Source of the DNA: Candidatus Zhuqueibacterota bacterium
Lineage (GTDB): Bacteria; BS750m-G25
Assembly: GCA_016783505.1 (NCBI GenBank)
Contig: JADHWK010000014.1
Span: 1-50,472 of the forward strand
Direction of reading: 5' to 3'
Length of the DNA: 50,472 bases
A program made the translations under genes and the position numbers. The notes beneath the pieces were generated by a model. The model worked only from the letters and a program-made list of their open reading frames with translations. It was not told the DNA's origin and did not search any database. Positions within the stretch are counted from its first letter, which is position 1. Every line of letters starts with the position of its first letter. Positions 1 to 50,472 of this stretch are shown piece by piece.

Positions 1-552
1 ACTGTTTATTTCGAGCAGCCCGGCCCGGAAAACACCGATCGGACGCTGGAAATTGCCAAAAAACGGGCGGATGAACTGGGGATTAAGGACATCATTGTGG
101 CTACCACCCGGGGGGAAACCGGGGTCAAAGCCTCCCGGTCCTTTAAGGGGTTCAACCTGATCGCAGTGACCCATTCTACTGGCTTTGCCCGGCCAAACTT
201 TCAGGAATTGATCCCGGATAATCGGAAGGAAATAGAGGAAAATGGGGGCCGAGTATTAACCTGCCAGCACGCCTTCGGGGGGGTGGGGAGGGCGGTTCGA
301 AAGAAGTTGGGGACCTACCAACTGGAGGAGCTCATCGCCTACACCCTGCGCACCTTTGGTCAGGGGATGAAGGTAGCCGTGGAGATTGTCCTCATGGCTA
401 CTGATGCCGGACTGGTGTCGACGGATAGGGAGGTTATCTCCATCGGGGGAACGAACTCCGGGGCTGATACCGCTGTCCTCGTTCAGCCCGCCAACGCCGC
501 CGCCTTCTTCGACCTGAGGGTAAAAGAGATTCTGTGTAAGCCGCGATTTTGA
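1..552 (+). CDS. Pyruvate kinase C-terminal-domain-like protein (partial, 5' end outside window)
   Basis: Frame 1 is open from the first base, so the start lies upstream; 183 codons are visible before TGA at 550-552. The protein resembles stand-alone proteins with the fold of the pyruvate kinase alpha/beta C-terminal domain (COG1751-like). Typical features are a segment predicting alternation of helix and strand (TLEIAKKRADELGIKDIIVA), the TTRGETG loop, and later GGTNSGADTAVLVQPANA. In pyruvate kinase this fold binds regulatory sugar phosphates; the stand-alone family has no assigned reaction. The next gene begins 11 bases downstream, with its ribosome site overlapping this stop, so the two may be cotranscribed. 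Family assignment is fairly confident, function is not. Confidence 0.7.
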   Translation, partial: TVYFEQPGPENTDRTLEIAKKRADELGIKDIIVATTRGETGVKASRSFKGFNLIAVTHSTGFARPNFQELIPDNRKEIEENGGRVLTCQHAFGGVGRAVRKKLGTYQLEELIAYTLRTFGQGMKVAVEIVLMATDAGLVSTDREVISIGGTNSGADTAVLVQPANAAAFFDLRVKEILCKPRF

Positions 553-563
553 GGGGAGAACCC

Positions 564-1847
564 ATGAAGAATTTTGAGGATTTTGAGACTTATCGGAAAG
601 AGTACTACCGCTTGAAAAATAAGTTGGGCCGAAGACCGATCAGAAAAGAGTGGCTGAAAAATGTAGATTACTCTGAAACAGAATTTAACCATATCTTCGG
701 GGGGTGGAGGAAGTTCCTCGAGGCCCTGGGAGAAAAACGGTCCCATGTCACGACTGAAGAACTGGTAAAGAATTTTCACCGGGTTTATCATAAATTCGGG
801 CATAGACCTTCCATCAAAGAAATGAACTTCCACGGCTTATACTCTACCCATTACTATGTTAAAACATGGGGATCTTGGAGGGCTTTTTTAAAGTCACAAG
901 GGATCAGTATACCGGAAAAACGATTGACCAAGCCGCAATTGATCGAGAATTACTTCCGGGTAAAAAAGATGGTAGGGGAGGTTCCTACTTCGCGAAACAT
1001 GAGGGAATATGGTAAATACAGTGTTAATAATTACCGGAAACATTGGATAACTTGGAACAAATTCTTAAAGAGCCTGGGGGAAAGCAGGGAGCCCTCAGCA
1101 GCCCAAATAAAAAACTCAATGTTCGAAACCTACCACCTCCTTCGGGCCAAGTTGGGACGGATTCCCAAGTTTTCATTGGAGCTTTCCCATAAGCCCCTTA
1201 GCACGCATTATATCCAAAAACACTTCGGAACATGGGGTAATTTTCTCAAAGAAGCCGGTGAGATCGTCCCCAAAAGGTATGCCAGCCCCGAACAAAAAAG
1301 ACAATGGAGCATTGAGCTGTACTTCAAAATCAAGGAAAAACTGGGTCGGGGACCGATGGCATGGGAGTATCGTGCAATGGGGGGTAATCCTTTTTATGTT
1401 ACCATCTGGGGGTCCTGGAATGAGTTCAAAAAAGCAATGGGAGAAGAGGTCTTGCGCCAACGAAAGCCGGTGCGTAAAGGGAGACGGAACGTAACCCGGG
1501 AAGAACTGATAGAGGAATACTTGAAGCTCAAACGGATGCTGGGTCGCCAGCCGTTATTAAAAGACGTGAACCGCCTGGGGGGATATAGTGCCGGGACCTA
1601 TCAAATACATTTCGGCAGCTGGCTTAATTTTCTCAAAGAAGCCGGTGAAGTCCTTCCCAAAAGGTATGCCAGCCCTGAACAGAAAAGACAATGGAGCATC
1701 GAGCGGTACTTTGAAATCAAGGAAAAACTGGGCCGGGGACCAATGGCAAGGGAGTATCGTTCAATGGGGGGAAATCTTTTTTATCTTACCCTCTGGGGGT
1801 CCTGGAATGCATTCAAAAAAGCGATGGGAGAAGAGGTCTTGCGCTAA
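564..1847 (+). CDS. Protein of seven homing-endonuclease-associated (HNH-type) repeats, 3' end decayed
   Basis: The ATG at 564 has GAGGGGAG 6 bases upstream; an upstream in-frame TTG overlaps the previous stop and is less likely. The product (427 aa) is seven units of about 50-60 residues, each with a pattern like LGRxP then a small helix then GSWxxFLKxxGE. This matches the homing-endonuclease-associated repeat family, thought to be small DNA-binding helical modules. No nuclease catalytic motif is visible. Units 5-6 and unit 7 (plus a ghost unit 8) are a recent tandem duplication with a 387-bp period (from about 1238 and 1625). The terminating TAA at 1845 corresponds to CAA (Gln) in the first copy, so this end is secondary. 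Role unknown; DNA binding is inferred from the family. Confidence 0.7.
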   Translation: MKNFEDFETYRKEYYRLKNKLGRRPIRKEWLKNVDYSETEFNHIFGGWRKFLEALGEKRSHVTTEELVKNFHRVYHKFGHRPSIKEMNFHGLYSTHYYVKTWGSWRAFLKSQGISIPEKRLTKPQLIENYFRVKKMVGEVPTSRNMREYGKYSVNNYRKHWITWNKFLKSLGESREPSAAQIKNSMFETYHLLRAKLGRIPKFSLELSHKPLSTHYIQKHFGTWGNFLKEAGEIVPKRYASPEQKRQWSIELYFKIKEKLGRGPMAWEYRAMGGNPFYVTIWGSWNEFKKAMGEEVLRQRKPVRKGRRNVTREELIEEYLKLKRMLGRQPLLKDVNRLGGYSAGTYQIHFGSWLNFLKEAGEVLPKRYASPEQKRQWSIERYFEIKEKLGRGPMAREYRSMGGNLFYLTLWGSWNAFKKAMGEEVLR

Positions 1848-2050
1848 CGAAAGCCGGTATGTAAAGGGGAATGGAACATAACCCGGGAAGAACTGATAGA
1901 GGAATACTTAAAGCTCAAACGGCTGTTGGGTCGCCAGCTCTTTTAAAAGACATAAACCTCCCGGGGGGATTTAGTGCGGCGATTTATCGAAAACCTATTG
2001 GCTGTTGGTCCGATTTCCTGAGGGAGATTGGTGATCCATCCCCCCGTTAG
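1848..2050 (+). pseudogene. Ghost eighth repeat unit of the upstream gene
   Basis: After the TAA at 1845-1847 the homology to unit 6 continues. It reads NITREELIEEYLKLKRLLGRQ in the original frame to about 1941, loses one base in the run following CTCTTT, and continues one frame over as LKDINLPGGFSAA...CWSDFLREIGD to TAG at 2048. The gene therefore originally ended near 2050 and has been shortened by a nonsense change plus a 1-base deletion. Seen by direct comparison with 1470-1640. Confidence 0.75.
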
Positions 2051-2125
2051 GCGCCATGGCTCCCGCCTGAGGTGGGCAAAATGCAAATTAATAAAAAGTA
2101 CCGATTGGATAGGGAATAAAATCCC

Positions 2126-2680
2126 GTGTACGTGACCCCGAAAATGGTTGCCGGGATGGAGGCTGTCTACGGCCGACCGCGGGTGACCAGACTCACCTAC
2201 CAGATGGGGGAGCTGGAGTTTGGGATGGTGCTTAGCAGCCAGAAGGCATCCCGGGCCCACGACGTTACCCTTTATATCTTAAAGAAGGGCAAAATCGTGG
2301 TGATACGCAAGCCCATGCATCCGGCGGGGGTTTACCGGGCTCCCAGCGGGGGACTGAAGCCGGGCGAGGGTTTTGAGGAGGGGGCCAAGAGGGAGGCCAA
2401 AGAGGAGACGGGGCTGGACATTGAACTCAAGCGTTACCTTTACCGGATCCAGGTGACATTTGTCTGTGGGGAACGGAAGATCCACTGGACCAGTCATGTG
2501 TTCTCAGCCCGGCCTGTCGGGGGGGAACTGATCCCCCAGGATACCCGGGAGATTATTGGTATCAAGCTGGCCACCTTAAAGGAGATGAACACCAGCATTA
2601 GGGGTGCGATGCTGGCCTCGGGCATCACCGGCCTTATCTACCGGGCCCACCTGCATGATCTGGTGAAGGATGTTCTCTGA
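2126..2680 (+). CDS. Nudix hydrolase family protein
   Basis: 184 aa from GTG at 2126, with AGGGAA about 9 bases upstream; ATG at 2144 is an alternative start. The canonical Nudix box is present at roughly residues 72-94: G-x5-E-x7-REA-x-EE-x-GL (GGLKPGEGFEEGAKREAKEE followed by TGL). The Glu residues of this box coordinate the metal that cleaves a nucleoside diphosphate linked to another moiety. The substrate cannot be told from sequence; the 70 residues before the box contain no recognised extra domain. The gene stands alone between long non-coding stretches. Family call is secure, substrate unknown. Confidence 0.85.
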   Translation: MYVTPKMVAGMEAVYGRPRVTRLTYQMGELEFGMVLSSQKASRAHDVTLYILKKGKIVVIRKPMHPAGVYRAPSGGLKPGEGFEEGAKREAKEETGLDIELKRYLYRIQVTFVCGERKIHWTSHVFSARPVGGELIPQDTREIIGIKLATLKEMNTSIRGAMLASGITGLIYRAHLHDLVKDVL

Positions 2681-2763
2681 ATACGGCTCTGCGATTAATT
2701 ATTGGTAGGTTTTTTTCTTAATAAATTTTACATTAACCCAGATTCGGAATTTCATTTTTAACA

Positions 2764-2805
2764 ACCCACGAATCAGTCGGGTGCCTGACCGATTTATTCG
2801 TGGGT
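2764..2805. repeat. Nested hairpin
   Basis: Arms ACCCACGAAT (2764-2773) and ATTCGTGGGT (2796-2805) are perfect complements. The enclosed CAGTCGGGTGCCTGACCG (2774-2791) is itself a near-palindrome that recurs with changes at 10162-10179 (CGGTCAGTTGCCTGACTG) and, more loosely, 38772-38791. No T-run follows, so it is not a convincing terminator. The rest of the 2681-3043 gap is AT-rich with no gene seen. Confidence 0.6.
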
Positions 2806-2926
2806 CTTAAGGAGCGTTAGGAAATTTTTACCCCGTAGGGTTTAGTGATGGAGGATTTTTAATGTCCCATCAGTCGTCTGATTGAAAAACCGATGAATCG
2901 GTTAAATATATTCTTTTGTTTTGGTA

Positions 2927-2950
2927 CCCACCCCGAGTACTCGGGGTGGG
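2927..2950. repeat. Perfect 24-bp palindrome
   Basis: Both halves of 12 bases are exact complements, with core CCCCGAGTACTCGGGG. The same core form, CCCCGA-N4-TCGGGG, occurs with outer extensions at 9973-9990. It lies about 95 bases upstream of the RAM-domain gene and could form a strong hairpin or cruciform. It belongs to the intergenic TCCCGA/CCCCGA palindrome set described in the findings. Confidence 0.7.
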
Positions 2951-3043
2951 CTTCTTAGGGATTTCAACACGTTGCACCAATGTTATAAGAAAATTTTCAG
3001 AATATAGGATTAGAAAGAGGAAATACAGTGAGGAGGTTTATAT

Positions 3044-3286
3044 ATGATTGCCACCGCTCATATTTTAATCAACGTGAAGGTGGGGATGGCCAAGGGGGTG
3101 TACGACAAGCTCTCCAAGATTACCGGGGTGCAACACGTGGATGCCATCGCCGGCCCCTACGACCTGATCGCCACCGTCCAGGGGGGCGATTTCAACGCCA
3201 TCGGCAACCTGGTGCTGAACAAGATTCAGGCCATCGAGGGGGTGGAACACACCATTACCTGTAACGTGATTCAGTTCGAGGCCTAG
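3044..3286 (+). CDS. Stand-alone Lrp/AsnC ligand-binding (RAM) domain protein
   Basis: 80 aa from ATG at 3044, with GAGGAGG about 8 bases upstream. The whole protein corresponds to the C-terminal effector-binding domain of Lrp/AsnC regulators: alternating strands and helices with AHILINVKVG, then VYDKLSKITGVQHVDAIAGPYDL, then IQAIEGVEHTITCNV. The N-terminal HTH domain of full regulators is absent, and the start is well supported, so this is a genuine short form rather than a truncation. Stand-alone RAM proteins form ring-like oligomers that bind amino acids or similar small molecules; the ligand here is unknown. Monocistronic by context. Confidence 0.85.
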   Translation: MIATAHILINVKVGMAKGVYDKLSKITGVQHVDAIAGPYDLIATVQGGDFNAIGNLVLNKIQAIEGVEHTITCNVIQFEA

Positions 3287-3670
3287 CGAAGCATCACCTC
3301 CCTGACCGGTCGGCCTGCCCGGGGCTGGGCGCCGCAAGGCCCAGGGAGACCCGCCTAGGGGCAGGTAGACCAGCGAGTCACGAAGCCCGTGAGAAAATCC
3401 TAAATTCGAATATCGAAATACGAAACAAATTCCAATGACCAAAATCCCAATGCTCTAAATACAGAAGCCTTTGCTCCGCACAAGACAGCTTTGGGTTGTT
3501 TTGAATTTTGAACATTTGTCCCGAACCTTCGGGATCGAATTTAAAATCAGCAGACTTTAATTTCAGTTCAAAAACCTGACCTCAATTTTAAAATCTTTCT
3601 TTATGAAAAGGTCTAGTTGTAACGGCATTAGCTTCTGTTATCCCTTATCTTGCATGCCGGGGTGGTTAAA
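3287..3670. repeat. Gene-free stretch with nested hairpin and heptamer-word element
   Basis: No gene is seen. At 3315-3367 CCTGCCC pairs with GGGGCAGG around an inner CTGGGC/GCCCAG stem. From 3407 the DNA reads as 7-base words (CGAATAT, CGAAATA, CGAAACA, AATTCCA, ATGACCA). A loosely inverse tract, TTTTGAATTTTGAACA, lies about 3500-3515. The palindrome TCCCGAACCTTCGGGA sits at 3519-3534. The same word family appears at about 9949-10165 and 38828-38993. Confidence 0.5.
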
Positions 3671-4108
3671 ATGAAGTGCCCTTATTGTGGTCATATCTTT
3701 AAGCCCCGCAATCCGGTTCCCACCGTGGACATCATTATTGAGGTTCCCGGGGGAATTGTCCTCATCAAGCGGAAGAACCCCCCTTACGGTTGGGCCATTC
3801 CCGGGGGGTATGTGGACTATGGGGAATCCTTAGAGGATGCCGCCCGCCGGGAGGCTGAGGAGGAAACCTCACTGAAGGTTCAGGACCTGTGCCAGTTTCG
3901 GTGTTATTCAGACCCCGGTCGGGATCCCCGGCAGCATACCATCTCCACCGTATTCATCGCCAGCGCCCGGGGAAAGGCTCAGGCCCAGGATGATGCCGCG
4001 GCTTTGGGCATCTTTACCAGGGACAACCTGCCCCCCGATCTGGCGTTTGATCATGAGAAGATTCTATCTGATTATTTCTTTGAAATTCAAAATTCGAAAC
4101 AGCGATGA
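3671..4108 (+). CDS. Nudix hydrolase with N-terminal Cys motif
   Basis: 145 aa. ATG at 3671 is chosen over an upstream in-frame TTG at 3650 because it follows GGGGTGGT and begins MKCPYCGH, an N-terminal CxxC-like knuckle seen in Nudix proteins related to NADH pyrophosphatase or ADP-ribose pyrophosphatase. Only one Cys pair is present, so a full zinc ribbon is not supported. The Nudix box [20 protein letters not shown] then ETSLKV is intact for the metal-binding Glu residues, but the usual Gly near its end is Ser. Alone in its transcription unit; the substrate is unknown. The final residues (FEIQNSKQR) may derive from intergenic repeat DNA. Confidence 0.85.
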
Positions 4109-4165
4109 CGACGACAACTAAAATTACCCGTTTATCCAAACGGATCCGTATGGACGGGTTTATGG

Positions 4166-4189
4166 TAAACCCCAAACTATCGGGGTATC
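4166..4189. repeat. Hairpin ACCCC...GGGGT shared with LptD upstream region
   Basis: GTTTATGGTAAACCCC, a short gap, then ATCGGGGTATCTTCGG is a near match to 10526-10558 upstream of the LptD gene (TTTATGATAAACCCC, then TTTCGGGGTAACTCCG). Each can fold into a CCCC/GGGG hairpin. It is a dispersed intergenic repeat, with no function visible. Confidence 0.5.
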
Positions 4190-4253
4190 TTCGGTTAGTA
4201 AAATGGTAACTGTTCACCACTTACTTTAAAGACATATTTTAAATCCCCCCTAC

Positions 4254-4272
4254 CCCCCTTTAATAAAGGGGG
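4254..4272. repeat. CCCCCTTT/AAAGGGGG hairpin
   Basis: Perfect 8-bp arms around AAT, 70 bases upstream of the M48 protease gene. There is no T-run after it on the + strand. It could be a stem in the leader or a dispersed repeat. Confidence 0.5.
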
Positions 4273-4341
4273 AAACGACATAGAGTCAAACTTATAGATT
4301 TTCCTATTCGCTTCTTTTACTGAGATCTGTGAAGTAGGGAA

Positions 4342-5433
4342 ATGACCACTCAGGCCAAGCAATATAACCGCATCAAAATCGTCCTTTCGATCCTGCACTT
4401 CCTGCTGGGTCTTGCCTTTCTGGGTGTCATCCTGTTTGCCGGGTGGTCGGCCTCGCTGGCCGATTGGGCCGCAGAATGGACCGCCAACCGTTATCTTCAA
4501 CTGCTCATATTTGCCCTTATTCTGGGGGCCGTAGGGACGATCCTGTCCTTGCCGCTGAGCTACTATTCCGGCTATACCTTAGAACATAAATTCAATCTTT
4601 CCCATCAATCCTTCGGCCGCTGGCTGGTGGAGGAGCTGAAGGGACTGGCGGTGAGTTTGGTGCTGGCCATCCCTGTTCTTTTGGGTTTTTACTTTTTTCT
4701 GGTCACCTTTCCCAACTATTGGTGGCTTCCCCTGGGAATACTCCTGGCCTTTCTTTCGATTATCCTGGCCCGGCTGGCCCCCATTCTCATATTACCACTT
4801 TTCTATAAGTTCATCCCCATTGATCATAATGATGTAAAAGAAAATCTGTTAGATCTTTGCAAGAGGGGGGGGGTGCCGGTATTGGGGATTTTTTCTTTTA
4901 ATCTGAGCAAGAACACCCGCAAGGCCAACGCCGGGTTTACGGGGTGGGGCCGGTCCCGTCGGATTATCCTCGGGGATACCCTGCTTAAGAACTTCAGTCC
5001 CGATGAGATCACCCCCGTGTTCGCTCATGAGCTGGGGCATTTTAAGCAAGGTCATCTTTGGAAGGGCATGGCGGCAGGCACCCTCAGCATCCTGTTCGGG
5101 CTGTGGCTGACGAGCCTTCTTTATCGGTTAACCCTCCCTGGTTTGGGCTTTGAAAACCAGGCCGACATCGGGGCCCTGCCCCTTTTGGCGCTGTGGCTGG
5201 CCTTATTCGGTCTGGTTACCTTGCCCCTGAACAACGGGTTGTCACGGAGGTGGGAGCGGGCTGCCGACCGATACGCCGTTAAACTTACCGAACAGAAGGA
5301 TTCCTTCCTGTCTTCCTTGGAAAAACTGGCCGACCTGAACTTAGCAGACCGGGACCCCCACCCGGTGGTGGAATTCCTGTTCTACGGCCATCCGTCCATT
5401 AAGAAGCGCATGGAAATGGTGAAAGGTGTTTAA
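4342..5433 (+). CDS. M48 family (Ste24/CAAX protease-like) integral membrane metalloprotease
   Basis: 363 aa. The zinc motif HELGH is at residues 229-233 within FAHELGHFKQGH, and the downstream zinc ligand lies in the ERAADRYA segment (about residue 307), the M48 arrangement. Several membrane segments precede it (about residues 12-35, 50-70, 100-125, 128-150) and more follow the motif. The family cleaves near membrane surfaces; eukaryotic relatives process CAAX proteins, whereas bacterial ones act in membrane-protein quality control. At 363 aa it is somewhat shorter than Ste24 proteins but has all catalytic elements. The ribosome site is poor (AGGGA just 1 base from ATG). Stand-alone gene. 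Confidence 0.85.
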   Translation: MTTQAKQYNRIKIVLSILHFLLGLAFLGVILFAGWSASLADWAAEWTANRYLQLLIFALILGAVGTILSLPLSYYSGYTLEHKFNLSHQSFGRWLVEELKGLAVSLVLAIPVLLGFYFFLVTFPNYWWLPLGILLAFLSIILARLAPILILPLFYKFIPIDHNDVKENLLDLCKRGGVPVLGIFSFNLSKNTRKANAGFTGWGRSRRIILGDTLLKNFSPDEITPVFAHELGHFKQGHLWKGMAAGTLSILFGLWLTSLLYRLTLPGLGFENQADIGALPLLALWLALFGLVTLPLNNGLSRRWERAADRYAVKLTEQKDSFLSSLEKLADLNLADRDPHPVVEFLFYGHPSIKKRMEMVKGV

Positions 5434-5504
5434 TCTAACCACATCGTCAAATCCTTTCTTTACAGTCCTCAGATGTTTCTTTTTTTCTCTTGATTTTTAA
5501 GCAG

Positions 5505-5757
5505 TTGACTGTTATATTAGTCAACTGACAGAAATATTAGTCAATTGATAAGAAATGGGATAAAGTCTAAGACCAACTTTCATTAAAACAAGGATTAATA
5601 CATTTAGATTGATTGTTGATTGCTGATTGTTATGAAAAAGATCTTTTCAAATTAAGGATTGAGATAACTCCCTAAAGAAACCAATACTGGAATAAAGATC
5701 CTTTGATATTTAAAGTAAATTTAAACTAGCAATCAGCAACTGACAATCAACAATCAA
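5505..5757. repeat. Inverted array of 7-base words and repeats
   Basis: AGTTGACT and AGTCAACT form a hairpin near 5505-5527, and ATATTAGTCAA occurs twice. At 5612-5632 the words ATTGTTG, ATTGCTG, ATTGTTA follow one another. At 5730-5757 the complementary words CAATCAG, CAACTGA, CAATCAA, CAATCAA follow in inverse order, about 100 bases apart. The same words recur at 30639-30698. This fills the 342-base gap 5434-5775; no gene is seen. Confidence 0.65.
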
Positions 5758-5775
5758 AATTAAGGTAAGTAATCT

Positions 5776-7581
5776 ATGCGTTTTGAAGTCTTCTATATGC
5801 AGATACTCTGCCTGGGGCTTTTAGTTCTTGCCGCTCACTTTGGCGCAAAGATAACCAGGCGGATGCATATTGGCGAAGTAGTTGGGCAGGTTCTGGGTGG
5901 GCTGGTTGTGGGGCCAATTCTTCTTCTTGCCCTCGAAAATAAGTTCCCCGCCTATCGGGAAGCAATGACTTCGCTACATTTTTTCACTTTTGTTTTTTTA
6001 AGTATAATTGCATTTGGAATAGGTGACGAACTTAGCATTGATAAGCTGAGGAAAGTTGGTCATGATGCGATTATTATGAGCCTTGTTGAGGCCTCTATTA
6101 CTTGGATGTTGATAACCGGAACCTTCTTCCTTTTAGGTTTTAAGCCAATAGTTGCCCTTATAATTGGAAGTATTGGAATTGCAACCGCCCCCGCAGTCAC
6201 ATTTGTGATAATGAATAAGCTTGAGATTACGGGGAAGATGAGAAGCATGCTCGGCGGGATGGTTGTTCTTGATGATGTAATAGAGGTTATTATATTTTCC
6301 GTGATGTGCCAGGCAGCTCTTTTATTTCAAAGACAAGAAAGTGTTTCCATTGGTGAGATTTTCCTTCCAGTCACAAAAGAATTTGTTCTTGCAGTTCTTT
6401 TAGGTCTGGTCGTTTTTATTGCCTTGCGTTTTTTAGTGGAACGCAAATGGCTTAGACCAAAATCTAAAGATGCTAATTTTGACGCTGATCTCGGTCCAGA
6501 GTTTTTATCAAGGCTTATTTCGGAAATGCCGGGTCCTTCGGTTGAAGTATTGATAATTGTTGCCGGATGTGTTTCTCTTGGTGTAGGGCTAGCACTCCAC
6601 TGGCATCTGCCTTTTTTGATTACCGCTGTGGCTTCGGGTATTTTTATCGCCAACCTTTATACCACTGAGGTTTTCAAATCCCTGAGAATTGAAAATACGA
6701 CATCGATGTATACTCTGGTATTTTTTGCCCTAATAGGAGCCAATGCTAAGATTGAATCATTCCACCTTGAAAACTTCTTATTCATTGCGGCTTATATAGC
6801 GGCCAGGGGTTTTGGGAAAATAGGGGGAACGTGGTTGGGATGCAAGATTACACGGCAGAAGAAAAGATTAACGCAGTGTTTACCCAAGCTGATGTTACCC
6901 CAGGCAGGCGTTGCTGCTGTCGAGGCATATTTTGTCGCTTCGGTTCTTGGCAAAGATGGTGAAACAATATTGAGTATTATCCTTCCGGCGCTTATTCTCT
7001 TTGAAATAATCGGAGTTCTTGTTTCAGAGAGGACACTACTGAAGTGGAGGTCATGGATTACCGGCGGAGGAGAATTAATTGACGAAGAAGAGATAATAAG
7101 GGAAAAATTAGAGAAAGAAAAGTTAAATGTCGCCGCTATCCTTAATCCTGATTGTTTAAGGATACCCCTTGAAGTAAACTCCAAGGGAGAAGCAATCTGG
7201 GAGCTCATTCGGACTCTTAAAGCAACAGGGCATATCGAAAATCCGGGCCAAATTCTTGAGATAATTCTTAAAAGGGAAAGGCAGGGAGGAACGACATTGG
7301 GGGATGGAATTGCAATTCTTCATGGTCGGCTTTCGGGCATCACAAAACCCGGTGTTGCTCTTGGAGTATTGCCAAGGGACCACGGGATTGCCTTCGGGGG
7401 CACAGGAGATGTTCCTGTGGATATAATCTTTATGGTAGTGTCGCCCGAAAAAACCCCCGAGCTTCATCTTCAGATTCTTGCGGCTATTGCAAAGCTTCTT
7501 TCTAATCATGATGCGAGAACGCGGTTAAGGTATGCTAAGGATGAAACAGAGGTGTTGCGGATCATTAAGGAACATTCCTGA
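5776..7581 (+). CDS. Cation:proton antiporter (CPA2/NhaP-like) fused to PTS EIIA type-2 domain
   Basis: 601 aa. Residues about 5-430 are a Na+/H+ exchanger-type membrane domain with roughly a dozen hydrophobic segments and acidic residues inside membrane helices (for example GMVVLDDVIEVIIFS). Residues about 455-598 match PTS EIIA-2/nitrogen-PTS domains: GTTLGDGIAILHGR, with the phosphorylatable His at about 516 retained, followed by GVLPRDHGIAFGG and HLQILAAIAKLL. Such fusions suggest that antiport activity is tuned by a phosphotransfer relay; which ion it moves is unknown. Codon and base use is more AT-rich than the flanking M48 and RarA genes, suggesting possible transfer. The start is ATG at 5776; the ribosome site is weak (AAGGTAA). 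Confidence 0.85.
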   Translation: MRFEVFYMQILCLGLLVLAAHFGAKITRRMHIGEVVGQVLGGLVVGPILLLALENKFPAYREAMTSLHFFTFVFLSIIAFGIGDELSIDKLRKVGHDAIIMSLVEASITWMLITGTFFLLGFKPIVALIIGSIGIATAPAVTFVIMNKLEITGKMRSMLGGMVVLDDVIEVIIFSVMCQAALLFQRQESVSIGEIFLPVTKEFVLAVLLGLVVFIALRFLVERKWLRPKSKDANFDADLGPEFLSRLISEMPGPSVEVLIIVAGCVSLGVGLALHWHLPFLITAVASGIFIANLYTTEVFKSLRIENTTSMYTLVFFALIGANAKIESFHLENFLFIAAYIAARGFGKIGGTWLGCKITRQKKRLTQCLPKLMLPQAGVAAVEAYFVASVLGKDGETILSIILPALILFEIIGVLVSERTLLKWRSWITGGGELIDEEEIIREKLEKEKLNVAAILNPDCLRIPLEVNSKGEAIWELIRTLKATGHIENPGQILEIILKRERQGGTTLGDGIAILHGRLSGITKPGVALGVLPRDHGIAFGGTGDVPVDIIFMVVSPEKTPELHLQILAAIAKLLSNHDARTRLRYAKDETEVLRIIKEHS

Positions 7582-7707
7582 TTGAAATTACAAATTTCCA
7601 TAGATAAGAAAGTTTTAATTCAACATCTAAAACAAAGATTAAGACAACCCTGCGAAGGGTTGGGACCTTCGGAAGGTTATCTAAATTAAAACCAGAGAGG
7701 AGGAACT

Positions 7708-8244
7708 ATGCGGATACGGATTGCCAAAAAGATCCTGAAGTACAGGGATAAGCTGAGTTATACCCCGGAGCAGATCAGGAAGGCCGAGAGGACCCTGGCC
7801 AGTCACCAAGATCGTTCTAAAAAGATAGCTTTGCGCCAGGCTGAAGAGGAGAAAATCGAGATTAAAAAGGAAGAGGGGGAATTAAGGGAGGAACAGGTTA
7901 AGTTGGAAGAGAAAGTAACAAAGAAAAAAGTAGTAAAGAAGAAGGTTGTTAAGAAGAAAGAAGCAAAAAAAGAAGAGGGGAAAAAACCAGCGAAGGCGAA
8001 GGAGACAGGGAAGAGAAAAGAAGGAAAGAAAAAGGCTGTCAAAAAGGAAGAAGCAAAGAAAGAAAAGGTGAAAAAACCAGTGAAGGCGAAAAAATCAGAG
8101 AAGAAAAAGGAGAAGGAAAGAGGGGAAGAAGAGGAGAAGAAAAAAGTGACGAAAGGAAAGAAGAAAAAAGAAAAACAAGGGAATAATGAGGACAAAAAGG
8201 TGAAGAAAAAGGCGGGAAAAAAGCTAAAGGGAAAAGAAGGATAA
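7708..8244 (+). CDS. Lysine/glutamate-rich basic protein (histone H1-like low complexity)
   Basis: 178 aa behind a strong GAGGAGGAA ribosome site. The first 40 residues (IAKKILKYRDKLSYTPEQIRKAERTL) look like a small helical domain. From about residue 45 the sequence is nearly all Lys, Glu, Ala and Val, with imperfect KKxVKKKEAKKE repeats, resembling the basic tails of bacterial histone H1-like or nucleoid proteins. DNA or RNA compaction is the usual inference for such tails but is not shown here. A clear terminator follows at 8406. The long open frame on the opposite strand is an artefact of the purine-rich coding strand. Confidence 0.75.
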   Translation: MRIRIAKKILKYRDKLSYTPEQIRKAERTLASHQDRSKKIALRQAEEEKIEIKKEEGELREEQVKLEEKVTKKKVVKKKVVKKKEAKKEEGKKPAKAKETGKRKEGKKKAVKKEEAKKEKVKKPVKAKKSEKKKEKERGEEEEKKKVTKGKKKKEKQGNNEDKKVKKKAGKKLKGKEG

Positions 8245-8289
8245 GGATTCATTAAACAAATGTTCCGGAAATTCTATGATCTAGTGCCG

Positions 8290-8305
8290 TCCCGAAACTT
8301 CGGGA
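8290..8305. repeat. Palindrome TCCCGA-N4-TCGGGA
   Basis: TCCCGAAACTTCGGGA, one of five copies of TCCCGA-N4-TCGGGA in the window (3519, 8290, 10239, 23708, 38847), all between genes. Confidence 0.6.
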
Positions 8306-8405
8306 AAATTCCAAAATATTTTAAAACCCGACCTCTGCAATCGTTACGGGCCTGAAGGCCCTGCTCCGGGGGGAACGGTAAATTTTGGGAAAAGAATATG
8401 AAGCG

Positions 8406-8436
8406 AAGCCCCAACATCTGGGATGGGGCTTTTTTG
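8406..8436 (+). terminator. Intrinsic terminator after the lysine-rich protein gene
   Basis: AAGCCCCA (8406-8413) pairs with TGGGGCTT (8424-8431) around a 10-base loop and is followed by a run of T. Confidence 0.85.
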
Positions 8437-8450
8437 TTGTAAGGTTAGGG

Positions 8451-8479
8451 TTGACTTTTGGGCTAAAATGTCTTAAATT
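8451..8479 (+). promoter_or_regulatory. Sigma-70-type promoter for rarA
   Basis: TTGACT (8451-8456), a 17-base spacer, then TAAATT (8474-8479), about 47 bases upstream of the rarA start. It matches the pattern found before the tRNA-Ser(UGA), HTH-REC and lipoprotein genes here. Confidence 0.65.
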
Positions 8480-8526
8480 AAATTTAAAATTAAGGAAATC
8501 CAAAATTCATCGGAACGATCTGCAGG

Positions 8527-9852
8527 ATGGAATTATTTGACCAAGAAGAGGATACCGGCGAACGGGTGCTTCCCCCGCTGGCCGAACGGATTAGGCCCCG
8601 GATCCTGGAGGATTTTGTGGGCCAGGAACACCTGGTGGGTAAAGGGCGGGTGTTGTATGATGCCATTCAGAAGGATCGCATCTTTTCCATGATCTTCTGG
8701 GGTGACCCTGGGGTGGGGAAAACCACCCTGGCCCGCATTATCGCCGCCCAGTCTAAATCCGATATTTATTCCCTGAGCGCCGTCTCCTCCGGGGTGAAGG
8801 AGTTGAGGGAAATCATCCGCAAGGCCGGGATCAACCGAAAATCACGGGGCAGAAGGACCATCCTCTTCATAGATGAGGTGCACCACTTCAACAAGTCCCA
8901 GCAGGACGCCCTGCTCTCCAGTGTGGAGGATGGGACGGTTATCTTCATCGGCTCCACCACCGAGAACCCCTCTTTTGAAATCATCCCACCCCTCCTATCA
9001 CGCTGCCGGGTGTTGCGGTTCGAGCCCTTAGGTGAGGAGAACCTCCTCCGCATCCTGGACAACGCTTTGAAGCGGGATGTGGTCTTAACTAAGAAGAGGA
9101 TCTCCTTCGCCAGGGGGGTCAAGGGGGTCCTGATCAGGCTGTCGGGCGAGGATGCCCGGGTGCTCCTGAACATCCTGGAGCTGGCGGTGGATATGGCGGC
9201 GACTTCTCCGGATGGGGTCCTTCAGATTGACCGGGAGATCCTGGAGAATGCCGCTCTGAGACGGACCGAGGTCTACGATAAGAAGGGGGACTACCACTAC
9301 GACACCATCTCCGCCTTCATCAAGAGCCTGCGGGGTTCCGACCCGGACGGGGCCATCTACTGGCTGGCCCGGATGCTGGAGGCCGGGGAGGACCCCAAAT
9401 TCATCGCCCGGCGGATGATCATCTTAGCCTCTGAGGACATCGGCAACGCCGACCCCCAGGCGCTGATCCTGGCCACCTCCTGCTTTCAGGCGGTGGAGAG
9501 GGTGGGAATGCCCGAGGCCCGCATTGTCCTCTCCCAGACGGCCGCCTATCTGGCTTCCTGTCCCAAGTCCAACGCCGCCTATGTGGCCATTTGCGAGGCC
9601 TCAGAGGACGTGCGCAAAGCCCCGCCGGAGCCCGTTCCCCTGCATCTGCGAAATCCGGTGACGGGGCTGATGCGGGGCATGGGTTACGGACGGGGATATA
9701 AATATGCCCATGACTATGAAGAGGGATTTGCCCACCAGGAAAACCTGCCACCGAAACTTAAGGACAGAATCTACTATCGGCCCAAGGATATCGGGGAGGA
9801 AAAGAAAATCAAAGAGAGACTGGAAAAGTTCTGGAAGAAGCGGAGGAAATGA
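8527..9852 (+). CDS. rarA: Replication-associated recombination protein A (AAA+ ATPase)
   Basis: 441 aa, the usual length for RarA/MgsA. The sequence has the family N-terminus (PLAERIRPRILEDFVGQEHLVG), Walker A GDPGVGKTT at residues 59-67, Walker B ILFIDEVHHFN, sensor SSVEDGTVIFIGSTTENPSF, and the C-terminal tetramerisation region (YDTISAFIKSLRGSDPDGAIYWLARML, MPEARIVLSQ, GYGRGYKYAHDYE). RarA acts at stalled replication forks and gaps with SSB and RecA. It has its own promoter (8451-8479) and follows a terminator, so it is probably monocistronic. High confidence. Confidence 0.95.
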   Translation: MELFDQEEDTGERVLPPLAERIRPRILEDFVGQEHLVGKGRVLYDAIQKDRIFSMIFWGDPGVGKTTLARIIAAQSKSDIYSLSAVSSGVKELREIIRKAGINRKSRGRRTILFIDEVHHFNKSQQDALLSSVEDGTVIFIGSTTENPSFEIIPPLLSRCRVLRFEPLGEENLLRILDNALKRDVVLTKKRISFARGVKGVLIRLSGEDARVLLNILELAVDMAATSPDGVLQIDREILENAALRRTEVYDKKGDYHYDTISAFIKSLRGSDPDGAIYWLARMLEAGEDPKFIARRMIILASEDIGNADPQALILATSCFQAVERVGMPEARIVLSQTAAYLASCPKSNAAYVAICEASEDVRKAPPEPVPLHLRNPVTGLMRGMGYGRGYKYAHDYEEGFAHQENLPPKLKDRIYYRPKDIGEEKKIKERLEKFWKKRRK

Positions 9853-9948
9853 AAAGTGCATGGGAGCAGATGGCAGGGGGGATGAGAGGAGGATAAATTT
9901 ACGGTTACTCAACATGTAATTTGGTTTTTAAGGTTGAATCTAATAAAT

Positions 9949-10558
9949 CCGAAATCCGAATACCTGCCCGCCACCCCGAGGACTCGGGGGCAGGCGGGTC
10001 GAAATCTCTCAGAACCGTTGGCTCAACTAGCCAAAGACCGAAATAAATTCAAACCTCAAATATTCCGCCGCAGGCGGATTCAAAAAGTTATGGACTCTTT
10101 AACAATATTAAAGTATGCGATTTTTAAAATTTCATTGTTTTGGATTTTGAATTCCGATTATCGGTCAGTTGCCTGACTGTAAGGTTGGTTTCTCACGTCG
10201 GATAGGAATCAATTCCTATCCTAATCCTCATGTTGTAATCCCGATGAATCGGGATGGTCAATCTAATTTATTGGATTTCCGAAGGAAAGTCTAGGATGGT
10301 AATTGATTGCCATCCGATTAATTGGCCGAATCTTAATGCGATTTTAATAGAGAATAATAGATTTATGTTCTATTTAGGACGAAGGTGAGCCTGCCTGCGG
10401 CAGGCAGGCTCACCGAGCAAGATACACCCTCGGTCAAGAGACCTTCGGATCAGGAGGGGTTTGTTTAATTCTTAACCAAGATCACTTGACTTAACAATTA
10501 AGATGTTTCGGATTTCCCGTTCACGGGTTTATGATAAACCCCGGAATTTCGGGGTAAC
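9949..10558. repeat. Palindrome-dense intergenic stretch
   Basis: No gene is supported in 9853-10593. It contains a run of separate palindromes: 9967-9998 (CCCGCC/GGCGGG outside CCCCGAG/CTCGGGG); 10064-10078 (TCCGCC-GCA-GGCGGA); 10162-10179 (CGGTCAG/CTGACTG); 10201-10220 (GATAGGAAT/ATTCCTATC); 10238-10255 (ATCCCGAT/ATCGGGAT); about 10294-10315 (GGATGG/CCATCC); 10384-10414 (15-base arms around one G); and the CCCC/GGGG hairpin near 10537-10555. CCGAAAT/CCGAATA words start at about 9949, with a partial inverse near 10140-10160. Confidence 0.6.
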
Positions 10559-10593
10559 TCCGTTGAAAATTCATTGCACCATCCACTGTAAAA

Positions 10594-13200
10594 ATGATTT
10601 TCAAAAAGTCGCATCTAAATTCATTCCTTGTTTTGATATTTTTTATCCTGGGATTTAGTTGGATTCTAAGCGTTTCAGGGGCTTGGTCTGGGAAATCCCT
10701 GATTTCGGTTGACCCATCCGGGCTGGCGGTAGGGGATACCCTTTCGACCCCGGGGGATACCGTTTCTACCCCCTATGCCGACACAACCGCTGTGGATACG
10801 GTGAAAAAGAAAACCGCCGGGGTTGACACCTCGATCTTTTATGGAGCAGAGCGGATTGACTTTTTCGTCCCCGAACGGGTAACTGTCCTTATGGGCGAGG
10901 CGGTAGTCAAATACCAGGACATGACCCTGAAGGCGGGCCGGATCGAGGTGCTCTGGCGGGAGGACCTTCTCTACGCTGAGGGAGTGCCGGATACCGTCTT
11001 TACCGATAGCACCCAAACCGAAGTGGATACCATCCTTACCATCGGCCAGCCGGAATTTGGGGAGCGGGGGGACGTGATGACCGGCGAGCGAATGGTCTAC
11101 AACCTGAAGACCAAAAAGGGGCGGGTGATCAAGGGGCAGACTCAGTATCAGGACGGCTACTATTACGGGGAAAGCATCAAGAAGGTGGGGGATAAGGTGA
11201 TGAATGTGGGCCAGGGCTACTACACCACCTGCGATCTAAACCCGGAACCCCATTATTGTTTTCGAAGCAAAAAGATGAAGCTGATCGTGCAGGACAAGGT
11301 GATCGCCAAACCCATCATTCTGTATTTCGGCCAGGTGCCGGTGATGGCGATGCCCTACGGTATCTTTCCCCACAAATCGGGCCGGCAATCGGGAATTGTG
11401 CCCCCCACCTACGGGGAAAGCGCCCGCCAGGGGCGTTACATCGAGGGGCTGGGTTACTACTGGGCCCCCAGCGACTACTGGGACACCAAGGCCACCCTCG
11501 ATTTTTATGACAGGCTGGATTTTCACTTCCACGGATACCTGAGGTATAACCTGCGGTATCGGTTGCGGGGGAACCTGTCCACCGCCGCCAGTTGGCTGAC
11601 CTCGGGGCTCCAGAACCGTAGGAGATGGGAAATTAGATTTACTCATAGTCAGCAGGTAAGCCCCAGCTCACGCCTGAGTATGAACGGCACCTTCGTCAGC
11701 GATAAGAGCTACTATGATGATTACAGCCACAACGCCCTCCGGCGAATGGACCGCAACCTGCGTTCCAACGCCACCCTGACAAAATCCTGGCCGGGTACCA
11801 AAAACTCAATGACGCTGAACCTATCCCATGTCAAGAATCTGGAAACCGGACAGGTAACCCAGACCCTGCCCCAGCTTAGCTTTCGCCGCTCCCAGGATCG
11901 GTTCTTTGAGCCTGAAGAAGAACAGTCTCCCAGGTGGTATCATTCTATCTACTATTCTTACAACGGGGGGCTTAAGAACTGGGAAAAGCGAAACGACCAG
12001 CGGGAGGATAAATTCGGCCTCCGGCACAGCCTCGCCTTCCAGAGCCCACAGAAGCTATTCAAATGGTTGAACGTTCGGCCTAACCTTTCTTACAGAGAGG
12101 AATGGTTTAATGAATATAAACATTACTCATGGGATGAAGAGGATAGCGTCTGGGTTGCCGACAAGAGGAGGGGTTTCATAGCGAGGAGAACCTATTCGGG
12201 CAGCATTTCGGCCAATACCAAAATTTACGGGATGTTTACCCCTAAGATCGGGGCCCTTCGGGCCATCCGACATACGGTCAGCCCCAGCGTCAGTTTCAAC
12301 TACCAGCCCAAGATTCAGAAAGACCCCTTTTTCGGATACCAGTATTTTGAGCACGGTGAGGATATATTTAAGGGGAGCATCTACGGGGGCACATCCCGGG
12401 GAAAGCGACAGACAATGGGTATCAGCGTTGGGAACCTGTTTCAGGTGAAAACCATGCGGGGTGAGGAGGAGAAAAAATTCGACCTTTTTACCCTGAATTT
12501 TTATAGCAACTACAATTTCTTGGCGGATAGTTTGAAGTGGGGGGATCTCTCCACCAGCTTTCGGGCCAACCCGGTGCGGGGAGGAAAGGGTATCCTGAAG
12601 AGCCTGAGTGTGGACCTTTCGGCCCGTCATAGCCCTTATCTTCGCCGGGGGGAGCAAAAAGTGGACCGGTTTTTCTTTTCGGAGGACCGCTGGGAACGGG
12701 GAAAGTTTATGAGGCTGTTGCGGTTCAGCGCCAACACCACCCTGAGGCTTAAGGGCGAAGCTGGGATGAAGGGGGAAGAGGAGGCTCCCCTCGACACCCT
12801 TGGGCTGGGCATTGAGCCAGGTGTGGGGGAGGGGGTGGGTCTGGCTCCCTCCATGGGGTTTACCAACATGGATATCCCTTGGAACATGGGGCTGACCCTT
12901 CGCTACAACTATAACCCGGAAACAGAGGCTAAATCCTGGTGGCTGAATACGAACGTTGAGATGAGGGTGACCAAAAACTGGAAGGTGAATTACTCCGCCC
13001 GTTTTGACATGGTTGAAAAGGACATCGTCTACCACAACTTTGTCATCTACCGGGATATGCACTGCTGGGAGGGGAGGTTTACCTGGACCCCGGGCGGGGT
13101 GGGTCAGGGGTATTACCTGAAGATCAACGTTAAATCACCCCAGCTTAAAGACCTCAAGGTGGAGAAGAGGAAGGGCAGGGGGAGTCTGTTCGGGTTTTAG
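10594..13200 (+). CDS. lptD: LPS-assembly protein LptD (OstA) homologue
   Basis: 868 aa. A signal-type hydrophobic N-terminus (about residues 10-30) is followed by the OstA/LptA-like beta-jellyroll region: IDFFVPERVTVLMGEAVVKY, LKAGRIEVLWREDLLYAEGV, MTGERMVYNLKTKKGRVIKG. A plug or linker with paired Cys (YYTTCDLNPEPHYCFRSKKM) and the conserved FGQVPVMAMPYGIFP segment come next, then a long aromatic-rich beta-barrel. LptD inserts lipopolysaccharide into the outer leaflet of the outer membrane, so the organism is inferred to be diderm with LPS. Signal peptide plus conserved segments make the family call firm. The long open frame on the opposite strand (12127-13062) is an artefact. Confidence 0.9.
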   Translation: MIFKKSHLNSFLVLIFFILGFSWILSVSGAWSGKSLISVDPSGLAVGDTLSTPGDTVSTPYADTTAVDTVKKKTAGVDTSIFYGAERIDFFVPERVTVLMGEAVVKYQDMTLKAGRIEVLWREDLLYAEGVPDTVFTDSTQTEVDTILTIGQPEFGERGDVMTGERMVYNLKTKKGRVIKGQTQYQDGYYYGESIKKVGDKVMNVGQGYYTTCDLNPEPHYCFRSKKMKLIVQDKVIAKPIILYFGQVPVMAMPYGIFPHKSGRQSGIVPPTYGESARQGRYIEGLGYYWAPSDYWDTKATLDFYDRLDFHFHGYLRYNLRYRLRGNLSTAASWLTSGLQNRRRWEIRFTHSQQVSPSSRLSMNGTFVSDKSYYDDYSHNALRRMDRNLRSNATLTKSWPGTKNSMTLNLSHVKNLETGQVTQTLPQLSFRRSQDRFFEPEEEQSPRWYHSIYYSYNGGLKNWEKRNDQREDKFGLRHSLAFQSPQKLFKWLNVRPNLSYREEWFNEYKHYSWDEEDSVWVADKRRGFIARRTYSGSISANTKIYGMFTPKIGALRAIRHTVSPSVSFNYQPKIQKDPFFGYQYFEHGEDIFKGSIYGGTSRGKRQTMGISVGNLFQVKTMRGEEEKKFDLFTLNFYSNYNFLADSLKWGDLSTSFRANPVRGGKGILKSLSVDLSARHSPYLRRGEQKVDRFFFSEDRWERGKFMRLLRFSANTTLRLKGEAGMKGEEEAPLDTLGLGIEPGVGEGVGLAPSMGFTNMDIPWNMGLTLRYNYNPETEAKSWWLNTNVEMRVTKNWKVNYSARFDMVEKDIVYHNFVIYRDMHCWEGRFTWTPGGVGQGYYLKINVKSPQLKDLKVEKRKGRGSLFGF

Positions 13201-13249
13201 TTAAGATTTGCTGAATGACTTCCGTTTTTCAAGATTGGAACTAATTTAG

Positions 13250-13423
13250 TTATTAGGTTATTAAGTTATTAAGTCATTAAAAGATAATAAGATAATGTCG
13301 TTTTGATGAAGATGTTTTTAGATGTATATTTGCAATTCTAGCCCCCCAGTCTTACGATCCAATAACCCAATTACCAAATAACTCAATTACCTAATGACTT
13401 AATGACCAAATAATCCAATGATC
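13250..13423. repeat. Inverted arrays of 8-base words
   Basis: Left array: TTATTAGG, TTATTAAG, TTATTAAG, TCATTAAA, AGATAATA, AGATAATG (13250-13297). Right array, inverse-complementary in character: CAATAACC, CAATTACC, AAATAACT, CAATTACC, TAATGACT, TAATGACC, AAATAATC, CAATGATC (13360-13423). The period is exactly 8 and 62 bases separate the arrays. This occupies most of the gap between lptD and the tRNA promoter. Confidence 0.7.
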
Positions 13424-13490
13424 CTACCAACGACGACCCTTTTACGATTAAGAATATTCTGGGGGACATTTGGTTAGTGAAGGTTTGTTG

Positions 13491-13519
13491 TTGACTCTGT
13501 GCCTAAAATTCCGTATATT
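13491..13519 (+). promoter_or_regulatory. Promoter of the tRNA-Ser(UGA) gene
   Basis: TTGACT (13491-13496), a 17-base spacer and TATATT (13514-13519), immediately upstream of the tRNA at 13525. The promoter would originally also have served the tRNA-Ser(GCU) whose 5' half remains at 13631. Confidence 0.75.
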
Positions 13520-13524
13520 TTAAG

Positions 13525-13607
13525 GGAGGACTAGCGTAACTGGTAACGCAGCAGACTTGAAATCTGCCGTCCGCAAGGACTTGGGGGTTCGAGTCCCTCG
13601 TCCTCCG
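13525..13607 (+). tRNA. tRNA-Ser (anticodon UGA)
   Basis: Acceptor stem GGAGGAC/GTCCTCC with discriminator G; D arm GCGT/ACGC; anticodon stem GCAGA/TCTGC with loop CTTGAAA (anticodon TGA); long variable arm GTCC-GCAA-GGAC; T arm with GGTTCGA. The long variable arm and G73 are serine identity features. It is the first of an original tandem pair of serine tRNAs. Confidence 0.92.
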
Positions 13608-13630
13608 CGTTTTTTAATCAAGCGCTGAAA

Positions 13631-13673
13631 GGAGAGGTGGCCGAGTTGGCTGAAGGCGCTCGCCTGCTAAGCG
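13631..13673 (+). other. Left attachment site: 5' half of tRNA-Ser(GCU)
   Basis: Starts GGAGAGGTGGCCGAG and runs through anticodon loop CTGCTAA to GCG, then switches to unrelated DNA (TGATTTTCAGCC). The same 43 bases begin the intact gene at 29519. This half alone cannot make a tRNA. It lies 23 bases after tRNA-Ser(UGA), showing the two were a tandem pair before integration. Confidence 0.88.
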
Positions 13674-13767
13674 TGATTTTCAGCCATTTTTTTTGTATCT
13701 AAATCATTTTTAGCTACCAAATATGTGCATATTTAGCAGAAACATGTCAAATATGGACACAGATAAC

Positions 13768-13783
13768 GTTACATATTCGTAAC
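13768..13783. promoter_or_regulatory. Left end palindrome GTTAC-N6-GTAAC
   Basis: GTTACATATTCGTAAC lies 95 bases inside the left attachment site. A near copy, GTTACATATCGGTAAC (29451-29466), lies 52 bases before the right attachment site. Candidate arm-type binding site for the recombinase or excisionase; inference only. Confidence 0.45.
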
Positions 13784-14094
13784 ATGAAATAAAGGAAAGA
13801 TACAGAAGGATTTAACGTAATCGCAAAAAAATTTTTCTTAATAAAAAATAGTTAATTTTTTTTGTTCAAAGGGCCCATTCATTCATCTTGAGTAGGCATT
13901 TTGTTTTTTGAAACTTATGAACCCTGATGGTTTTGAAAAACCGGATGGTATTTTTTGGTATATTATCGTTAAAAATTTAACGGAAATTTTCACCCCCCTC
14001 CGACTTTAAAGGTTTTGTGCCTAACCCGTTTCAACCCGGGGTAAAAAAAGCGAAAAAAACTCTTGCATCTTTGAAATTAATTTATAAAACTCCA

Positions 14095-14329
14095 GGTAGA
14101 AGGATTTTACCCTAATTATTTTATGTTGCTTTATGATTATACCTTGAAGTATTAAAAACAGCTTCAGGTTATACTGTAACCGTAGCCTAAGCAAACCAGA
14201 TTCAACGGAACTTGATTCGGAGCTGGTTAGCCCCTTAAAGATACCCCTGTGAAGCTGCTGATCCCGGTAAGGCTTTTATTGGTTTGCAAACCTAATAGTT
14301 TATCCAGTAAAGATTTCAGGGGTTTTTTA
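14095..14329 (+). ncRNA. Possible structured RNA upstream of the first island gene
   Basis: The gap 13674-14453 has no gene. Within it, 14095-14329 has several complementary segments: GGTTAtactgTAACC; AACCAG with CTGGTT (about 14195-14227); GGTTTGCAAACC (14281-14292); and ACCCCTG (14243-14249) with CAGGGGT (14317-14323), followed by TTTTTT. A possible promoter (TTGCAT, 16 bases, TAAAAC) lies at about 14064. No known family is recognised. Tentative: it may be an RNA gene ending at the T-run, or simply AT-rich intergenic DNA. Confidence 0.25.
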
Positions 14330-14453
14330 CTCCTCCATGAAGCTGTTTACCTTGAATCCTTTATTCTCTATGATTCTAAAGAACCGAATATGGTTTTTTG
14401 AAATATTGTTTATAAGTAAGATCAAAAAATTCCTATTCTTATAGTTAATTCAA

Positions 14454-16133
14454 ATGAAGCTTAAATTATGCACCTTTAGTCTTATTCTGGTTTATAATAT
14501 ATTTTTTCCAATTTCTATCCAAGCTCAGTGGAGTAATGATCCTTCTCAGAATTTACAGGTTTCCCCCTGGGGAATGTCCCCCCAGGCGGTAACTGATGGG
14601 GCGGGGGGGGTGTATATTTTGTGGCATGTAAACAGCTTTGCCACCCCTCAGTATCTTCAGCGGGTAAATAAATACGGTTATATTTGTTGGGAGTGGCCAT
14701 TAGTAATACAAGGTGAGTGGGGGGGAACCGGTTTTTATCCGTATATTATTGAAGACGGTTCCACAGGTGCATTGGTTGCTTTTAGTGAACTTCAGGTTAG
14801 TGGTGAGTTTCCATATCCTGGTCGTGGGCTGGTGACCCGTGTTGACAGCACAGGCAGTTTTGTATGGGATTCTGTGAATGTCAGGGTGAGTTTAACGGAT
14901 AGTTCTTATGGGGCAGTAGGTATGGTCCCTGATGGGGAAGGCGGTGCTATTGTTGTTTTTATAGTCGAATTTCTTGAGACGATTCCGCTTTATGTGCAGC
15001 ATATTTCTTCTTCTGGACAGCGCCTTTGGGGGGATAGTGGTGTATTTGTTACTGATGTCGTCTCAAGTGCAGCTATTTCGTTGGTTTCTGATGGGGCTGG
15101 CGGGGTGATTTTACATTATTGGGAAGATGATTTTAAGTTTAGTCGAATTGATTCTAATGGGAACATACTGGGGACGACGAATTCCACTATGTTTTATTCA
15201 CGGATGATACCGGATAGGAATGGTGGAGCAATAATGAGTGGTACAAGATATTCAGGTGGAGATTACAATTCTGTTGCTAATCGTCTTTCTTTTGACGGAA
15301 TATTTTTATGGGGTAATGAAGGTATTACGTTAGCTGATAGTACAGGAATACAGGGTTCTGGCATTAATATAGCCCTCAATGAGGATGAAACAGCGACATT
15401 TGTATGGAGAAAGCCAGTAAATTCATTAAATAATATTTTCACCCAGCGATTAACAGAGAATGGACAAATAGTCTGGAATGAAAATATACTTGTTAGTTTA
15501 TATCCATCTGAAAAAGTGGGAGGTCAAGTTCTACCGAGTGATAGCGGAAGTAACATTTATATATGGGCAGATTCCAGAAACAGTAATGGAGATCCATTTG
15601 GCAGTGATATATATACTCAAAAAATAAGTTCTACACAAGAAAGATTGTGGCCTTATGATGATATCCAGATTACTTATAGTCATCCTTCTCATATGAAAAT
15701 TGCTACAGATCAACAAAATGGTGCAATTGTTGTTTGGTCTGATGAACCTCTTTATGGCATATTTGCCCAACAGATAAGTAAGAATGGCATTTTAGGTGAG
15801 GTAATTGATTCTGTCTCTTCTATTGAAGTAGAAAATGAAAATAAATTTCCTGAAGTATTTGAACTATATCAAAATTATCCAAATCCATTTAATCCATCAA
15901 CGGTTATTAGATATCAGCTATCGGCTATCAGTAATGTGGAGTTAATAATTTATAATGCCTTAAGTCAAGAAATTAAGCTACTATTTAGTGGTCAATTACC
16001 AGCAGGTAATTATCAATCTATTTGGGATGGTAGGGATAATTTTGAAAACCAGCTATCAAGTGGCGTCTATTTTTATAGACTAAAGATAAATAATAATAAA
16101 ATAAAAACAAAGAAGATGTTGTTAATTAGATAG
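14454..16133 (+). CDS. Secreted T9SS-sorted protein with repeated blade-like motifs
   Basis: 559 aa. An N-terminal signal peptide (about residues 1-25, ending SIQAQ) is followed by eight or more repeats of a (D/S)G-x-GG-x-hydrophobic pattern, for example TDGAGGVYILWH, DGEGGAIVVF, DGAGGVILHY, DQQNGAIVVWSDE. These look like strands of a beta-propeller. The C-terminus (about 475-559) is a sorting domain: LYQNYPNPFNPSTVIRYQL through GVYFYRLKI and KKMLLIR, as used by the type IX secretion system in FCB bacteria. Three 7-base words (TATCAGC, TATCGGC, TATCAGT at 15912-15932) encode part of the sorting domain. It is the first gene of the island. Target unknown. Confidence 0.8.
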   Translation: MKLKLCTFSLILVYNIFFPISIQAQWSNDPSQNLQVSPWGMSPQAVTDGAGGVYILWHVNSFATPQYLQRVNKYGYICWEWPLVIQGEWGGTGFYPYIIEDGSTGALVAFSELQVSGEFPYPGRGLVTRVDSTGSFVWDSVNVRVSLTDSSYGAVGMVPDGEGGAIVVFIVEFLETIPLYVQHISSSGQRLWGDSGVFVTDVVSSAAISLVSDGAGGVILHYWEDDFKFSRIDSNGNILGTTNSTMFYSRMIPDRNGGAIMSGTRYSGGDYNSVANRLSFDGIFLWGNEGITLADSTGIQGSGINIALNEDETATFVWRKPVNSLNNIFTQRLTENGQIVWNENILVSLYPSEKVGGQVLPSDSGSNIYIWADSRNSNGDPFGSDIYTQKISSTQERLWPYDDIQITYSHPSHMKIATDQQNGAIVVWSDEPLYGIFAQQISKNGILGEVIDSVSSIEVENENKFPEVFELYQNYPNPFNPSTVIRYQLSAISNVELIIYNALSQEIKLLFSGQLPAGNYQSIWDGRDNFENQLSSGVYFYRLKINNNKIKTKKMLLIR

Positions 16134-16201
16134 AGATAAATTGAATACAAGTAAGTAATAATCAGTTTCAATATTTAAACCAAAACAAGGAGGGTCAAAT
16201 C

Positions 16202-18349
16202 ATGAAGAAGGTTATGTTCACTCTGGTGGCGTTGACTTTATCCATGTCAATGGCCTATGCCTGTGGTTTTAACACTGGCTATATTGAATGGTCCCAGCCC
16301 AATGGCGTAGGTTTTACAGCATGCTATTGGAGCGATGGTTTTCAAACATGGATGGAAACGGATGATGGGTATCGTATTTTTAAGGGCTATGATGGTTGGT
16401 TTTATTACGCTGTTCTGAACAGCAGGGGAGAATTTTCCCCATCGGATAAAAAAGTGGGCATTGATCCACCTTTAGCTTCATCCTACAAGTTGGAACGTTC
16501 TGCTGAAAGAATAGCAGAGATTCAGGCATATAAGGAAGCCTGGAATCGGGGTGCTGAGGAAGGATATCAGGAAAATTTAGCTTCTTCACTTGATGACCCC
16601 GTAACGTATAAACTCGGCGTGGTTCTGGTTGATTTTACACCCAGTGCCAGAAGAACAGAAAATGAAAATTATCCATATGGTTACACCAAAGCTCTTTTTG
16701 ACAGCATGTTTTTTTCAAGAAATCATTGGATTGGTGATGAATTCAGTACGCCACCAACTCCGCATCCTGAGCTTGAAGCTCTATTCGGCAGTTTTGCCGA
16801 TTATTACTGGGAGCAGTCGTTGGAAACGGTTCAGTTTGAAGGCAGAGACGGAATGCGTTCGATTGTAAATCCAGATACGCTTGTTAATGGGTATTTAATA
16901 CCGCGGTGGGTAATTCTGGACAGTTCTGCAACTTATTACGATGAATTAGGAGGAGGATGGCCATTCGGTGCTTATACCCTTTTACATGACATGATAAGTG
17001 CTGCCAATGCCCAATTAGCCGATGTTCTTGGCGACAGCCCTTTGGATTCTGTTTTTGATAAGGTTGGATTTATCACTGCTGGTTATACCTCTCTAAGCGG
17101 TGGAAATTTACGTGGAGGATGGACAGAATATGTGGGTGGAAAATATTATGTGTGCGCAGAGGTGTATGGATGGGAGGGTAATCCAAATTATCCCGCTGGC
17201 TTTCGTCATATCGGCACTCACGTTCATGAGTTTGCTCATACAATTGGTTTGGCGCATTATAATTTCTATTATCCCGCTCTTTACTGCCGTTATTTTAATT
17301 TAATGGGATATGGTGGTAATGGTCCAGATTATCGTGAAGCCTGTCCTTCCGGTTTTTGTCCTTATGCCCGTGTAGAAAAATTAAATTATGTAGAATATGA
17401 TACCATTCAAACAGACACCACACTAATTATCAGCTACAATTACGATAATCCAAAATATTACCTTATTAAGGTGCCTTCAAGCAGTCAACGTTTTGTTCTT
17501 GAGAATCGCCTCAGAGAAGGTTTTGATTTATGGACGCCAAATGATGCGAATTTCGTATCCCCTGACCCTCAAAATATAGATCCCAATGGCAACCAAGGCG
17601 GGCTATTAATCTGGCGTAATAGGTCACATATAGACCTTTTGGCGGCAGATGATGTACCTTATCATGAACGGATGGTTCCGGATTCAGACGAAGATATGCT
17701 GAATTTAGCGAGAGATCTTTTCCCTTATAATCAACAAGATGGGGCGGGCAGTGGATTGAATTTTAATGATTTTACATCCCCCAGCAGCAAGATAAGTGAT
17801 GAGGTCTTTTCCCATATCGCTATTCAAAACATAACCTGGGATGACGTGAATAAGACCACTACCGTAGATATTTACTTCAATGCCTGGAAGGGAAACATTA
17901 CGGAGAATACCACCTGGGATGGTGACATCTATGTTTATGGAAATATTTTTGTAAATCCCGGGGTAACCCTCACTATTCTCCCAAACACCACAATTAAATT
18001 TGATGGGTATTATAGATTGAATGTGCAGGGTAAACTTATAGCTGAAGGGACTCTAACGAACCCCATTACCTTTTGCAAAATCCCATCGACTCAAAATTGG
18101 TTTGGAATTATGTTTGAAGATTCAAGCAATGATTCATCTGTGGTTAAATATTGCAATATCAAGGATGCCTATCGAGGAGTAAGTTGTATATATGCTTCCC
18201 CAACAATAAGTAACAACACGATTTCAAACGTCACGTATGGAATATATGTTTCATATTCTTCCGCCACTCTGTCTAATAACATAATAAACCAAAACAATAG
18301 CTATGGTATATATCTTTATAAATCTTCCTCGACGACTACTAATAATTAG
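16202..18349 (+). CDS. M6-like secreted metalloprotease, ended by an in-frame amber codon
   Basis: 715 aa to TAG at 18347, with AAGGAGGG ahead of ATG 16202. It has a signal peptide MKKVMFTLVALTLSMSMAYA, a propeptide-like region, then a zinc protease domain with HEFAH at residues 342-346 (THVHEFAHTIGLAHY, LMGYGG downstream), as in M6/immune-inhibitor-A-type proteases. From about residue 580 there are parallel beta-helix repeats (SNNTISNVTYGIYVSYSSATLSNN). These continue in the same frame straight after the TAG, so the natural protein was about 1189 codons ending with the sorting domain at 19768. As written, the product would lack its secretion signal at the C-terminus. Terminal readthrough or a sequencing error is possible. 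Confidence 0.8.
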   Translation: MKKVMFTLVALTLSMSMAYACGFNTGYIEWSQPNGVGFTACYWSDGFQTWMETDDGYRIFKGYDGWFYYAVLNSRGEFSPSDKKVGIDPPLASSYKLERSAERIAEIQAYKEAWNRGAEEGYQENLASSLDDPVTYKLGVVLVDFTPSARRTENENYPYGYTKALFDSMFFSRNHWIGDEFSTPPTPHPELEALFGSFADYYWEQSLETVQFEGRDGMRSIVNPDTLVNGYLIPRWVILDSSATYYDELGGGWPFGAYTLLHDMISAANAQLADVLGDSPLDSVFDKVGFITAGYTSLSGGNLRGGWTEYVGGKYYVCAEVYGWEGNPNYPAGFRHIGTHVHEFAHTIGLAHYNFYYPALYCRYFNLMGYGGNGPDYREACPSGFCPYARVEKLNYVEYDTIQTDTTLIISYNYDNPKYYLIKVPSSSQRFVLENRLREGFDLWTPNDANFVSPDPQNIDPNGNQGGLLIWRNRSHIDLLAADDVPYHERMVPDSDEDMLNLARDLFPYNQQDGAGSGLNFNDFTSPSSKISDEVFSHIAIQNITWDDVNKTTTVDIYFNAWKGNITENTTWDGDIYVYGNIFVNPGVTLTILPNTTIKFDGYYRLNVQGKLIAEGTLTNPITFCKIPSTQNWFGIMFEDSSNDSSVVKYCNIKDAYRGVSCIYASPTISNNTISNVTYGIYVSYSSATLSNNIINQNNSYGIYLYKSSSTTTNN

Positions 18350-19771
18350 ATAGAGAACTCCACTAATTTTGGGATCTATTGTCGTTATTCAAACTCCATC
18401 CCTTCCCAACCGGTCCTACAATATAATACTATAGAAAACATTTATAATTATGGAATTTATTGCTATAAATCCTCTCCTAAGTTGTTTGATAACATAATAC
18501 AAGATAATGGTAAAGATGGTGTATACTGTTATCGTTATAGCAATGCTGAATTTGGAAGTAGTAATAGTGATATTCCTGGTCGTAATGTGATTAGGTATAA
18601 TGATCGCTATGGTTTGTATGCTAACTATTATTCAGATGTTTTTTTGGGTGAGTTTATATATTTTGGGCCGGGCATTACCTTTGGTGGTTATAACAGTGTT
18701 TATAGCAATAGCTCCTATGAAGTAAGGGCCAATTATTATTGTGATGTCCTGGCTGAAAAGAATTGGTGGGGTTCTTATCCGCCTCCTTCCTCAGAATTTT
18801 ATGCCACCAATGGGTCCTACATAGACTATGATTTCGCATTGGATTACGATCCAAACCCTATTCCAAAAGGTGAAGGTACGCCTGGGGGTAATCCACCCTT
18901 ATCAGGAATGCAATCTGGAATACAGATCAATTTTCAAGCCTATTCACTGGGAGATTTGCTCAGGATGGCATCCCGGTATAGATGGAGCAACAATTTTGAT
19001 TTGGCGATTCAGATATGCGAATACATTATATCTGCATCTCCTGATTCCAATGAAGCCCAACATGCCCTGGCCATTCTCTGGGGAGTTTTCAGGCTCTCTG
19101 GTATGGGAGGATTTTCTGCTTGTCTTGATAGCATAATTATATCTTACCCAGATTATGAAATAAGCGGGATGGCTTCTGAAATACTTGCCTGTTTATATGT
19201 ATCTGAAGGATTGATAGAAGATGCTTTAACCCATATTCAACGGATAAGGGATAATTTTGCCGGTTCTGAGGTTCATAAATATGCCCTGTTTGATTTGATA
19301 AACATTTATCTTTATGAGCAGGGTGATTTGGATATGGCCCTGGAGACCTTTTCTGAATTATCGACCCTCTTCCCCGACGATGAGTTAGTGGAATTAGCCC
19401 AATTGCTGATTGATGATTCTGGATTGACATCAATGGGTAAGAGACTTCCTGAAAGCGGTATGAGCTTGTCTGTTAATATTCCTGAGGATTATTCACTATT
19501 ACAGAATTATCCTAATCCTTTCAACACTTCGACTACCATCAGATACGGATTGCCCGAAGATTCAAGAGTCAGTGTAAAGATTTACAATATAATTGGCCAA
19601 GAGGTGGCTACTCTGGTTAATAAGCCCCAGGATAAAGGATATTACACTGTCAACTGGAATGCTAACGAGTTAGCTTCAGGTATTTATATCTTGAGAATTG
19701 AGGCTCAGGCTCTGTCACAGACGACAGACAAGAGGTTTTTAAAGGTTATGAAAATGTTATTAGTAAAATAG
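18350..19771 (+). pseudogene. C-terminal part of the M6-like protease gene: beta-helix, TPR-like, T9SS sorting domain
   Basis: Same frame as 16202-18349, with no further stop; the first ATG-like codon in the conceptual downstream frame is well inside a domain, so this is not an independent gene. Beta-helix repeats continue (NSTNFGIYCRYS, NYGIYCYKSS). A TPR-like helical segment (FDLAIQICEYIISASPDSN, EDALTHIQRIRDNF, DMALETFSELSTLFPDD) and a sorting domain LLQNYPNPFNTSTTIRYGL to MKMLLVK follow. Apart from the single TAG the coding is well preserved, suggesting a recent mutation, suppression, or an assembly error. Confidence 0.75.
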
Positions 19772-19801
19772 CGAATTCCAAGACAAAATATGAATATTGA
19801 A

Positions 19802-19829
19802 AAGCCAACCCTTTGCGGTTGGCTTTTTT
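19802..19829 (+). terminator. Intrinsic terminator after the split M6-like gene
   Basis: AAGCCAACC (19802-19810), loop CTTTGC, GGTTGGCTT (19817-19825), then T residues to 19829. Confidence 0.9.
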
Positions 19830-19879
19830 AATGCGATAAATGTTGCTGTTCGGGAAACGGTTTGGGATGTTAAAAAAGC

Positions 19880-19908
19880 TTGACTTTTTCCGATTAAAGA
19901 CTTACATT
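19880..19908 (+). promoter_or_regulatory. Promoter upstream of the trypsin-like protease gene
   Basis: TTGACT (19880-19885), 17 bases, TACATT (19903-19908). The gene starts 190 bases downstream, so a long leader is implied. A small inverted motif (CCTAATATAGG) lies at about 20060-20072. Confidence 0.5.
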
Positions 19909-20099
19909 ATTAAAGCAAAAAATCATTATCTTTCCTAGTGCTATACTGCCCCTTGCTGTATAATTAAAGGAAGCAATACGTGAAAAATATCTTACCTTCT
20001 TTCCCCACACATCCCAATAGTTATTCTTATTAACACACACCCAGGTGGTAATTGGGTAGCCTAATATAGGTTAGCCTTAATAAATAACTAGGATAAATT

Positions 20100-20930
20100 A
20101 TGAAGAAATTGTTCATTTTAGTTTTTGCATTCTTTAATGTGATTACCATATTAAGAGCTCAAATCCCCTACCCTGAGCTAATAGAAAAAATAAAACCAAG
20201 TGTGGTTGGTATTGAAGCACATGACGATACATTAATCACTTTTCGAAATGGTGAGTTAAGACAATATCACTCTTACGGTAGTGGTGTCCTCATAGCTATT
20301 GACTCTATAAATACTTATGCTCTAACCAATGAACATGTGATAGCTATAAAAGATTCAAATGGAAAAACTATACGATATGCCAAAGATATAGTTGTTTCGA
20401 TTAATATGACAGATATTGGGGCTTTTCCCTGTAAGGGGAAAATAATTAAGGTAAACGAAGAATTAGATTTAGTTGCGTTGAGTGCTACTTATCCAAGTAA
20501 TATTAAAGAAACACCACTTGTAATAGTTGTTGGGCACGATCTCTGGGAGGAAGAATCAAATTTAAAAGAAGGTGAGGTTGTACTATATTCGGGTTATCCA
20601 TTAAAATGGGGTCGAGGAGAAATTAATTTACCTTTGACTAGGACAGGTATAATTTCACAATTAATACCGGGCAGTCAAACATTTTTAATTGATGCATTTG
20701 TTCAGCCAGGCTATAGTGGTAGTCCAGTTTTTCTACTTCGTAGTAAACCAAATGTTTTACCAGCGCAGTGGTATTTTAAATTTATTGGAATTTGTAAAGC
20801 TTATCCGTATAGTCTAAGTCCAGTATACCAAAAAGTAAAATTCGCTGAAATACCAGATGCATATGTTATTGAAAATCCCGGTTTTTCAGTAGTAATAGGT
20901 ATATCGGCAGTAAAACAGCTATTTAAATAA
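20100..20930 (+). CDS. Secreted trypsin-like (chymotrypsin-fold) serine protease
   Basis: 276 aa with an N-terminal signal peptide (about 1-20, ending LRAQ). The triad can be placed: His79 in YALTNEHV, Asp123 in EELDLVALS, and Ser206 in QPGYSGSPVF, spacing typical of trypsin-like peptidases of the HtrA type. No PDZ domain follows, so it is a minimal periplasmic or secreted protease rather than a DegP. It lacks a T9SS sorting domain, unlike the two upstream secreted proteins. AT-rich, like the rest of the island. Substrate unknown. Confidence 0.8.
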   Translation: MKKLFILVFAFFNVITILRAQIPYPELIEKIKPSVVGIEAHDDTLITFRNGELRQYHSYGSGVLIAIDSINTYALTNEHVIAIKDSNGKTIRYAKDIVVSINMTDIGAFPCKGKIIKVNEELDLVALSATYPSNIKETPLVIVVGHDLWEEESNLKEGEVVLYSGYPLKWGRGEINLPLTRTGIISQLIPGSQTFLIDAFVQPGYSGSPVFLLRSKPNVLPAQWYFKFIGICKAYPYSLSPVYQKVKFAEIPDAYVIENPGFSVVIGISAVKQLFK

Positions 20931-21121
20931 AATTTCTGTTAACAATCGCATGAAAGGGACTGAAACACGCTACCTCTTTTTAAATTTCTAAGTTTATTTG
21001 AATCTCTTTAATCATTTGAATATCGTTTGTTTTTCAGCCCCTTATGCAAAGGACCTTCTATCTGTAATTTAACCCCATCCGCTTCAAAAGTGAACTTGAT
21101 ATATAGATTACAGTGGCCTGT

Positions 21122-21147
21122 AAACCTCGCTAAATGTGGGGTTTTTT
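21122..21147 (+). terminator. Probable intrinsic terminator before the methyltransferase gene
   Basis: AAACCTC (21122-21128) pairs with GGGGTTT (21138-21144, one G-T pair) and runs into a T-run to 21147. Confidence 0.5.
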
Positions 21148-21177
21148 GTTTAACAGTCAATATAACCCAAAAAACAC

Positions 21178-21206
21178 TTGAAATTAAAACAAAAATTTTG
21201 TATCTT
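21178..21206 (+). promoter_or_regulatory. Promoter of the methyltransferase/endonuclease operon
   Basis: TTGAAA (21178-21183), 17 bases, TATCTT (21201-21206). Transcription would start near 21213, which rules out an upstream start codon at 21178 and supports ATG 21238. Confidence 0.6.
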
Positions 21207-21237
21207 GAAATATATAGAAAGAAGAAGGGAAGATAGT

Positions 21238-22923
21238 ATGGCAACTCCGCTTCAGGAACCAATAAAGGCTAAGCCTCATTCTCCTGCTTATATGATGCAC
21301 AAGTTTTGGGCACGACGTCCTCATAATGTCTTCAGAGAGCTAATAGCTAGCCATACTAAACCTGGGGATACCATTTTGGACCCATTTTGCGGTGGTGGGG
21401 TGACTGTTGTTGAGGGACTTCAGATACGCCGGAAGGTCATAGGTATTGACATCAACCTGTTAGCTACCTATGTGACGGAGATGGAAGTTACTTCTGTAAA
21501 TTTGGATGAGCTTTATCTTGCTTACGAATCTTTGTGTCAGGATATTCGAGCCGAAATTTTAGAATTATATAAGACTAAATGTCGCAAGTGTGGGCAAGGA
21601 GCTGTATGTGACTGGATTGAATGGAAAGAGCAGAAACCGATTAAACTTGCCTATACCTGCTCTTTCTGTGGAGCTAAGGAAGAGGTGTTTCCTTGTGAAA
21701 AAGACGAATCCATTGCCCTAACCGTTGATAGAGATTTTGAGCAAAGGATAAAAACCGGAGCGTTGTGGTTCCCAGGCGACCGAATTCCTGATGGCGACAA
21801 GACTGATGGATTGATTAAGGGTGGAGTTACTCATTTTCAACAATTATTTACCAAGAGAAATCTGCTGGCATTAGCGCTTTTGTGGAAGAGTATTGATAAG
21901 GTTCATAATACGGAGTCTCGTAATTTTCTTCGGTTTGTCCTTAGTAGTTCTCTTAAGTGGGCAAGCCGTCAAAGTCATAGACGAGGAAATATTATCGAAG
22001 GTTGGGCAATGCATGCTTATTGGCTTTATCCTGTAGAACTGGAAATTAATGTGTGGAATACATTTGCAAGGCGTTTTACAGCTATAGTCAGAGGCAAGCA
22101 GTTTACCAATGAAATGATAGGTCAGTATTATCAGAGAGCCAAGTCTTTCGAAGATATAGTGAATGGTCAAGCAACATGTTTGATTCTTACCCAATCTTCA
22201 ACCTCATTACCCATTGGAGATGGTAGAGTTGACGCCGTTATCACTGATCCACCTTACGGTGGCAATGTAAACTACGGGGAGCTTGCTGATTATTGGAGTG
22301 TGTGGCATCGCTTCAATGGTAGTGGACTCACCGAGAAATCTGAAGAGGTAATTATCAATAAGCACCAACGAAAACGCCTGTTAGACTATAAGGAGTTACT
22401 GGAGAAGGTTTTTTCTGAGTGCTATAGAGTATTGAAACCGAATAGTGTTGCTGTAGTAACCTTCAACAATAGGGACTTAGGCATTGTTGCTGCTTTTGTT
22501 CGAGCTGTTACCAGGGCTGGATTTAACCTCCACCCCGAGGGTTTGCTCTATCAGCCGCCCATAAGGGCTTACACCACTACCTTTCACGCCAAAGAGTTAG
22601 GGTCCTTCACTGGAGATTTCATTTTCACACTTTACAAAGAGAACCATCATCCTGTCTATGGGGGGACTAACCATAATACTATCAAACAAAAAGTTGAGCA
22701 GGCAATCTCAGAGTTTCTGCATTGCCGAGAATTACACCGACACACACAAGCTGACCTTAGACAACAGTTATACCGGATTTTAATTCCGTTTTTGGCTACA
22801 TATACAGGTCGTAACGATGACACTTATTGGAATGTGGTTCGAGAACTGGGACAGCAACTTAGGTCTTTGGACAAGCTTTTACCAGAGATTAAAGTGTGGT
22901 GTCGCAACCGCTACCGTTATTAA
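21238..22923 (+). CDS. DNA methyltransferase (N4-cytosine/N6-adenine type)
   Basis: 561 aa from ATG 21238 (AAGGGA 8-9 bases upstream). Motif I (SAM binding) is LDPFCGGG at residues 47-54, and the catalytic motif IV DPPYGG starts at residue 337. The order I then IV, with a long insert between, places it among the amino-methyltransferases. The insert carries two Cys pairs (CRKCGQGAVC and CSFCGA), probably a zinc-binding element. The N-terminus (PHSPAYMMHKFWARRPHNVF) is typical of this subfamily of DNA methylases. A 23-base gap with a ribosome site leads to the next gene, a putative endonuclease, so the pair probably forms a restriction-modification system. Recognition sequence unknown. Confidence 0.85.
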   Translation: MATPLQEPIKAKPHSPAYMMHKFWARRPHNVFRELIASHTKPGDTILDPFCGGGVTVVEGLQIRRKVIGIDINLLATYVTEMEVTSVNLDELYLAYESLCQDIRAEILELYKTKCRKCGQGAVCDWIEWKEQKPIKLAYTCSFCGAKEEVFPCEKDESIALTVDRDFEQRIKTGALWFPGDRIPDGDKTDGLIKGGVTHFQQLFTKRNLLALALLWKSIDKVHNTESRNFLRFVLSSSLKWASRQSHRRGNIIEGWAMHAYWLYPVELEINVWNTFARRFTAIVRGKQFTNEMIGQYYQRAKSFEDIVNGQATCLILTQSSTSLPIGDGRVDAVITDPPYGGNVNYGELADYWSVWHRFNGSGLTEKSEEVIINKHQRKRLLDYKELLEKVFSECYRVLKPNSVAVVTFNNRDLGIVAAFVRAVTRAGFNLHPEGLLYQPPIRAYTTTFHAKELGSFTGDFIFTLYKENHHPVYGGTNHNTIKQKVEQAISEFLHCRELHRHTQADLRQQLYRILIPFLATYTGRNDDTYWNVVRELGQQLRSLDKLLPEIKVWCRNRYRY

Positions 22924-22946
22924 AAAGTTTACGGAAAGGAGAGGTA

Positions 22947-23462
22947 ATGGCCAGAAGAGGTAATTTGAACCGATTTCAAGTTGGGAGGGCAGGCAGAGAG
23001 AAAAGGTTGCGTCCACTTTTCTGCAACGAAGTCAACAAATTCCTCAAAGATTTTCATTTTGAGGTTTTTGAGAAAGTTGGACCTGACTACATGGTGTTAA
23101 GGGGTCAAGAAACTGTGGTCTTTTTTGAAGCTGAGTTCCCAACGGAAGGTAGGTGGCCTTTAGGAGGCGAATTTAGATACGATACCATCAGATGGCCCTT
23201 GAGGAAATGGGAGCATTATTGTGAGAAAACACAACAGCCTGGTTTCTATGATGGAAAGCCACTTTTCCTGATAAGCATTAGAGGTGATTTGAAAGATGCG
23301 TATTATATCGATGCGCTAACTTGGTGTCAGAAGTCAAACATAGAATATGTTAGAAACTCTGTTTTTCGTGGGTTTCCCAAGACTTACCCTGAAATGGGGA
23401 GGGGCATTGAAAAAATCGAGAAATACTTTCTGGATAGGCTAAAAAAAGTTTATGAACTTTAA
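22947..23462 (+). CDS. Putative restriction endonuclease partner of the methyltransferase
   Basis: 171 aa from ATG 22947 with AAGGAGAGG 3 bases before. Cotranscribed with the methyltransferase. The sequence GPDYMVLRGQETVVFFEAEF can be read as a nuclease core PD-x(13)-ExE (Asp47, Glu61, Glu63). Some PD-(D/E)xK enzymes, such as BamHI, use Glu in place of the Lys. The rest is charged and cytosolic with no other recognised domain. The nuclease role is inferred from this weak motif plus operon position; a methylation-dependent accessory protein is an alternative. Confidence 0.5.
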   Translation: MARRGNLNRFQVGRAGREKRLRPLFCNEVNKFLKDFHFEVFEKVGPDYMVLRGQETVVFFEAEFPTEGRWPLGGEFRYDTIRWPLRKWEHYCEKTQQPGFYDGKPLFLISIRGDLKDAYYIDALTWCQKSNIEYVRNSVFRGFPKTYPEMGRGIEKIEKYFLDRLKKVYEL

Positions 23463-23506
23463 CTGCAATGATAATTCGGGGTTGAATCTGAGTTTGTAAA
23501 AAAGTA

Positions 23507-23671
23507 TTAGAGAGTTTCAACGGCTTCTTCGAGTTCTTCTCGTGAAGCCTGTGTATAGATTCCGGTAGATGCAAGAGAGGCGTGGCCCAGGAGTTTTTGT
23601 ATAACTTCGGTGTCCACGCCTTTTTTTCGTAGGTTCATTGCAAAGGTATGACGTAGTGAGTGAATTTGGTG
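23507..23671 (-). pseudogene. C-terminal remnant of a XerC/D-like tyrosine recombinase
   Basis: Reading the minus strand from about 23671 down to a stop at 23507 gives HQIHSLRHTFAMNLRK, then KGVDTEVIQKLLGHASLAST and GIYTQASREELEEAV. This contains the conserved HxLRHTFA box, the LGHxSLxST segment and the nucleophile Tyr of tyrosine recombinases. Upstream an in-frame TGA (23672-23674) and unrelated DNA follow, so only the last 54 residues survive. It is the only protein trace on the minus strand and probably marks an older, mostly deleted element. Confidence 0.85.
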
Positions 23672-23707
23672 TCAGACACAATGATAAACCCAAAGATTTC
23701 ACCCCGA

Positions 23708-23723
23708 TCCCGAATCATCGGGA
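23708..23723. repeat. Palindrome TCCCGA-N4-TCGGGA
   Basis: TCCCGAATCATCGGGA, copy four of the intergenic family. The surrounding 23672-23911 is gene-free, GC-richer than the rest of the island, and holds several short CTGAC/GTCAG inverted repeats. Confidence 0.55.
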
Positions 23724-23911
23724 GAAGGGTCTCAACAGGAAAGCGAGTTGCTTACCCCAATCAGTCCGCCGTCAGTCGACTACCTGACTGACCTGACCGA
23801 TTCCCCGAAAAATGCCAAAATTCTTCCTGACCGGTCCCTAGAGGGGTCACTGACAGGTTGGACCCAGGAAACGGTCTTGGTGTTCGGCTTCGTTTTGACA
23901 ACATTTTTTCC

Positions 23912-23940
23912 TTGACATTAGAGAAAAAACTTATTAACTT
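23912..23940 (+). promoter_or_regulatory. Promoter ahead of the tRNA-Phe fragment
   Basis: TTGACA (23912-23917), 17 bases, TAACTT (23935-23940). With the terminator at 24085-24108 it would define a short transcript containing the tRNA fragment; probably the original tRNA promoter. Confidence 0.5.
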
Positions 23941-24034
23941 AAATGGGTAAAATTCTTGCTATAAAGAAAACTTCTCATAAAGCCAGCAATTCAATTAACC
24001 AAACATTATTTCAAGACTTAGCGGAATAGTTAGA

Positions 24035-24070
24035 GCCGGGGTAGCTCAGTCGGTAGACCGAGTGACTGAA
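24035..24070 (+). pseudogene. 5' half of a tRNA-Phe gene (old attachment-site scar)
   Basis: GCCGGGGTAGCTCAGTCGGT continues through a D arm and into an anticodon-type loop CTGAATA (GAA, phenylalanine), after which unrelated AT-rich DNA follows. The match to the tRNA consensus ends at the anticodon loop, exactly as at the tRNA-Ser left attachment site. With the recombinase remnant at 23507 it suggests a second, decayed integration inside the island. The D stem has a mismatch (GACC instead of GAGC). Confidence 0.75.
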
Positions 24071-24084
24071 TATAATAAACATTG

Positions 24085-24108
24085 GCCCTTTTTTGAAAGG
24101 GCTTTTTT
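24085..24108 (+). terminator. Intrinsic terminator after the tRNA-Phe fragment
   Basis: GCCCTTT (24085-24091), loop TTTG, AAAGGGC (24096-24102), then six T. Confidence 0.85.
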
Positions 24109-24388
24109 AGTTTCAGTGTTGAACTTTTCAAGAATAAAGTCGTTTGCGGATCCTGATCAATATGCAGTAGAATTTTAGTTGTTAAAAAAGCCCACCTATA
24201 TTTCCCCCCATAAGCTCTTCAAAATTGCCCCCACAAGTTTATCTCAAAGACAATTTAAGAAATATCTACTACACCCAACCCCCTGTTTACGAGTTTTGGG
24301 GTGGGGCACTATGGGGTTTTGAAATTTTTTATGCAAACTAGTGCAAACTCTAGGAAACCAGTGAAAATAGAACGTCAGTAAAAAAAAC

Positions 24389-24518
24389 TTGATTTTTAAA
24401 AATATATTTCTTATATTAGAAAGGAAACAGTTTTGAGGGTGCATATAGTTTAGTTTATCAGCAAATCATTTAATATAAACCCAGGGCCGCGATGAGGAAT
24501 GACTCTGGGTTTTTTTTT
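24389..24518 (+). ncRNA. Promoter-leader-terminator unit 1 of a tandem array
   Basis: TTGATT (24389-24394), 17 bases, TATATT (24412-24417) form a promoter. The predicted RNA starts near 24424, carries the conserved stretch GTGCATATAGTTTAGTTTAT, and ends in hairpin AAACCCAG (24477-24484)/CTGGGTTT (24505-24512) with loop containing GGCCGCGATGAGG and a T-run to 24518. Predicted length is about 95 nt. No reading frame of note is present. It may be an independent small RNA or an orphan copy of the attenuator that precedes the HTH gene at 25834. Confidence 0.55.
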
Positions 24519-24543
24519 AAATAAATCGTGATTAAAAAAAAAC

Positions 24544-24677
24544 TTGATTTTTTAAAAAATATTTCTTACATTAAATAGCAAATAGTTATAAGGGTGCATA
24601 TAGTTTAGTTTATCAGTAAATCACTTAATATAAACCCAGGGCCGCAATGAGGAATGACTCTGGGTTTTTATTTTTTT
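24544..24677 (+). ncRNA. Promoter-leader-terminator unit 2 of the array
   Basis: TTGATT (24544-24549), 17 bases, TACATT (24567-24572). The same leader GTGCATATAGTTTAGTTTAT and the hairpin AAACCCAG (24632-24639)/CTGGGTTT (24660-24667) are followed by TTATTTTTTT. The unit lies 155 bases downstream of unit 1. Promoter spacing, leader and loop (GGCCGCAATGAGG) are kept while connecting bases differ, which looks like selection on promoter and RNA structure. Confidence 0.55.
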
Positions 24678-24703
24678 AAAATAAAACGTGATTTATAAAA
24701 AAC

Positions 24704-24830
24704 TTGATTTTTTAAAAAATATTTCTTAGATTGAAAAAGATATAGTTTTAAGGATGCATATAGTTTAGTTTATTAGTAAATCATTTAATATAAACCCGGG
24801 GCCGCAATAATGAATGGCTCTAGGTTTTTA
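24704..24830 (+). ncRNA. Promoter-leader-hairpin unit 3, weakened terminator, fused to broken HTH gene
   Basis: TTGATT (24704-24709), 17 bases, TAGATT (24727-24732), 160 bases after unit 2. The leader is conserved (ATGCATATAGTTTAGTTTAT). The hairpin AAACCCGG/CTAGGTTT (about 24792-24827) has a C-A mismatch, so termination should be weaker. It is followed at once by AGGAGG and the broken excisionase-like gene at 24848, showing the native position of these units is directly upstream of such a gene. Confidence 0.5.
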
Positions 24831-24847
24831 ATTATTAGGAGGTCTCA

Positions 24848-24983
24848 ATGGTGAAGATGATACTGGGAAAAGAAGAAGCCGAGAAATTACTTGGTATATC
24901 AACACGTAAGGTTTTGGATCTAGCGTGAGCAAGAATCTTCCTACCTTCAAAATCAGTATAAAGAATTTTAATCTGTTTTGACA
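24848..24983 (+). pseudogene. Broken duplicate of the excisionase-like HTH gene
   Basis: AGGAGG (24837-24842) then MVKMILGKEEAEKLLGISTR KVLDLA, ending at TGA (24926-24928). After a frame change, NLPTFKISIKNFN continues, matching the intact gene at 25834 (RIPSFKIGKAVKF). One nonsense codon plus a frameshift inactivate it. Confidence 0.8.
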
Positions 24984-25008
24984 AAGTCAGGTTGTAAAGA
25001 GGTGAGTC

Positions 25009-25692
25009 ATGGAGTACAAATTCGGCACAATCTTTCCGCTTGATGAACTTATTTCGAAGTCGAATAAAAGATTAAATGAATTATTAAAGCCAAAAACCGA
25101 AGAGGAAGAAGTACGCAAGGTAATGTTAAATGTTTACCGTAGAAATGCAAGACCTTTTATGTATGAAGCTGTTGCACCAGAGTTGGAGAAAGGTAATTTA
25201 AAACCATTTTATCAAATGATAAAAGAGCACCCCATATGGCTAAGTGAAGAATGGGTTATTGATATCCTCTGTAAATGGAGGAATGAATTTATAGAGGCTT
25301 TGAAATTAGATGATGAAGAAAAAGATAAAGAAAAAAAGATCAAAGAGTTAAAAAAACGTTTCCGAAGAATCGGGGGTTCTTTATGGCCTAATCCAAAGAA
25401 AATATTAGATGGATTATCTGGAGACATCATTGATAAATTGTATCGCGACTATAAGGATAAAATGAATTTGTATAGAAGAATCAAGAGAAGTTTAAAGAGA
25501 AGGTGCAAGAACCCCAAGAAAATTCCTCCTAGCCTTGTTAAATCATTATCTTTTGAATATGAAGTGCCCGAGGATGAAATATTGAAATCACAAAAAAAGT
25601 CTCCCTATAAGCTTGCTTTGGAAATAATAGCAAAAGATCATCATAAATCTGGCGAGACTATTAGAGGATACTTCAAAAGAATTATGGAATAG
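25009..25692 (+). CDS. Hypothetical charged protein of the island
   Basis: 227 aa from ATG 25009 with GAGGTG 6 bases before. Not recognised. The composition is strongly Lys/Glu rich, with a helical, possibly coiled-coil segment (LKLDDEEKDKEKKIKELKKRFRR) and basic stretches (YRRIKRSLKRRCKNPKKIPP) that could bind nucleic acid. The C-terminus (SPYKLALEIIAKDHHKSGETIRGYFKRI) resembles the helices of a small HTH but not a named family. It sits between the two copies of the HTH gene, the position where mobile elements often keep replication or regulatory genes. Function unknown. Confidence 0.6.
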   Translation: MEYKFGTIFPLDELISKSNKRLNELLKPKTEEEEVRKVMLNVYRRNARPFMYEAVAPELEKGNLKPFYQMIKEHPIWLSEEWVIDILCKWRNEFIEALKLDDEEKDKEKKIKELKKRFRRIGGSLWPNPKKILDGLSGDIIDKLYRDYKDKMNLYRRIKRSLKRRCKNPKKIPPSLVKSLSFEYEVPEDEILKSQKKSPYKLALEIIAKDHHKSGETIRGYFKRIME

Positions 25693-25778
25693 GCTAAAAA
25701 TGGTTACGAAATAGACAAAATTGTTAACCATTTGAAAACATCATTTTTATAGCTTTTCAGCTCTACATTATTTAAATT

Positions 25779-25822
25779 AAACCCGGGGCCGCAATAATTA
25801 ATAGCCCTGGGTTTTTATTTTT
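25779..25822 (+). promoter_or_regulatory. Fourth copy of the hairpin: attenuator-like leader of the HTH gene
   Basis: AAACCCGGGG (25779-25788) pairs along its full length (one G-T) with CCCTGGGTTT (25805-25814), with loop CCGCAATAATTAATAG in the middle, and is followed by TTTTATTTTT and then AGGAGG of the HTH gene. As an intrinsic terminator just ahead of the ribosome site it should limit HTH expression unless read through. Confidence 0.6.
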
Positions 25823-25833
25823 AGGAGGTCTTA

Positions 25834-26028
25834 ATGGAAAAGCGTATACTGGGAAAAGAAGAAGCAGCTCGATTACTGGGTATTTCTACGCGCAAGGTTC
25901 TAGATTTGGCTAGGGCGAAAAGAATCCCAAGTTTTAAGATTGGTAAAGCGGTAAAATTTGATATTCGTGACATTGAAATGTGGATTGTCGGTCTTAAGGA
26001 AAGCAATAAAAATTCAGTGTTACTCTAA
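25834..26028 (+). CDS. Excisionase-family / MerR-type helix-turn-helix protein
   Basis: 64 aa with AGGAGG 5 bases before ATG 25834. The sequence LGKEEAARLLGISTRKVLDLARAKRIPSFKIGKAVKFDIRDIEMWI is a complete winged-HTH of the excisionase (Xis/AlpA) type: helix 1 EEAARLLG, recognition helix STRKVLDLARAKRIP, wing FKIGKAVKFD. Such proteins bind attachment arms and direct excision or act as repressors. Two tyrosine recombinases follow downstream, and a hairpin attenuator precedes it. A broken duplicate lies at 24848. Probable directionality factor of the island. Confidence 0.8.
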   Translation: MEKRILGKEEAARLLGISTRKVLDLARAKRIPSFKIGKAVKFDIRDIEMWIVGLKESNKNSVLL

Positions 26029-26050
26029 AGGTTTTTTAATTTCTCATTCT

Positions 26051-26327
26051 TTTATGTACACCGGATTATCATTTCATGTCGAATATTCTTAGAACCCTGG
26101 TGAGAAGGTATAAAGGACGTTACAACTCCTTGTAATTTAAAAAGATGTTTCTTTATGTATGGTGTATTCTTAATGATAAGTTTTATGTATTTGGGGACTT
26201 GGGATGAATTGTAATATTTCGTAACCTAATGTTCTATTTTTAATCAAATTGTAACATTAAATTAGAAATTATGTATAACTCTTTGCAAAATAACTTTGGG
26301 TTAGTTGACCAAAAGATGATACATAAA
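26051..26327. promoter_or_regulatory. Cluster of TTTATGTA sites upstream of the recombinase gene
   Basis: TTTATGTA occurs at 26051-26058, 26152-26159 and 26182-26189, once as ATTATGTA (26268-26275), and inverted as TACATAAA at 26320-26327. GTAAC-type motifs (GTTACAACTCCTTGTAA near 26119, GTAATATTTCGTAAC near 26211) lie among them. The 357-base gap 26029-26418 has no gene. Candidate operator or accessory recombination sites. Confidence 0.45.
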
Positions 26328-26418
26328 ATGTAAAAGAATGTATCGATATTTAGCATTCTGTATTATGGTGTAGTTAGTTGAATTTATGTTTATGTGGTTA
26401 AGATTGGAGGATGGGACA

Positions 26419-28107
26419 ATGAAATTTACAAATTTACTTGAGGTATTCGAAGAATATTTTGATCGTCATCCGGAATCCACTAGTAGAAGAAGCATGACCA
26501 AAACATCGCTGGTATACACTGCCCGGGCGTTTGGCGTTGTTTCACCTGCAGATATTAAAGTAGAATGCTTAGGATCCGCGCCTAAAAAACTCAAGGAACA
26601 CTTGCTAGCCATAGATGGGAAATTGTCAAAGAACTCTATTCGTAACTACATTAGTTTTCTGAATCGCCTAATTAATGATTCAACAACTGAGGGCATTATT
26701 TCAAAAATGGAGTGGGAAGATGAATTGTCGAAGATGTGGAAAAGAATATTTAATTCATTAGAGTCTGATACATCATGTGGTTCCTATAAGTGGGGATTTA
26801 GCAAGTTGATGCAGTGGTCAATCAATCATAAATTACATCCAGCAGATCTTTCTAAGGATGACCTATCTAAATTTTGGGAATATTTAAAATCTTTAAGAAT
26901 TTGTATATGGAACTATGCTTATTGGGGTGCAAGAAAATGGTGGCTAAAAGGCCTTGAAAAAGGAATCTTACCTCCACTTGAATTTCCCCATATGTCTTCT
27001 GTTAACAAGTCATACCGGGTGGAAAAGAAAGCTTGGAGCAATCAACTTAAAGGTGAATATCATGACTACCTTAAATGGGTTACTAAAGAGAACAACCCAG
27101 ATCGACCTAGAAAATGTAATCAGAGAAAAATTACCCAAAAAATTGTTTTGGCAACATTTCAGAGAATTGTTGGATATCTTCATAATATAAAAGGAATTCC
27201 CCTTGAAGATATTTCTTTTAAAACAATTTTTAACAAAAACAACATATTAGACATGTTAGAATGGCTGAAACAGCGATTGGGTAAATCGAGTCGATCACAC
27301 ACGATGATCATAAATAGTTTATCAACTATTTCATATCACTATTTAAAATCAGACAACAAAGAGTGGTTCACTAACCTAAGAAACGCTTATCCAAGTGGTC
27401 CTGTTAAAGACAAAAGAGATAGAATGGTGACTTGGAAAGATTTGAATAGGGTAATTGATGGAATAGATAGTGAAATTCATAAGGCGGTAAGTCAGAAAAC
27501 TAGAAAGAAATCTCAAAACTCACCATATGTCCCAGTTCTTTTCCGGAATAAGCTTATGTTTGTTTTATTGGTTTACCGTGGCTTAAGGCAGAGAAATATC
27601 AGGGAATGCAAATATGAAAATAATGTTTGGAAAGATTCTGAAGGCATATGGAGAATAAAATTTGAGGGTCAAGAAACTAAAACTGGAAACAAAATTATTT
27701 TTCAATTTCCTCCCAAGTTTGTTACTGTATTGGAAGAATACATTGATAAGTATAGACCAGTCTTAATTAAAAATACTAATACAGACTTATTATTTCCCAG
27801 CCGAAATGGAAAGGAGCTACCCTGTACTTCAGTTATCAGGTTAATTAAAGGATTATGTCATAAACATTTAGGTAAAGATATCAATCCACATTTATTTAGA
27901 GATATCTTAGCTACGAGTTATATATTGGAGAACCCAAAGGATTATTTGACGGTTAGCAAAATCTTGGGTCATAGTAATATAAATACAACGCTAAAAATGT
28001 ATTCTCATTTTGAATGTGCTAATGCAGCAGAAGCTTTCGACAAATTCTTTGATTCAAGTATGAAAAATAAATCTCAGGATAATAACGGTGAAATTGAAGA
28101 AAGTTAA
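26419..28107 (+). CDS. Tyrosine recombinase (large, 562 aa)
   Basis: ATG 26419 is chosen because GGAGG lies 8 bases upstream; an ATG at 26386 lacks one. The N-terminal half includes an arm/core-binding-like helical region (for example KLSKNSIRNYISFLNRLIND). The catalytic half has RGLRQRNIRECK (first Arg), NPHLFRDILATS (HxxR box), and ILGHSNINTTLKMYSHF (His and nucleophile Tyr). At 562 aa it is longer than typical phage integrases (about 300-400 aa), with extra N-terminal sequence not recognised. It is the first of a recombinase / zinc-ribbon / recombinase run; AT-rich. Confidence 0.85.
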   Translation: MKFTNLLEVFEEYFDRHPESTSRRSMTKTSLVYTARAFGVVSPADIKVECLGSAPKKLKEHLLAIDGKLSKNSIRNYISFLNRLINDSTTEGIISKMEWEDELSKMWKRIFNSLESDTSCGSYKWGFSKLMQWSINHKLHPADLSKDDLSKFWEYLKSLRICIWNYAYWGARKWWLKGLEKGILPPLEFPHMSSVNKSYRVEKKAWSNQLKGEYHDYLKWVTKENNPDRPRKCNQRKITQKIVLATFQRIVGYLHNIKGIPLEDISFKTIFNKNNILDMLEWLKQRLGKSSRSHTMIINSLSTISYHYLKSDNKEWFTNLRNAYPSGPVKDKRDRMVTWKDLNRVIDGIDSEIHKAVSQKTRKKSQNSPYVPVLFRNKLMFVLLVYRGLRQRNIRECKYENNVWKDSEGIWRIKFEGQETKTGNKIIFQFPPKFVTVLEEYIDKYRPVLIKNTNTDLLFPSRNGKELPCTSVIRLIKGLCHKHLGKDINPHLFRDILATSYILENPKDYLTVSKILGHSNINTTLKMYSHFECANAAEAFDKFFDSSMKNKSQDNNGEIEES

Positions 28108-28136
28108 GCCAACTCATATCATTAAAGAGGTGAATT

Positions 28137-28388
28137 ATGGATTGCCCATATTGCCAAGGGAAAACCCAAACAATCAGAAGTCTAAATCAAGGACCTTGGA
28201 GATCCAGGAAGCGTAGATGTTTCGATTGTAATTGTGAATTTAATACGATTGAAGCTCCGATTGATTGTTTGAAATCGAATCGTTTAAAGTCCGACAGAGC
28301 ATTTTCCGAAATGTTCGATCTTGCATTGAGTACAAACCTTGAAGTATTAAGGCCTCTGTTTGAGACTGATTTTTTAAAATTACAATAA
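28137..28388 (+). CDS. Small zinc-ribbon protein, NrdR-like N-terminus
   Basis: 83 aa, 30 bases after the large recombinase, with AGAGGTG before ATG 28137. MDCPYCQGKTQTIRSLNQGP then RRCFDCNCEFNTIEAPID resembles the zinc ribbon plus FTTYE segment that opens NrdR repressors (CPxC at the start, CxxC later), but the ATP-cone that follows in NrdR is missing. The remaining 40 residues are helical and unassigned. Probably a DNA-binding regulator of the element rather than a ribonucleotide reductase regulator. Confidence 0.65.
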   Translation: MDCPYCQGKTQTIRSLNQGPWRSRKRRCFDCNCEFNTIEAPIDCLKSNRLKSDRAFSEMFDLALSTNLEVLRPLFETDFLKLQ

Positions 28389-28453
28389 ACCAAATCCTTA
28401 GAAAAACATATTGCTAATCAGGAATTTTATTATTATATTTACAGAGGTAGTAA

Positions 28454-29440
28454 TTGGCATCCTTACGTAAAAGACAGTTAAAGCACGGATGGACTTGGGT
28501 TTTAGACTATTCCATTTATGGTAGACGCAAAATTATTAGCACCGGGACTCAAGATCGTAAGACAGCAGAGCTAATAAAAAAGGATATTGAACTAAATATT
28601 GCGAAAAGGAGATTCGATCTTTTACCCCAAAAGCCCAAGGTTGTCTTTTTAAAAGATTTTTATAAGGAATATTACAACTTTAGCAAGCAAAGAAAAAGTA
28701 AAAACACCTCTTACATAGATAAACATTGTCTCAAATTATTCAAGGCTTTTGTGGGTAATATTAGTTTAACACAACTTAATACACGAATTGCTGAAAGATA
28801 TATCTCCCATAGACTCACTAAAGTCAGACCTACAACTGTAAATATTGAAACTAGAAGCCTAAAATGCGCCTTTAACCATGCAATAAGGTGGGGATATTTA
28901 AGAGAAAATCCTTTTGCAGAAATAAAGCAGTTAAAAGTGAATTTAAGCCCGCCCCGCTTCCTTACATTAGAAGAAATAAAAAAACTCCGAGAGGTAATAA
29001 AAGACAAAAAATTTAAAATCCTCATAGAATTTTATTTAAACACCGGTGCTAGGAGAATGGAAGCCCTCACCTTAACATGGAAAGACATAGACGCTCATAA
29101 CAACACAATTATATTAAGGGGGAAAGGGGGAAAAAGCAGGAGAATACCAATAAAGAAGAAACTAATAGACTTATTGAATACTTTAGAGCCAGAGTTGTTC
29201 GATTACAGACCTGATTATGTTGACCACAAGTTTAAGAATTATTGCAGAAAGGTAGGGATTTGTGATATATCTATTCATAACCTAAGAAAAACATATGCCA
29301 GCTATTTAGTAATGAGTTATGTTTCCATATTCGAGGTGTCAAAATTACTGGGCCATTCAAGTGTTTTGACCACTGAAAGGCATTATAGCTCTTTAGCGCC
29401 TGATTTTCTTAAGCAATCAATAGAAAAATTGCCATATTAG
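28454..29440 (+). CDS. Tyrosine recombinase / integrase next to the right attachment site
   Basis: 328 aa from TTG 28454 with AGAGGTAG upstream. The N-terminus has the usual integrase opening (RKRQLKHGWTWVLDYSIYGRR) and a SAM-like core-binding domain (FLKDFYKEYYNFSKQRKSKN). Catalytic residues are visible in order: Arg in NTGARRMEALTL, Lys region RGKGGKSRRIPI, HNLR in SIHNLRKTYAS, His in KLLGHSSVLTTERHY, and the nucleophile Tyr in the last. It ends 79 bases before the intact tRNA-Ser(GCU), the standard place for the integrase of a tRNA-targeting island. It is the most likely enzyme for the 13631/29519 att pair. Confidence 0.9.
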   Translation: MASLRKRQLKHGWTWVLDYSIYGRRKIISTGTQDRKTAELIKKDIELNIAKRRFDLLPQKPKVVFLKDFYKEYYNFSKQRKSKNTSYIDKHCLKLFKAFVGNISLTQLNTRIAERYISHRLTKVRPTTVNIETRSLKCAFNHAIRWGYLRENPFAEIKQLKVNLSPPRFLTLEEIKKLREVIKDKKFKILIEFYLNTGARRMEALTLTWKDIDAHNNTIILRGKGGKSRRIPIKKKLIDLLNTLEPELFDYRPDYVDHKFKNYCRKVGICDISIHNLRKTYASYLVMSYVSIFEVSKLLGHSSVLTTERHYSSLAPDFLKQSIEKLPY

Positions 29441-29450
29441 CATAGAAATT

Positions 29451-29466
29451 GTTACATATCGGTAAC
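29451..29466. promoter_or_regulatory. Right end palindrome GTTAC-N6-GTAAC
   Basis: GTTACATATCGGTAAC, partner of the site at 13768-13783. It lies 11 bases after the integrase stop and 52 bases before the tRNA. Candidate recombinase arm site. Confidence 0.45.
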
Positions 29467-29518
29467 ATCAAAAATTTTTAATAAAATTCTATCTTTATAA
29501 GTATTTGTTTTTATTGAA

Positions 29519-29609
29519 GGAGAGGTGGCCGAGATGGCTGAAGGCGCTCGCCTGCTAAGCGAGTGTGGGGTTAAAAGCTTCACCGCGGGTTCGAATCCCG
29601 CCCTCTCCG
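29519..29609 (+). tRNA. tRNA-Ser (anticodon GCU), restored by the element
   Basis: 91 nt. Acceptor GGAGAGG/CCTCTCC with discriminator G, anticodon stem CTCGC/GCGAG around loop CTGCTAA (anticodon GCT), long variable arm, and T loop GTTCGAATC. Its first 43 bases are shared with 13631-13673, so the 5' half comes from the element and the 3' half from the original chromosome. Any promoter must now also come from the element; only AT-rich sequence with a loose -10-like TATAAG (about 29495) is visible. Confidence 0.93.
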
Positions 29610-29696
29610 CTCAGGTAGGATCGTTCCGATAGGGCCGAAAGGTGAAGATATTTGGCCATATTTTTCCGTCAAAATACGTGGGAAGGGAGATGTATA

Positions 29697-30581
29697 ATGA
29701 AATCAAGAGATAGGGTTTTCCCCTCAATTGCCCTGGTATTATTTCTGTTGGTTCCCTTGGTTGTCGCCCGGGGGCAACTCAACTCCTTTAACGCTTCCAG
29801 TCCGTCCGACCTGCTTTTCTTGACCACGGCTGACATCATGCAGGACCATTTCTTTAATCTGGGAATAGAAGCAGAATTCAATGACTATTCCCATCCCGTT
29901 TACGAGAATGAATTCCGCTACGGCCTTCTGGCAAACTGGGCGTTTTTCAACCGGTTTGAATTGGGCCTGCGTATGCCCTACCAGCTATCCTGGTATGTAA
30001 CCTTCCATCAAATATTTAGGGAACAGGAATTTCGGGATCGTGGTCCCGATGACCTCAAGATCCGGGGTAAGCTGAAGATCCTCGGTCACCAGGGGAGGGG
30101 TCTGAGGGTAGCAGTAGGTTTTGAGGCTCTGAAGACAATGAATCCGAGGGAAGAGGGCGACGAAATCTCCCGACGTTGGGATTTCGGTGCCTCCGGCGTC
30201 GTCTCTGTGGGGGGTCAGAAGTTCGGGGTAAATCTGAATGTTCTCCATACGTTCATCAATGAGACTATTGTAACGACCACCTATGGAGAAGTGGGTTTAA
30301 GCAATCTGTTACATGTAGGACTGGGAGTGCGTTTTCCCATTTTTTGGAAGATGATCATGATCCATGAGTTGGTGGTCGAACAGGCGTTTCCGAAATTTAT
30401 TGATCCCGGTTTTATAGAAGATGAGGGTCAGCTTGTGCGTCACCAGTGGCTAACCTGGAATTTAGGGGGGACCTGGGAGTTGGGGAAACATTTCTTTCTG
30501 AGGGGGGCTATTACCCTAAGCTTTCTGGAAGGGTCCTTTGACCTGGCCCGGGAACTGGTGCAGATAAGTTATTCGTTTTGA
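29697..30581 (+). CDS. Exported beta-barrel-like outer membrane protein
   Basis: 294 aa from ATG 29697, with GGGAAGGGAG upstream; an earlier in-frame start lacks one. A signal peptide (about 1-27, ending VARGQ) is followed by strand-like alternation and aromatic residues typical of outer-membrane barrels (FNLGIEAEFNDYS, FRYGLLANWAFFNRFELGLRMPY, LRVAVGFEALK), ending in ...LVQISYSF with a terminal Phe, the classical BamA recognition signature. Not assignable to a named transporter. First gene after the island; possibly it once sat next to lptD and the tRNA genes. Confidence 0.65.
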   Translation: MKSRDRVFPSIALVLFLLVPLVVARGQLNSFNASSPSDLLFLTTADIMQDHFFNLGIEAEFNDYSHPVYENEFRYGLLANWAFFNRFELGLRMPYQLSWYVTFHQIFREQEFRDRGPDDLKIRGKLKILGHQGRGLRVAVGFEALKTMNPREEGDEISRRWDFGASGVVSVGGQKFGVNLNVLHTFINETIVTTTYGEVGLSNLLHVGLGVRFPIFWKMIMIHELVVEQAFPKFIDPGFIEDEGQLVRHQWLTWNLGGTWELGKHFFLRGAITLSFLEGSFDLARELVQISYSF

Positions 30582-30614
30582 ACCTAAATTCGGAAATTCG
30601 ACACTGACCGAAGG

Positions 30615-30698
30615 TTCGCCGTGGCGAAAAAATACTGAATTGTTGATTGTTAATTGCTGATTGTTAAAACATAGGATCAAGTATCAATCAGCAATCAT
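30615..30698. repeat. Hairpin plus inverted heptamer-word array
   Basis: TTCGCC-GT-GGCGAA (30615-30628). Then the words ATTGTTG, ATTGTTA, ATTGCTG, ATTGTTA (30639-30666) and inverse words CAATCAG, CAATCAT (30685-30698). They are the same words as at 5612-5757, 25 kb away. ATCATTTC/CATCAT tracts fill the rest of the gap up to 30781. Confidence 0.65.
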
Positions 30699-30781
30699 CT
30701 CATTATCATTTCCATCATTTCATCATAATCATCAGCGGTTCTGACATTTTCTTTTCTTATCTAAAAAAGTCAGGAAAATTC

Positions 30782-30810
30782 TTGACTTTTATTTTTTGTT
30801 TTATTATATT
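30782..30810 (+). promoter_or_regulatory. Promoter of the signalling cluster
   Basis: TTGACT (30782-30787), 17 bases, TATATT (30805-30810), 50 bases upstream of the HTH-REC gene. Close to consensus; probably drives the three-gene signalling cluster. Confidence 0.75.
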
Positions 30811-30860
30811 GAAAGTAAACAAACAAAACAATTAAAGAAAAAATAACAAGAGGAACAACA

Positions 30861-31457
30861 ATGACTCAGAAACCTTTGACCACGGGAGATGTTGCGAAGT
30901 ATTGTCACGTTACCCCAATCGGAGTGAAGAAGTGGATCCGGTCGGGTAAGCTAAAGGCCTACCGCACGCCCGGGGGACACTATCGTATTAACCGGGATGA
31001 TTTCCGGGGGTTTTTAGGACGATACCAGATGCCCATTAATGAGGGGTTCTTTTCCCCTGGACATCATCGAATTTTGGTGGTGGACGATGAACCAGCGTTC
31101 GTGGATTTCATCATGCAGGCGTTATCTGAGGACAACTCCCATTTCAAGTTTGCCACCGCCGGTGATGGCTTTGAGGCCGGGGTGCAGATGGCAGCATTCC
31201 GCCCCGACCTGATCATTCTGGAAATCATGATGCCTAACATTGACGGGCTAGAAGTATGCAGGCGCATCAAGTCCGACACCGCTACCAGGCACATAAAAGT
31301 CCTGGCGATAACCGGGTTCTACTATCTGAATGATAACATTCAAAAAATGCTTAAAGCCGGGGCCGACCGCTGCTTGGCAAAACCCATTGATCCCGCCGAG
31401 TTGCGCTCCCAGGTTAGAACCCTTTTGGGGCTGAACCGAAGAAGGGAGGACTTATGA
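30861..31457 (+). CDS. Helix-turn-helix / receiver domain regulator with Glu at the phospho-site
   Basis: 198 aa. Residues 5-52 are an excisionase/MerR-like HTH (LTTGDVAKYCHVTPIGVKKW, wing YRTPGGHYRINRDDF). Residues 70-190 are a receiver domain: acidic pair Asp75-Asp76, switch Thr151 (AITGF), conserved Lys174 (AKPI). The position of the phospho-accepting Asp is Glu121 (PDLIILEIMMPNIDG). Glu at this site often mimics phosphorylation, so the protein may be constitutively active or controlled by its abundance. The HTH-before-REC order is the reverse of classical response regulators. It overlaps the next gene by ATGA, indicating translational coupling. Confidence 0.85.
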   Translation: MTQKPLTTGDVAKYCHVTPIGVKKWIRSGKLKAYRTPGGHYRINRDDFRGFLGRYQMPINEGFFSPGHHRILVVDDEPAFVDFIMQALSEDNSHFKFATAGDGFEAGVQMAAFRPDLIILEIMMPNIDGLEVCRRIKSDTATRHIKVLAITGFYYLNDNIQKMLKAGADRCLAKPIDPAELRSQVRTLLGLNRRREDL

Positions 31458-33742
31458 AAGAAAAAATTTTAATCGTAGAGGACGAGCCGAATGTCCGCAA
31501 GTTATTATCAGACATCTTGACTGATAGAGGGTATCAAATTGATGAGGCGGCCGATGGGTTGAAGGGTCTGGAAAAACTGAAAAAGACGAATTACGATATC
31601 CTTATTACCGACCTTCATATGCCCGGTCTGGACGGGCTGGAACTCATCCACAGGGTTCAAAAATTAAGGCCCGATTTGCCCTGCGTGATGATCTCGGGGA
31701 CCTGGAGTACGGAGGAGGCCTTAGATGCCATCCGGCGGGGGGCTTATGATTACATTGAAAAGCCCCTAAAGGACGTAAGCGAGGTTGAAATCGTCGTATC
31801 CAGGGCGCTGGAAAAAACCAGGTTAATCCGGGAGAAGAAGAGGGTTCAGCGACAACTGGAAAGAGTTAACACCCTTTTAGAAAGGGAAAAGGCGAAAACC
31901 GAGGATAACTGCAGCAGCATCGTCGAGCAGGCCAATGACATCATCTTTACCGTAGACACTGAGGGGAAATTTACCTTTCTGAATCAGAAATGGGAGGACA
32001 TTCTGGGATACCGCGTGGCCTCCAGCCTGGGCCAATATTTCTCCCCCTACATTGACGAAGATGATCTTTCCATCCTCACCCGGGCGTTCACCGAGGCTAT
32101 GGGGGGCAAACGGGGCACCACTCCGGAATTTCGGGCCAGAAAGCGGGACGGCAGCCATCGGTATCTGGTTGTTAATTACGCCCCCATAAAAGATGAAGCC
32201 GGAGCGGTGGTGGGGATGCTGGGTATCGCCCGCGATGTCAGCGAGCAGAGGGAAATTGCCAGATCATTGGCAGAATCGGAGAAGCAGTATCGGTCCTTAG
32301 TGGATCATTCGGAGGACGCCATCTACATCCTGCAGGATAATAAATTCGTGTTCACCAATCCTAAATTCCAAAAATTGTTGGGGTATGGCCTGAAGGAGAC
32401 CAACGCCCCCGATTTTGACTTCATGGAGCTGGTGGCCCCGGAGAGCCGGTCCCTGATCAGGGAACGATCAGAACGGACAAAGCGGGGACAGTACAACCCA
32501 CCAAGGTATGAATTTAAGGGGTTGAGCAAAAGGGGAGAGCTCATTGACTTCGAGGTGAGTGTGGTCTATCTGGACTATAAAGGCCGGCCGGCTGTTCAGG
32601 GGACCTTAAGGGACATCAGCGAGCGGAGAAAACTGGAGCGGGCACTACGGGAATCGGAGGGAAAATACCGCAGTTTGGTGGAGAACTCCTCCGACTTAAT
32701 CTATGTGTTGGACGACCGGGGTCTATTTACCTTTGTGAACAAGGAGGTTGTCCGGTTATTAGGCTATAAACTGGAACAGGTAGTTGGGAAGCACTTCTCC
32801 GAGATCATACACCCTGACGACCTGGAGCGGGTGAGGCGGGCGTTCCACGAACGGCGAACCGGGGAGAGGGCCGCCCGGGGGCTTGAGGTGCGGTTGATCA
32901 GCGCCTCAGGAATAGTGATGGATTATGACTTTGATTTCAAGCATCTGGAGGTCAATGCCACCGGGGTCTACGATGACGGGAAGGAGTTTCAGGGAACCTA
33001 CGGCATCGCCAGGGACGTGACCGAACGGAGGAGGATCCAGCATCAGCTCATCCAGTCGGATAAACTGGCCTCCATCGGACAGCTTACCGCCGGGGTGGTG
33101 CATGAGATTTTAAATCCCCTGAACATCATCAGCGGCAGAGCCCAACTGCTGGCCAAAAGAGAGGATGTTGACCCGAAGGTCGGTAAAGCCATGGGAATCA
33201 TCCAGGACCAGGTCAAGCGGATTATGAAAATCACCGATTCTCTGCTCCAATTTTCCCGGGAGAAGCCCTCCCGGATGGGGGATCTGGCCATCAACGACGT
33301 TCTGGAGAAAACCCTGAACCTGATTGACTATGACCTGAGGCTGACCAACATTGAACTGGAGAAAAAGCTGGACCGCACCCTACCCCTTATCTTAGGGGAC
33401 AGGGATCAGATGGCCCAGGTCTTCCTCACCCTCGTCAATAACGCCCGGGACGCTATGCATGAGGGGGGAAAGCTATCCATCCTCACCCATTGGGAAAAAA
33501 AGGGGGGAGCTTTAAAAATCACTATCTCAGACACCGGAGTGGGTATCCCCCCCAATAAAATCGGAAAGGTTTTCGATCCCTTCTTTACCACCAAAGAGGT
33601 GGGCAAAGGTACCGGTCTGGGGCTATCGGTGGCTTATGGGATAATAAAAGACCACGGGGGACAGATCGGGGTAGAAAGCGAGGTGGGAAAAGGGACGACC
33701 TTTACCATTACCCTGCCGGTTCGGGAATCCGAGGATAAATGA
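31454..33742 (+). CDS. Receiver-PAS-histidine kinase
   Basis: 762 aa. The N-terminal receiver (residues 4-120) has Asp53 in [11 protein letters not shown]. Three PAS domains follow (about 150-275, 280-395, 400-535; each ends in a DISERR/DVTERR-type linker). A HisKA domain with the phospho-His at about 550 ([22 protein letters not shown]) and a HATPase domain (N box [10 protein letters not shown]1 DTGVGIP, F box FDPFFTTK, G2 GTGLGLS) complete it. The motif is HEILNPLN rather than the common HEINNPL. No transmembrane segment, so the sensor is cytosolic. Start ATG 31454 overlaps the preceding stop. The receiver at the N-terminus makes this a hybrid that could itself be phosphorylated by another kinase. 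Confidence 0.9.
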
Positions 33743-33759
33743 ATTTTTAGGGAGTTACC

Positions 33760-36700
33760 ATGAAAGATGAAAATAAGACAAAAGATCAACTCATAAACGA
33801 GTTGGCAGAAATGCGTCAACAGTTTAAAGAGATGAAAGCATCAGAAACCAGGCGCAAGCAGGCGGAGGAGGCACTTAGAGCTACCAAGGAAGGAATTACA
33901 ATGCTAGCTCAGACTGTAGCAAGCATGAAAGAATGTGTAAGCATTACGAACAAAGAGCACAAATTTATTTTTGTAAACAGGTCATTTTTTGAAACATACG
34001 GATTTAATGAAGATGAAATCTTAGGAAAAACCAGTAATCTTATTTTTTCTCCCAATAATCCTAAAAGCCTGAGAAAGAAGATTCGTTCAGCAACAATGAA
34101 GGGTGGATGGAAAGGTGAACTCCTAAACCTGAAAAAAGATGTTACAGAATTTCCGATTGAACTTTCAACATCTATTCTGATAGATGATAAAGGTGATGTG
34201 ATTGGATACATGGGTATATCCACTGACATCACCGAGCGCAAGCGGACGGTGGAAGAACTTGAGATGTCACGTCAATTACTGCGGACAATTTATGACACCA
34301 TTCCCGATGCGGTAATCTCTACTGATATGGACTTTAACATAGTTTTATGTAACCAATCGGTTCAGAAGATCCTGGGCTACACTCCGGATGAGTTAGTGGG
34401 TAAAAAATATTTGATAATTGTACCCGAAGAAACAATTAAGGATCCAAAACGAAAAGACAGGCAAGCTGAGCTACTTGAGAAAGGCTACCTGGTGCGTGAG
34501 GATTATTATTTTAAGAGAAAGGACGGAGAAATATTCCCAGCGAATTTCTCAGTCGCTCTGATTAAAGATAAGCAGGGTAAACCCGTAGGGTTAGTGGGTA
34601 CTATTAGAGACATCACTGAGCGCAAGCGGGCGGAAAAGGTGAAGGATTCCATCTATAGAATCTCAGAAGCGGCACATTCTGCACAGAATCTTGAAGAGCT
34701 ATTCGGATCAATTCACCACATCGTCGGGGAACTGATGCCGGTTAAGAATTTTTTCATTGCTCTTTATGATCCTGCTGGGGGGGTACTCAGTTTCCCATAT
34801 TTTGTAGATGAATACGATAAAACGCCAGCACCCAAAAAGCCTGGCAAAGGGCTGACAGAATATGTCCTACGAACCGGGGAGCCGCTGTTGGCATCGCCTG
34901 AAGTGTTTGAGGGGCTTGTAAAGAAAGATGAAGTTGTGTCAATTGGATCCCCTTCGATTGACTGGCTTGGTGTGCCCTTGAAAACGGAGGATAAGGCCAT
35001 TGGTGTGCTGGTTGTTCAGAGCTATACTGAGGGTGTCAGGTTTGGGGAAGTGGAGAAGGATATCCTCAGGTTCGTTTCCGATCAGGTGGCAATGGCTATC
35101 GAGCGTAAGCGGGCGGAGGAGGCACTGCGTCGTTTAGGCTGGGCTGTTGAGTCTGCCAGCGACGCAATTGGAATGGCTGATGTGGCAGGCAAGTCCATCT
35201 ATCATAACGAGGCTTTCGTTGAACTGTTCGGATACACCGTTGACGAACTGAATACCGCAGGGGGGCCGCCTGCTGTTTATACAGATCCGGACGCAGCTCG
35301 CGAAGTGTTTGATACTATCACGAGAGGCAGTTCATGGAGTGGGGAAGTGGAGATGCAAACACGCACAGGTCGCGAAGTGGTGGTTTTTCTGCGAGCCGAC
35401 TGCGTTAAAGACGACGATGGCAAAATCACAGGTCTTGTCGGCATCCACACAGACATCACCGAGCGCAAGCGGGCGGAGGAGAAGTTGCGAGAGAGGGAGG
35501 AGAAATACAGAACTTTAACAGAAAATATCAATGTTGGGGTATACAGAAATACAGGCCCTACAGGCAAATTTATCGAGGGGAATCCTGCCATAGTCAAAAT
35601 GTTTGGCTATGATAGCAGAGAGGAATTCCTTTCAATAAATGTTGCTGATTTATATCAAAACTCGGAAGATAGAAAAAAGTTTAATGAGAAAATGTTAAAA
35701 GATGGATTTGTAAGAAGTGAAGAATTACGATTAAAGAAAAAGGATGAGACTTTCTTCATCGGTTCAGTGTCAGTCGTAGCAGTAAAGGATGAAAAAGGAA
35801 AAGTGAAATATTATGATGGTATTATCGAAGACATCACCGAGCGCAAGCGGGCGGAGGAGGAGTTAAGGGCAGCTAAGGAATACGCCAGTAACCTTATTGA
35901 CAGTTCTCTGGATATGATCATCTCCGTAGACAAAGAGCGCAGAATCGTTGGGTTCAATCGAGCCGCCCAGGAAGCGTTTGGCTATAGTAAAGAGGAGGTT
36001 TTTGGCAAGCCCATTGACATCCTCTATGCCGATCCAGCGGAGGGGCTGAAGGCTCATAAAACGACCAGAAGAAGAGGCAGATTCATTGCAGAAATAATGA
36101 ACAAGCGTAAGAATGGCGAGCTATTTCCCTCTTTCCTCTCCGCTTCTATTCTGCGGGATGAAAATGGTGAGTTTTTGGGGGTTATGGGTGTCTCGCGGGA
36201 CATTACCGAGCGCAAGCGGGCGGAGGAGGAGTTAAGGGCAGCTAAGGAATACGCCAGTAACCTTATTGAAAGTTCTCTGGACATGATCATTTCTGTAGAT
36301 AAAGATCGCAGAATCGTTGAGTTCAATCGGGCGGCCCAGATAGCGTTCGGTTACCATAAAGACGAAGTTCTGGGCAAGCACGTTGACATCCTTTATGCTG
36401 ATCCGGAGGAGGGGCTGAAGGCTCATAATACGGCCAGAAGAACGGGCCGATTCACTGGGGAAATAATGAGCAAGCGTAAGAATGGCAAACTATTTCCCTC
36501 TTTGCTTTCTGCTTCTATTCTCCTGGAAATAAATGGTGAGTTTCAAGGGGTTATGGGTGTCTCCCGGGACATCACCGAGCTTAAGAGTTTGGAGCAGCGT
36601 CAGCGGGAGTTGGAATTTGAGCTTTTAAAGCAGCACCGGCTTTCCTCTATTGGGCTTTTAGCTTCTGGGGTTGCCCATAACATTAACAATCCCTTAGCGG

Positions 36701-37350
36701 TTGTTCTGGGTCGGGCACAATTGCTGTATCGCAAGATGCCCGACCTGAAGGGTCTGGACATTATCATCGCCCAGGCTAAAAGAATAGAGACCATAGTTGA
36801 TAACATGAAGATCAAGAGCCGACGGGAGCAGGAGACCCATAAGGGTCCTCTGGATTTGAATGAACTGTTAACTACTGAACTTGGTTTTCTGGAAGCGGAC
36901 CTGGATTTTAAGCACCAGATTCAGAAGGACTATCAGTTTCAGGAGGGGCTTCCCCCCATTGAGGGGGTCTACTCCGATTTTTCACAGGGGCTGTTGAACA
37001 TTATCCGCAATGCCATTGATGCCATGTACGAATCTGAGGAGAAGAAGTTGACGGTGAGAACCCGATATGATGAGGATTTTGTTTACGTGGAAATTTCTGA
37101 TATCGGATGCGGGATAGCAGAGGGGGACATCCCCAAGCTGTTCAGTCCTTTTTTCAGCACCAAGCCCACAACAGAGGATAGGGAGTTCGGCCAACCCCGG
37201 GGAACCGGTTTAGGCCTTTACAGCACTTATCAGCTTCTTCAATCTTATGGAGTAAAGTTTTATGTGCAGAGTAAAGTGGGGAAAGGGACGACCTTTACGG
37301 TGAAGATTCCCCAGACCAGTGACCAGTTATCATTCACCAGTCACCAGTGA
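33760..37350 (+). CDS. Multi-PAS/GAF histidine kinase-like protein with repeat-derived C-terminus
   Basis: 1196 aa, 17 bases after the previous stop, with AGGGAG ribosome site. Domain order: coiled coil (1-45), PAS (about 50-165), PAS (170-290), GAF (300-445), PAS (450-570), PAS (575-700), two nearly identical PAS (about 705-820 and 828-943), HisKA-like and HATPase (about 960-1185; GTGLGLYSTYQLL). The phospho-His region reads ASGVAHNINNPL (His973), with Asn where Glu usually follows. Each PAS is closed by a DITERKRAEE linker that is nearly identical at DNA level. The last dozen residues (TSDQLSFTSHQ) are encoded by a 7-base-word array, so the natural end has been replaced. No membrane segment seen. 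Confidence 0.85.
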   Translation: MKDENKTKDQLINELAEMRQQFKEMKASETRRKQAEEALRATKEGITMLAQTVASMKECVSITNKEHKFIFVNRSFFETYGFNEDEILGKTSNLIFSPNNPKSLRKKIRSATMKGGWKGELLNLKKDVTEFPIELSTSILIDDKGDVIGYMGISTDITERKRTVEELEMSRQLLRTIYDTIPDAVISTDMDFNIVLCNQSVQKILGYTPDELVGKKYLIIVPEETIKDPKRKDRQAELLEKGYLVREDYYFKRKDGEIFPANFSVALIKDKQGKPVGLVGTIRDITERKRAEKVKDSIYRISEAAHSAQNLEELFGSIHHIVGELMPVKNFFIALYDPAGGVLSFPYFVDEYDKTPAPKKPGKGLTEYVLRTGEPLLASPEVFEGLVKKDEVVSIGSPSIDWLGVPLKTEDKAIGVLVVQSYTEGVRFGEVEKDILRFVSDQVAMAIERKRAEEALRRLGWAVESASDAIGMADVAGKSIYHNEAFVELFGYTVDELNTAGGPPAVYTDPDAAREVFDTITRGSSWSGEVEMQTRTGREVVVFLRADCVKDDDGKITGLVGIHTDITERKRAEEKLREREEKYRTLTENINVGVYRNTGPTGKFIEGNPAIVKMFGYDSREEFLSINVADLYQNSEDRKKFNEKMLKDGFVRSEELRLKKKDETFFIGSVSVVAVKDEKGKVKYYDGIIEDITERKRAEEELRAAKEYASNLIDSSLDMIISVDKERRIVGFNRAAQEAFGYSKEEVFGKPIDILYADPAEGLKAHKTTRRRGRFIAEIMNKRKNGELFPSFLSASILRDENGEFLGVMGVSRDITERKRAEEELRAAKEYASNLIESSLDMIISVDKDRRIVEFNRAAQIAFGYHKDEVLGKHVDILYADPEEGLKAHNTARRTGRFTGEIMSKRKNGKLFPSLLSASILLEINGEFQGVMGVSRDITELKSLEQRQRELEFELLKQHRLSSIGLLASGVAHNINNPLAVVLGRAQLLYRKMPDLKGLDIIIAQAKRIETIVDNMKIKSRREQETHKGPLDLNELLTTELGFLEADLDFKHQIQKDYQFQEGLPPIEGVYSDFSQGLLNIIRNAIDAMYESEEKKLTVRTRYDEDFVYVEISDIGCGIAEGDIPKLFSPFFSTKPTTEDREFGQPRGTGLGLYSTYQLLQSYGVKFYVQSKVGKGTTFTVKIPQTSDQLSFTSHQ

Positions 37351-37521
37351 TCAGTTACCAGTTATGAAATAAGGAGAAATAAGATGAGCGAATTAGAACA
37401 TGCCAAGGGTTTTAGAGACTTGATTGTCTATCAGAAGTCCCTACACTATTCGAGAATCCTCTGGTGAATGTTTCATCAATAAAAACGACACTTATCACTG
37501 ATTACTGATAACTGATTACTG
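37315..37521. repeat. Inverted heptamer-word arrays bracketing a dead four-helix-bundle gene
   Basis: Left array: ACCAGTG, ACCAGTT, ATCATTC, ACCAGTC, ACCAGTG, ATCAGTT, ACCAGTT (37315-37363). Right array: ATCACTG, ATTACTG, ATAACTG, ATTACTG (37494-37521), the inverse complement of ATCAGTR-type words. The left array overlaps the kinase stop codon at 37348-37350. Confidence 0.8.
37384..37467 (+). pseudogene. Truncated four-helix-bundle (23S rRNA intervening-sequence-type) protein
   Basis: AAGGAG then ATG 37384. MSELEHAKGFRDLIVYQKSL then HYSRILW ends at TGA 37465. FRDLIVYQK is the hallmark opening of the S23/IVP four-helix-bundle family, whose members are about 120 residues; the remaining three quarters of the gene are absent. 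It lies exactly between the two inverted heptamer arrays, suggesting the arrays and gene moved or arose as a unit. Confidence 0.75.
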
Positions 37522-37572
37522 ATGTGTGGATATGATTGAAATCAAGGGGAATGGATGGAATAATGGATGGGG

Positions 37573-37600
37573 GGTTAATCCCCATGTGTCGGGATTAACC
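37573..37600 (+). repeat. Hairpin GGTTAATCCC/GGGATTAACC
   Basis: Perfect 10-bp arms with 8-base loop (37583-37590), directly followed by the terminator-like hairpin at 37607. Confidence 0.7.
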
Positions 37601-37606
37601 ATTTAA

Positions 37607-37638
37607 AAACCCGAGCCGCGATCGGTCCGGGTTTTTTT
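37607..37638 (+). terminator. Intrinsic terminator with GCCGCGAT loop
   Basis: AAACCCG (37607-37613) with CGGGTTT (37628-37634) and a T-run to 37638. The loop begins AGCCGCGATCGG; the octamer GCCGCGAT also occurs in the loop of array unit 1 at 24486-24493. Probably terminates the signalling operon. Confidence 0.8.
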
Positions 37639-37653
37639 ATGCAAAATTTGCAC
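37639..37653. promoter_or_regulatory. Palindrome (A)TGCA-N5-TGCAC upstream of lipoprotein promoter
   Basis: ATGCAAAATTTGCAC, one base different from GTGCAAAATTTGCAC at 44371-44385. It lies 19 bases upstream of the -35 element at 37672. Candidate regulator-binding site shared by the two loci. Confidence 0.5.
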
Positions 37654-37671
37654 GTAAACACAAAAAAATAG

Positions 37672-37700
37672 TTGACATTGAACAAAATCATATTTATATT
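37672..37700 (+). promoter_or_regulatory. Promoter of the lipoprotein gene
   Basis: TTGACA (37672-37677), 17 bases, TATATT (37695-37700); transcription would start near 37707, 20 bases before the GTG start. Confidence 0.75.
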
Positions 37701-37726
37701 AAAAACATCTGATAAATATAGATAGC

Positions 37727-38731
37727 GTGAAGACATCTTACTTTGTTAATGGTTTTTTGGGAGCGGGTCTTTTCGGCCTCATGCTGGTGGTTGGCTGTTC
37801 TGATATGGCTCACGACAATCCTTTGGACCCCGATTCCCCCGATTATTCAGGGTTGGGAAGTGTGTATGGAAAAGTACTTTCTTACTCTGTCCCCCATACA
37901 CCTATTCCCGAAGTGGTTGTAACTTTGAGCCCCTCTCTAAAAGTGGGGGTGACTGATGAGGATGGTGAATACCGGATTGATGATGTTCCTGTGGGAAGTT
38001 ATTGGGTTTTAGCCTCCCGGACAGGTTATTGTCCCGATTCCCTCCAGATCACGGTTTCAGCCGGAAAGACTACCCAGGACACATTTTATCTGGATGCCCT
38101 ACCTGTCTTTCTTGAGACCGGTGTAGCTTCAATACACATAAGCACCTGGATTTCGTTAGATGACATATATGAAGCCGAATTTCAAGCCCGGGTGACGGAT
38201 CCCGATGGGGTTAATGATATTGATTCGGTATTCGTCAGGGTGGATGGGATTGGTCTCGAAGTTCCCTTAGGGATGAACATGGACGGTTATTTCCAAACGA
38301 CCCTTAACGCACAGGATTTACCCCATCGGAGTCTGGAGGACCTATTGGGACAGCCGGTGATCTTTCTGGCCAGGGATCAGGTGGGCCACTATACATTGTC
38401 CGACCCCATGTATTTGGTGCGCATAATCGAAGAAACACCAAGGACGATCTCGCCCAATCAGGATACGGTGGGCACCCAGCCCCTGTTGGTCTGGGAGCCC
38501 CTTTATCTACCCTATGATTTTTCCTACACTGTTGAAGTGTATCAAGATATTGGCCTGGGATATCTATGGGTATGGGGAACGGATAACATACCTTCTTCTG
38601 TGGACACCATTCGGGTGACCCAATCCCTGCAATCCGGTTTTTTTCATTACTGGGTGGTATGGGTAGTTGATGGGTTCGGGGATCGGAGCCGCTCCAAGGA
38701 GGCGGCCTTCAATGTGGAGGAGAAGAAATGA
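37727..38731 (+). CDS. Lipoprotein with carboxypeptidase-regulatory-like domain
   Basis: 334 aa from GTG 37727, just after a good promoter. A signal peptide ends in the lipobox LVVGC (Cys about 24), followed by SDMAHDNPLDPDSPDY, a tether seen on FCB-group lipoproteins. Residues about 43-120 form a carboxypeptidase-regulatory-like beta-sandwich (GSVYGKVLSYS, VVVTLSPSLKVGVTDEDGEYRIDDVPVGSYWVLASRTGY). The remainder is strand-rich with a fibronectin-like part. Probably anchored in the inner or outer membrane, facing the periplasm or exterior. Function unknown. Confidence 0.8.
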   Translation: MKTSYFVNGFLGAGLFGLMLVVGCSDMAHDNPLDPDSPDYSGLGSVYGKVLSYSVPHTPIPEVVVTLSPSLKVGVTDEDGEYRIDDVPVGSYWVLASRTGYCPDSLQITVSAGKTTQDTFYLDALPVFLETGVASIHISTWISLDDIYEAEFQARVTDPDGVNDIDSVFVRVDGIGLEVPLGMNMDGYFQTTLNAQDLPHRSLEDLLGQPVIFLARDQVGHYTLSDPMYLVRIIEETPRTISPNQDTVGTQPLLVWEPLYLPYDFSYTVEVYQDIGLGYLWVWGTDNIPSSVDTIRVTQSLQSGFFHYWVVWVVDGFGDRSRSKEAAFNVEEKK

Positions 38732-38771
38732 GCTGGCAGAACAGAACATATTAAAAATCCGATCATTCCGG

Positions 38772-38993
38772 TGTCAGTTGGACATCTGACAGTTTGGGCT
38801 CGGTGAGACACCTTCGCCCTAGTGAGAAACAAATTCAAATGAGCAATCCCGAAGCCTCGGGACAAAATAAAAAACAATATGATTTAGAAGATCGCGTGCT
38901 TTTGTTTCCTAAAAAGGCAAGAGCCTTCGCAACGTTTTGAATCCGCCTTTGGCGGAATAATTTAATTTGGATTTTATTTCGGATTTCGATAAG
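38772..38993. repeat. Intergenic repeats preceding the sigma-54 activator gene
   Basis: TGTCAG/CTGACA hairpin (38772-38791), palindrome TCCCGAAGCCTCGGGA (38847-38862), TCCGCC-TTT-GGCGGA (38942-38956, same as 10064-10078 apart from the centre), and the tract TTTGGATTTTATTTCGG continuing to ATTTCGA (about 38967-38988), kin to the heptamer element at 3407. No gene in 38732-39023. Confidence 0.6.
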
Positions 38994-39023
38994 GGAGGCG
39001 AAGCTTCGTTAGAAGAGTTATCT

Positions 39024-40499
39024 ATGAATCAAAGAGAAAATTCCGGGGATCGTCAATCCTATTTTGAGGCCCTGTATCGGATCAGCCAGCAGGTCAATTC
39101 CATCACCGAGATAGAGCCCCTGCTTAACAAAATCATGGACATCGCCATGGAGACCGTGGCCGCAGAGCGGGGGTTTATCGTGCTGATTCAGGGGGAGAAT
39201 CTAACCGTACAGATCGCCCGTAACATTTCCCCATCCATCGCCCAGGATACCAGCTTACCCTCAACCACGGTCCTCAGAAGGGTCATTGCCGAAAAGAAAC
39301 CCCTTCTATCCCAGGATGCACAAGAGGACCCCCGCTTCGCTGGGGCTGAGAGTGTTGTCCTTCACGGCATTCGTTCAGTGGCCGGTGTTCCTTTAGTAAT
39401 TAAAGACCGACCCATCGGCGCCATTTACGTGGATTCACAGCACGACCGGCGGCTGTTTACCGCCGAGAGTCTGGAATTCCTGACCGCCTTTGCCAATCAG
39501 GCGGCCATTGCCATAGAGAACGCCCGCCTCTACGAGGGACTGCGCCTGGAGAATATTGTCCTTAAAAAGGAGATCGCCCGGACCACAACCTTTGGTGAGA
39601 TCATCGGCCGGAGCCCGGCCATGGAGGCCGTCTTCAATCTGATTGCCAAGGTGGCCCGAACCGAAGCCACTACCCTGATCGAGGGGGAGAGCGGCACCGG
39701 AAAGGAGCTGGTGGCCCGGGCCATCCACCTCCACGGTCCCCGTAAGGATAAACCCTTCGTAGCCCTGTATTGTGGTGCCCTGCCGGATACGCTAATTGAG
39801 TCCGAGCTTTTTGGTCATCGAAAGGGGGCTTTTACCGGGGCCATTTCCGACAAGATGGGGCTGTTTGAGATCGCCGACGGGGGCACCTTTTTCTTGGATG
39901 AAATTGCTGATCTTAACCCCCAAATACAGACTAAATTATTGCGGGTGCTCCAGGATGGGGAAATCAGGCGGGTGGGGGATACCCGGGTCCGAAAAGTGGA
40001 CGTGAGACTGATCTCGGCCACCAACAAAGAGCTGGCCGCGCAGGTCAAAAGGGGCAAATTCCGGGAGGACCTTTACTACAGACTGAACGTCATTTCCATC
40101 AGGATACCCCCCCTCCGGGAAAGGGCCGGGGATATCCACCTGCTGGCCGATCGTTTTCTGAAAAAATACGCTGCCAAGATGGGGAAACACATCACTGGAT
40201 TTACAGGAGAAGCCAAAAAAAGACTGCGGGGCTACGCCTGGCCGGGAAACGTGAGGGAGTTGGAGAACGCCGTGGAGCGGGCCGTTATCCTGACAGAGGG
40301 GTCCCTTATCCGGGCCGAGGACTTATTCGTTCCCAATCCCCTTGGGGATGAAGACCTGGGGTTAACCCTCAGGGAGAAGGAAAAGAAATGGGTTTACCAA
40401 ACCCTGGAGAGGATGGGGGGAAATCGGAGGAAGACGGCCCAGGCGCTGGGGGTCTCCCTGCGCTGGCTCCAGTATCGGCTGAAAGGGTGGAATGACTGA
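39024..40499 (+). CDS. GAF-AAA+-Fis sigma-54-dependent transcriptional activator
   Basis: 491 aa from ATG 39024. An upstream in-frame TTG at 38967 lies inside repeat DNA and is unlikely, though no strong ribosome site precedes 39024 (GGGAGG at 38993 is too far). Domains: GAF (about residues 15-170), sigma-54 interaction AAA+ (about 185-410) with Walker A GESGTGKE, the sigma-54 contact loop GAFTGA, DGGTFFLDEIADL, and C-terminal Fis-type HTH (NRRKTAQALGVSLRWLQYRLK). There is no receiver domain, so the GAF is expected to sense a small molecule or protein. It overlaps the Ser/Thr kinase gene by 8 bases. Sigma-54-like promoters lie downstream at 42145 and 44445. Confidence 0.93.
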   Translation: MNQRENSGDRQSYFEALYRISQQVNSITEIEPLLNKIMDIAMETVAAERGFIVLIQGENLTVQIARNISPSIAQDTSLPSTTVLRRVIAEKKPLLSQDAQEDPRFAGAESVVLHGIRSVAGVPLVIKDRPIGAIYVDSQHDRRLFTAESLEFLTAFANQAAIAIENARLYEGLRLENIVLKKEIARTTTFGEIIGRSPAMEAVFNLIAKVARTEATTLIEGESGTGKELVARAIHLHGPRKDKPFVALYCGALPDTLIESELFGHRKGAFTGAISDKMGLFEIADGGTFFLDEIADLNPQIQTKLLRVLQDGEIRRVGDTRVRKVDVRLISATNKELAAQVKRGKFREDLYYRLNVISIRIPPLRERAGDIHLLADRFLKKYAAKMGKHITGFTGEAKKRLRGYAWPGNVRELENAVERAVILTEGSLIRAEDLFVPNPLGDEDLGLTLREKEKKWVYQTLERMGGNRRKTAQALGVSLRWLQYRLKGWND

Positions 40500-42141
40500 A
40501 AAAATTAACAAGTATGAGATTCAACAGGTTATCTCCAAAGGAAGCCTGACCACTGTCTACCTCGCCCATCACCCCTCCCTCGGCCGGGAGGTGTTGCTGA
40601 AAGTATTCTCGCCCCACCTTAGCCGGGAGAAGGACCTGGTGGAACGCTTTGTGAGAGAGGCCCAGATCTGTGCCCGGTTGAAGCATCCCAACATCGTCAC
40701 CGTGTATGATTTTGGGCAATGGGAGGGGTCACCCTTTATGGTATTGGAATTTGTGAAGGGTCAGAGCCTTAAGGACATAATCGAGCAACGGGGGAAACTA
40801 CCTCCTGTGGTGGCCTTCTATCTCCTTTGGGATGTCTTGAAAGGTTTGGGATGTGCCCATGACCGGGGGGTCATACATCGTGATATCAAACCAGCCAACC
40901 TTTTGGTTTCCCAGGAAGGGGAGGCCAAGATCACCGATTTCGGCCTTGCCTGGGCTGAAGGGGCGGTAACCCTCACCGCCCCCGGTTCGATAGTGGGTAC
41001 CCCCTGCTATATGTCCCCGGAGCAGGTGGGCGGCCGGGGCTTGGATGGCCGTTCGGACATTTTCTCACTGGGGGCTACCTTCTATGAAGCCCTGTCGGGA
41101 AAGAGAGCCTTCGGTGGGGATTCCTTTTCAGAGTGTTTCGCCAAAATTTTGACCGAGGACCCCCCCGACCTCAGGGATCTTGAACTTTCCCTACCGACTC
41201 CCATGGCCCGCATAGTGATGAAAATGATGGGGAAGAAGGCCTCAAAGCGTTATAAAGACTGTTCGGAAATACTCGTAGATTTGGATAAATTAGGTCTGGA
41301 TGAAGACCCCTCCTGGAGTCGGGAGGCTGTTCAGGATTTTCTTCAGGGGGCCGGTGAAACTCGTGTTGCCGGAGCCCGGGTATGGTCAGGGCGGAGAAAG
41401 ATATGGGCGGTGTTGGGGATGGCCGCAGCCCTTTTACTTTTGGCCGGAGGGTTTTGGGGGTTGCGGTTTCAAAAGCCTATGAAGGCTGAAAAGGATAAAG
41501 GAACCCTGTCCGGGGCTGTGGACTCTGTGGGAGTACCGAAAGAGGGAGGCTTAAAAAGTTCCCTGGGAATTCGGCTGGCGGAGGAGAGAAGGGGGGGACC
41601 CAGATTCCCATTGCCAGAATTGGGTGTCCCCCCACCCCCGGAGATTCTAATCTCTCGGGAGAAAGAGAAATATGAACCCTTACCAGAGGTTTTTGAGTTG
41701 ATGACAAACCGTCAGGTCGGGGGATACCTGGGATTAGATTGTCTTCCCTGGGCCGAGGTCTTTATTGACGATTCCAGCTATGGGGTTACCCCCCTTACCG
41801 GGATAATCCCCATCCAGACTGGGACCCACCTTCTGCGGTTGATTCATCCGGATTATCCTCCCTATGCAAAAGAGTTTACCATCGCCCCGGAAGAGACCCT
41901 GCGGATGAACCTTTCCCTGATAGGGAATTTTTCCTATCTGAAGCTGCTGGTGTATCCCTGGGCTGAAGTCTTCATTGACGGGGTTCCCAAGGGAACCACC
42001 CCCCTGAGAAAACCCCTGGTGCTGACCCCCGGGGAGCATGTAGTTGTTCTGAAGAATCCTTCTTTTCCCCAATGGGAGGATAAAGTCCAATTAGAAAGAG
42101 GAAAGACTTTAGAACTTAAAATTAGGTTGCCCCGGGAATAA
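40492..42141 (+). CDS. Membrane Ser/Thr protein kinase with two PEGA domains
   Basis: 549 aa, start overlapping the activator stop (translational coupling). Kinase domain residues about 5-265: the glycine loop is altered (ISKGSLTTVYLA, lacking the usual GxGxxG), Lys in VLLKVF, HRDIKPANL (about 129), DFGLA, and the SPEQ motif are present. Residues about 303-325 (IWAVLGMAAALLLLAGGFWG) are a single transmembrane segment. Outside it are two PEGA domains (about 418-480 and 488-545: PWAEVFIDDSSYGVTPLTG, PWAEVFIDGVPKGTTPLRKP), which commonly attach to surface or cell-wall components. Suggests a receptor kinase working with the adjacent activator. Confidence 0.9.
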   Translation: MTEKINKYEIQQVISKGSLTTVYLAHHPSLGREVLLKVFSPHLSREKDLVERFVREAQICARLKHPNIVTVYDFGQWEGSPFMVLEFVKGQSLKDIIEQRGKLPPVVAFYLLWDVLKGLGCAHDRGVIHRDIKPANLLVSQEGEAKITDFGLAWAEGAVTLTAPGSIVGTPCYMSPEQVGGRGLDGRSDIFSLGATFYEALSGKRAFGGDSFSECFAKILTEDPPDLRDLELSLPTPMARIVMKMMGKKASKRYKDCSEILVDLDKLGLDEDPSWSREAVQDFLQGAGETRVAGARVWSGRRKIWAVLGMAAALLLLAGGFWGLRFQKPMKAEKDKGTLSGAVDSVGVPKEGGLKSSLGIRLAEERRGGPRFPLPELGVPPPPEILISREKEKYEPLPEVFELMTNRQVGGYLGLDCLPWAEVFIDDSSYGVTPLTGIIPIQTGTHLLRLIHPDYPPYAKEFTIAPEETLRMNLSLIGNFSYLKLLVYPWAEVFIDGVPKGTTPLRKPLVLTPGEHVVVLKNPSFPQWEDKVQLERGKTLELKIRLPRE

Positions 42142-42144
42142 TAT

Positions 42145-42160
42145 TTGGCACGATGTTTGT
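42145..42160 (+). promoter_or_regulatory. Sigma-54-like promoter before the Kelch protein
   Basis: TTGGCACGATGTTTGT has the -24 element TTGGCACG and, with exact GG-N10 spacing, GT in place of the usual GC at -12. Predicted start near 42172 agrees with the chosen gene start at 42201. Confidence 0.5.
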
Positions 42161-42200
42161 AGAAATAAGGGATAGATATTTTTATTTGGGGGGAAAGATT

Positions 42201-43469
42201 ATGAATAGGATGTTTAGACCAACCCTAATGTTTTTAGGATTGGTGCTATTGTTTTGTATGGCTTCCTATCTTGTGGCTGGCTGGGAATTCGGTTCACCCA
42301 TGCCCACTGCCCGCTACGGGTTAGCGGCCGCCGAATTGGATAGTTTTATATATGTCATTGGGGGTAAAGACGAAAACGGCGTCCCCACTGCAGTGGTGGA
42401 GCGATACGACCCGGAAAACGATCAATGGGACAGCGGAGTAGCTCCCATTACTTCCCCCCGGTACAACGCGGCCGCCGTTAGTCTTCTTGGGAAGATATAC
42501 TTAATCGGGGGAATGGACGAATCGGGGATAGTGGGAACCATCGAAGAATATGATCCAGCCTTTGACCAATGGTCGGTCGTTGATACCCTCCCTGAACCCC
42601 GCCAGGGACTAGCGGCTGTGACATTAGGGGATACCATCTACATCATCGCCGGGTGGGGAGATCAAAACTATCTCTGTTCGGTGCTGATGTATATTCCAGG
42701 GATGTATATAAGTCCTTGGTCTATGGACAATCTGAGTTTATCCCGGGTGGGGCTGGCGGCCACCACATGGAATAACCGTATCTATGCCATCGGCGGGGTA
42801 TTTTTCGGCCCATTGAGCCTAGTGGAGGAATATTGGGCTTATCAACATTACTGGACCACCATAGATTCCTTGGGGGTGCCCCGGGGCTGGCTGGCGGCGG
42901 CCACTATTGGGGATACGATTTATGCCATCGGGGGATTCGATGGAAATAACTCATTGGCGGTGGTAGAATGTTACCTCCCCTCTGCAGACTCTAGCTGGTT
43001 TCAGATTGACCCCATGCAGATGCCCCGGGATGCCCTGGCGGCGGTATCTTTCAACGGAAAAATCTACGCCTTCGGGGGAAGCTATCGTCAGGACAGCCAG
43101 GTGGTAGAGGTGCTTGAAGTGGTGGAAGTGTATGAACCCGGGCTAGCTGTAATTGGCTCTGTGGATGATAATCAGCCCACCTTGATCGGCTTTCAATTAT
43201 CCCAAAACTATCCCAACCCGTTCAACACTTCAACCATTATCCGCTTTGGGGTGCCGGCAGGGGCTACCGGGCGAATCAGGTTAACCATTTATAATATCCG
43301 GGGTCAAGAGATCACCCGGTTAGTGAACGCTCCTTTGGCTCAGGGGAATTATTCAGCCGTCTGGGACGGCCAAGATGAGCAGGGGAATCCGGTATCGGGG
43401 GGACTGTATTTTTATGTTTTGGAATGCGGTTTGTTTGAAAATGCCCGGTCTATGCTCTACCTTCCCTAA
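42201..43469 (+). CDS. Secreted Kelch-repeat protein with T9SS sorting domain
   Basis: 422 aa from ATG 42201, ribosome site GGGGGGAAAG 6 bases away; an upstream in-frame ATG at 42153 would fall before the predicted transcription start. A signal peptide (to about residue 27, SYLVAG) is followed by six Kelch-like repeats (YVIGGKDENG, IYLIGGMDESG, IYIIAGWGDQ, IYAIGGVFFG, IYAIGGFDGN, IYAFGGSYRQ), forming a beta-propeller of probable six blades. The C-terminal sorting domain reads LSQNYPNPFNTSTIIRFGVP to GLYFYVLECGL and the short charged end. Expected on the cell surface or secreted. Confidence 0.85.
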   Translation: MNRMFRPTLMFLGLVLLFCMASYLVAGWEFGSPMPTARYGLAAAELDSFIYVIGGKDENGVPTAVVERYDPENDQWDSGVAPITSPRYNAAAVSLLGKIYLIGGMDESGIVGTIEEYDPAFDQWSVVDTLPEPRQGLAAVTLGDTIYIIAGWGDQNYLCSVLMYIPGMYISPWSMDNLSLSRVGLAATTWNNRIYAIGGVFFGPLSLVEEYWAYQHYWTTIDSLGVPRGWLAAATIGDTIYAIGGFDGNNSLAVVECYLPSADSSWFQIDPMQMPRDALAAVSFNGKIYAFGGSYRQDSQVVEVLEVVEVYEPGLAVIGSVDDNQPTLIGFQLSQNYPNPFNTSTIIRFGVPAGATGRIRLTIYNIRGQEITRLVNAPLAQGNYSAVWDGQDEQGNPVSGGLYFYVLECGLFENARSMLYLP

Positions 43470-43505
43470 AATTTGGAAACTAATTTTTACCATCCAACCT
43501 AAAAA

Positions 43506-44366
43506 ATGTTCTCGGAAACTAATAGTTTAAATCGGGGTTTGTGCTACGGGAAAGCGGATAGACCCCGAAAGTTCGGAGTAGATTTAATAATTGTTATACT
43601 GTTTACTTTTTTTCTTTTACCAACCCTGATCTGGGGCCAGACAACCCCTGAGGGATGGCTTGAGCAGATCGAGGGGGAATATAACCGGCTGAACTACCAA
43701 AGGGCTGAAAACTTGTGCTGGGAAGCCCTGCGCAGCGGTGTAGATTTTGATCATCATCAACTGGCCACCATCCACAAATATCTGGCCCTGGCCCTCATCT
43801 CCCAAGGGAAGATCGAGCCGGGGAAGAGGGAATTTCGGGAGTTACTGTCCTACCAGCCGGATTATGAATTGGATTCCCTCTATGTCTCCCCCAAGATCAT
43901 TGACATCTTTGACGAAGTTAAAGCCCAGGTGGCCCTGGAGCGGCTGGCCCATCCCCCGAAGCCGAGTCCGGACCCACGCCTGATGGGGGCATTACGCTCC
44001 ATCATCATGCCCGGGTGGGGCCAGTGGTATAAGGGGGAACACCTCAAAGGGGGGGTGCTGATGGGATTGGGAACAGTGACCCTGGGGGGGGTTCTCTGGT
44101 CCCATGTCCAATATCAGCGGACCAGAGACCTCTATCAGAACGCTACCGACCCCGATGATATTCAATCGAAGTATGATCGGGCCAACCGATTTTATAAGAC
44201 CCGAAATGGACTGACCGCCTTTGCTGTCGGAATCTGGCTATTCGCCCATCTTGACGCCGCCCTGCGCCCGCCCGCCGAACCACTTGCCTTGGACGCCCGA
44301 CCAGTCACGTTTCACCAAAGGATATCCCCTCACGGTGTAATTTTTTCCGCTGGGATTACGTTCTAA
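43506..44366 (+). CDS. Exported TPR-like / DUF5683-like membrane-associated protein
   Basis: 286 aa. After a charged N-terminus the segment LIIVILFTFFLLPTLIWGQ (about 27-45) is a signal or anchor. Residues about 48-140 have TPR-like helix pairs (EGEYNRLNYQRAENLCWEAL, KYLALALISQGKIEPGKREF). Residues about 160-245 hold a membrane segment pattern with MPGWGQWYKGEHLKGG, typical of the DUF5683-type family, which is often found beside secreted proteins in FCB genomes. No ribosome site is obvious; TTG 43539 is a possible alternative start. Function unknown. Confidence 0.6.
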   Translation: MFSETNSLNRGLCYGKADRPRKFGVDLIIVILFTFFLLPTLIWGQTTPEGWLEQIEGEYNRLNYQRAENLCWEALRSGVDFDHHQLATIHKYLALALISQGKIEPGKREFRELLSYQPDYELDSLYVSPKIIDIFDEVKAQVALERLAHPPKPSPDPRLMGALRSIIMPGWGQWYKGEHLKGGVLMGLGTVTLGGVLWSHVQYQRTRDLYQNATDPDDIQSKYDRANRFYKTRNGLTAFAVGIWLFAHLDAALRPPAEPLALDARPVTFHQRISPHGVIFSAGITF

Positions 44367-44370
44367 TTTC

Positions 44371-44405
44371 GTGCAAAATTTGCACCATCAGTGCATATCC
44401 TGCAC
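44371..44405. promoter_or_regulatory. Tandem GTGCA/TGCAC half-sites, candidate activator-binding region
   Basis: Four half-sites alternate at 10-base steps: GTGCA (44371), TGCAC (44381), GTGCA (44391), TGCAC (44401). TGCACCATCAGTGCA (44381-44395) alone matches the NtrC-type dyad form. The cluster lies about 40 bases upstream of the sigma-54-like -24 element at 44447. Confidence 0.55.
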
Positions 44406-44444
44406 TTTCCCATAAAATCCCGGTTGGGTATTGAACTTAGTTGA

Positions 44445-44460
44445 TTGGCACGATAATTGA
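44445..44460 (+). promoter_or_regulatory. Sigma-54-like promoter with upstream dyads
   Basis: TTGGCACGATAATTGA: -24 element TTGGCACG, then GG-N10-GA. The -12 GC is degenerate. Predicted start near 44472 lies 16 bases before the GTG start at 44488. Confidence 0.5.
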
Positions 44461-44487
44461 AAGTATAATAATCTGATATTACCGAAT

Positions 44488-45105
44488 GTGGATATAAAAG
44501 TGAATGAAGGGATCAGTAAGTTGACTGATCTTTATCTTCGCAGATGTGTTTTTGCTGCTCAGATTTTATTCGTTTGTTTTTCTCTGTCTTTCGGTCAACC
44601 TGTTCAATTTCACTCCGAAAAGATTCTTATGGAAATAGGGGAGGAATTTGTATTCATCAAAGGTATTTATATTTTTCATAATGATACGGATGTCTCCCGA
44701 TCGCAGACCCTGTTCTACCCCTTTTACCTTGATGAACATCAACTCTATCCGGATTCGATATCGGTAAAAGAGCGAGGGGGCCTAGATAAAACGGTGAAAT
44801 TTAGTAGATTAAAGAAGGGCATTCTGTTCCGGATCAAACTACCACCACATGATTATACTCAAGTTGAGGTTTGGTATCGGCAGATAATCCTGGCAAACCG
44901 GGCTGAATACATATTAACCACCACAAAATATTGGGGAAAAGGTTTGGTAGAGGGGGAATATAGGGTTATACTTCCTGCTGGATTTGAAGTGACCTATATG
45001 TCATATCAACCGGATAAAGTTAAAACGATTGATAGTAATAAAGAACTCTATTTTAGCAGAGAAAATTTTATGCCCAAAAAGAATTTAATTGTTAAGTGGA
45101 AGTAG
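44488..45105 (+). CDS. Exported hypothetical protein
   Basis: 205 aa from GTG 44488 (GTG 44500 is an alternative). A signal peptide-like region (about 20-36, CVFAAQILFVCFSLSFG) is followed by a strand-rich domain (EKILMEIGEEFVFIKGIYIF, EVWYRQIILANRAEYILTTT, EGEYRVILPAGFEVTYMSY). Not recognised. It lies downstream of the sigma-54-like promoter and the TGCAC dyads, and 9 bases ahead of the next T9SS-type protein, so the two probably form an operon. Confidence 0.6.
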   Translation: MDIKVNEGISKLTDLYLRRCVFAAQILFVCFSLSFGQPVQFHSEKILMEIGEEFVFIKGIYIFHNDTDVSRSQTLFYPFYLDEHQLYPDSISVKERGGLDKTVKFSRLKKGILFRIKLPPHDYTQVEVWYRQIILANRAEYILTTTKYWGKGLVEGEYRVILPAGFEVTYMSYQPDKVKTIDSNKELYFSRENFMPKKNLIVKWK

Positions 45106-45114
45106 GAGGTTAAA

Positions 45115-46113
45115 ATGGTAAGAAAATTGCTTCTTATCGGTTTCGCTTTATCCTGGGCGATGTATCTTCATTCAAATGCCAATCCCATAATTCCCATCAT
45201 CCTTTCTGAGATCAAACCCGGAATAACTGATTGGAGAATAGAATTGATCAACGAAGTTGGATTTGACAATCTAGATGGATGGAGAATCTCTACCTTAACG
45301 GATACGGCGGAAATCATTCCGGGGATCTCTATCGGTTTATTCGTGGTTTTATCGGTTGATAGTCTCGTAGACTCTTTATCCGTAAATCCTGAGGGGGATG
45401 TGGTTGGGGTTATTTGGCCTATGGAATATTTACCAATAGACGAAATCCGTTTCGGTAACGTTGACAGCGCTGTGATAGCAGCCCCTTTAGCCGGGCAGAC
45501 CATTTGTGCTATTGAGGGTTATCCTATTTATCTTGACAATACTCCAACCTTAGGAGCGTATAATGATTTTGAAGGGGCGATAGGAACGGTCAGCGGACAG
45601 GTTACCGATAGTCAGGGAAGTTCCATCGCCGATGCTCTGATTTCTTACTCATATGATTTTACAACCACTGATAGCTCTGGATATTATCAATTCTCAAATT
45701 ATGCCTGTTGGTGTAATGTCCACATTTCTGCCCAAAATTTCCAGGATACCTCTTTTAGTTTTCAAATCTATCCCGATTCCACTGTCGTTAGAAATATTGT
45801 CTTACAGTCAGCAGAGGCTGTCCGTCCTCAAACAGATGCGGTTTTTCCTTCCGAATATTTTCTGAGTCAAAATTATCCCAATCCCTTTAATGCGGTAACC
45901 GCCATTGAGTATGATTTGCCTGAACCCGGCCGGGTGACAATCAGGGTTTTCAACATTTTCGGGAAGGAAGTGGTTACATTGAAGAATGAACATCAACCCC
46001 CAGGCCACTACCAAATTTTATGGGATGCTTCGGGTCTTCCCTCTGGCATTTATTTCTGTCGGATGGGGGCAGGGGATTTTGTGCAGGTAAGAAAGATTAT
46101 ATTGGTGAAATAA
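45115..46113 (+). CDS. T9SS-sorted secreted protein with carboxypeptidase-regulatory-like domain
   Basis: 332 aa from ATG 45115 with AGGAGG 5 bases before. Signal peptide (to about residue 22). The first 140 residues (LSEIKPGITDWRIELINEVG, DGWRISTLTD) resemble a small beta-sandwich such as a lamin-tail or similar adhesion fold. Residues about 158-228 form a carboxypeptidase-regulatory-like domain (GTVSGQVTDSQGSSIADALI, TTDSSGYYQFSN). The C-terminus is a sorting domain LSQNYPNPFNAVTAIEYDLP to VRKIILVK. Same operon as the upstream exported protein. Confidence 0.8.
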   Translation: MVRKLLLIGFALSWAMYLHSNANPIIPIILSEIKPGITDWRIELINEVGFDNLDGWRISTLTDTAEIIPGISIGLFVVLSVDSLVDSLSVNPEGDVVGVIWPMEYLPIDEIRFGNVDSAVIAAPLAGQTICAIEGYPIYLDNTPTLGAYNDFEGAIGTVSGQVTDSQGSSIADALISYSYDFTTTDSSGYYQFSNYACWCNVHISAQNFQDTSFSFQIYPDSTVVRNIVLQSAEAVRPQTDAVFPSEYFLSQNYPNPFNAVTAIEYDLPEPGRVTIRVFNIFGKEVVTLKNEHQPPGHYQILWDASGLPSGIYFCRMGAGDFVQVRKIILVK

Positions 46114-46130
46114 ATTTTAGGAGGCATATC

Positions 46131-47906
46131 ATGAAGGTTTTTAAGAAACTGGGTTTTGACTTAGGCTATTTAGCGCTGCTCACCAAGGAGGATGTCAAAC
46201 CCCTGAGCCGCTGGGAGGGTGGATTCTCCCATAAAAAGATAAAAGCACTCCAATGTCTGGGGTTAAAAACCGGGGTGGTGGAGAGAAGGCTATTAAACGG
46301 CGGCAATACCAGTGAACTTATCTTCAGCAAATCCTCCAACTATCTGGACTTCTACACGAATCGGTTTGATAAGATGCCTATCAAGAAGGATTACGAAACC
46401 AAGATTACGGAGGGATTTCTCTTCGGTTATCCCGGTTGTTGTGCCCGCAATTTTGCTGAAAATGGTTATACCGAGAATAAATACGCAGGCAATGGCCAGG
46501 AAATCCTCTTCCACTGGGTATGCCAGGACTGCCGGATAACTCCCTCGCTTCTCCCCTATTATGAAAAGGTTCATAATGAATGCAAAGAAATCTTTGCTGA
46601 CCAGGGATTGGACAGTGCCAGGTTTTTAAAAAACCTACTGCCCGCAGCCGCACTATCCCTGCTTTTTTCGGTTCTTCCGGCCAATGTCAGGGGTGACGAT
46701 CCCCACTGGCTTCCCTTGGGAGTGGACGATCCGGATAATAATTATCTCACTTATTCTGAAGAGGTTCTTCTTGGAACACAACATAACTACTTTCCCCAGG
46801 ACAGCTTAGCTGGCCCCGCCAAGGCCCTGGATTTTAAAGCGATCGTTGATTCTCTGCCGGTGGCCTCTGATTTGACAGCCCCAGACTCCACCTGTTATAT
46901 AGTTGAACATTTGGCTAATGGGTTTGAATACTGTCAGGTTTGTGGCGATACGCTCAATATGGGATTTATTGAGGTTGTCAACCCAATGAGGGATTTATCC
47001 GTTCAAATACCCTTTATGGGCCTTCATTTTCTGGAAAATGGCAGCTTCTCGTTTGATGGAACTGAGAATTCAGGCCGGATTGATATAGAGCTTCTGAAAG
47101 AAGTGCTGGCTCATTATGACACCACTCATTACTCTATATCAACTTCAAATGACGGGGATAATGATGGTTTAAACGATGAATACGAAGATGATTTTGGTAC
47201 CCAGTTGAATAATCCTGATAGCAACGGCAATCAATTGGTTGATGGTGCGGAAGTTGCAGAGGAACTGATTGAGGCAGTTTCAGGGTTGCCGGCGATTATG
47301 ATGGGCGAGGATCCACCCGTTGACTCAATCTATATAGAATATTGTCCAACCTGGGGTATGGAAACCTGTGATATCTGCGGAATTGATATAAATATGGGAT
47401 TCGTTCATATTGTAAACCCCGTGGAAAATACCGAAATTAATTTTTCTATTATAGGGCTTCACTATTTAGCCCATGGAAGGTTTGCCTATGGGGGAAGCAC
47501 AAATTCTGGAGAGATTGACGCCCTGGAATTGGCACAGGTTCTGGGGAATCAAGGAATAGTTACTATATTAGAGAGACTTGCCGACAAAAAAAGCTTCAGT
47601 TTGAAAAATTACCCAACCCCATTCAACACCTCTACTGTAATCAGTTACAGTTTACCAGAACACGGCCTCGTTAACCTGACAATTTACAACGTTCTCGGTC
47701 AAAGGGTTAAGACCCTGGTGGAAGAATTCAAGCCATCCGGCAGCCATAAGACCCAGTGGGACGGCACTGATGATCAGGGACGGGGGGTAAGTTCGGGGGT
47801 ATATATTTACCAGTTACGAGCCGCATCTGAAGATGGGTGGTCCCATCTCCGGGCAGGAAAGGCGGGGAATTTTGTGGGGTCTGGAAAAATGTTACTGATA
47901 AGATAG
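46131..47906 (+). CDS. Unusual two-part protein: Cys-rich N-terminal domain fused to secreted T9SS protein
   Basis: 591 aa from ATG 46131 with AGGAGG 6 bases before. Residues 1-165 are cytosol-like, with GYPGCCARNF and CQDC, resembling the conserved Cys motif of DUF483-type proteins. Residues about 168-192 (FLKNLLPAAALSLLFSVLPA) look like an internal signal peptide. Two homologous domains follow (about 255-325 and 400-475), each with CxxCG-x4-NMGFxxVxNP and a GLHxLxxGxFxxxG segment ending in SGxID. A Ca-binding-like DGDNDGLNDEYEDD segment lies between, and a sorting domain FSLKNYPTPFNTSTVISYSL ends it. If the start is right, export of the long preceding part is puzzling. Not a named family. 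Confidence 0.65.
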   Translation: MKVFKKLGFDLGYLALLTKEDVKPLSRWEGGFSHKKIKALQCLGLKTGVVERRLLNGGNTSELIFSKSSNYLDFYTNRFDKMPIKKDYETKITEGFLFGYPGCCARNFAENGYTENKYAGNGQEILFHWVCQDCRITPSLLPYYEKVHNECKEIFADQGLDSARFLKNLLPAAALSLLFSVLPANVRGDDPHWLPLGVDDPDNNYLTYSEEVLLGTQHNYFPQDSLAGPAKALDFKAIVDSLPVASDLTAPDSTCYIVEHLANGFEYCQVCGDTLNMGFIEVVNPMRDLSVQIPFMGLHFLENGSFSFDGTENSGRIDIELLKEVLAHYDTTHYSISTSNDGDNDGLNDEYEDDFGTQLNNPDSNGNQLVDGAEVAEELIEAVSGLPAIMMGEDPPVDSIYIEYCPTWGMETCDICGIDINMGFVHIVNPVENTEINFSIIGLHYLAHGRFAYGGSTNSGEIDALELAQVLGNQGIVTILERLADKKSFSLKNYPTPFNTSTVISYSLPEHGLVNLTIYNVLGQRVKTLVEEFKPSGSHKTQWDGTDDQGRGVSSGVYIYQLRAASEDGWSHLRAGKAGNFVGSGKMLLIR

Positions 47907-48002
47907 TGAGTGGGTTTCCATACAACAAAAAATATTTTTAGTTGGAATGATTTTTATGGTTTAATGATAACAACAAAAAGAAAGGTCTTAGGTGATTCGC
48001 CA

Positions 48003-50472
48003 ATGAAAAGAGCTATCAGTGTTTTAGGGATTTTCTGGCTGGCCGTTTTTTCCTTTGCTCTAGCCCAGAACAACCCGCCCCAAATTTTGGTGGACGGGAT
48101 TCACGGGGAAAGAGTTGATCTGTCAGCTACCTTCCCCGATTATCAATTTGATCTTTTAACTCCGGCCGATGCCCAGATTGATTTGGTACTCTATTCGGGG
48201 ACGATTACCAACCCTGATCCTTATTCTATCATTATCATTCCCGTTGAGGTGTCTGGGGGTGAGGCGCTGCTGGTGAAGGTGACCGACATCGTGACCGATT
48301 ATCAGCTCTATGTTTCCCTTACTAACCCTTCCGGGGAAATGGCAGCCCTGGACAATAGCGAGGGGGGCATCGCCGGGGTGCACTTCGATGACCCCGAAGC
48401 AGGGGCGTGGACCGTTCAACTGTGGCAATTCTCTTCATGTTACATAGAAATCGGCACCGGGCCGGATGTGATTAACCCTGATCTTCTGGCCGTTTATGAT
48501 GCCATTATGAGGTTATGGAACGAGGAATTAGGTTTTTTGGTAGAGCTTCCTGAATATTCTGAAGATGAGGAAGCCGCCATCAACATTTTTTTAGGAGGCG
48601 GCAAAGGATTTCTCTATATTAGGGAACCGATAAATGTGTCGGTTGATAAACCTATAATAAGACTGTATTCCAGGGAAAGAATAAATGTGGGAATCTCCAT
48701 AGATCTGCCTGGTTCACCGACCTATTCCAAGCCCAGCGCTGTCTTGGAATCCCAAATCGGGTTTACCAGGCTGAAATGGCCCGATGTCCAGGTAGAGGAA
48801 AGGGATTTCGTGGAAATTGACTATGAAGGGCGGATCTTTCCAGCAGTCTATCACCTAAAAATAGATATAGACGGATCCGGCTCTTCGATGAACTGGGAGA
48901 ACCTATCGCCGTATCACCTAAAACATCTCCATCTTTTCAAATATAAAACTACCAATTCCTACTCTTATGCTTATCAGGGTGATCTTTCCGGGAATGCGGG
49001 GGACAGGCTATCAGTGGAACAGGAATTGACTGAGGAAGAATTGCGTTTATTACTCGAAAGGGCTTTAAAGAAAGAGGCTTTTAAAGGAGGAATGACCCCA
49101 GAGGAAAGCAAGGAGTTCTTCGCGAAGTACGCCTGGGTTGAACGCTGGCTGGTCCAGGCTAAGAAGGTCGGGGGCTGGACGGCGATCTATCAGATAACCG
49201 GGGAAGCCTATGATGATCTTCTCCCGTTGAAGATGGATGTTAACCCCCGGGAAGTGGTGCGCATCCTTTGGGTTTGGTTGACCAATATTCCCCAGGGAAT
49301 GCCTTCCAAGGAGCGGATAGGTTATCCTATCCATTTGGCCGGGCCGGGGATAGAGATAGATCACCGTTCACCGTTGGTAATCCACGAATATGGGATTATG
49401 AGAGCCATCTATCCCTTTGTCCAACAACTGGACAATCTAAACTTCGGAGGCATACAATTTTATAACGAATACCTCCTGGATCCCACCGACAATGACGGTT
49501 TCGAGTATATTCCGATCATCCACACCTTTGCGGATAATGATCTTGCCGACAGCTTGAGATTTGGGGTTGAGCAGCTCCGGCTGAGTTTTGCCTCCCCGGT
49601 GGCCCCGGTTTCGGACAGCGCTTTTGTCATTGCTATGGGGGATGAGGATGCCTATTCAGTTAATCCTGATTCGGCCACGCAGACAGGTACCTTTCCCCCG
49701 GGGAGCTATCCACCGGCAGTGGTAGCGAGTCGAGAGTTCGGGGGCAGGATCATCGGGATCGGGGATATGGCTATTTTGAATGACTCGCTGGATAACTGGC
49801 AATTCATGCGTAACTGCTTAGATTGGGTTTCGGGAAGGGCCCCGGCCCAAGAAGGGTGGGTCTGCATTAATAGCGATTTGCCAGATACCTATATTAACGC
49901 AATCAGCGTCCATCCTTATTTTTCTGATACCCTTTACGTGGCCACTAATTGGGGGGCTTATCAAACAGGGGATGGGGGTCTTTATTGGGCTCAAATAGAA
50001 TTTTCAGATAACAACAATGTTATGGTGTCAGCCCTTGAAGCTGTCGTTAACCCTTTCGTAAACGACCCTTGGGCTACCATCTATCTGGGAACATTCGAAC
50101 CTCTAGTCATCGAGGGCTTCGGTGGAAGGATTTTTAGAAGTTGGATTGATGGGGAAGAGTGGGTCAACACTAATTTCCCCAATTTCGCTGTCACTGCGGT
50201 GAAAATCTTTGAACCCAATCCTGGCGTTGCCTTTGCCGGGGCCTATGATCCCTGGCGTGGGGTGGGTAGGCTTTACTGGCTGTCTTCTTCAGGAATCTGG
50301 GAAGACCTGCACCTCTGCGATACCCTGTTGGTGCGAGTGAACTGCATCGAGGTGGACGAGGCGGATTCCAACTTCATCCTGGCGGGGACCGACCACGGGG
50401 TCTTTATCACCGAAGATGGGGGGCTCAATTGGTCCCGACATCTGGATAATTTTAACATTTCGTCTGTTTTTA
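48003..50472 (+). CDS. Large exported protein with BNR/Asp-box repeats (3' end outside window)
   Basis: Open from ATG 48003 to the window edge, 823 codons without a stop. A signal peptide (MKRAISVLGIFWLAVFSFAL) precedes a long region of unknown fold (about 25-600). The last 200 residues have bacterial neuraminidase/VPS10-like Asp-boxes: TGDGGLYWAQ and TEDGGLNWSR, spaced about 140 residues, with propeller-like strands (TLYVATNWGAYQ, FILAGTDHGVFI). Probably a secreted or surface protein with a beta-propeller; a T9SS sorting domain beyond the edge is likely given its neighbours but is not seen. Upstream AGGTGA lies 9 bases before ATG. Confidence 0.7.
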   Translation, partial: MKRAISVLGIFWLAVFSFALAQNNPPQILVDGIHGERVDLSATFPDYQFDLLTPADAQIDLVLYSGTITNPDPYSIIIIPVEVSGGEALLVKVTDIVTDYQLYVSLTNPSGEMAALDNSEGGIAGVHFDDPEAGAWTVQLWQFSSCYIEIGTGPDVINPDLLAVYDAIMRLWNEELGFLVELPEYSEDEEAAINIFLGGGKGFLYIREPINVSVDKPIIRLYSRERINVGISIDLPGSPTYSKPSAVLESQIGFTRLKWPDVQVEERDFVEIDYEGRIFPAVYHLKIDIDGSGSSMNWENLSPYHLKHLHLFKYKTTNSYSYAYQGDLSGNAGDRLSVEQELTEEELRLLLERALKKEAFKGGMTPEESKEFFAKYAWVERWLVQAKKVGGWTAIYQITGEAYDDLLPLKMDVNPREVVRILWVWLTNIPQGMPSKERIGYPIHLAGPGIEIDHRSPLVIHEYGIMRAIYPFVQQLDNLNFGGIQFYNEYLLDPTDNDGFEYIPIIHTFADNDLADSLRFGVEQLRLSFASPVAPVSDSAFVIAMGDEDAYSVNPDSATQTGTFPPGSYPPAVVASREFGGRIIGIGDMAILNDSLDNWQFMRNCLDWVSGRAPAQEGWVCINSDLPDTYINAISVHPYFSDTLYVATNWGAYQTGDGGLYWAQIEFSDNNNVMVSALEAVVNPFVNDPWATIYLGTFEPLVIEGFGGRIFRSWIDGEEWVNTNFPNFAVTAVKIFEPNPGVAFAGAYDPWRGVGRLYWLSSSGIWEDLHLCDTLLVRVNCIEVDEADSNFILAGTDHGVFITEDGGLNWSRHLDNFNISSVF

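Follow-up and report, generated by a model that had tools for sequence, protein, structure and literature searches.

Most genomic islands that reside in tRNA genes keep the host promoter and bring in only the 3' half of the gene, and insertion of the usual kind is harmless because the promoter stays in place and the 3' half alone is brought. Among the 3919 islands collected by Islander, 159 have a 5' fragment of the target tRNA gene versus 3760 with a 3' fragment (PMC4383910), and of 88 elements in Sinorhizobium meliloti, 9 have their match at the 5' end of a tRNA gene, the searchable portion of that report making no mention of promoters for the prophages joined to this end (PMC11476347). According to a review of archaeal recombinases (PMC8371274), recombinant bacterial tRNA genes keep their original promoter with very few exceptions (citing Williams, 2002), and bacteria seldom express a tRNA from an integrase promoter in the manner of the archaeal pTN3-like elements. 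In view of these reports, the 5' direction is unusual yet known. Islands of the 5' type must solve the problem of how the split tRNA gene is to be transcribed.

The DNA analyzed here (the window; 50,472 nucleotides of contig JADHWK010000014.1 from a Candidatus Zhuqueibacterota bacterium) very probably contains a 15.9-kb genomic island of the tyrosine-integrase type that is inserted in tRNA-Ser(GCU) and supplies the 5' half of this gene. An intact, chromosomal tRNA-Ser(UGA) gene identified with ARAGORN (13525-13608, +, where + denotes the forward strand) is followed by the left junction, attL (13629-13673, +), which consists of an orphaned chromosomal 5' half of tRNA-Ser(GCU), namely tRNA positions 1-43 plus AA. 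The right junction, attR (29517-29561, +), contains the island-borne 5' half and opens an intact, rebuilt tRNA-Ser(GCU) gene (29519-29610, +; ARAGORN and BLAST against the host assembly), the 3' half of which is chromosomal. The two copies form a direct repeat of 45 nt with one mismatch (13629-13673 and 29517-29561), which is slightly longer than the 43 bases given in the initial annotation, where the single mismatch was correctly noted. This mismatch is in the D loop (T on the left, A on the right), the longest exact stretch common to both copies is 27 nt, and the repeat takes in the 7-nt anticodon loop (CTGCTAA) and extends three bases into the 3' strand of the anticodon stem. The distance between the copies is 15,888 bp, and the GC content is approximately 0.32-0.43 between the repeats versus mostly 0.43-0.58 in the flanks. 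In a BLAST search of the whole host assembly, the fragment was detected with an E-value of 1e-15, and one intact tRNA-Ser(GCU) gene and one fragment were found in this assembly, which comprises 2.5 Mb in 89 contigs and is about 60% complete, so that further copies are possible.

The integrase gene adjoins the right junction (28454-29440, +) and encodes a tyrosine recombinase of 328 aa with matches to the Phage_integrase and SAM-like core profiles and to the phrog_1 integrase; the R, K, H-x-x-R, H and Y motifs are present in the translation, and the scores of the XerC/D and integron models are far below the cut-offs. An 18-nt dyad, a candidate arm site or operator, occurs near the left end (GTTACATATTCGTAACAT, 13768-13785, +) and again near the right end (GTTACATATCGGTAACAT, 29451-29468, +); the dyad GTTACATATnnGTAACAT has only these two sites in the window, one per island end, with 0.29 expected. 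As judged from this anatomy, recombination within the anticodon-loop segment placed the island into tRNA-Ser(GCU); the left end retained the chromosomal 5' half together with the operon promoter, and at the right end the 5' half of the island was joined to the chromosomal 3' half. The 5' half was swapped because the attachment site of the island carries the tRNA 5' half, and the left fragment can be recognized as the chromosomal one because it retains its natural context, that is, tRNA-Ser(UGA) and its promoter. The single mismatch in the repeat was also considered as an indicator of the ancestral half and discarded, both bases being present in relatives.

The locus closely resembles the 5'-fragment islands of Islander (PMC4383910): a tyrosine integrase outside the Xer and integron families is encoded inside, a 5' end fragment in the same orientation lies upstream and the intact tRNA gene downstream, the crossover is at the anticodon loop, and the length of the interval is within the 2-200 kb range. 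In addition, the undisturbed target without an island exists in relatives, at non-orthologous loci. The definition used by Islander differs in that it includes neither a terminator at the junction nor read-through from the integrase into the tRNA. In archaeal pTN3-like integrases, likewise, provision of the 5' part by the element places expression of the rebuilt tRNA under the integrase promoter, as is probably the case here; the difference is that integration of pTN3 splits the integrase gene into Int(N) and Int(C) (PMC8371274), whereas the integrase gene of the window is intact and wholly inside the island. Thus, the island is an ordinary-sized member of the known 5'-fragment class, and its interesting part is the likely combination of a terminator with read-through. 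The claims of the initial annotation that the island splits and rebuilds tRNA-Ser(GCU), and that it does so in the less usual direction, are borne out by the repeat, the intact and truncated tRNA copies, the step in GC content, the integrase at the junction and the Islander counts given above.

The order of the two tRNA genes prior to insertion is indicated by relatives, which were reached via LptD and then searched with the joined flanks of the island. In 28 of the 31 loci with tRNA-Ser(GCU), the gene follows tRNA-Ser(UGA) uninterrupted and in the same orientation at a distance of 6-96 nt, a share that is biased upward because the loci were chosen by similarity to the tRNA pair; the 31 loci are those of JdFR-76 and MAG173-P120 and the top-ranking ones of 146 relatives of JdFR-76. 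The undisturbed pair argues that the insertion is real. It reflects the ancestral gene order rather than an orthologous empty locus because the flanking genes differ and the lineages are other ones: no relative identified via LptD (10594-13200) has the tRNA pair beside this gene, and the genes flanking the island in the window have no match at the tandem tRNA locus of JdFR-76. Accordingly, the check for an empty site proposed at the outset succeeded insofar as the closely spaced pair is common in relatives, and fell short with respect to synteny with the flanks of the window.

At the left junction, the promoter of the host tRNA-Ser operon, a sigma70-like TTGACT-17-TATATT (13491-13519, +), is now remote from the working tRNA-Ser(GCU) gene; it scores 16.2 bits with a matrix built from host tRNA promoters in leave-one-out fashion. 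A putative intrinsic terminator spans the junction itself (13647-13694, +), where TGGCTGAA in the orphaned tRNA half (13647-13654) can pair with TTCAGCCA among the first bases of the island (13679-13686), followed by eight T. For terminators this good, the expected number is 0.16 per 16 kb of a single strand; within the island, the terminator search gave further matches at 23579 and in a repeated leader of an excisionase-like (xis) gene (24478 and 24633). In a dinucleotide-shuffle test, the hairpin alone is moderately strong (z = -2.4). A homologous island in G234 has a hairpin and a T run just past its tRNA fragment, such a structure (24084-24103) likewise comes after a tRNA-Phe half within the island of the window, described below, and no clear terminator follows the tRNA fragment in G625. 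If active, as its sequence suggests, the junction terminator would end the host tRNA-Ser(UGA) transcript before the island.

At the right junction, the integrase gene points into the rebuilt tRNA gene, its stop codon being 78 nt upstream, and no terminator was found between the two. The 78-nt island leader (29441-29518, +) contains no host-like promoter: with a matrix of five other host tRNA promoters, its best score is 3.1 bits versus 16.2 for the displaced promoter, and random sequence of similar composition reaches a median of 4.1 bits per 178 nt with a near-identical six-promoter matrix, these values being limited by matrices of five or six host promoters, which an unrecognized promoter in the AT-rich leader may escape. 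Most transcription of the rebuilt tRNA-Ser(GCU) gene probably comes from integrase read-through, and the resulting RNA would end at the chromosomal terminator past the tRNA. Transcription of an essential tRNA would thereby be tied to that of the island, and loss of the integrase end would be disfavored except by precise excision.

The same geometry is seen in related integrases, the stop codons of which are located between 48 nt inside and 13 nt before a tRNA gene on the same strand in 11 loci. The stop codon precedes the tRNA gene by 4-13 nt in G234, G189, G081, G375, G426, G687 and two loci in G376 (one of the two integrases of G376 has an internal stop), and the frame ends inside the tRNA gene in G115 (by 18 nt), G625 (by 38 nt) and G553 (by 48 nt); the stop codon of the G625 integrase is the TAA of the tRNA-Thr anticodon loop. 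Because the integrase stop codon adjoins or enters the tRNA gene, these tRNAs can be read only as part of the integrase message or from a promoter that lies within the integrase gene. The integrases of phage Mx8 and SSV, which extend across attP (PMC4383910), resemble those of G625, G115 and G553 in that the reading frame reaches the attachment site; the integrase of the window differs from them in ending 78 nt before the tRNA gene. The loci of G427, G041 and G476 are apparently those of G234, G189 and G283, respectively, and each was counted once; G719, where the contig is cut, was omitted from the count.

Among the same-strand loci, a 5' fragment was proven in G234 (tRNA-Ser(UGA), 42 of 44 nt, 12.5 kb) and G625 (tRNA-Thr(CGU), 38 of 38 nt, 26 kb). 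The other 9 of the 11 have no proven 5' fragment, their contigs being short or containing none within 10-50 kb; specifically, none was found within the contigs of G081, G189, G115, G553, G426 and G687, nor in that of G719. Where homologous integrases are convergent with the tRNA gene, the 3' half is repeated, namely 56 of 56 nt of tRNA-Leu in G283/G476 (one island) and 44 of 44 nt of tRNA-Arg in G633. These convergent homologs indicate that the relative orientation of integrase and tRNA predicts which half is restored: all five islands readable at both ends combine the same strand with a 5' fragment or convergence with a 3' fragment. The integrase tree does not support a single origin of the same-strand geometry, because no fewer than three switches between the two geometries are needed on its well-supported branches. 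Phage and plasmid integrases are only about 30% identical to the integrase of the window, and no related islands were found in viral contigs. The closest homolog (43%), in G095 (10600-11220), is followed by an apparent bare tRNA 3' half, which suggests that 3'-fragment islands, too, are made by the integrase lineage to which that of the window belongs.

A relic that was overlooked in the initial annotation lies within the island. The segment 23902-24073 (+) is a tRNA-Phe cassette comprising a promoter, a leader and the 5' half of tRNA-Phe(GAA) (24035-24073); it shares 93.6% identity with C31:2269-2440 in the host assembly, which contains the upstream region and 5' half of the intact tRNA-Phe gene, and stops just past the anticodon loop. 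The tRNA-Phe half itself has 5 mismatches in 39 nt compared to the host gene, and a terminator lies directly 3' of it (24084-24110, +). In the DNA upstream of the relic (23463-23900), the GC content is host-like (0.477) and there are matches to dispersed loci of the host, and the DNA after it has a GC content of 0.32. From its sequence, the relic looks like a buried left junction or attachment site left by a tRNA-Phe element of the same type.

This relic bears on several alternative explanations of the locus. The source assembly is fragmented (89 contigs), which leaves room for the shared repeat to have fused unrelated contigs into a chimera; such an artefact is nevertheless very improbable, considering that the 27-nt exact match is short for an assembly join, that both junctions are biologically sensible, and that the island contains host-specific dispersed repeats as well as the copy of the host tRNA-Phe promoter. 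A segmental duplication that copied the 5' half of the tRNA gene and involved no mobile element is about as improbable: a short duplication alone would yield the repeat, but not the integrase beside the junction, the break at the anticodon loop, the step in GC content and the matching dyads near the two ends, and the same anatomy recurs at other tRNAs in other genomes. The combination of the undisturbed pair in relatives, the adjoining integrase and the end dyads makes site-specific insertion the best-fitting reading. A different kind of alternative, compatible with such an insertion, concerns the history of the island, which would consist of two fused elements, a low-GC recombinase module formerly at tRNA-Phe (24074-29518) having become linked to a stretch of host DNA (23463-24073) and to the cargo (13674-23462). 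The exact coincidence of the end of the host-like, host-matching DNA with the tRNA-Phe anticodon loop, followed by the drop in GC content, speaks for a fusion, and the divergence of the tRNA-Phe half from the host gene speaks against it, as does the failure to observe a rebuilt tRNA-Phe or a second right junction in the island; on balance, we regard this history as possible but not favored.

With regard to transcription, the same island and insertion could be accompanied by a tRNA promoter within the 78-nt leader, in which case the tRNA would be independent of integrase transcription. The initial annotation had assumed that the island brings its own promoter directly before the tRNA gene. The leader is indeed AT-rich with weak -10-like hexamers (TATAAG), and the tRNA-Phe cassette of the island is an example of a 5' half accompanied by a full promoter; however, the leader scores below the median of random AT-rich sequence and far below the displaced promoter, and most of the related loci have no room between the integrase and the tRNA. 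An independent promoter therefore appears rather unlikely, and read-through from the integrase fits better. The window and its relatives suggest an answer to the problem posed by 5'-type islands, with a terminator on the orphaned half and integrase read-through into the rebuilt tRNA. More tentatively, and with the odds somewhat against it, there might be a widespread class of bacterial islands in which the integrase gene adjoins or overlaps the 5' half of the tRNA, the split tRNA forms the final cistron of the integrase transcript, and a terminator at the other end caps the orphaned host promoter. If so, such islands would hold an essential tRNA hostage to integrase transcription, and this coupling of essential gene expression to the integrase would bear on the persistence of the islands and on the continued transcription of their integrases.

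The cargo includes T9SS-type secreted proteins, as originally proposed: a protein with a T9SS-type C-terminal sorting domain (14454-16133, +) and a TPR protein with a T9SS type A sorting domain (18482-19771, +) are encoded along with a beta-helix protein that contains an M6-metalloprotease-like part (16202-18349, +), a trypsin-like protease domain protein (20100-20930, +) and a 227-aa protein of no known family. The predicted restriction-modification pair holds only with respect to the N6/N4 DNA methyltransferase (21178-22923, +); the pair is unproven because the possible restriction partner, a 188-aa protein of no known family (22896-23462, +), has no sequence match, and its single-sequence fold is unreliable (pLDDT 45). 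The island further encodes a second tyrosine recombinase of 573 aa with the catalytic residues present in its translation (26386-28107, +) and a small Zn-ribbon protein with an NrdR-like N-terminus, matches to which are below the curated cut-offs (28137-28388, +). No relaxase or conjugation genes that would point to an integrative conjugative element were detected among the larger open reading frames of the island, and a PHROGs scan of eight island proteins yielded integrases, methyltransferases and weak matches only, with none of the capsid, portal and terminase genes of a prophage.

The excisionase-like gene encodes a 64-aa HTH_17 protein (25834-26028, +), homologs of which are encoded just before the integrase in G234, G115 and G081 and 2 kb upstream in G189. 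An excisionase neighbor was tried as a marker of 5'-type islands and is not diagnostic (5 of 11 versus 2 of 10). Leader copies with terminator hairpins precede both this gene (25764-25833) and its truncated copy, recognized by sequence reading (24848-24928, +), the latter being preceded by three tandem copies of 155-160 nt (24356-24830, +); by their sequence, these leaders look like elements of transcription attenuation of xis. Several other features in the window are worth recording. A dispersed repeat, GGCCYATTCATTCATCTTGAGTAGGC followed by T runs, which resembles a terminator or attenuator, is present at 13860-13909 and in about 25 places of the host assembly, with some copies 100-170 nt before an open reading frame and clusters at a spacing of a few kb on some contigs. 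Finally, a 432-aa protein in which the homing-endonuclease-associated HNH_repeat domain occurs five times is encoded at 549-1847.
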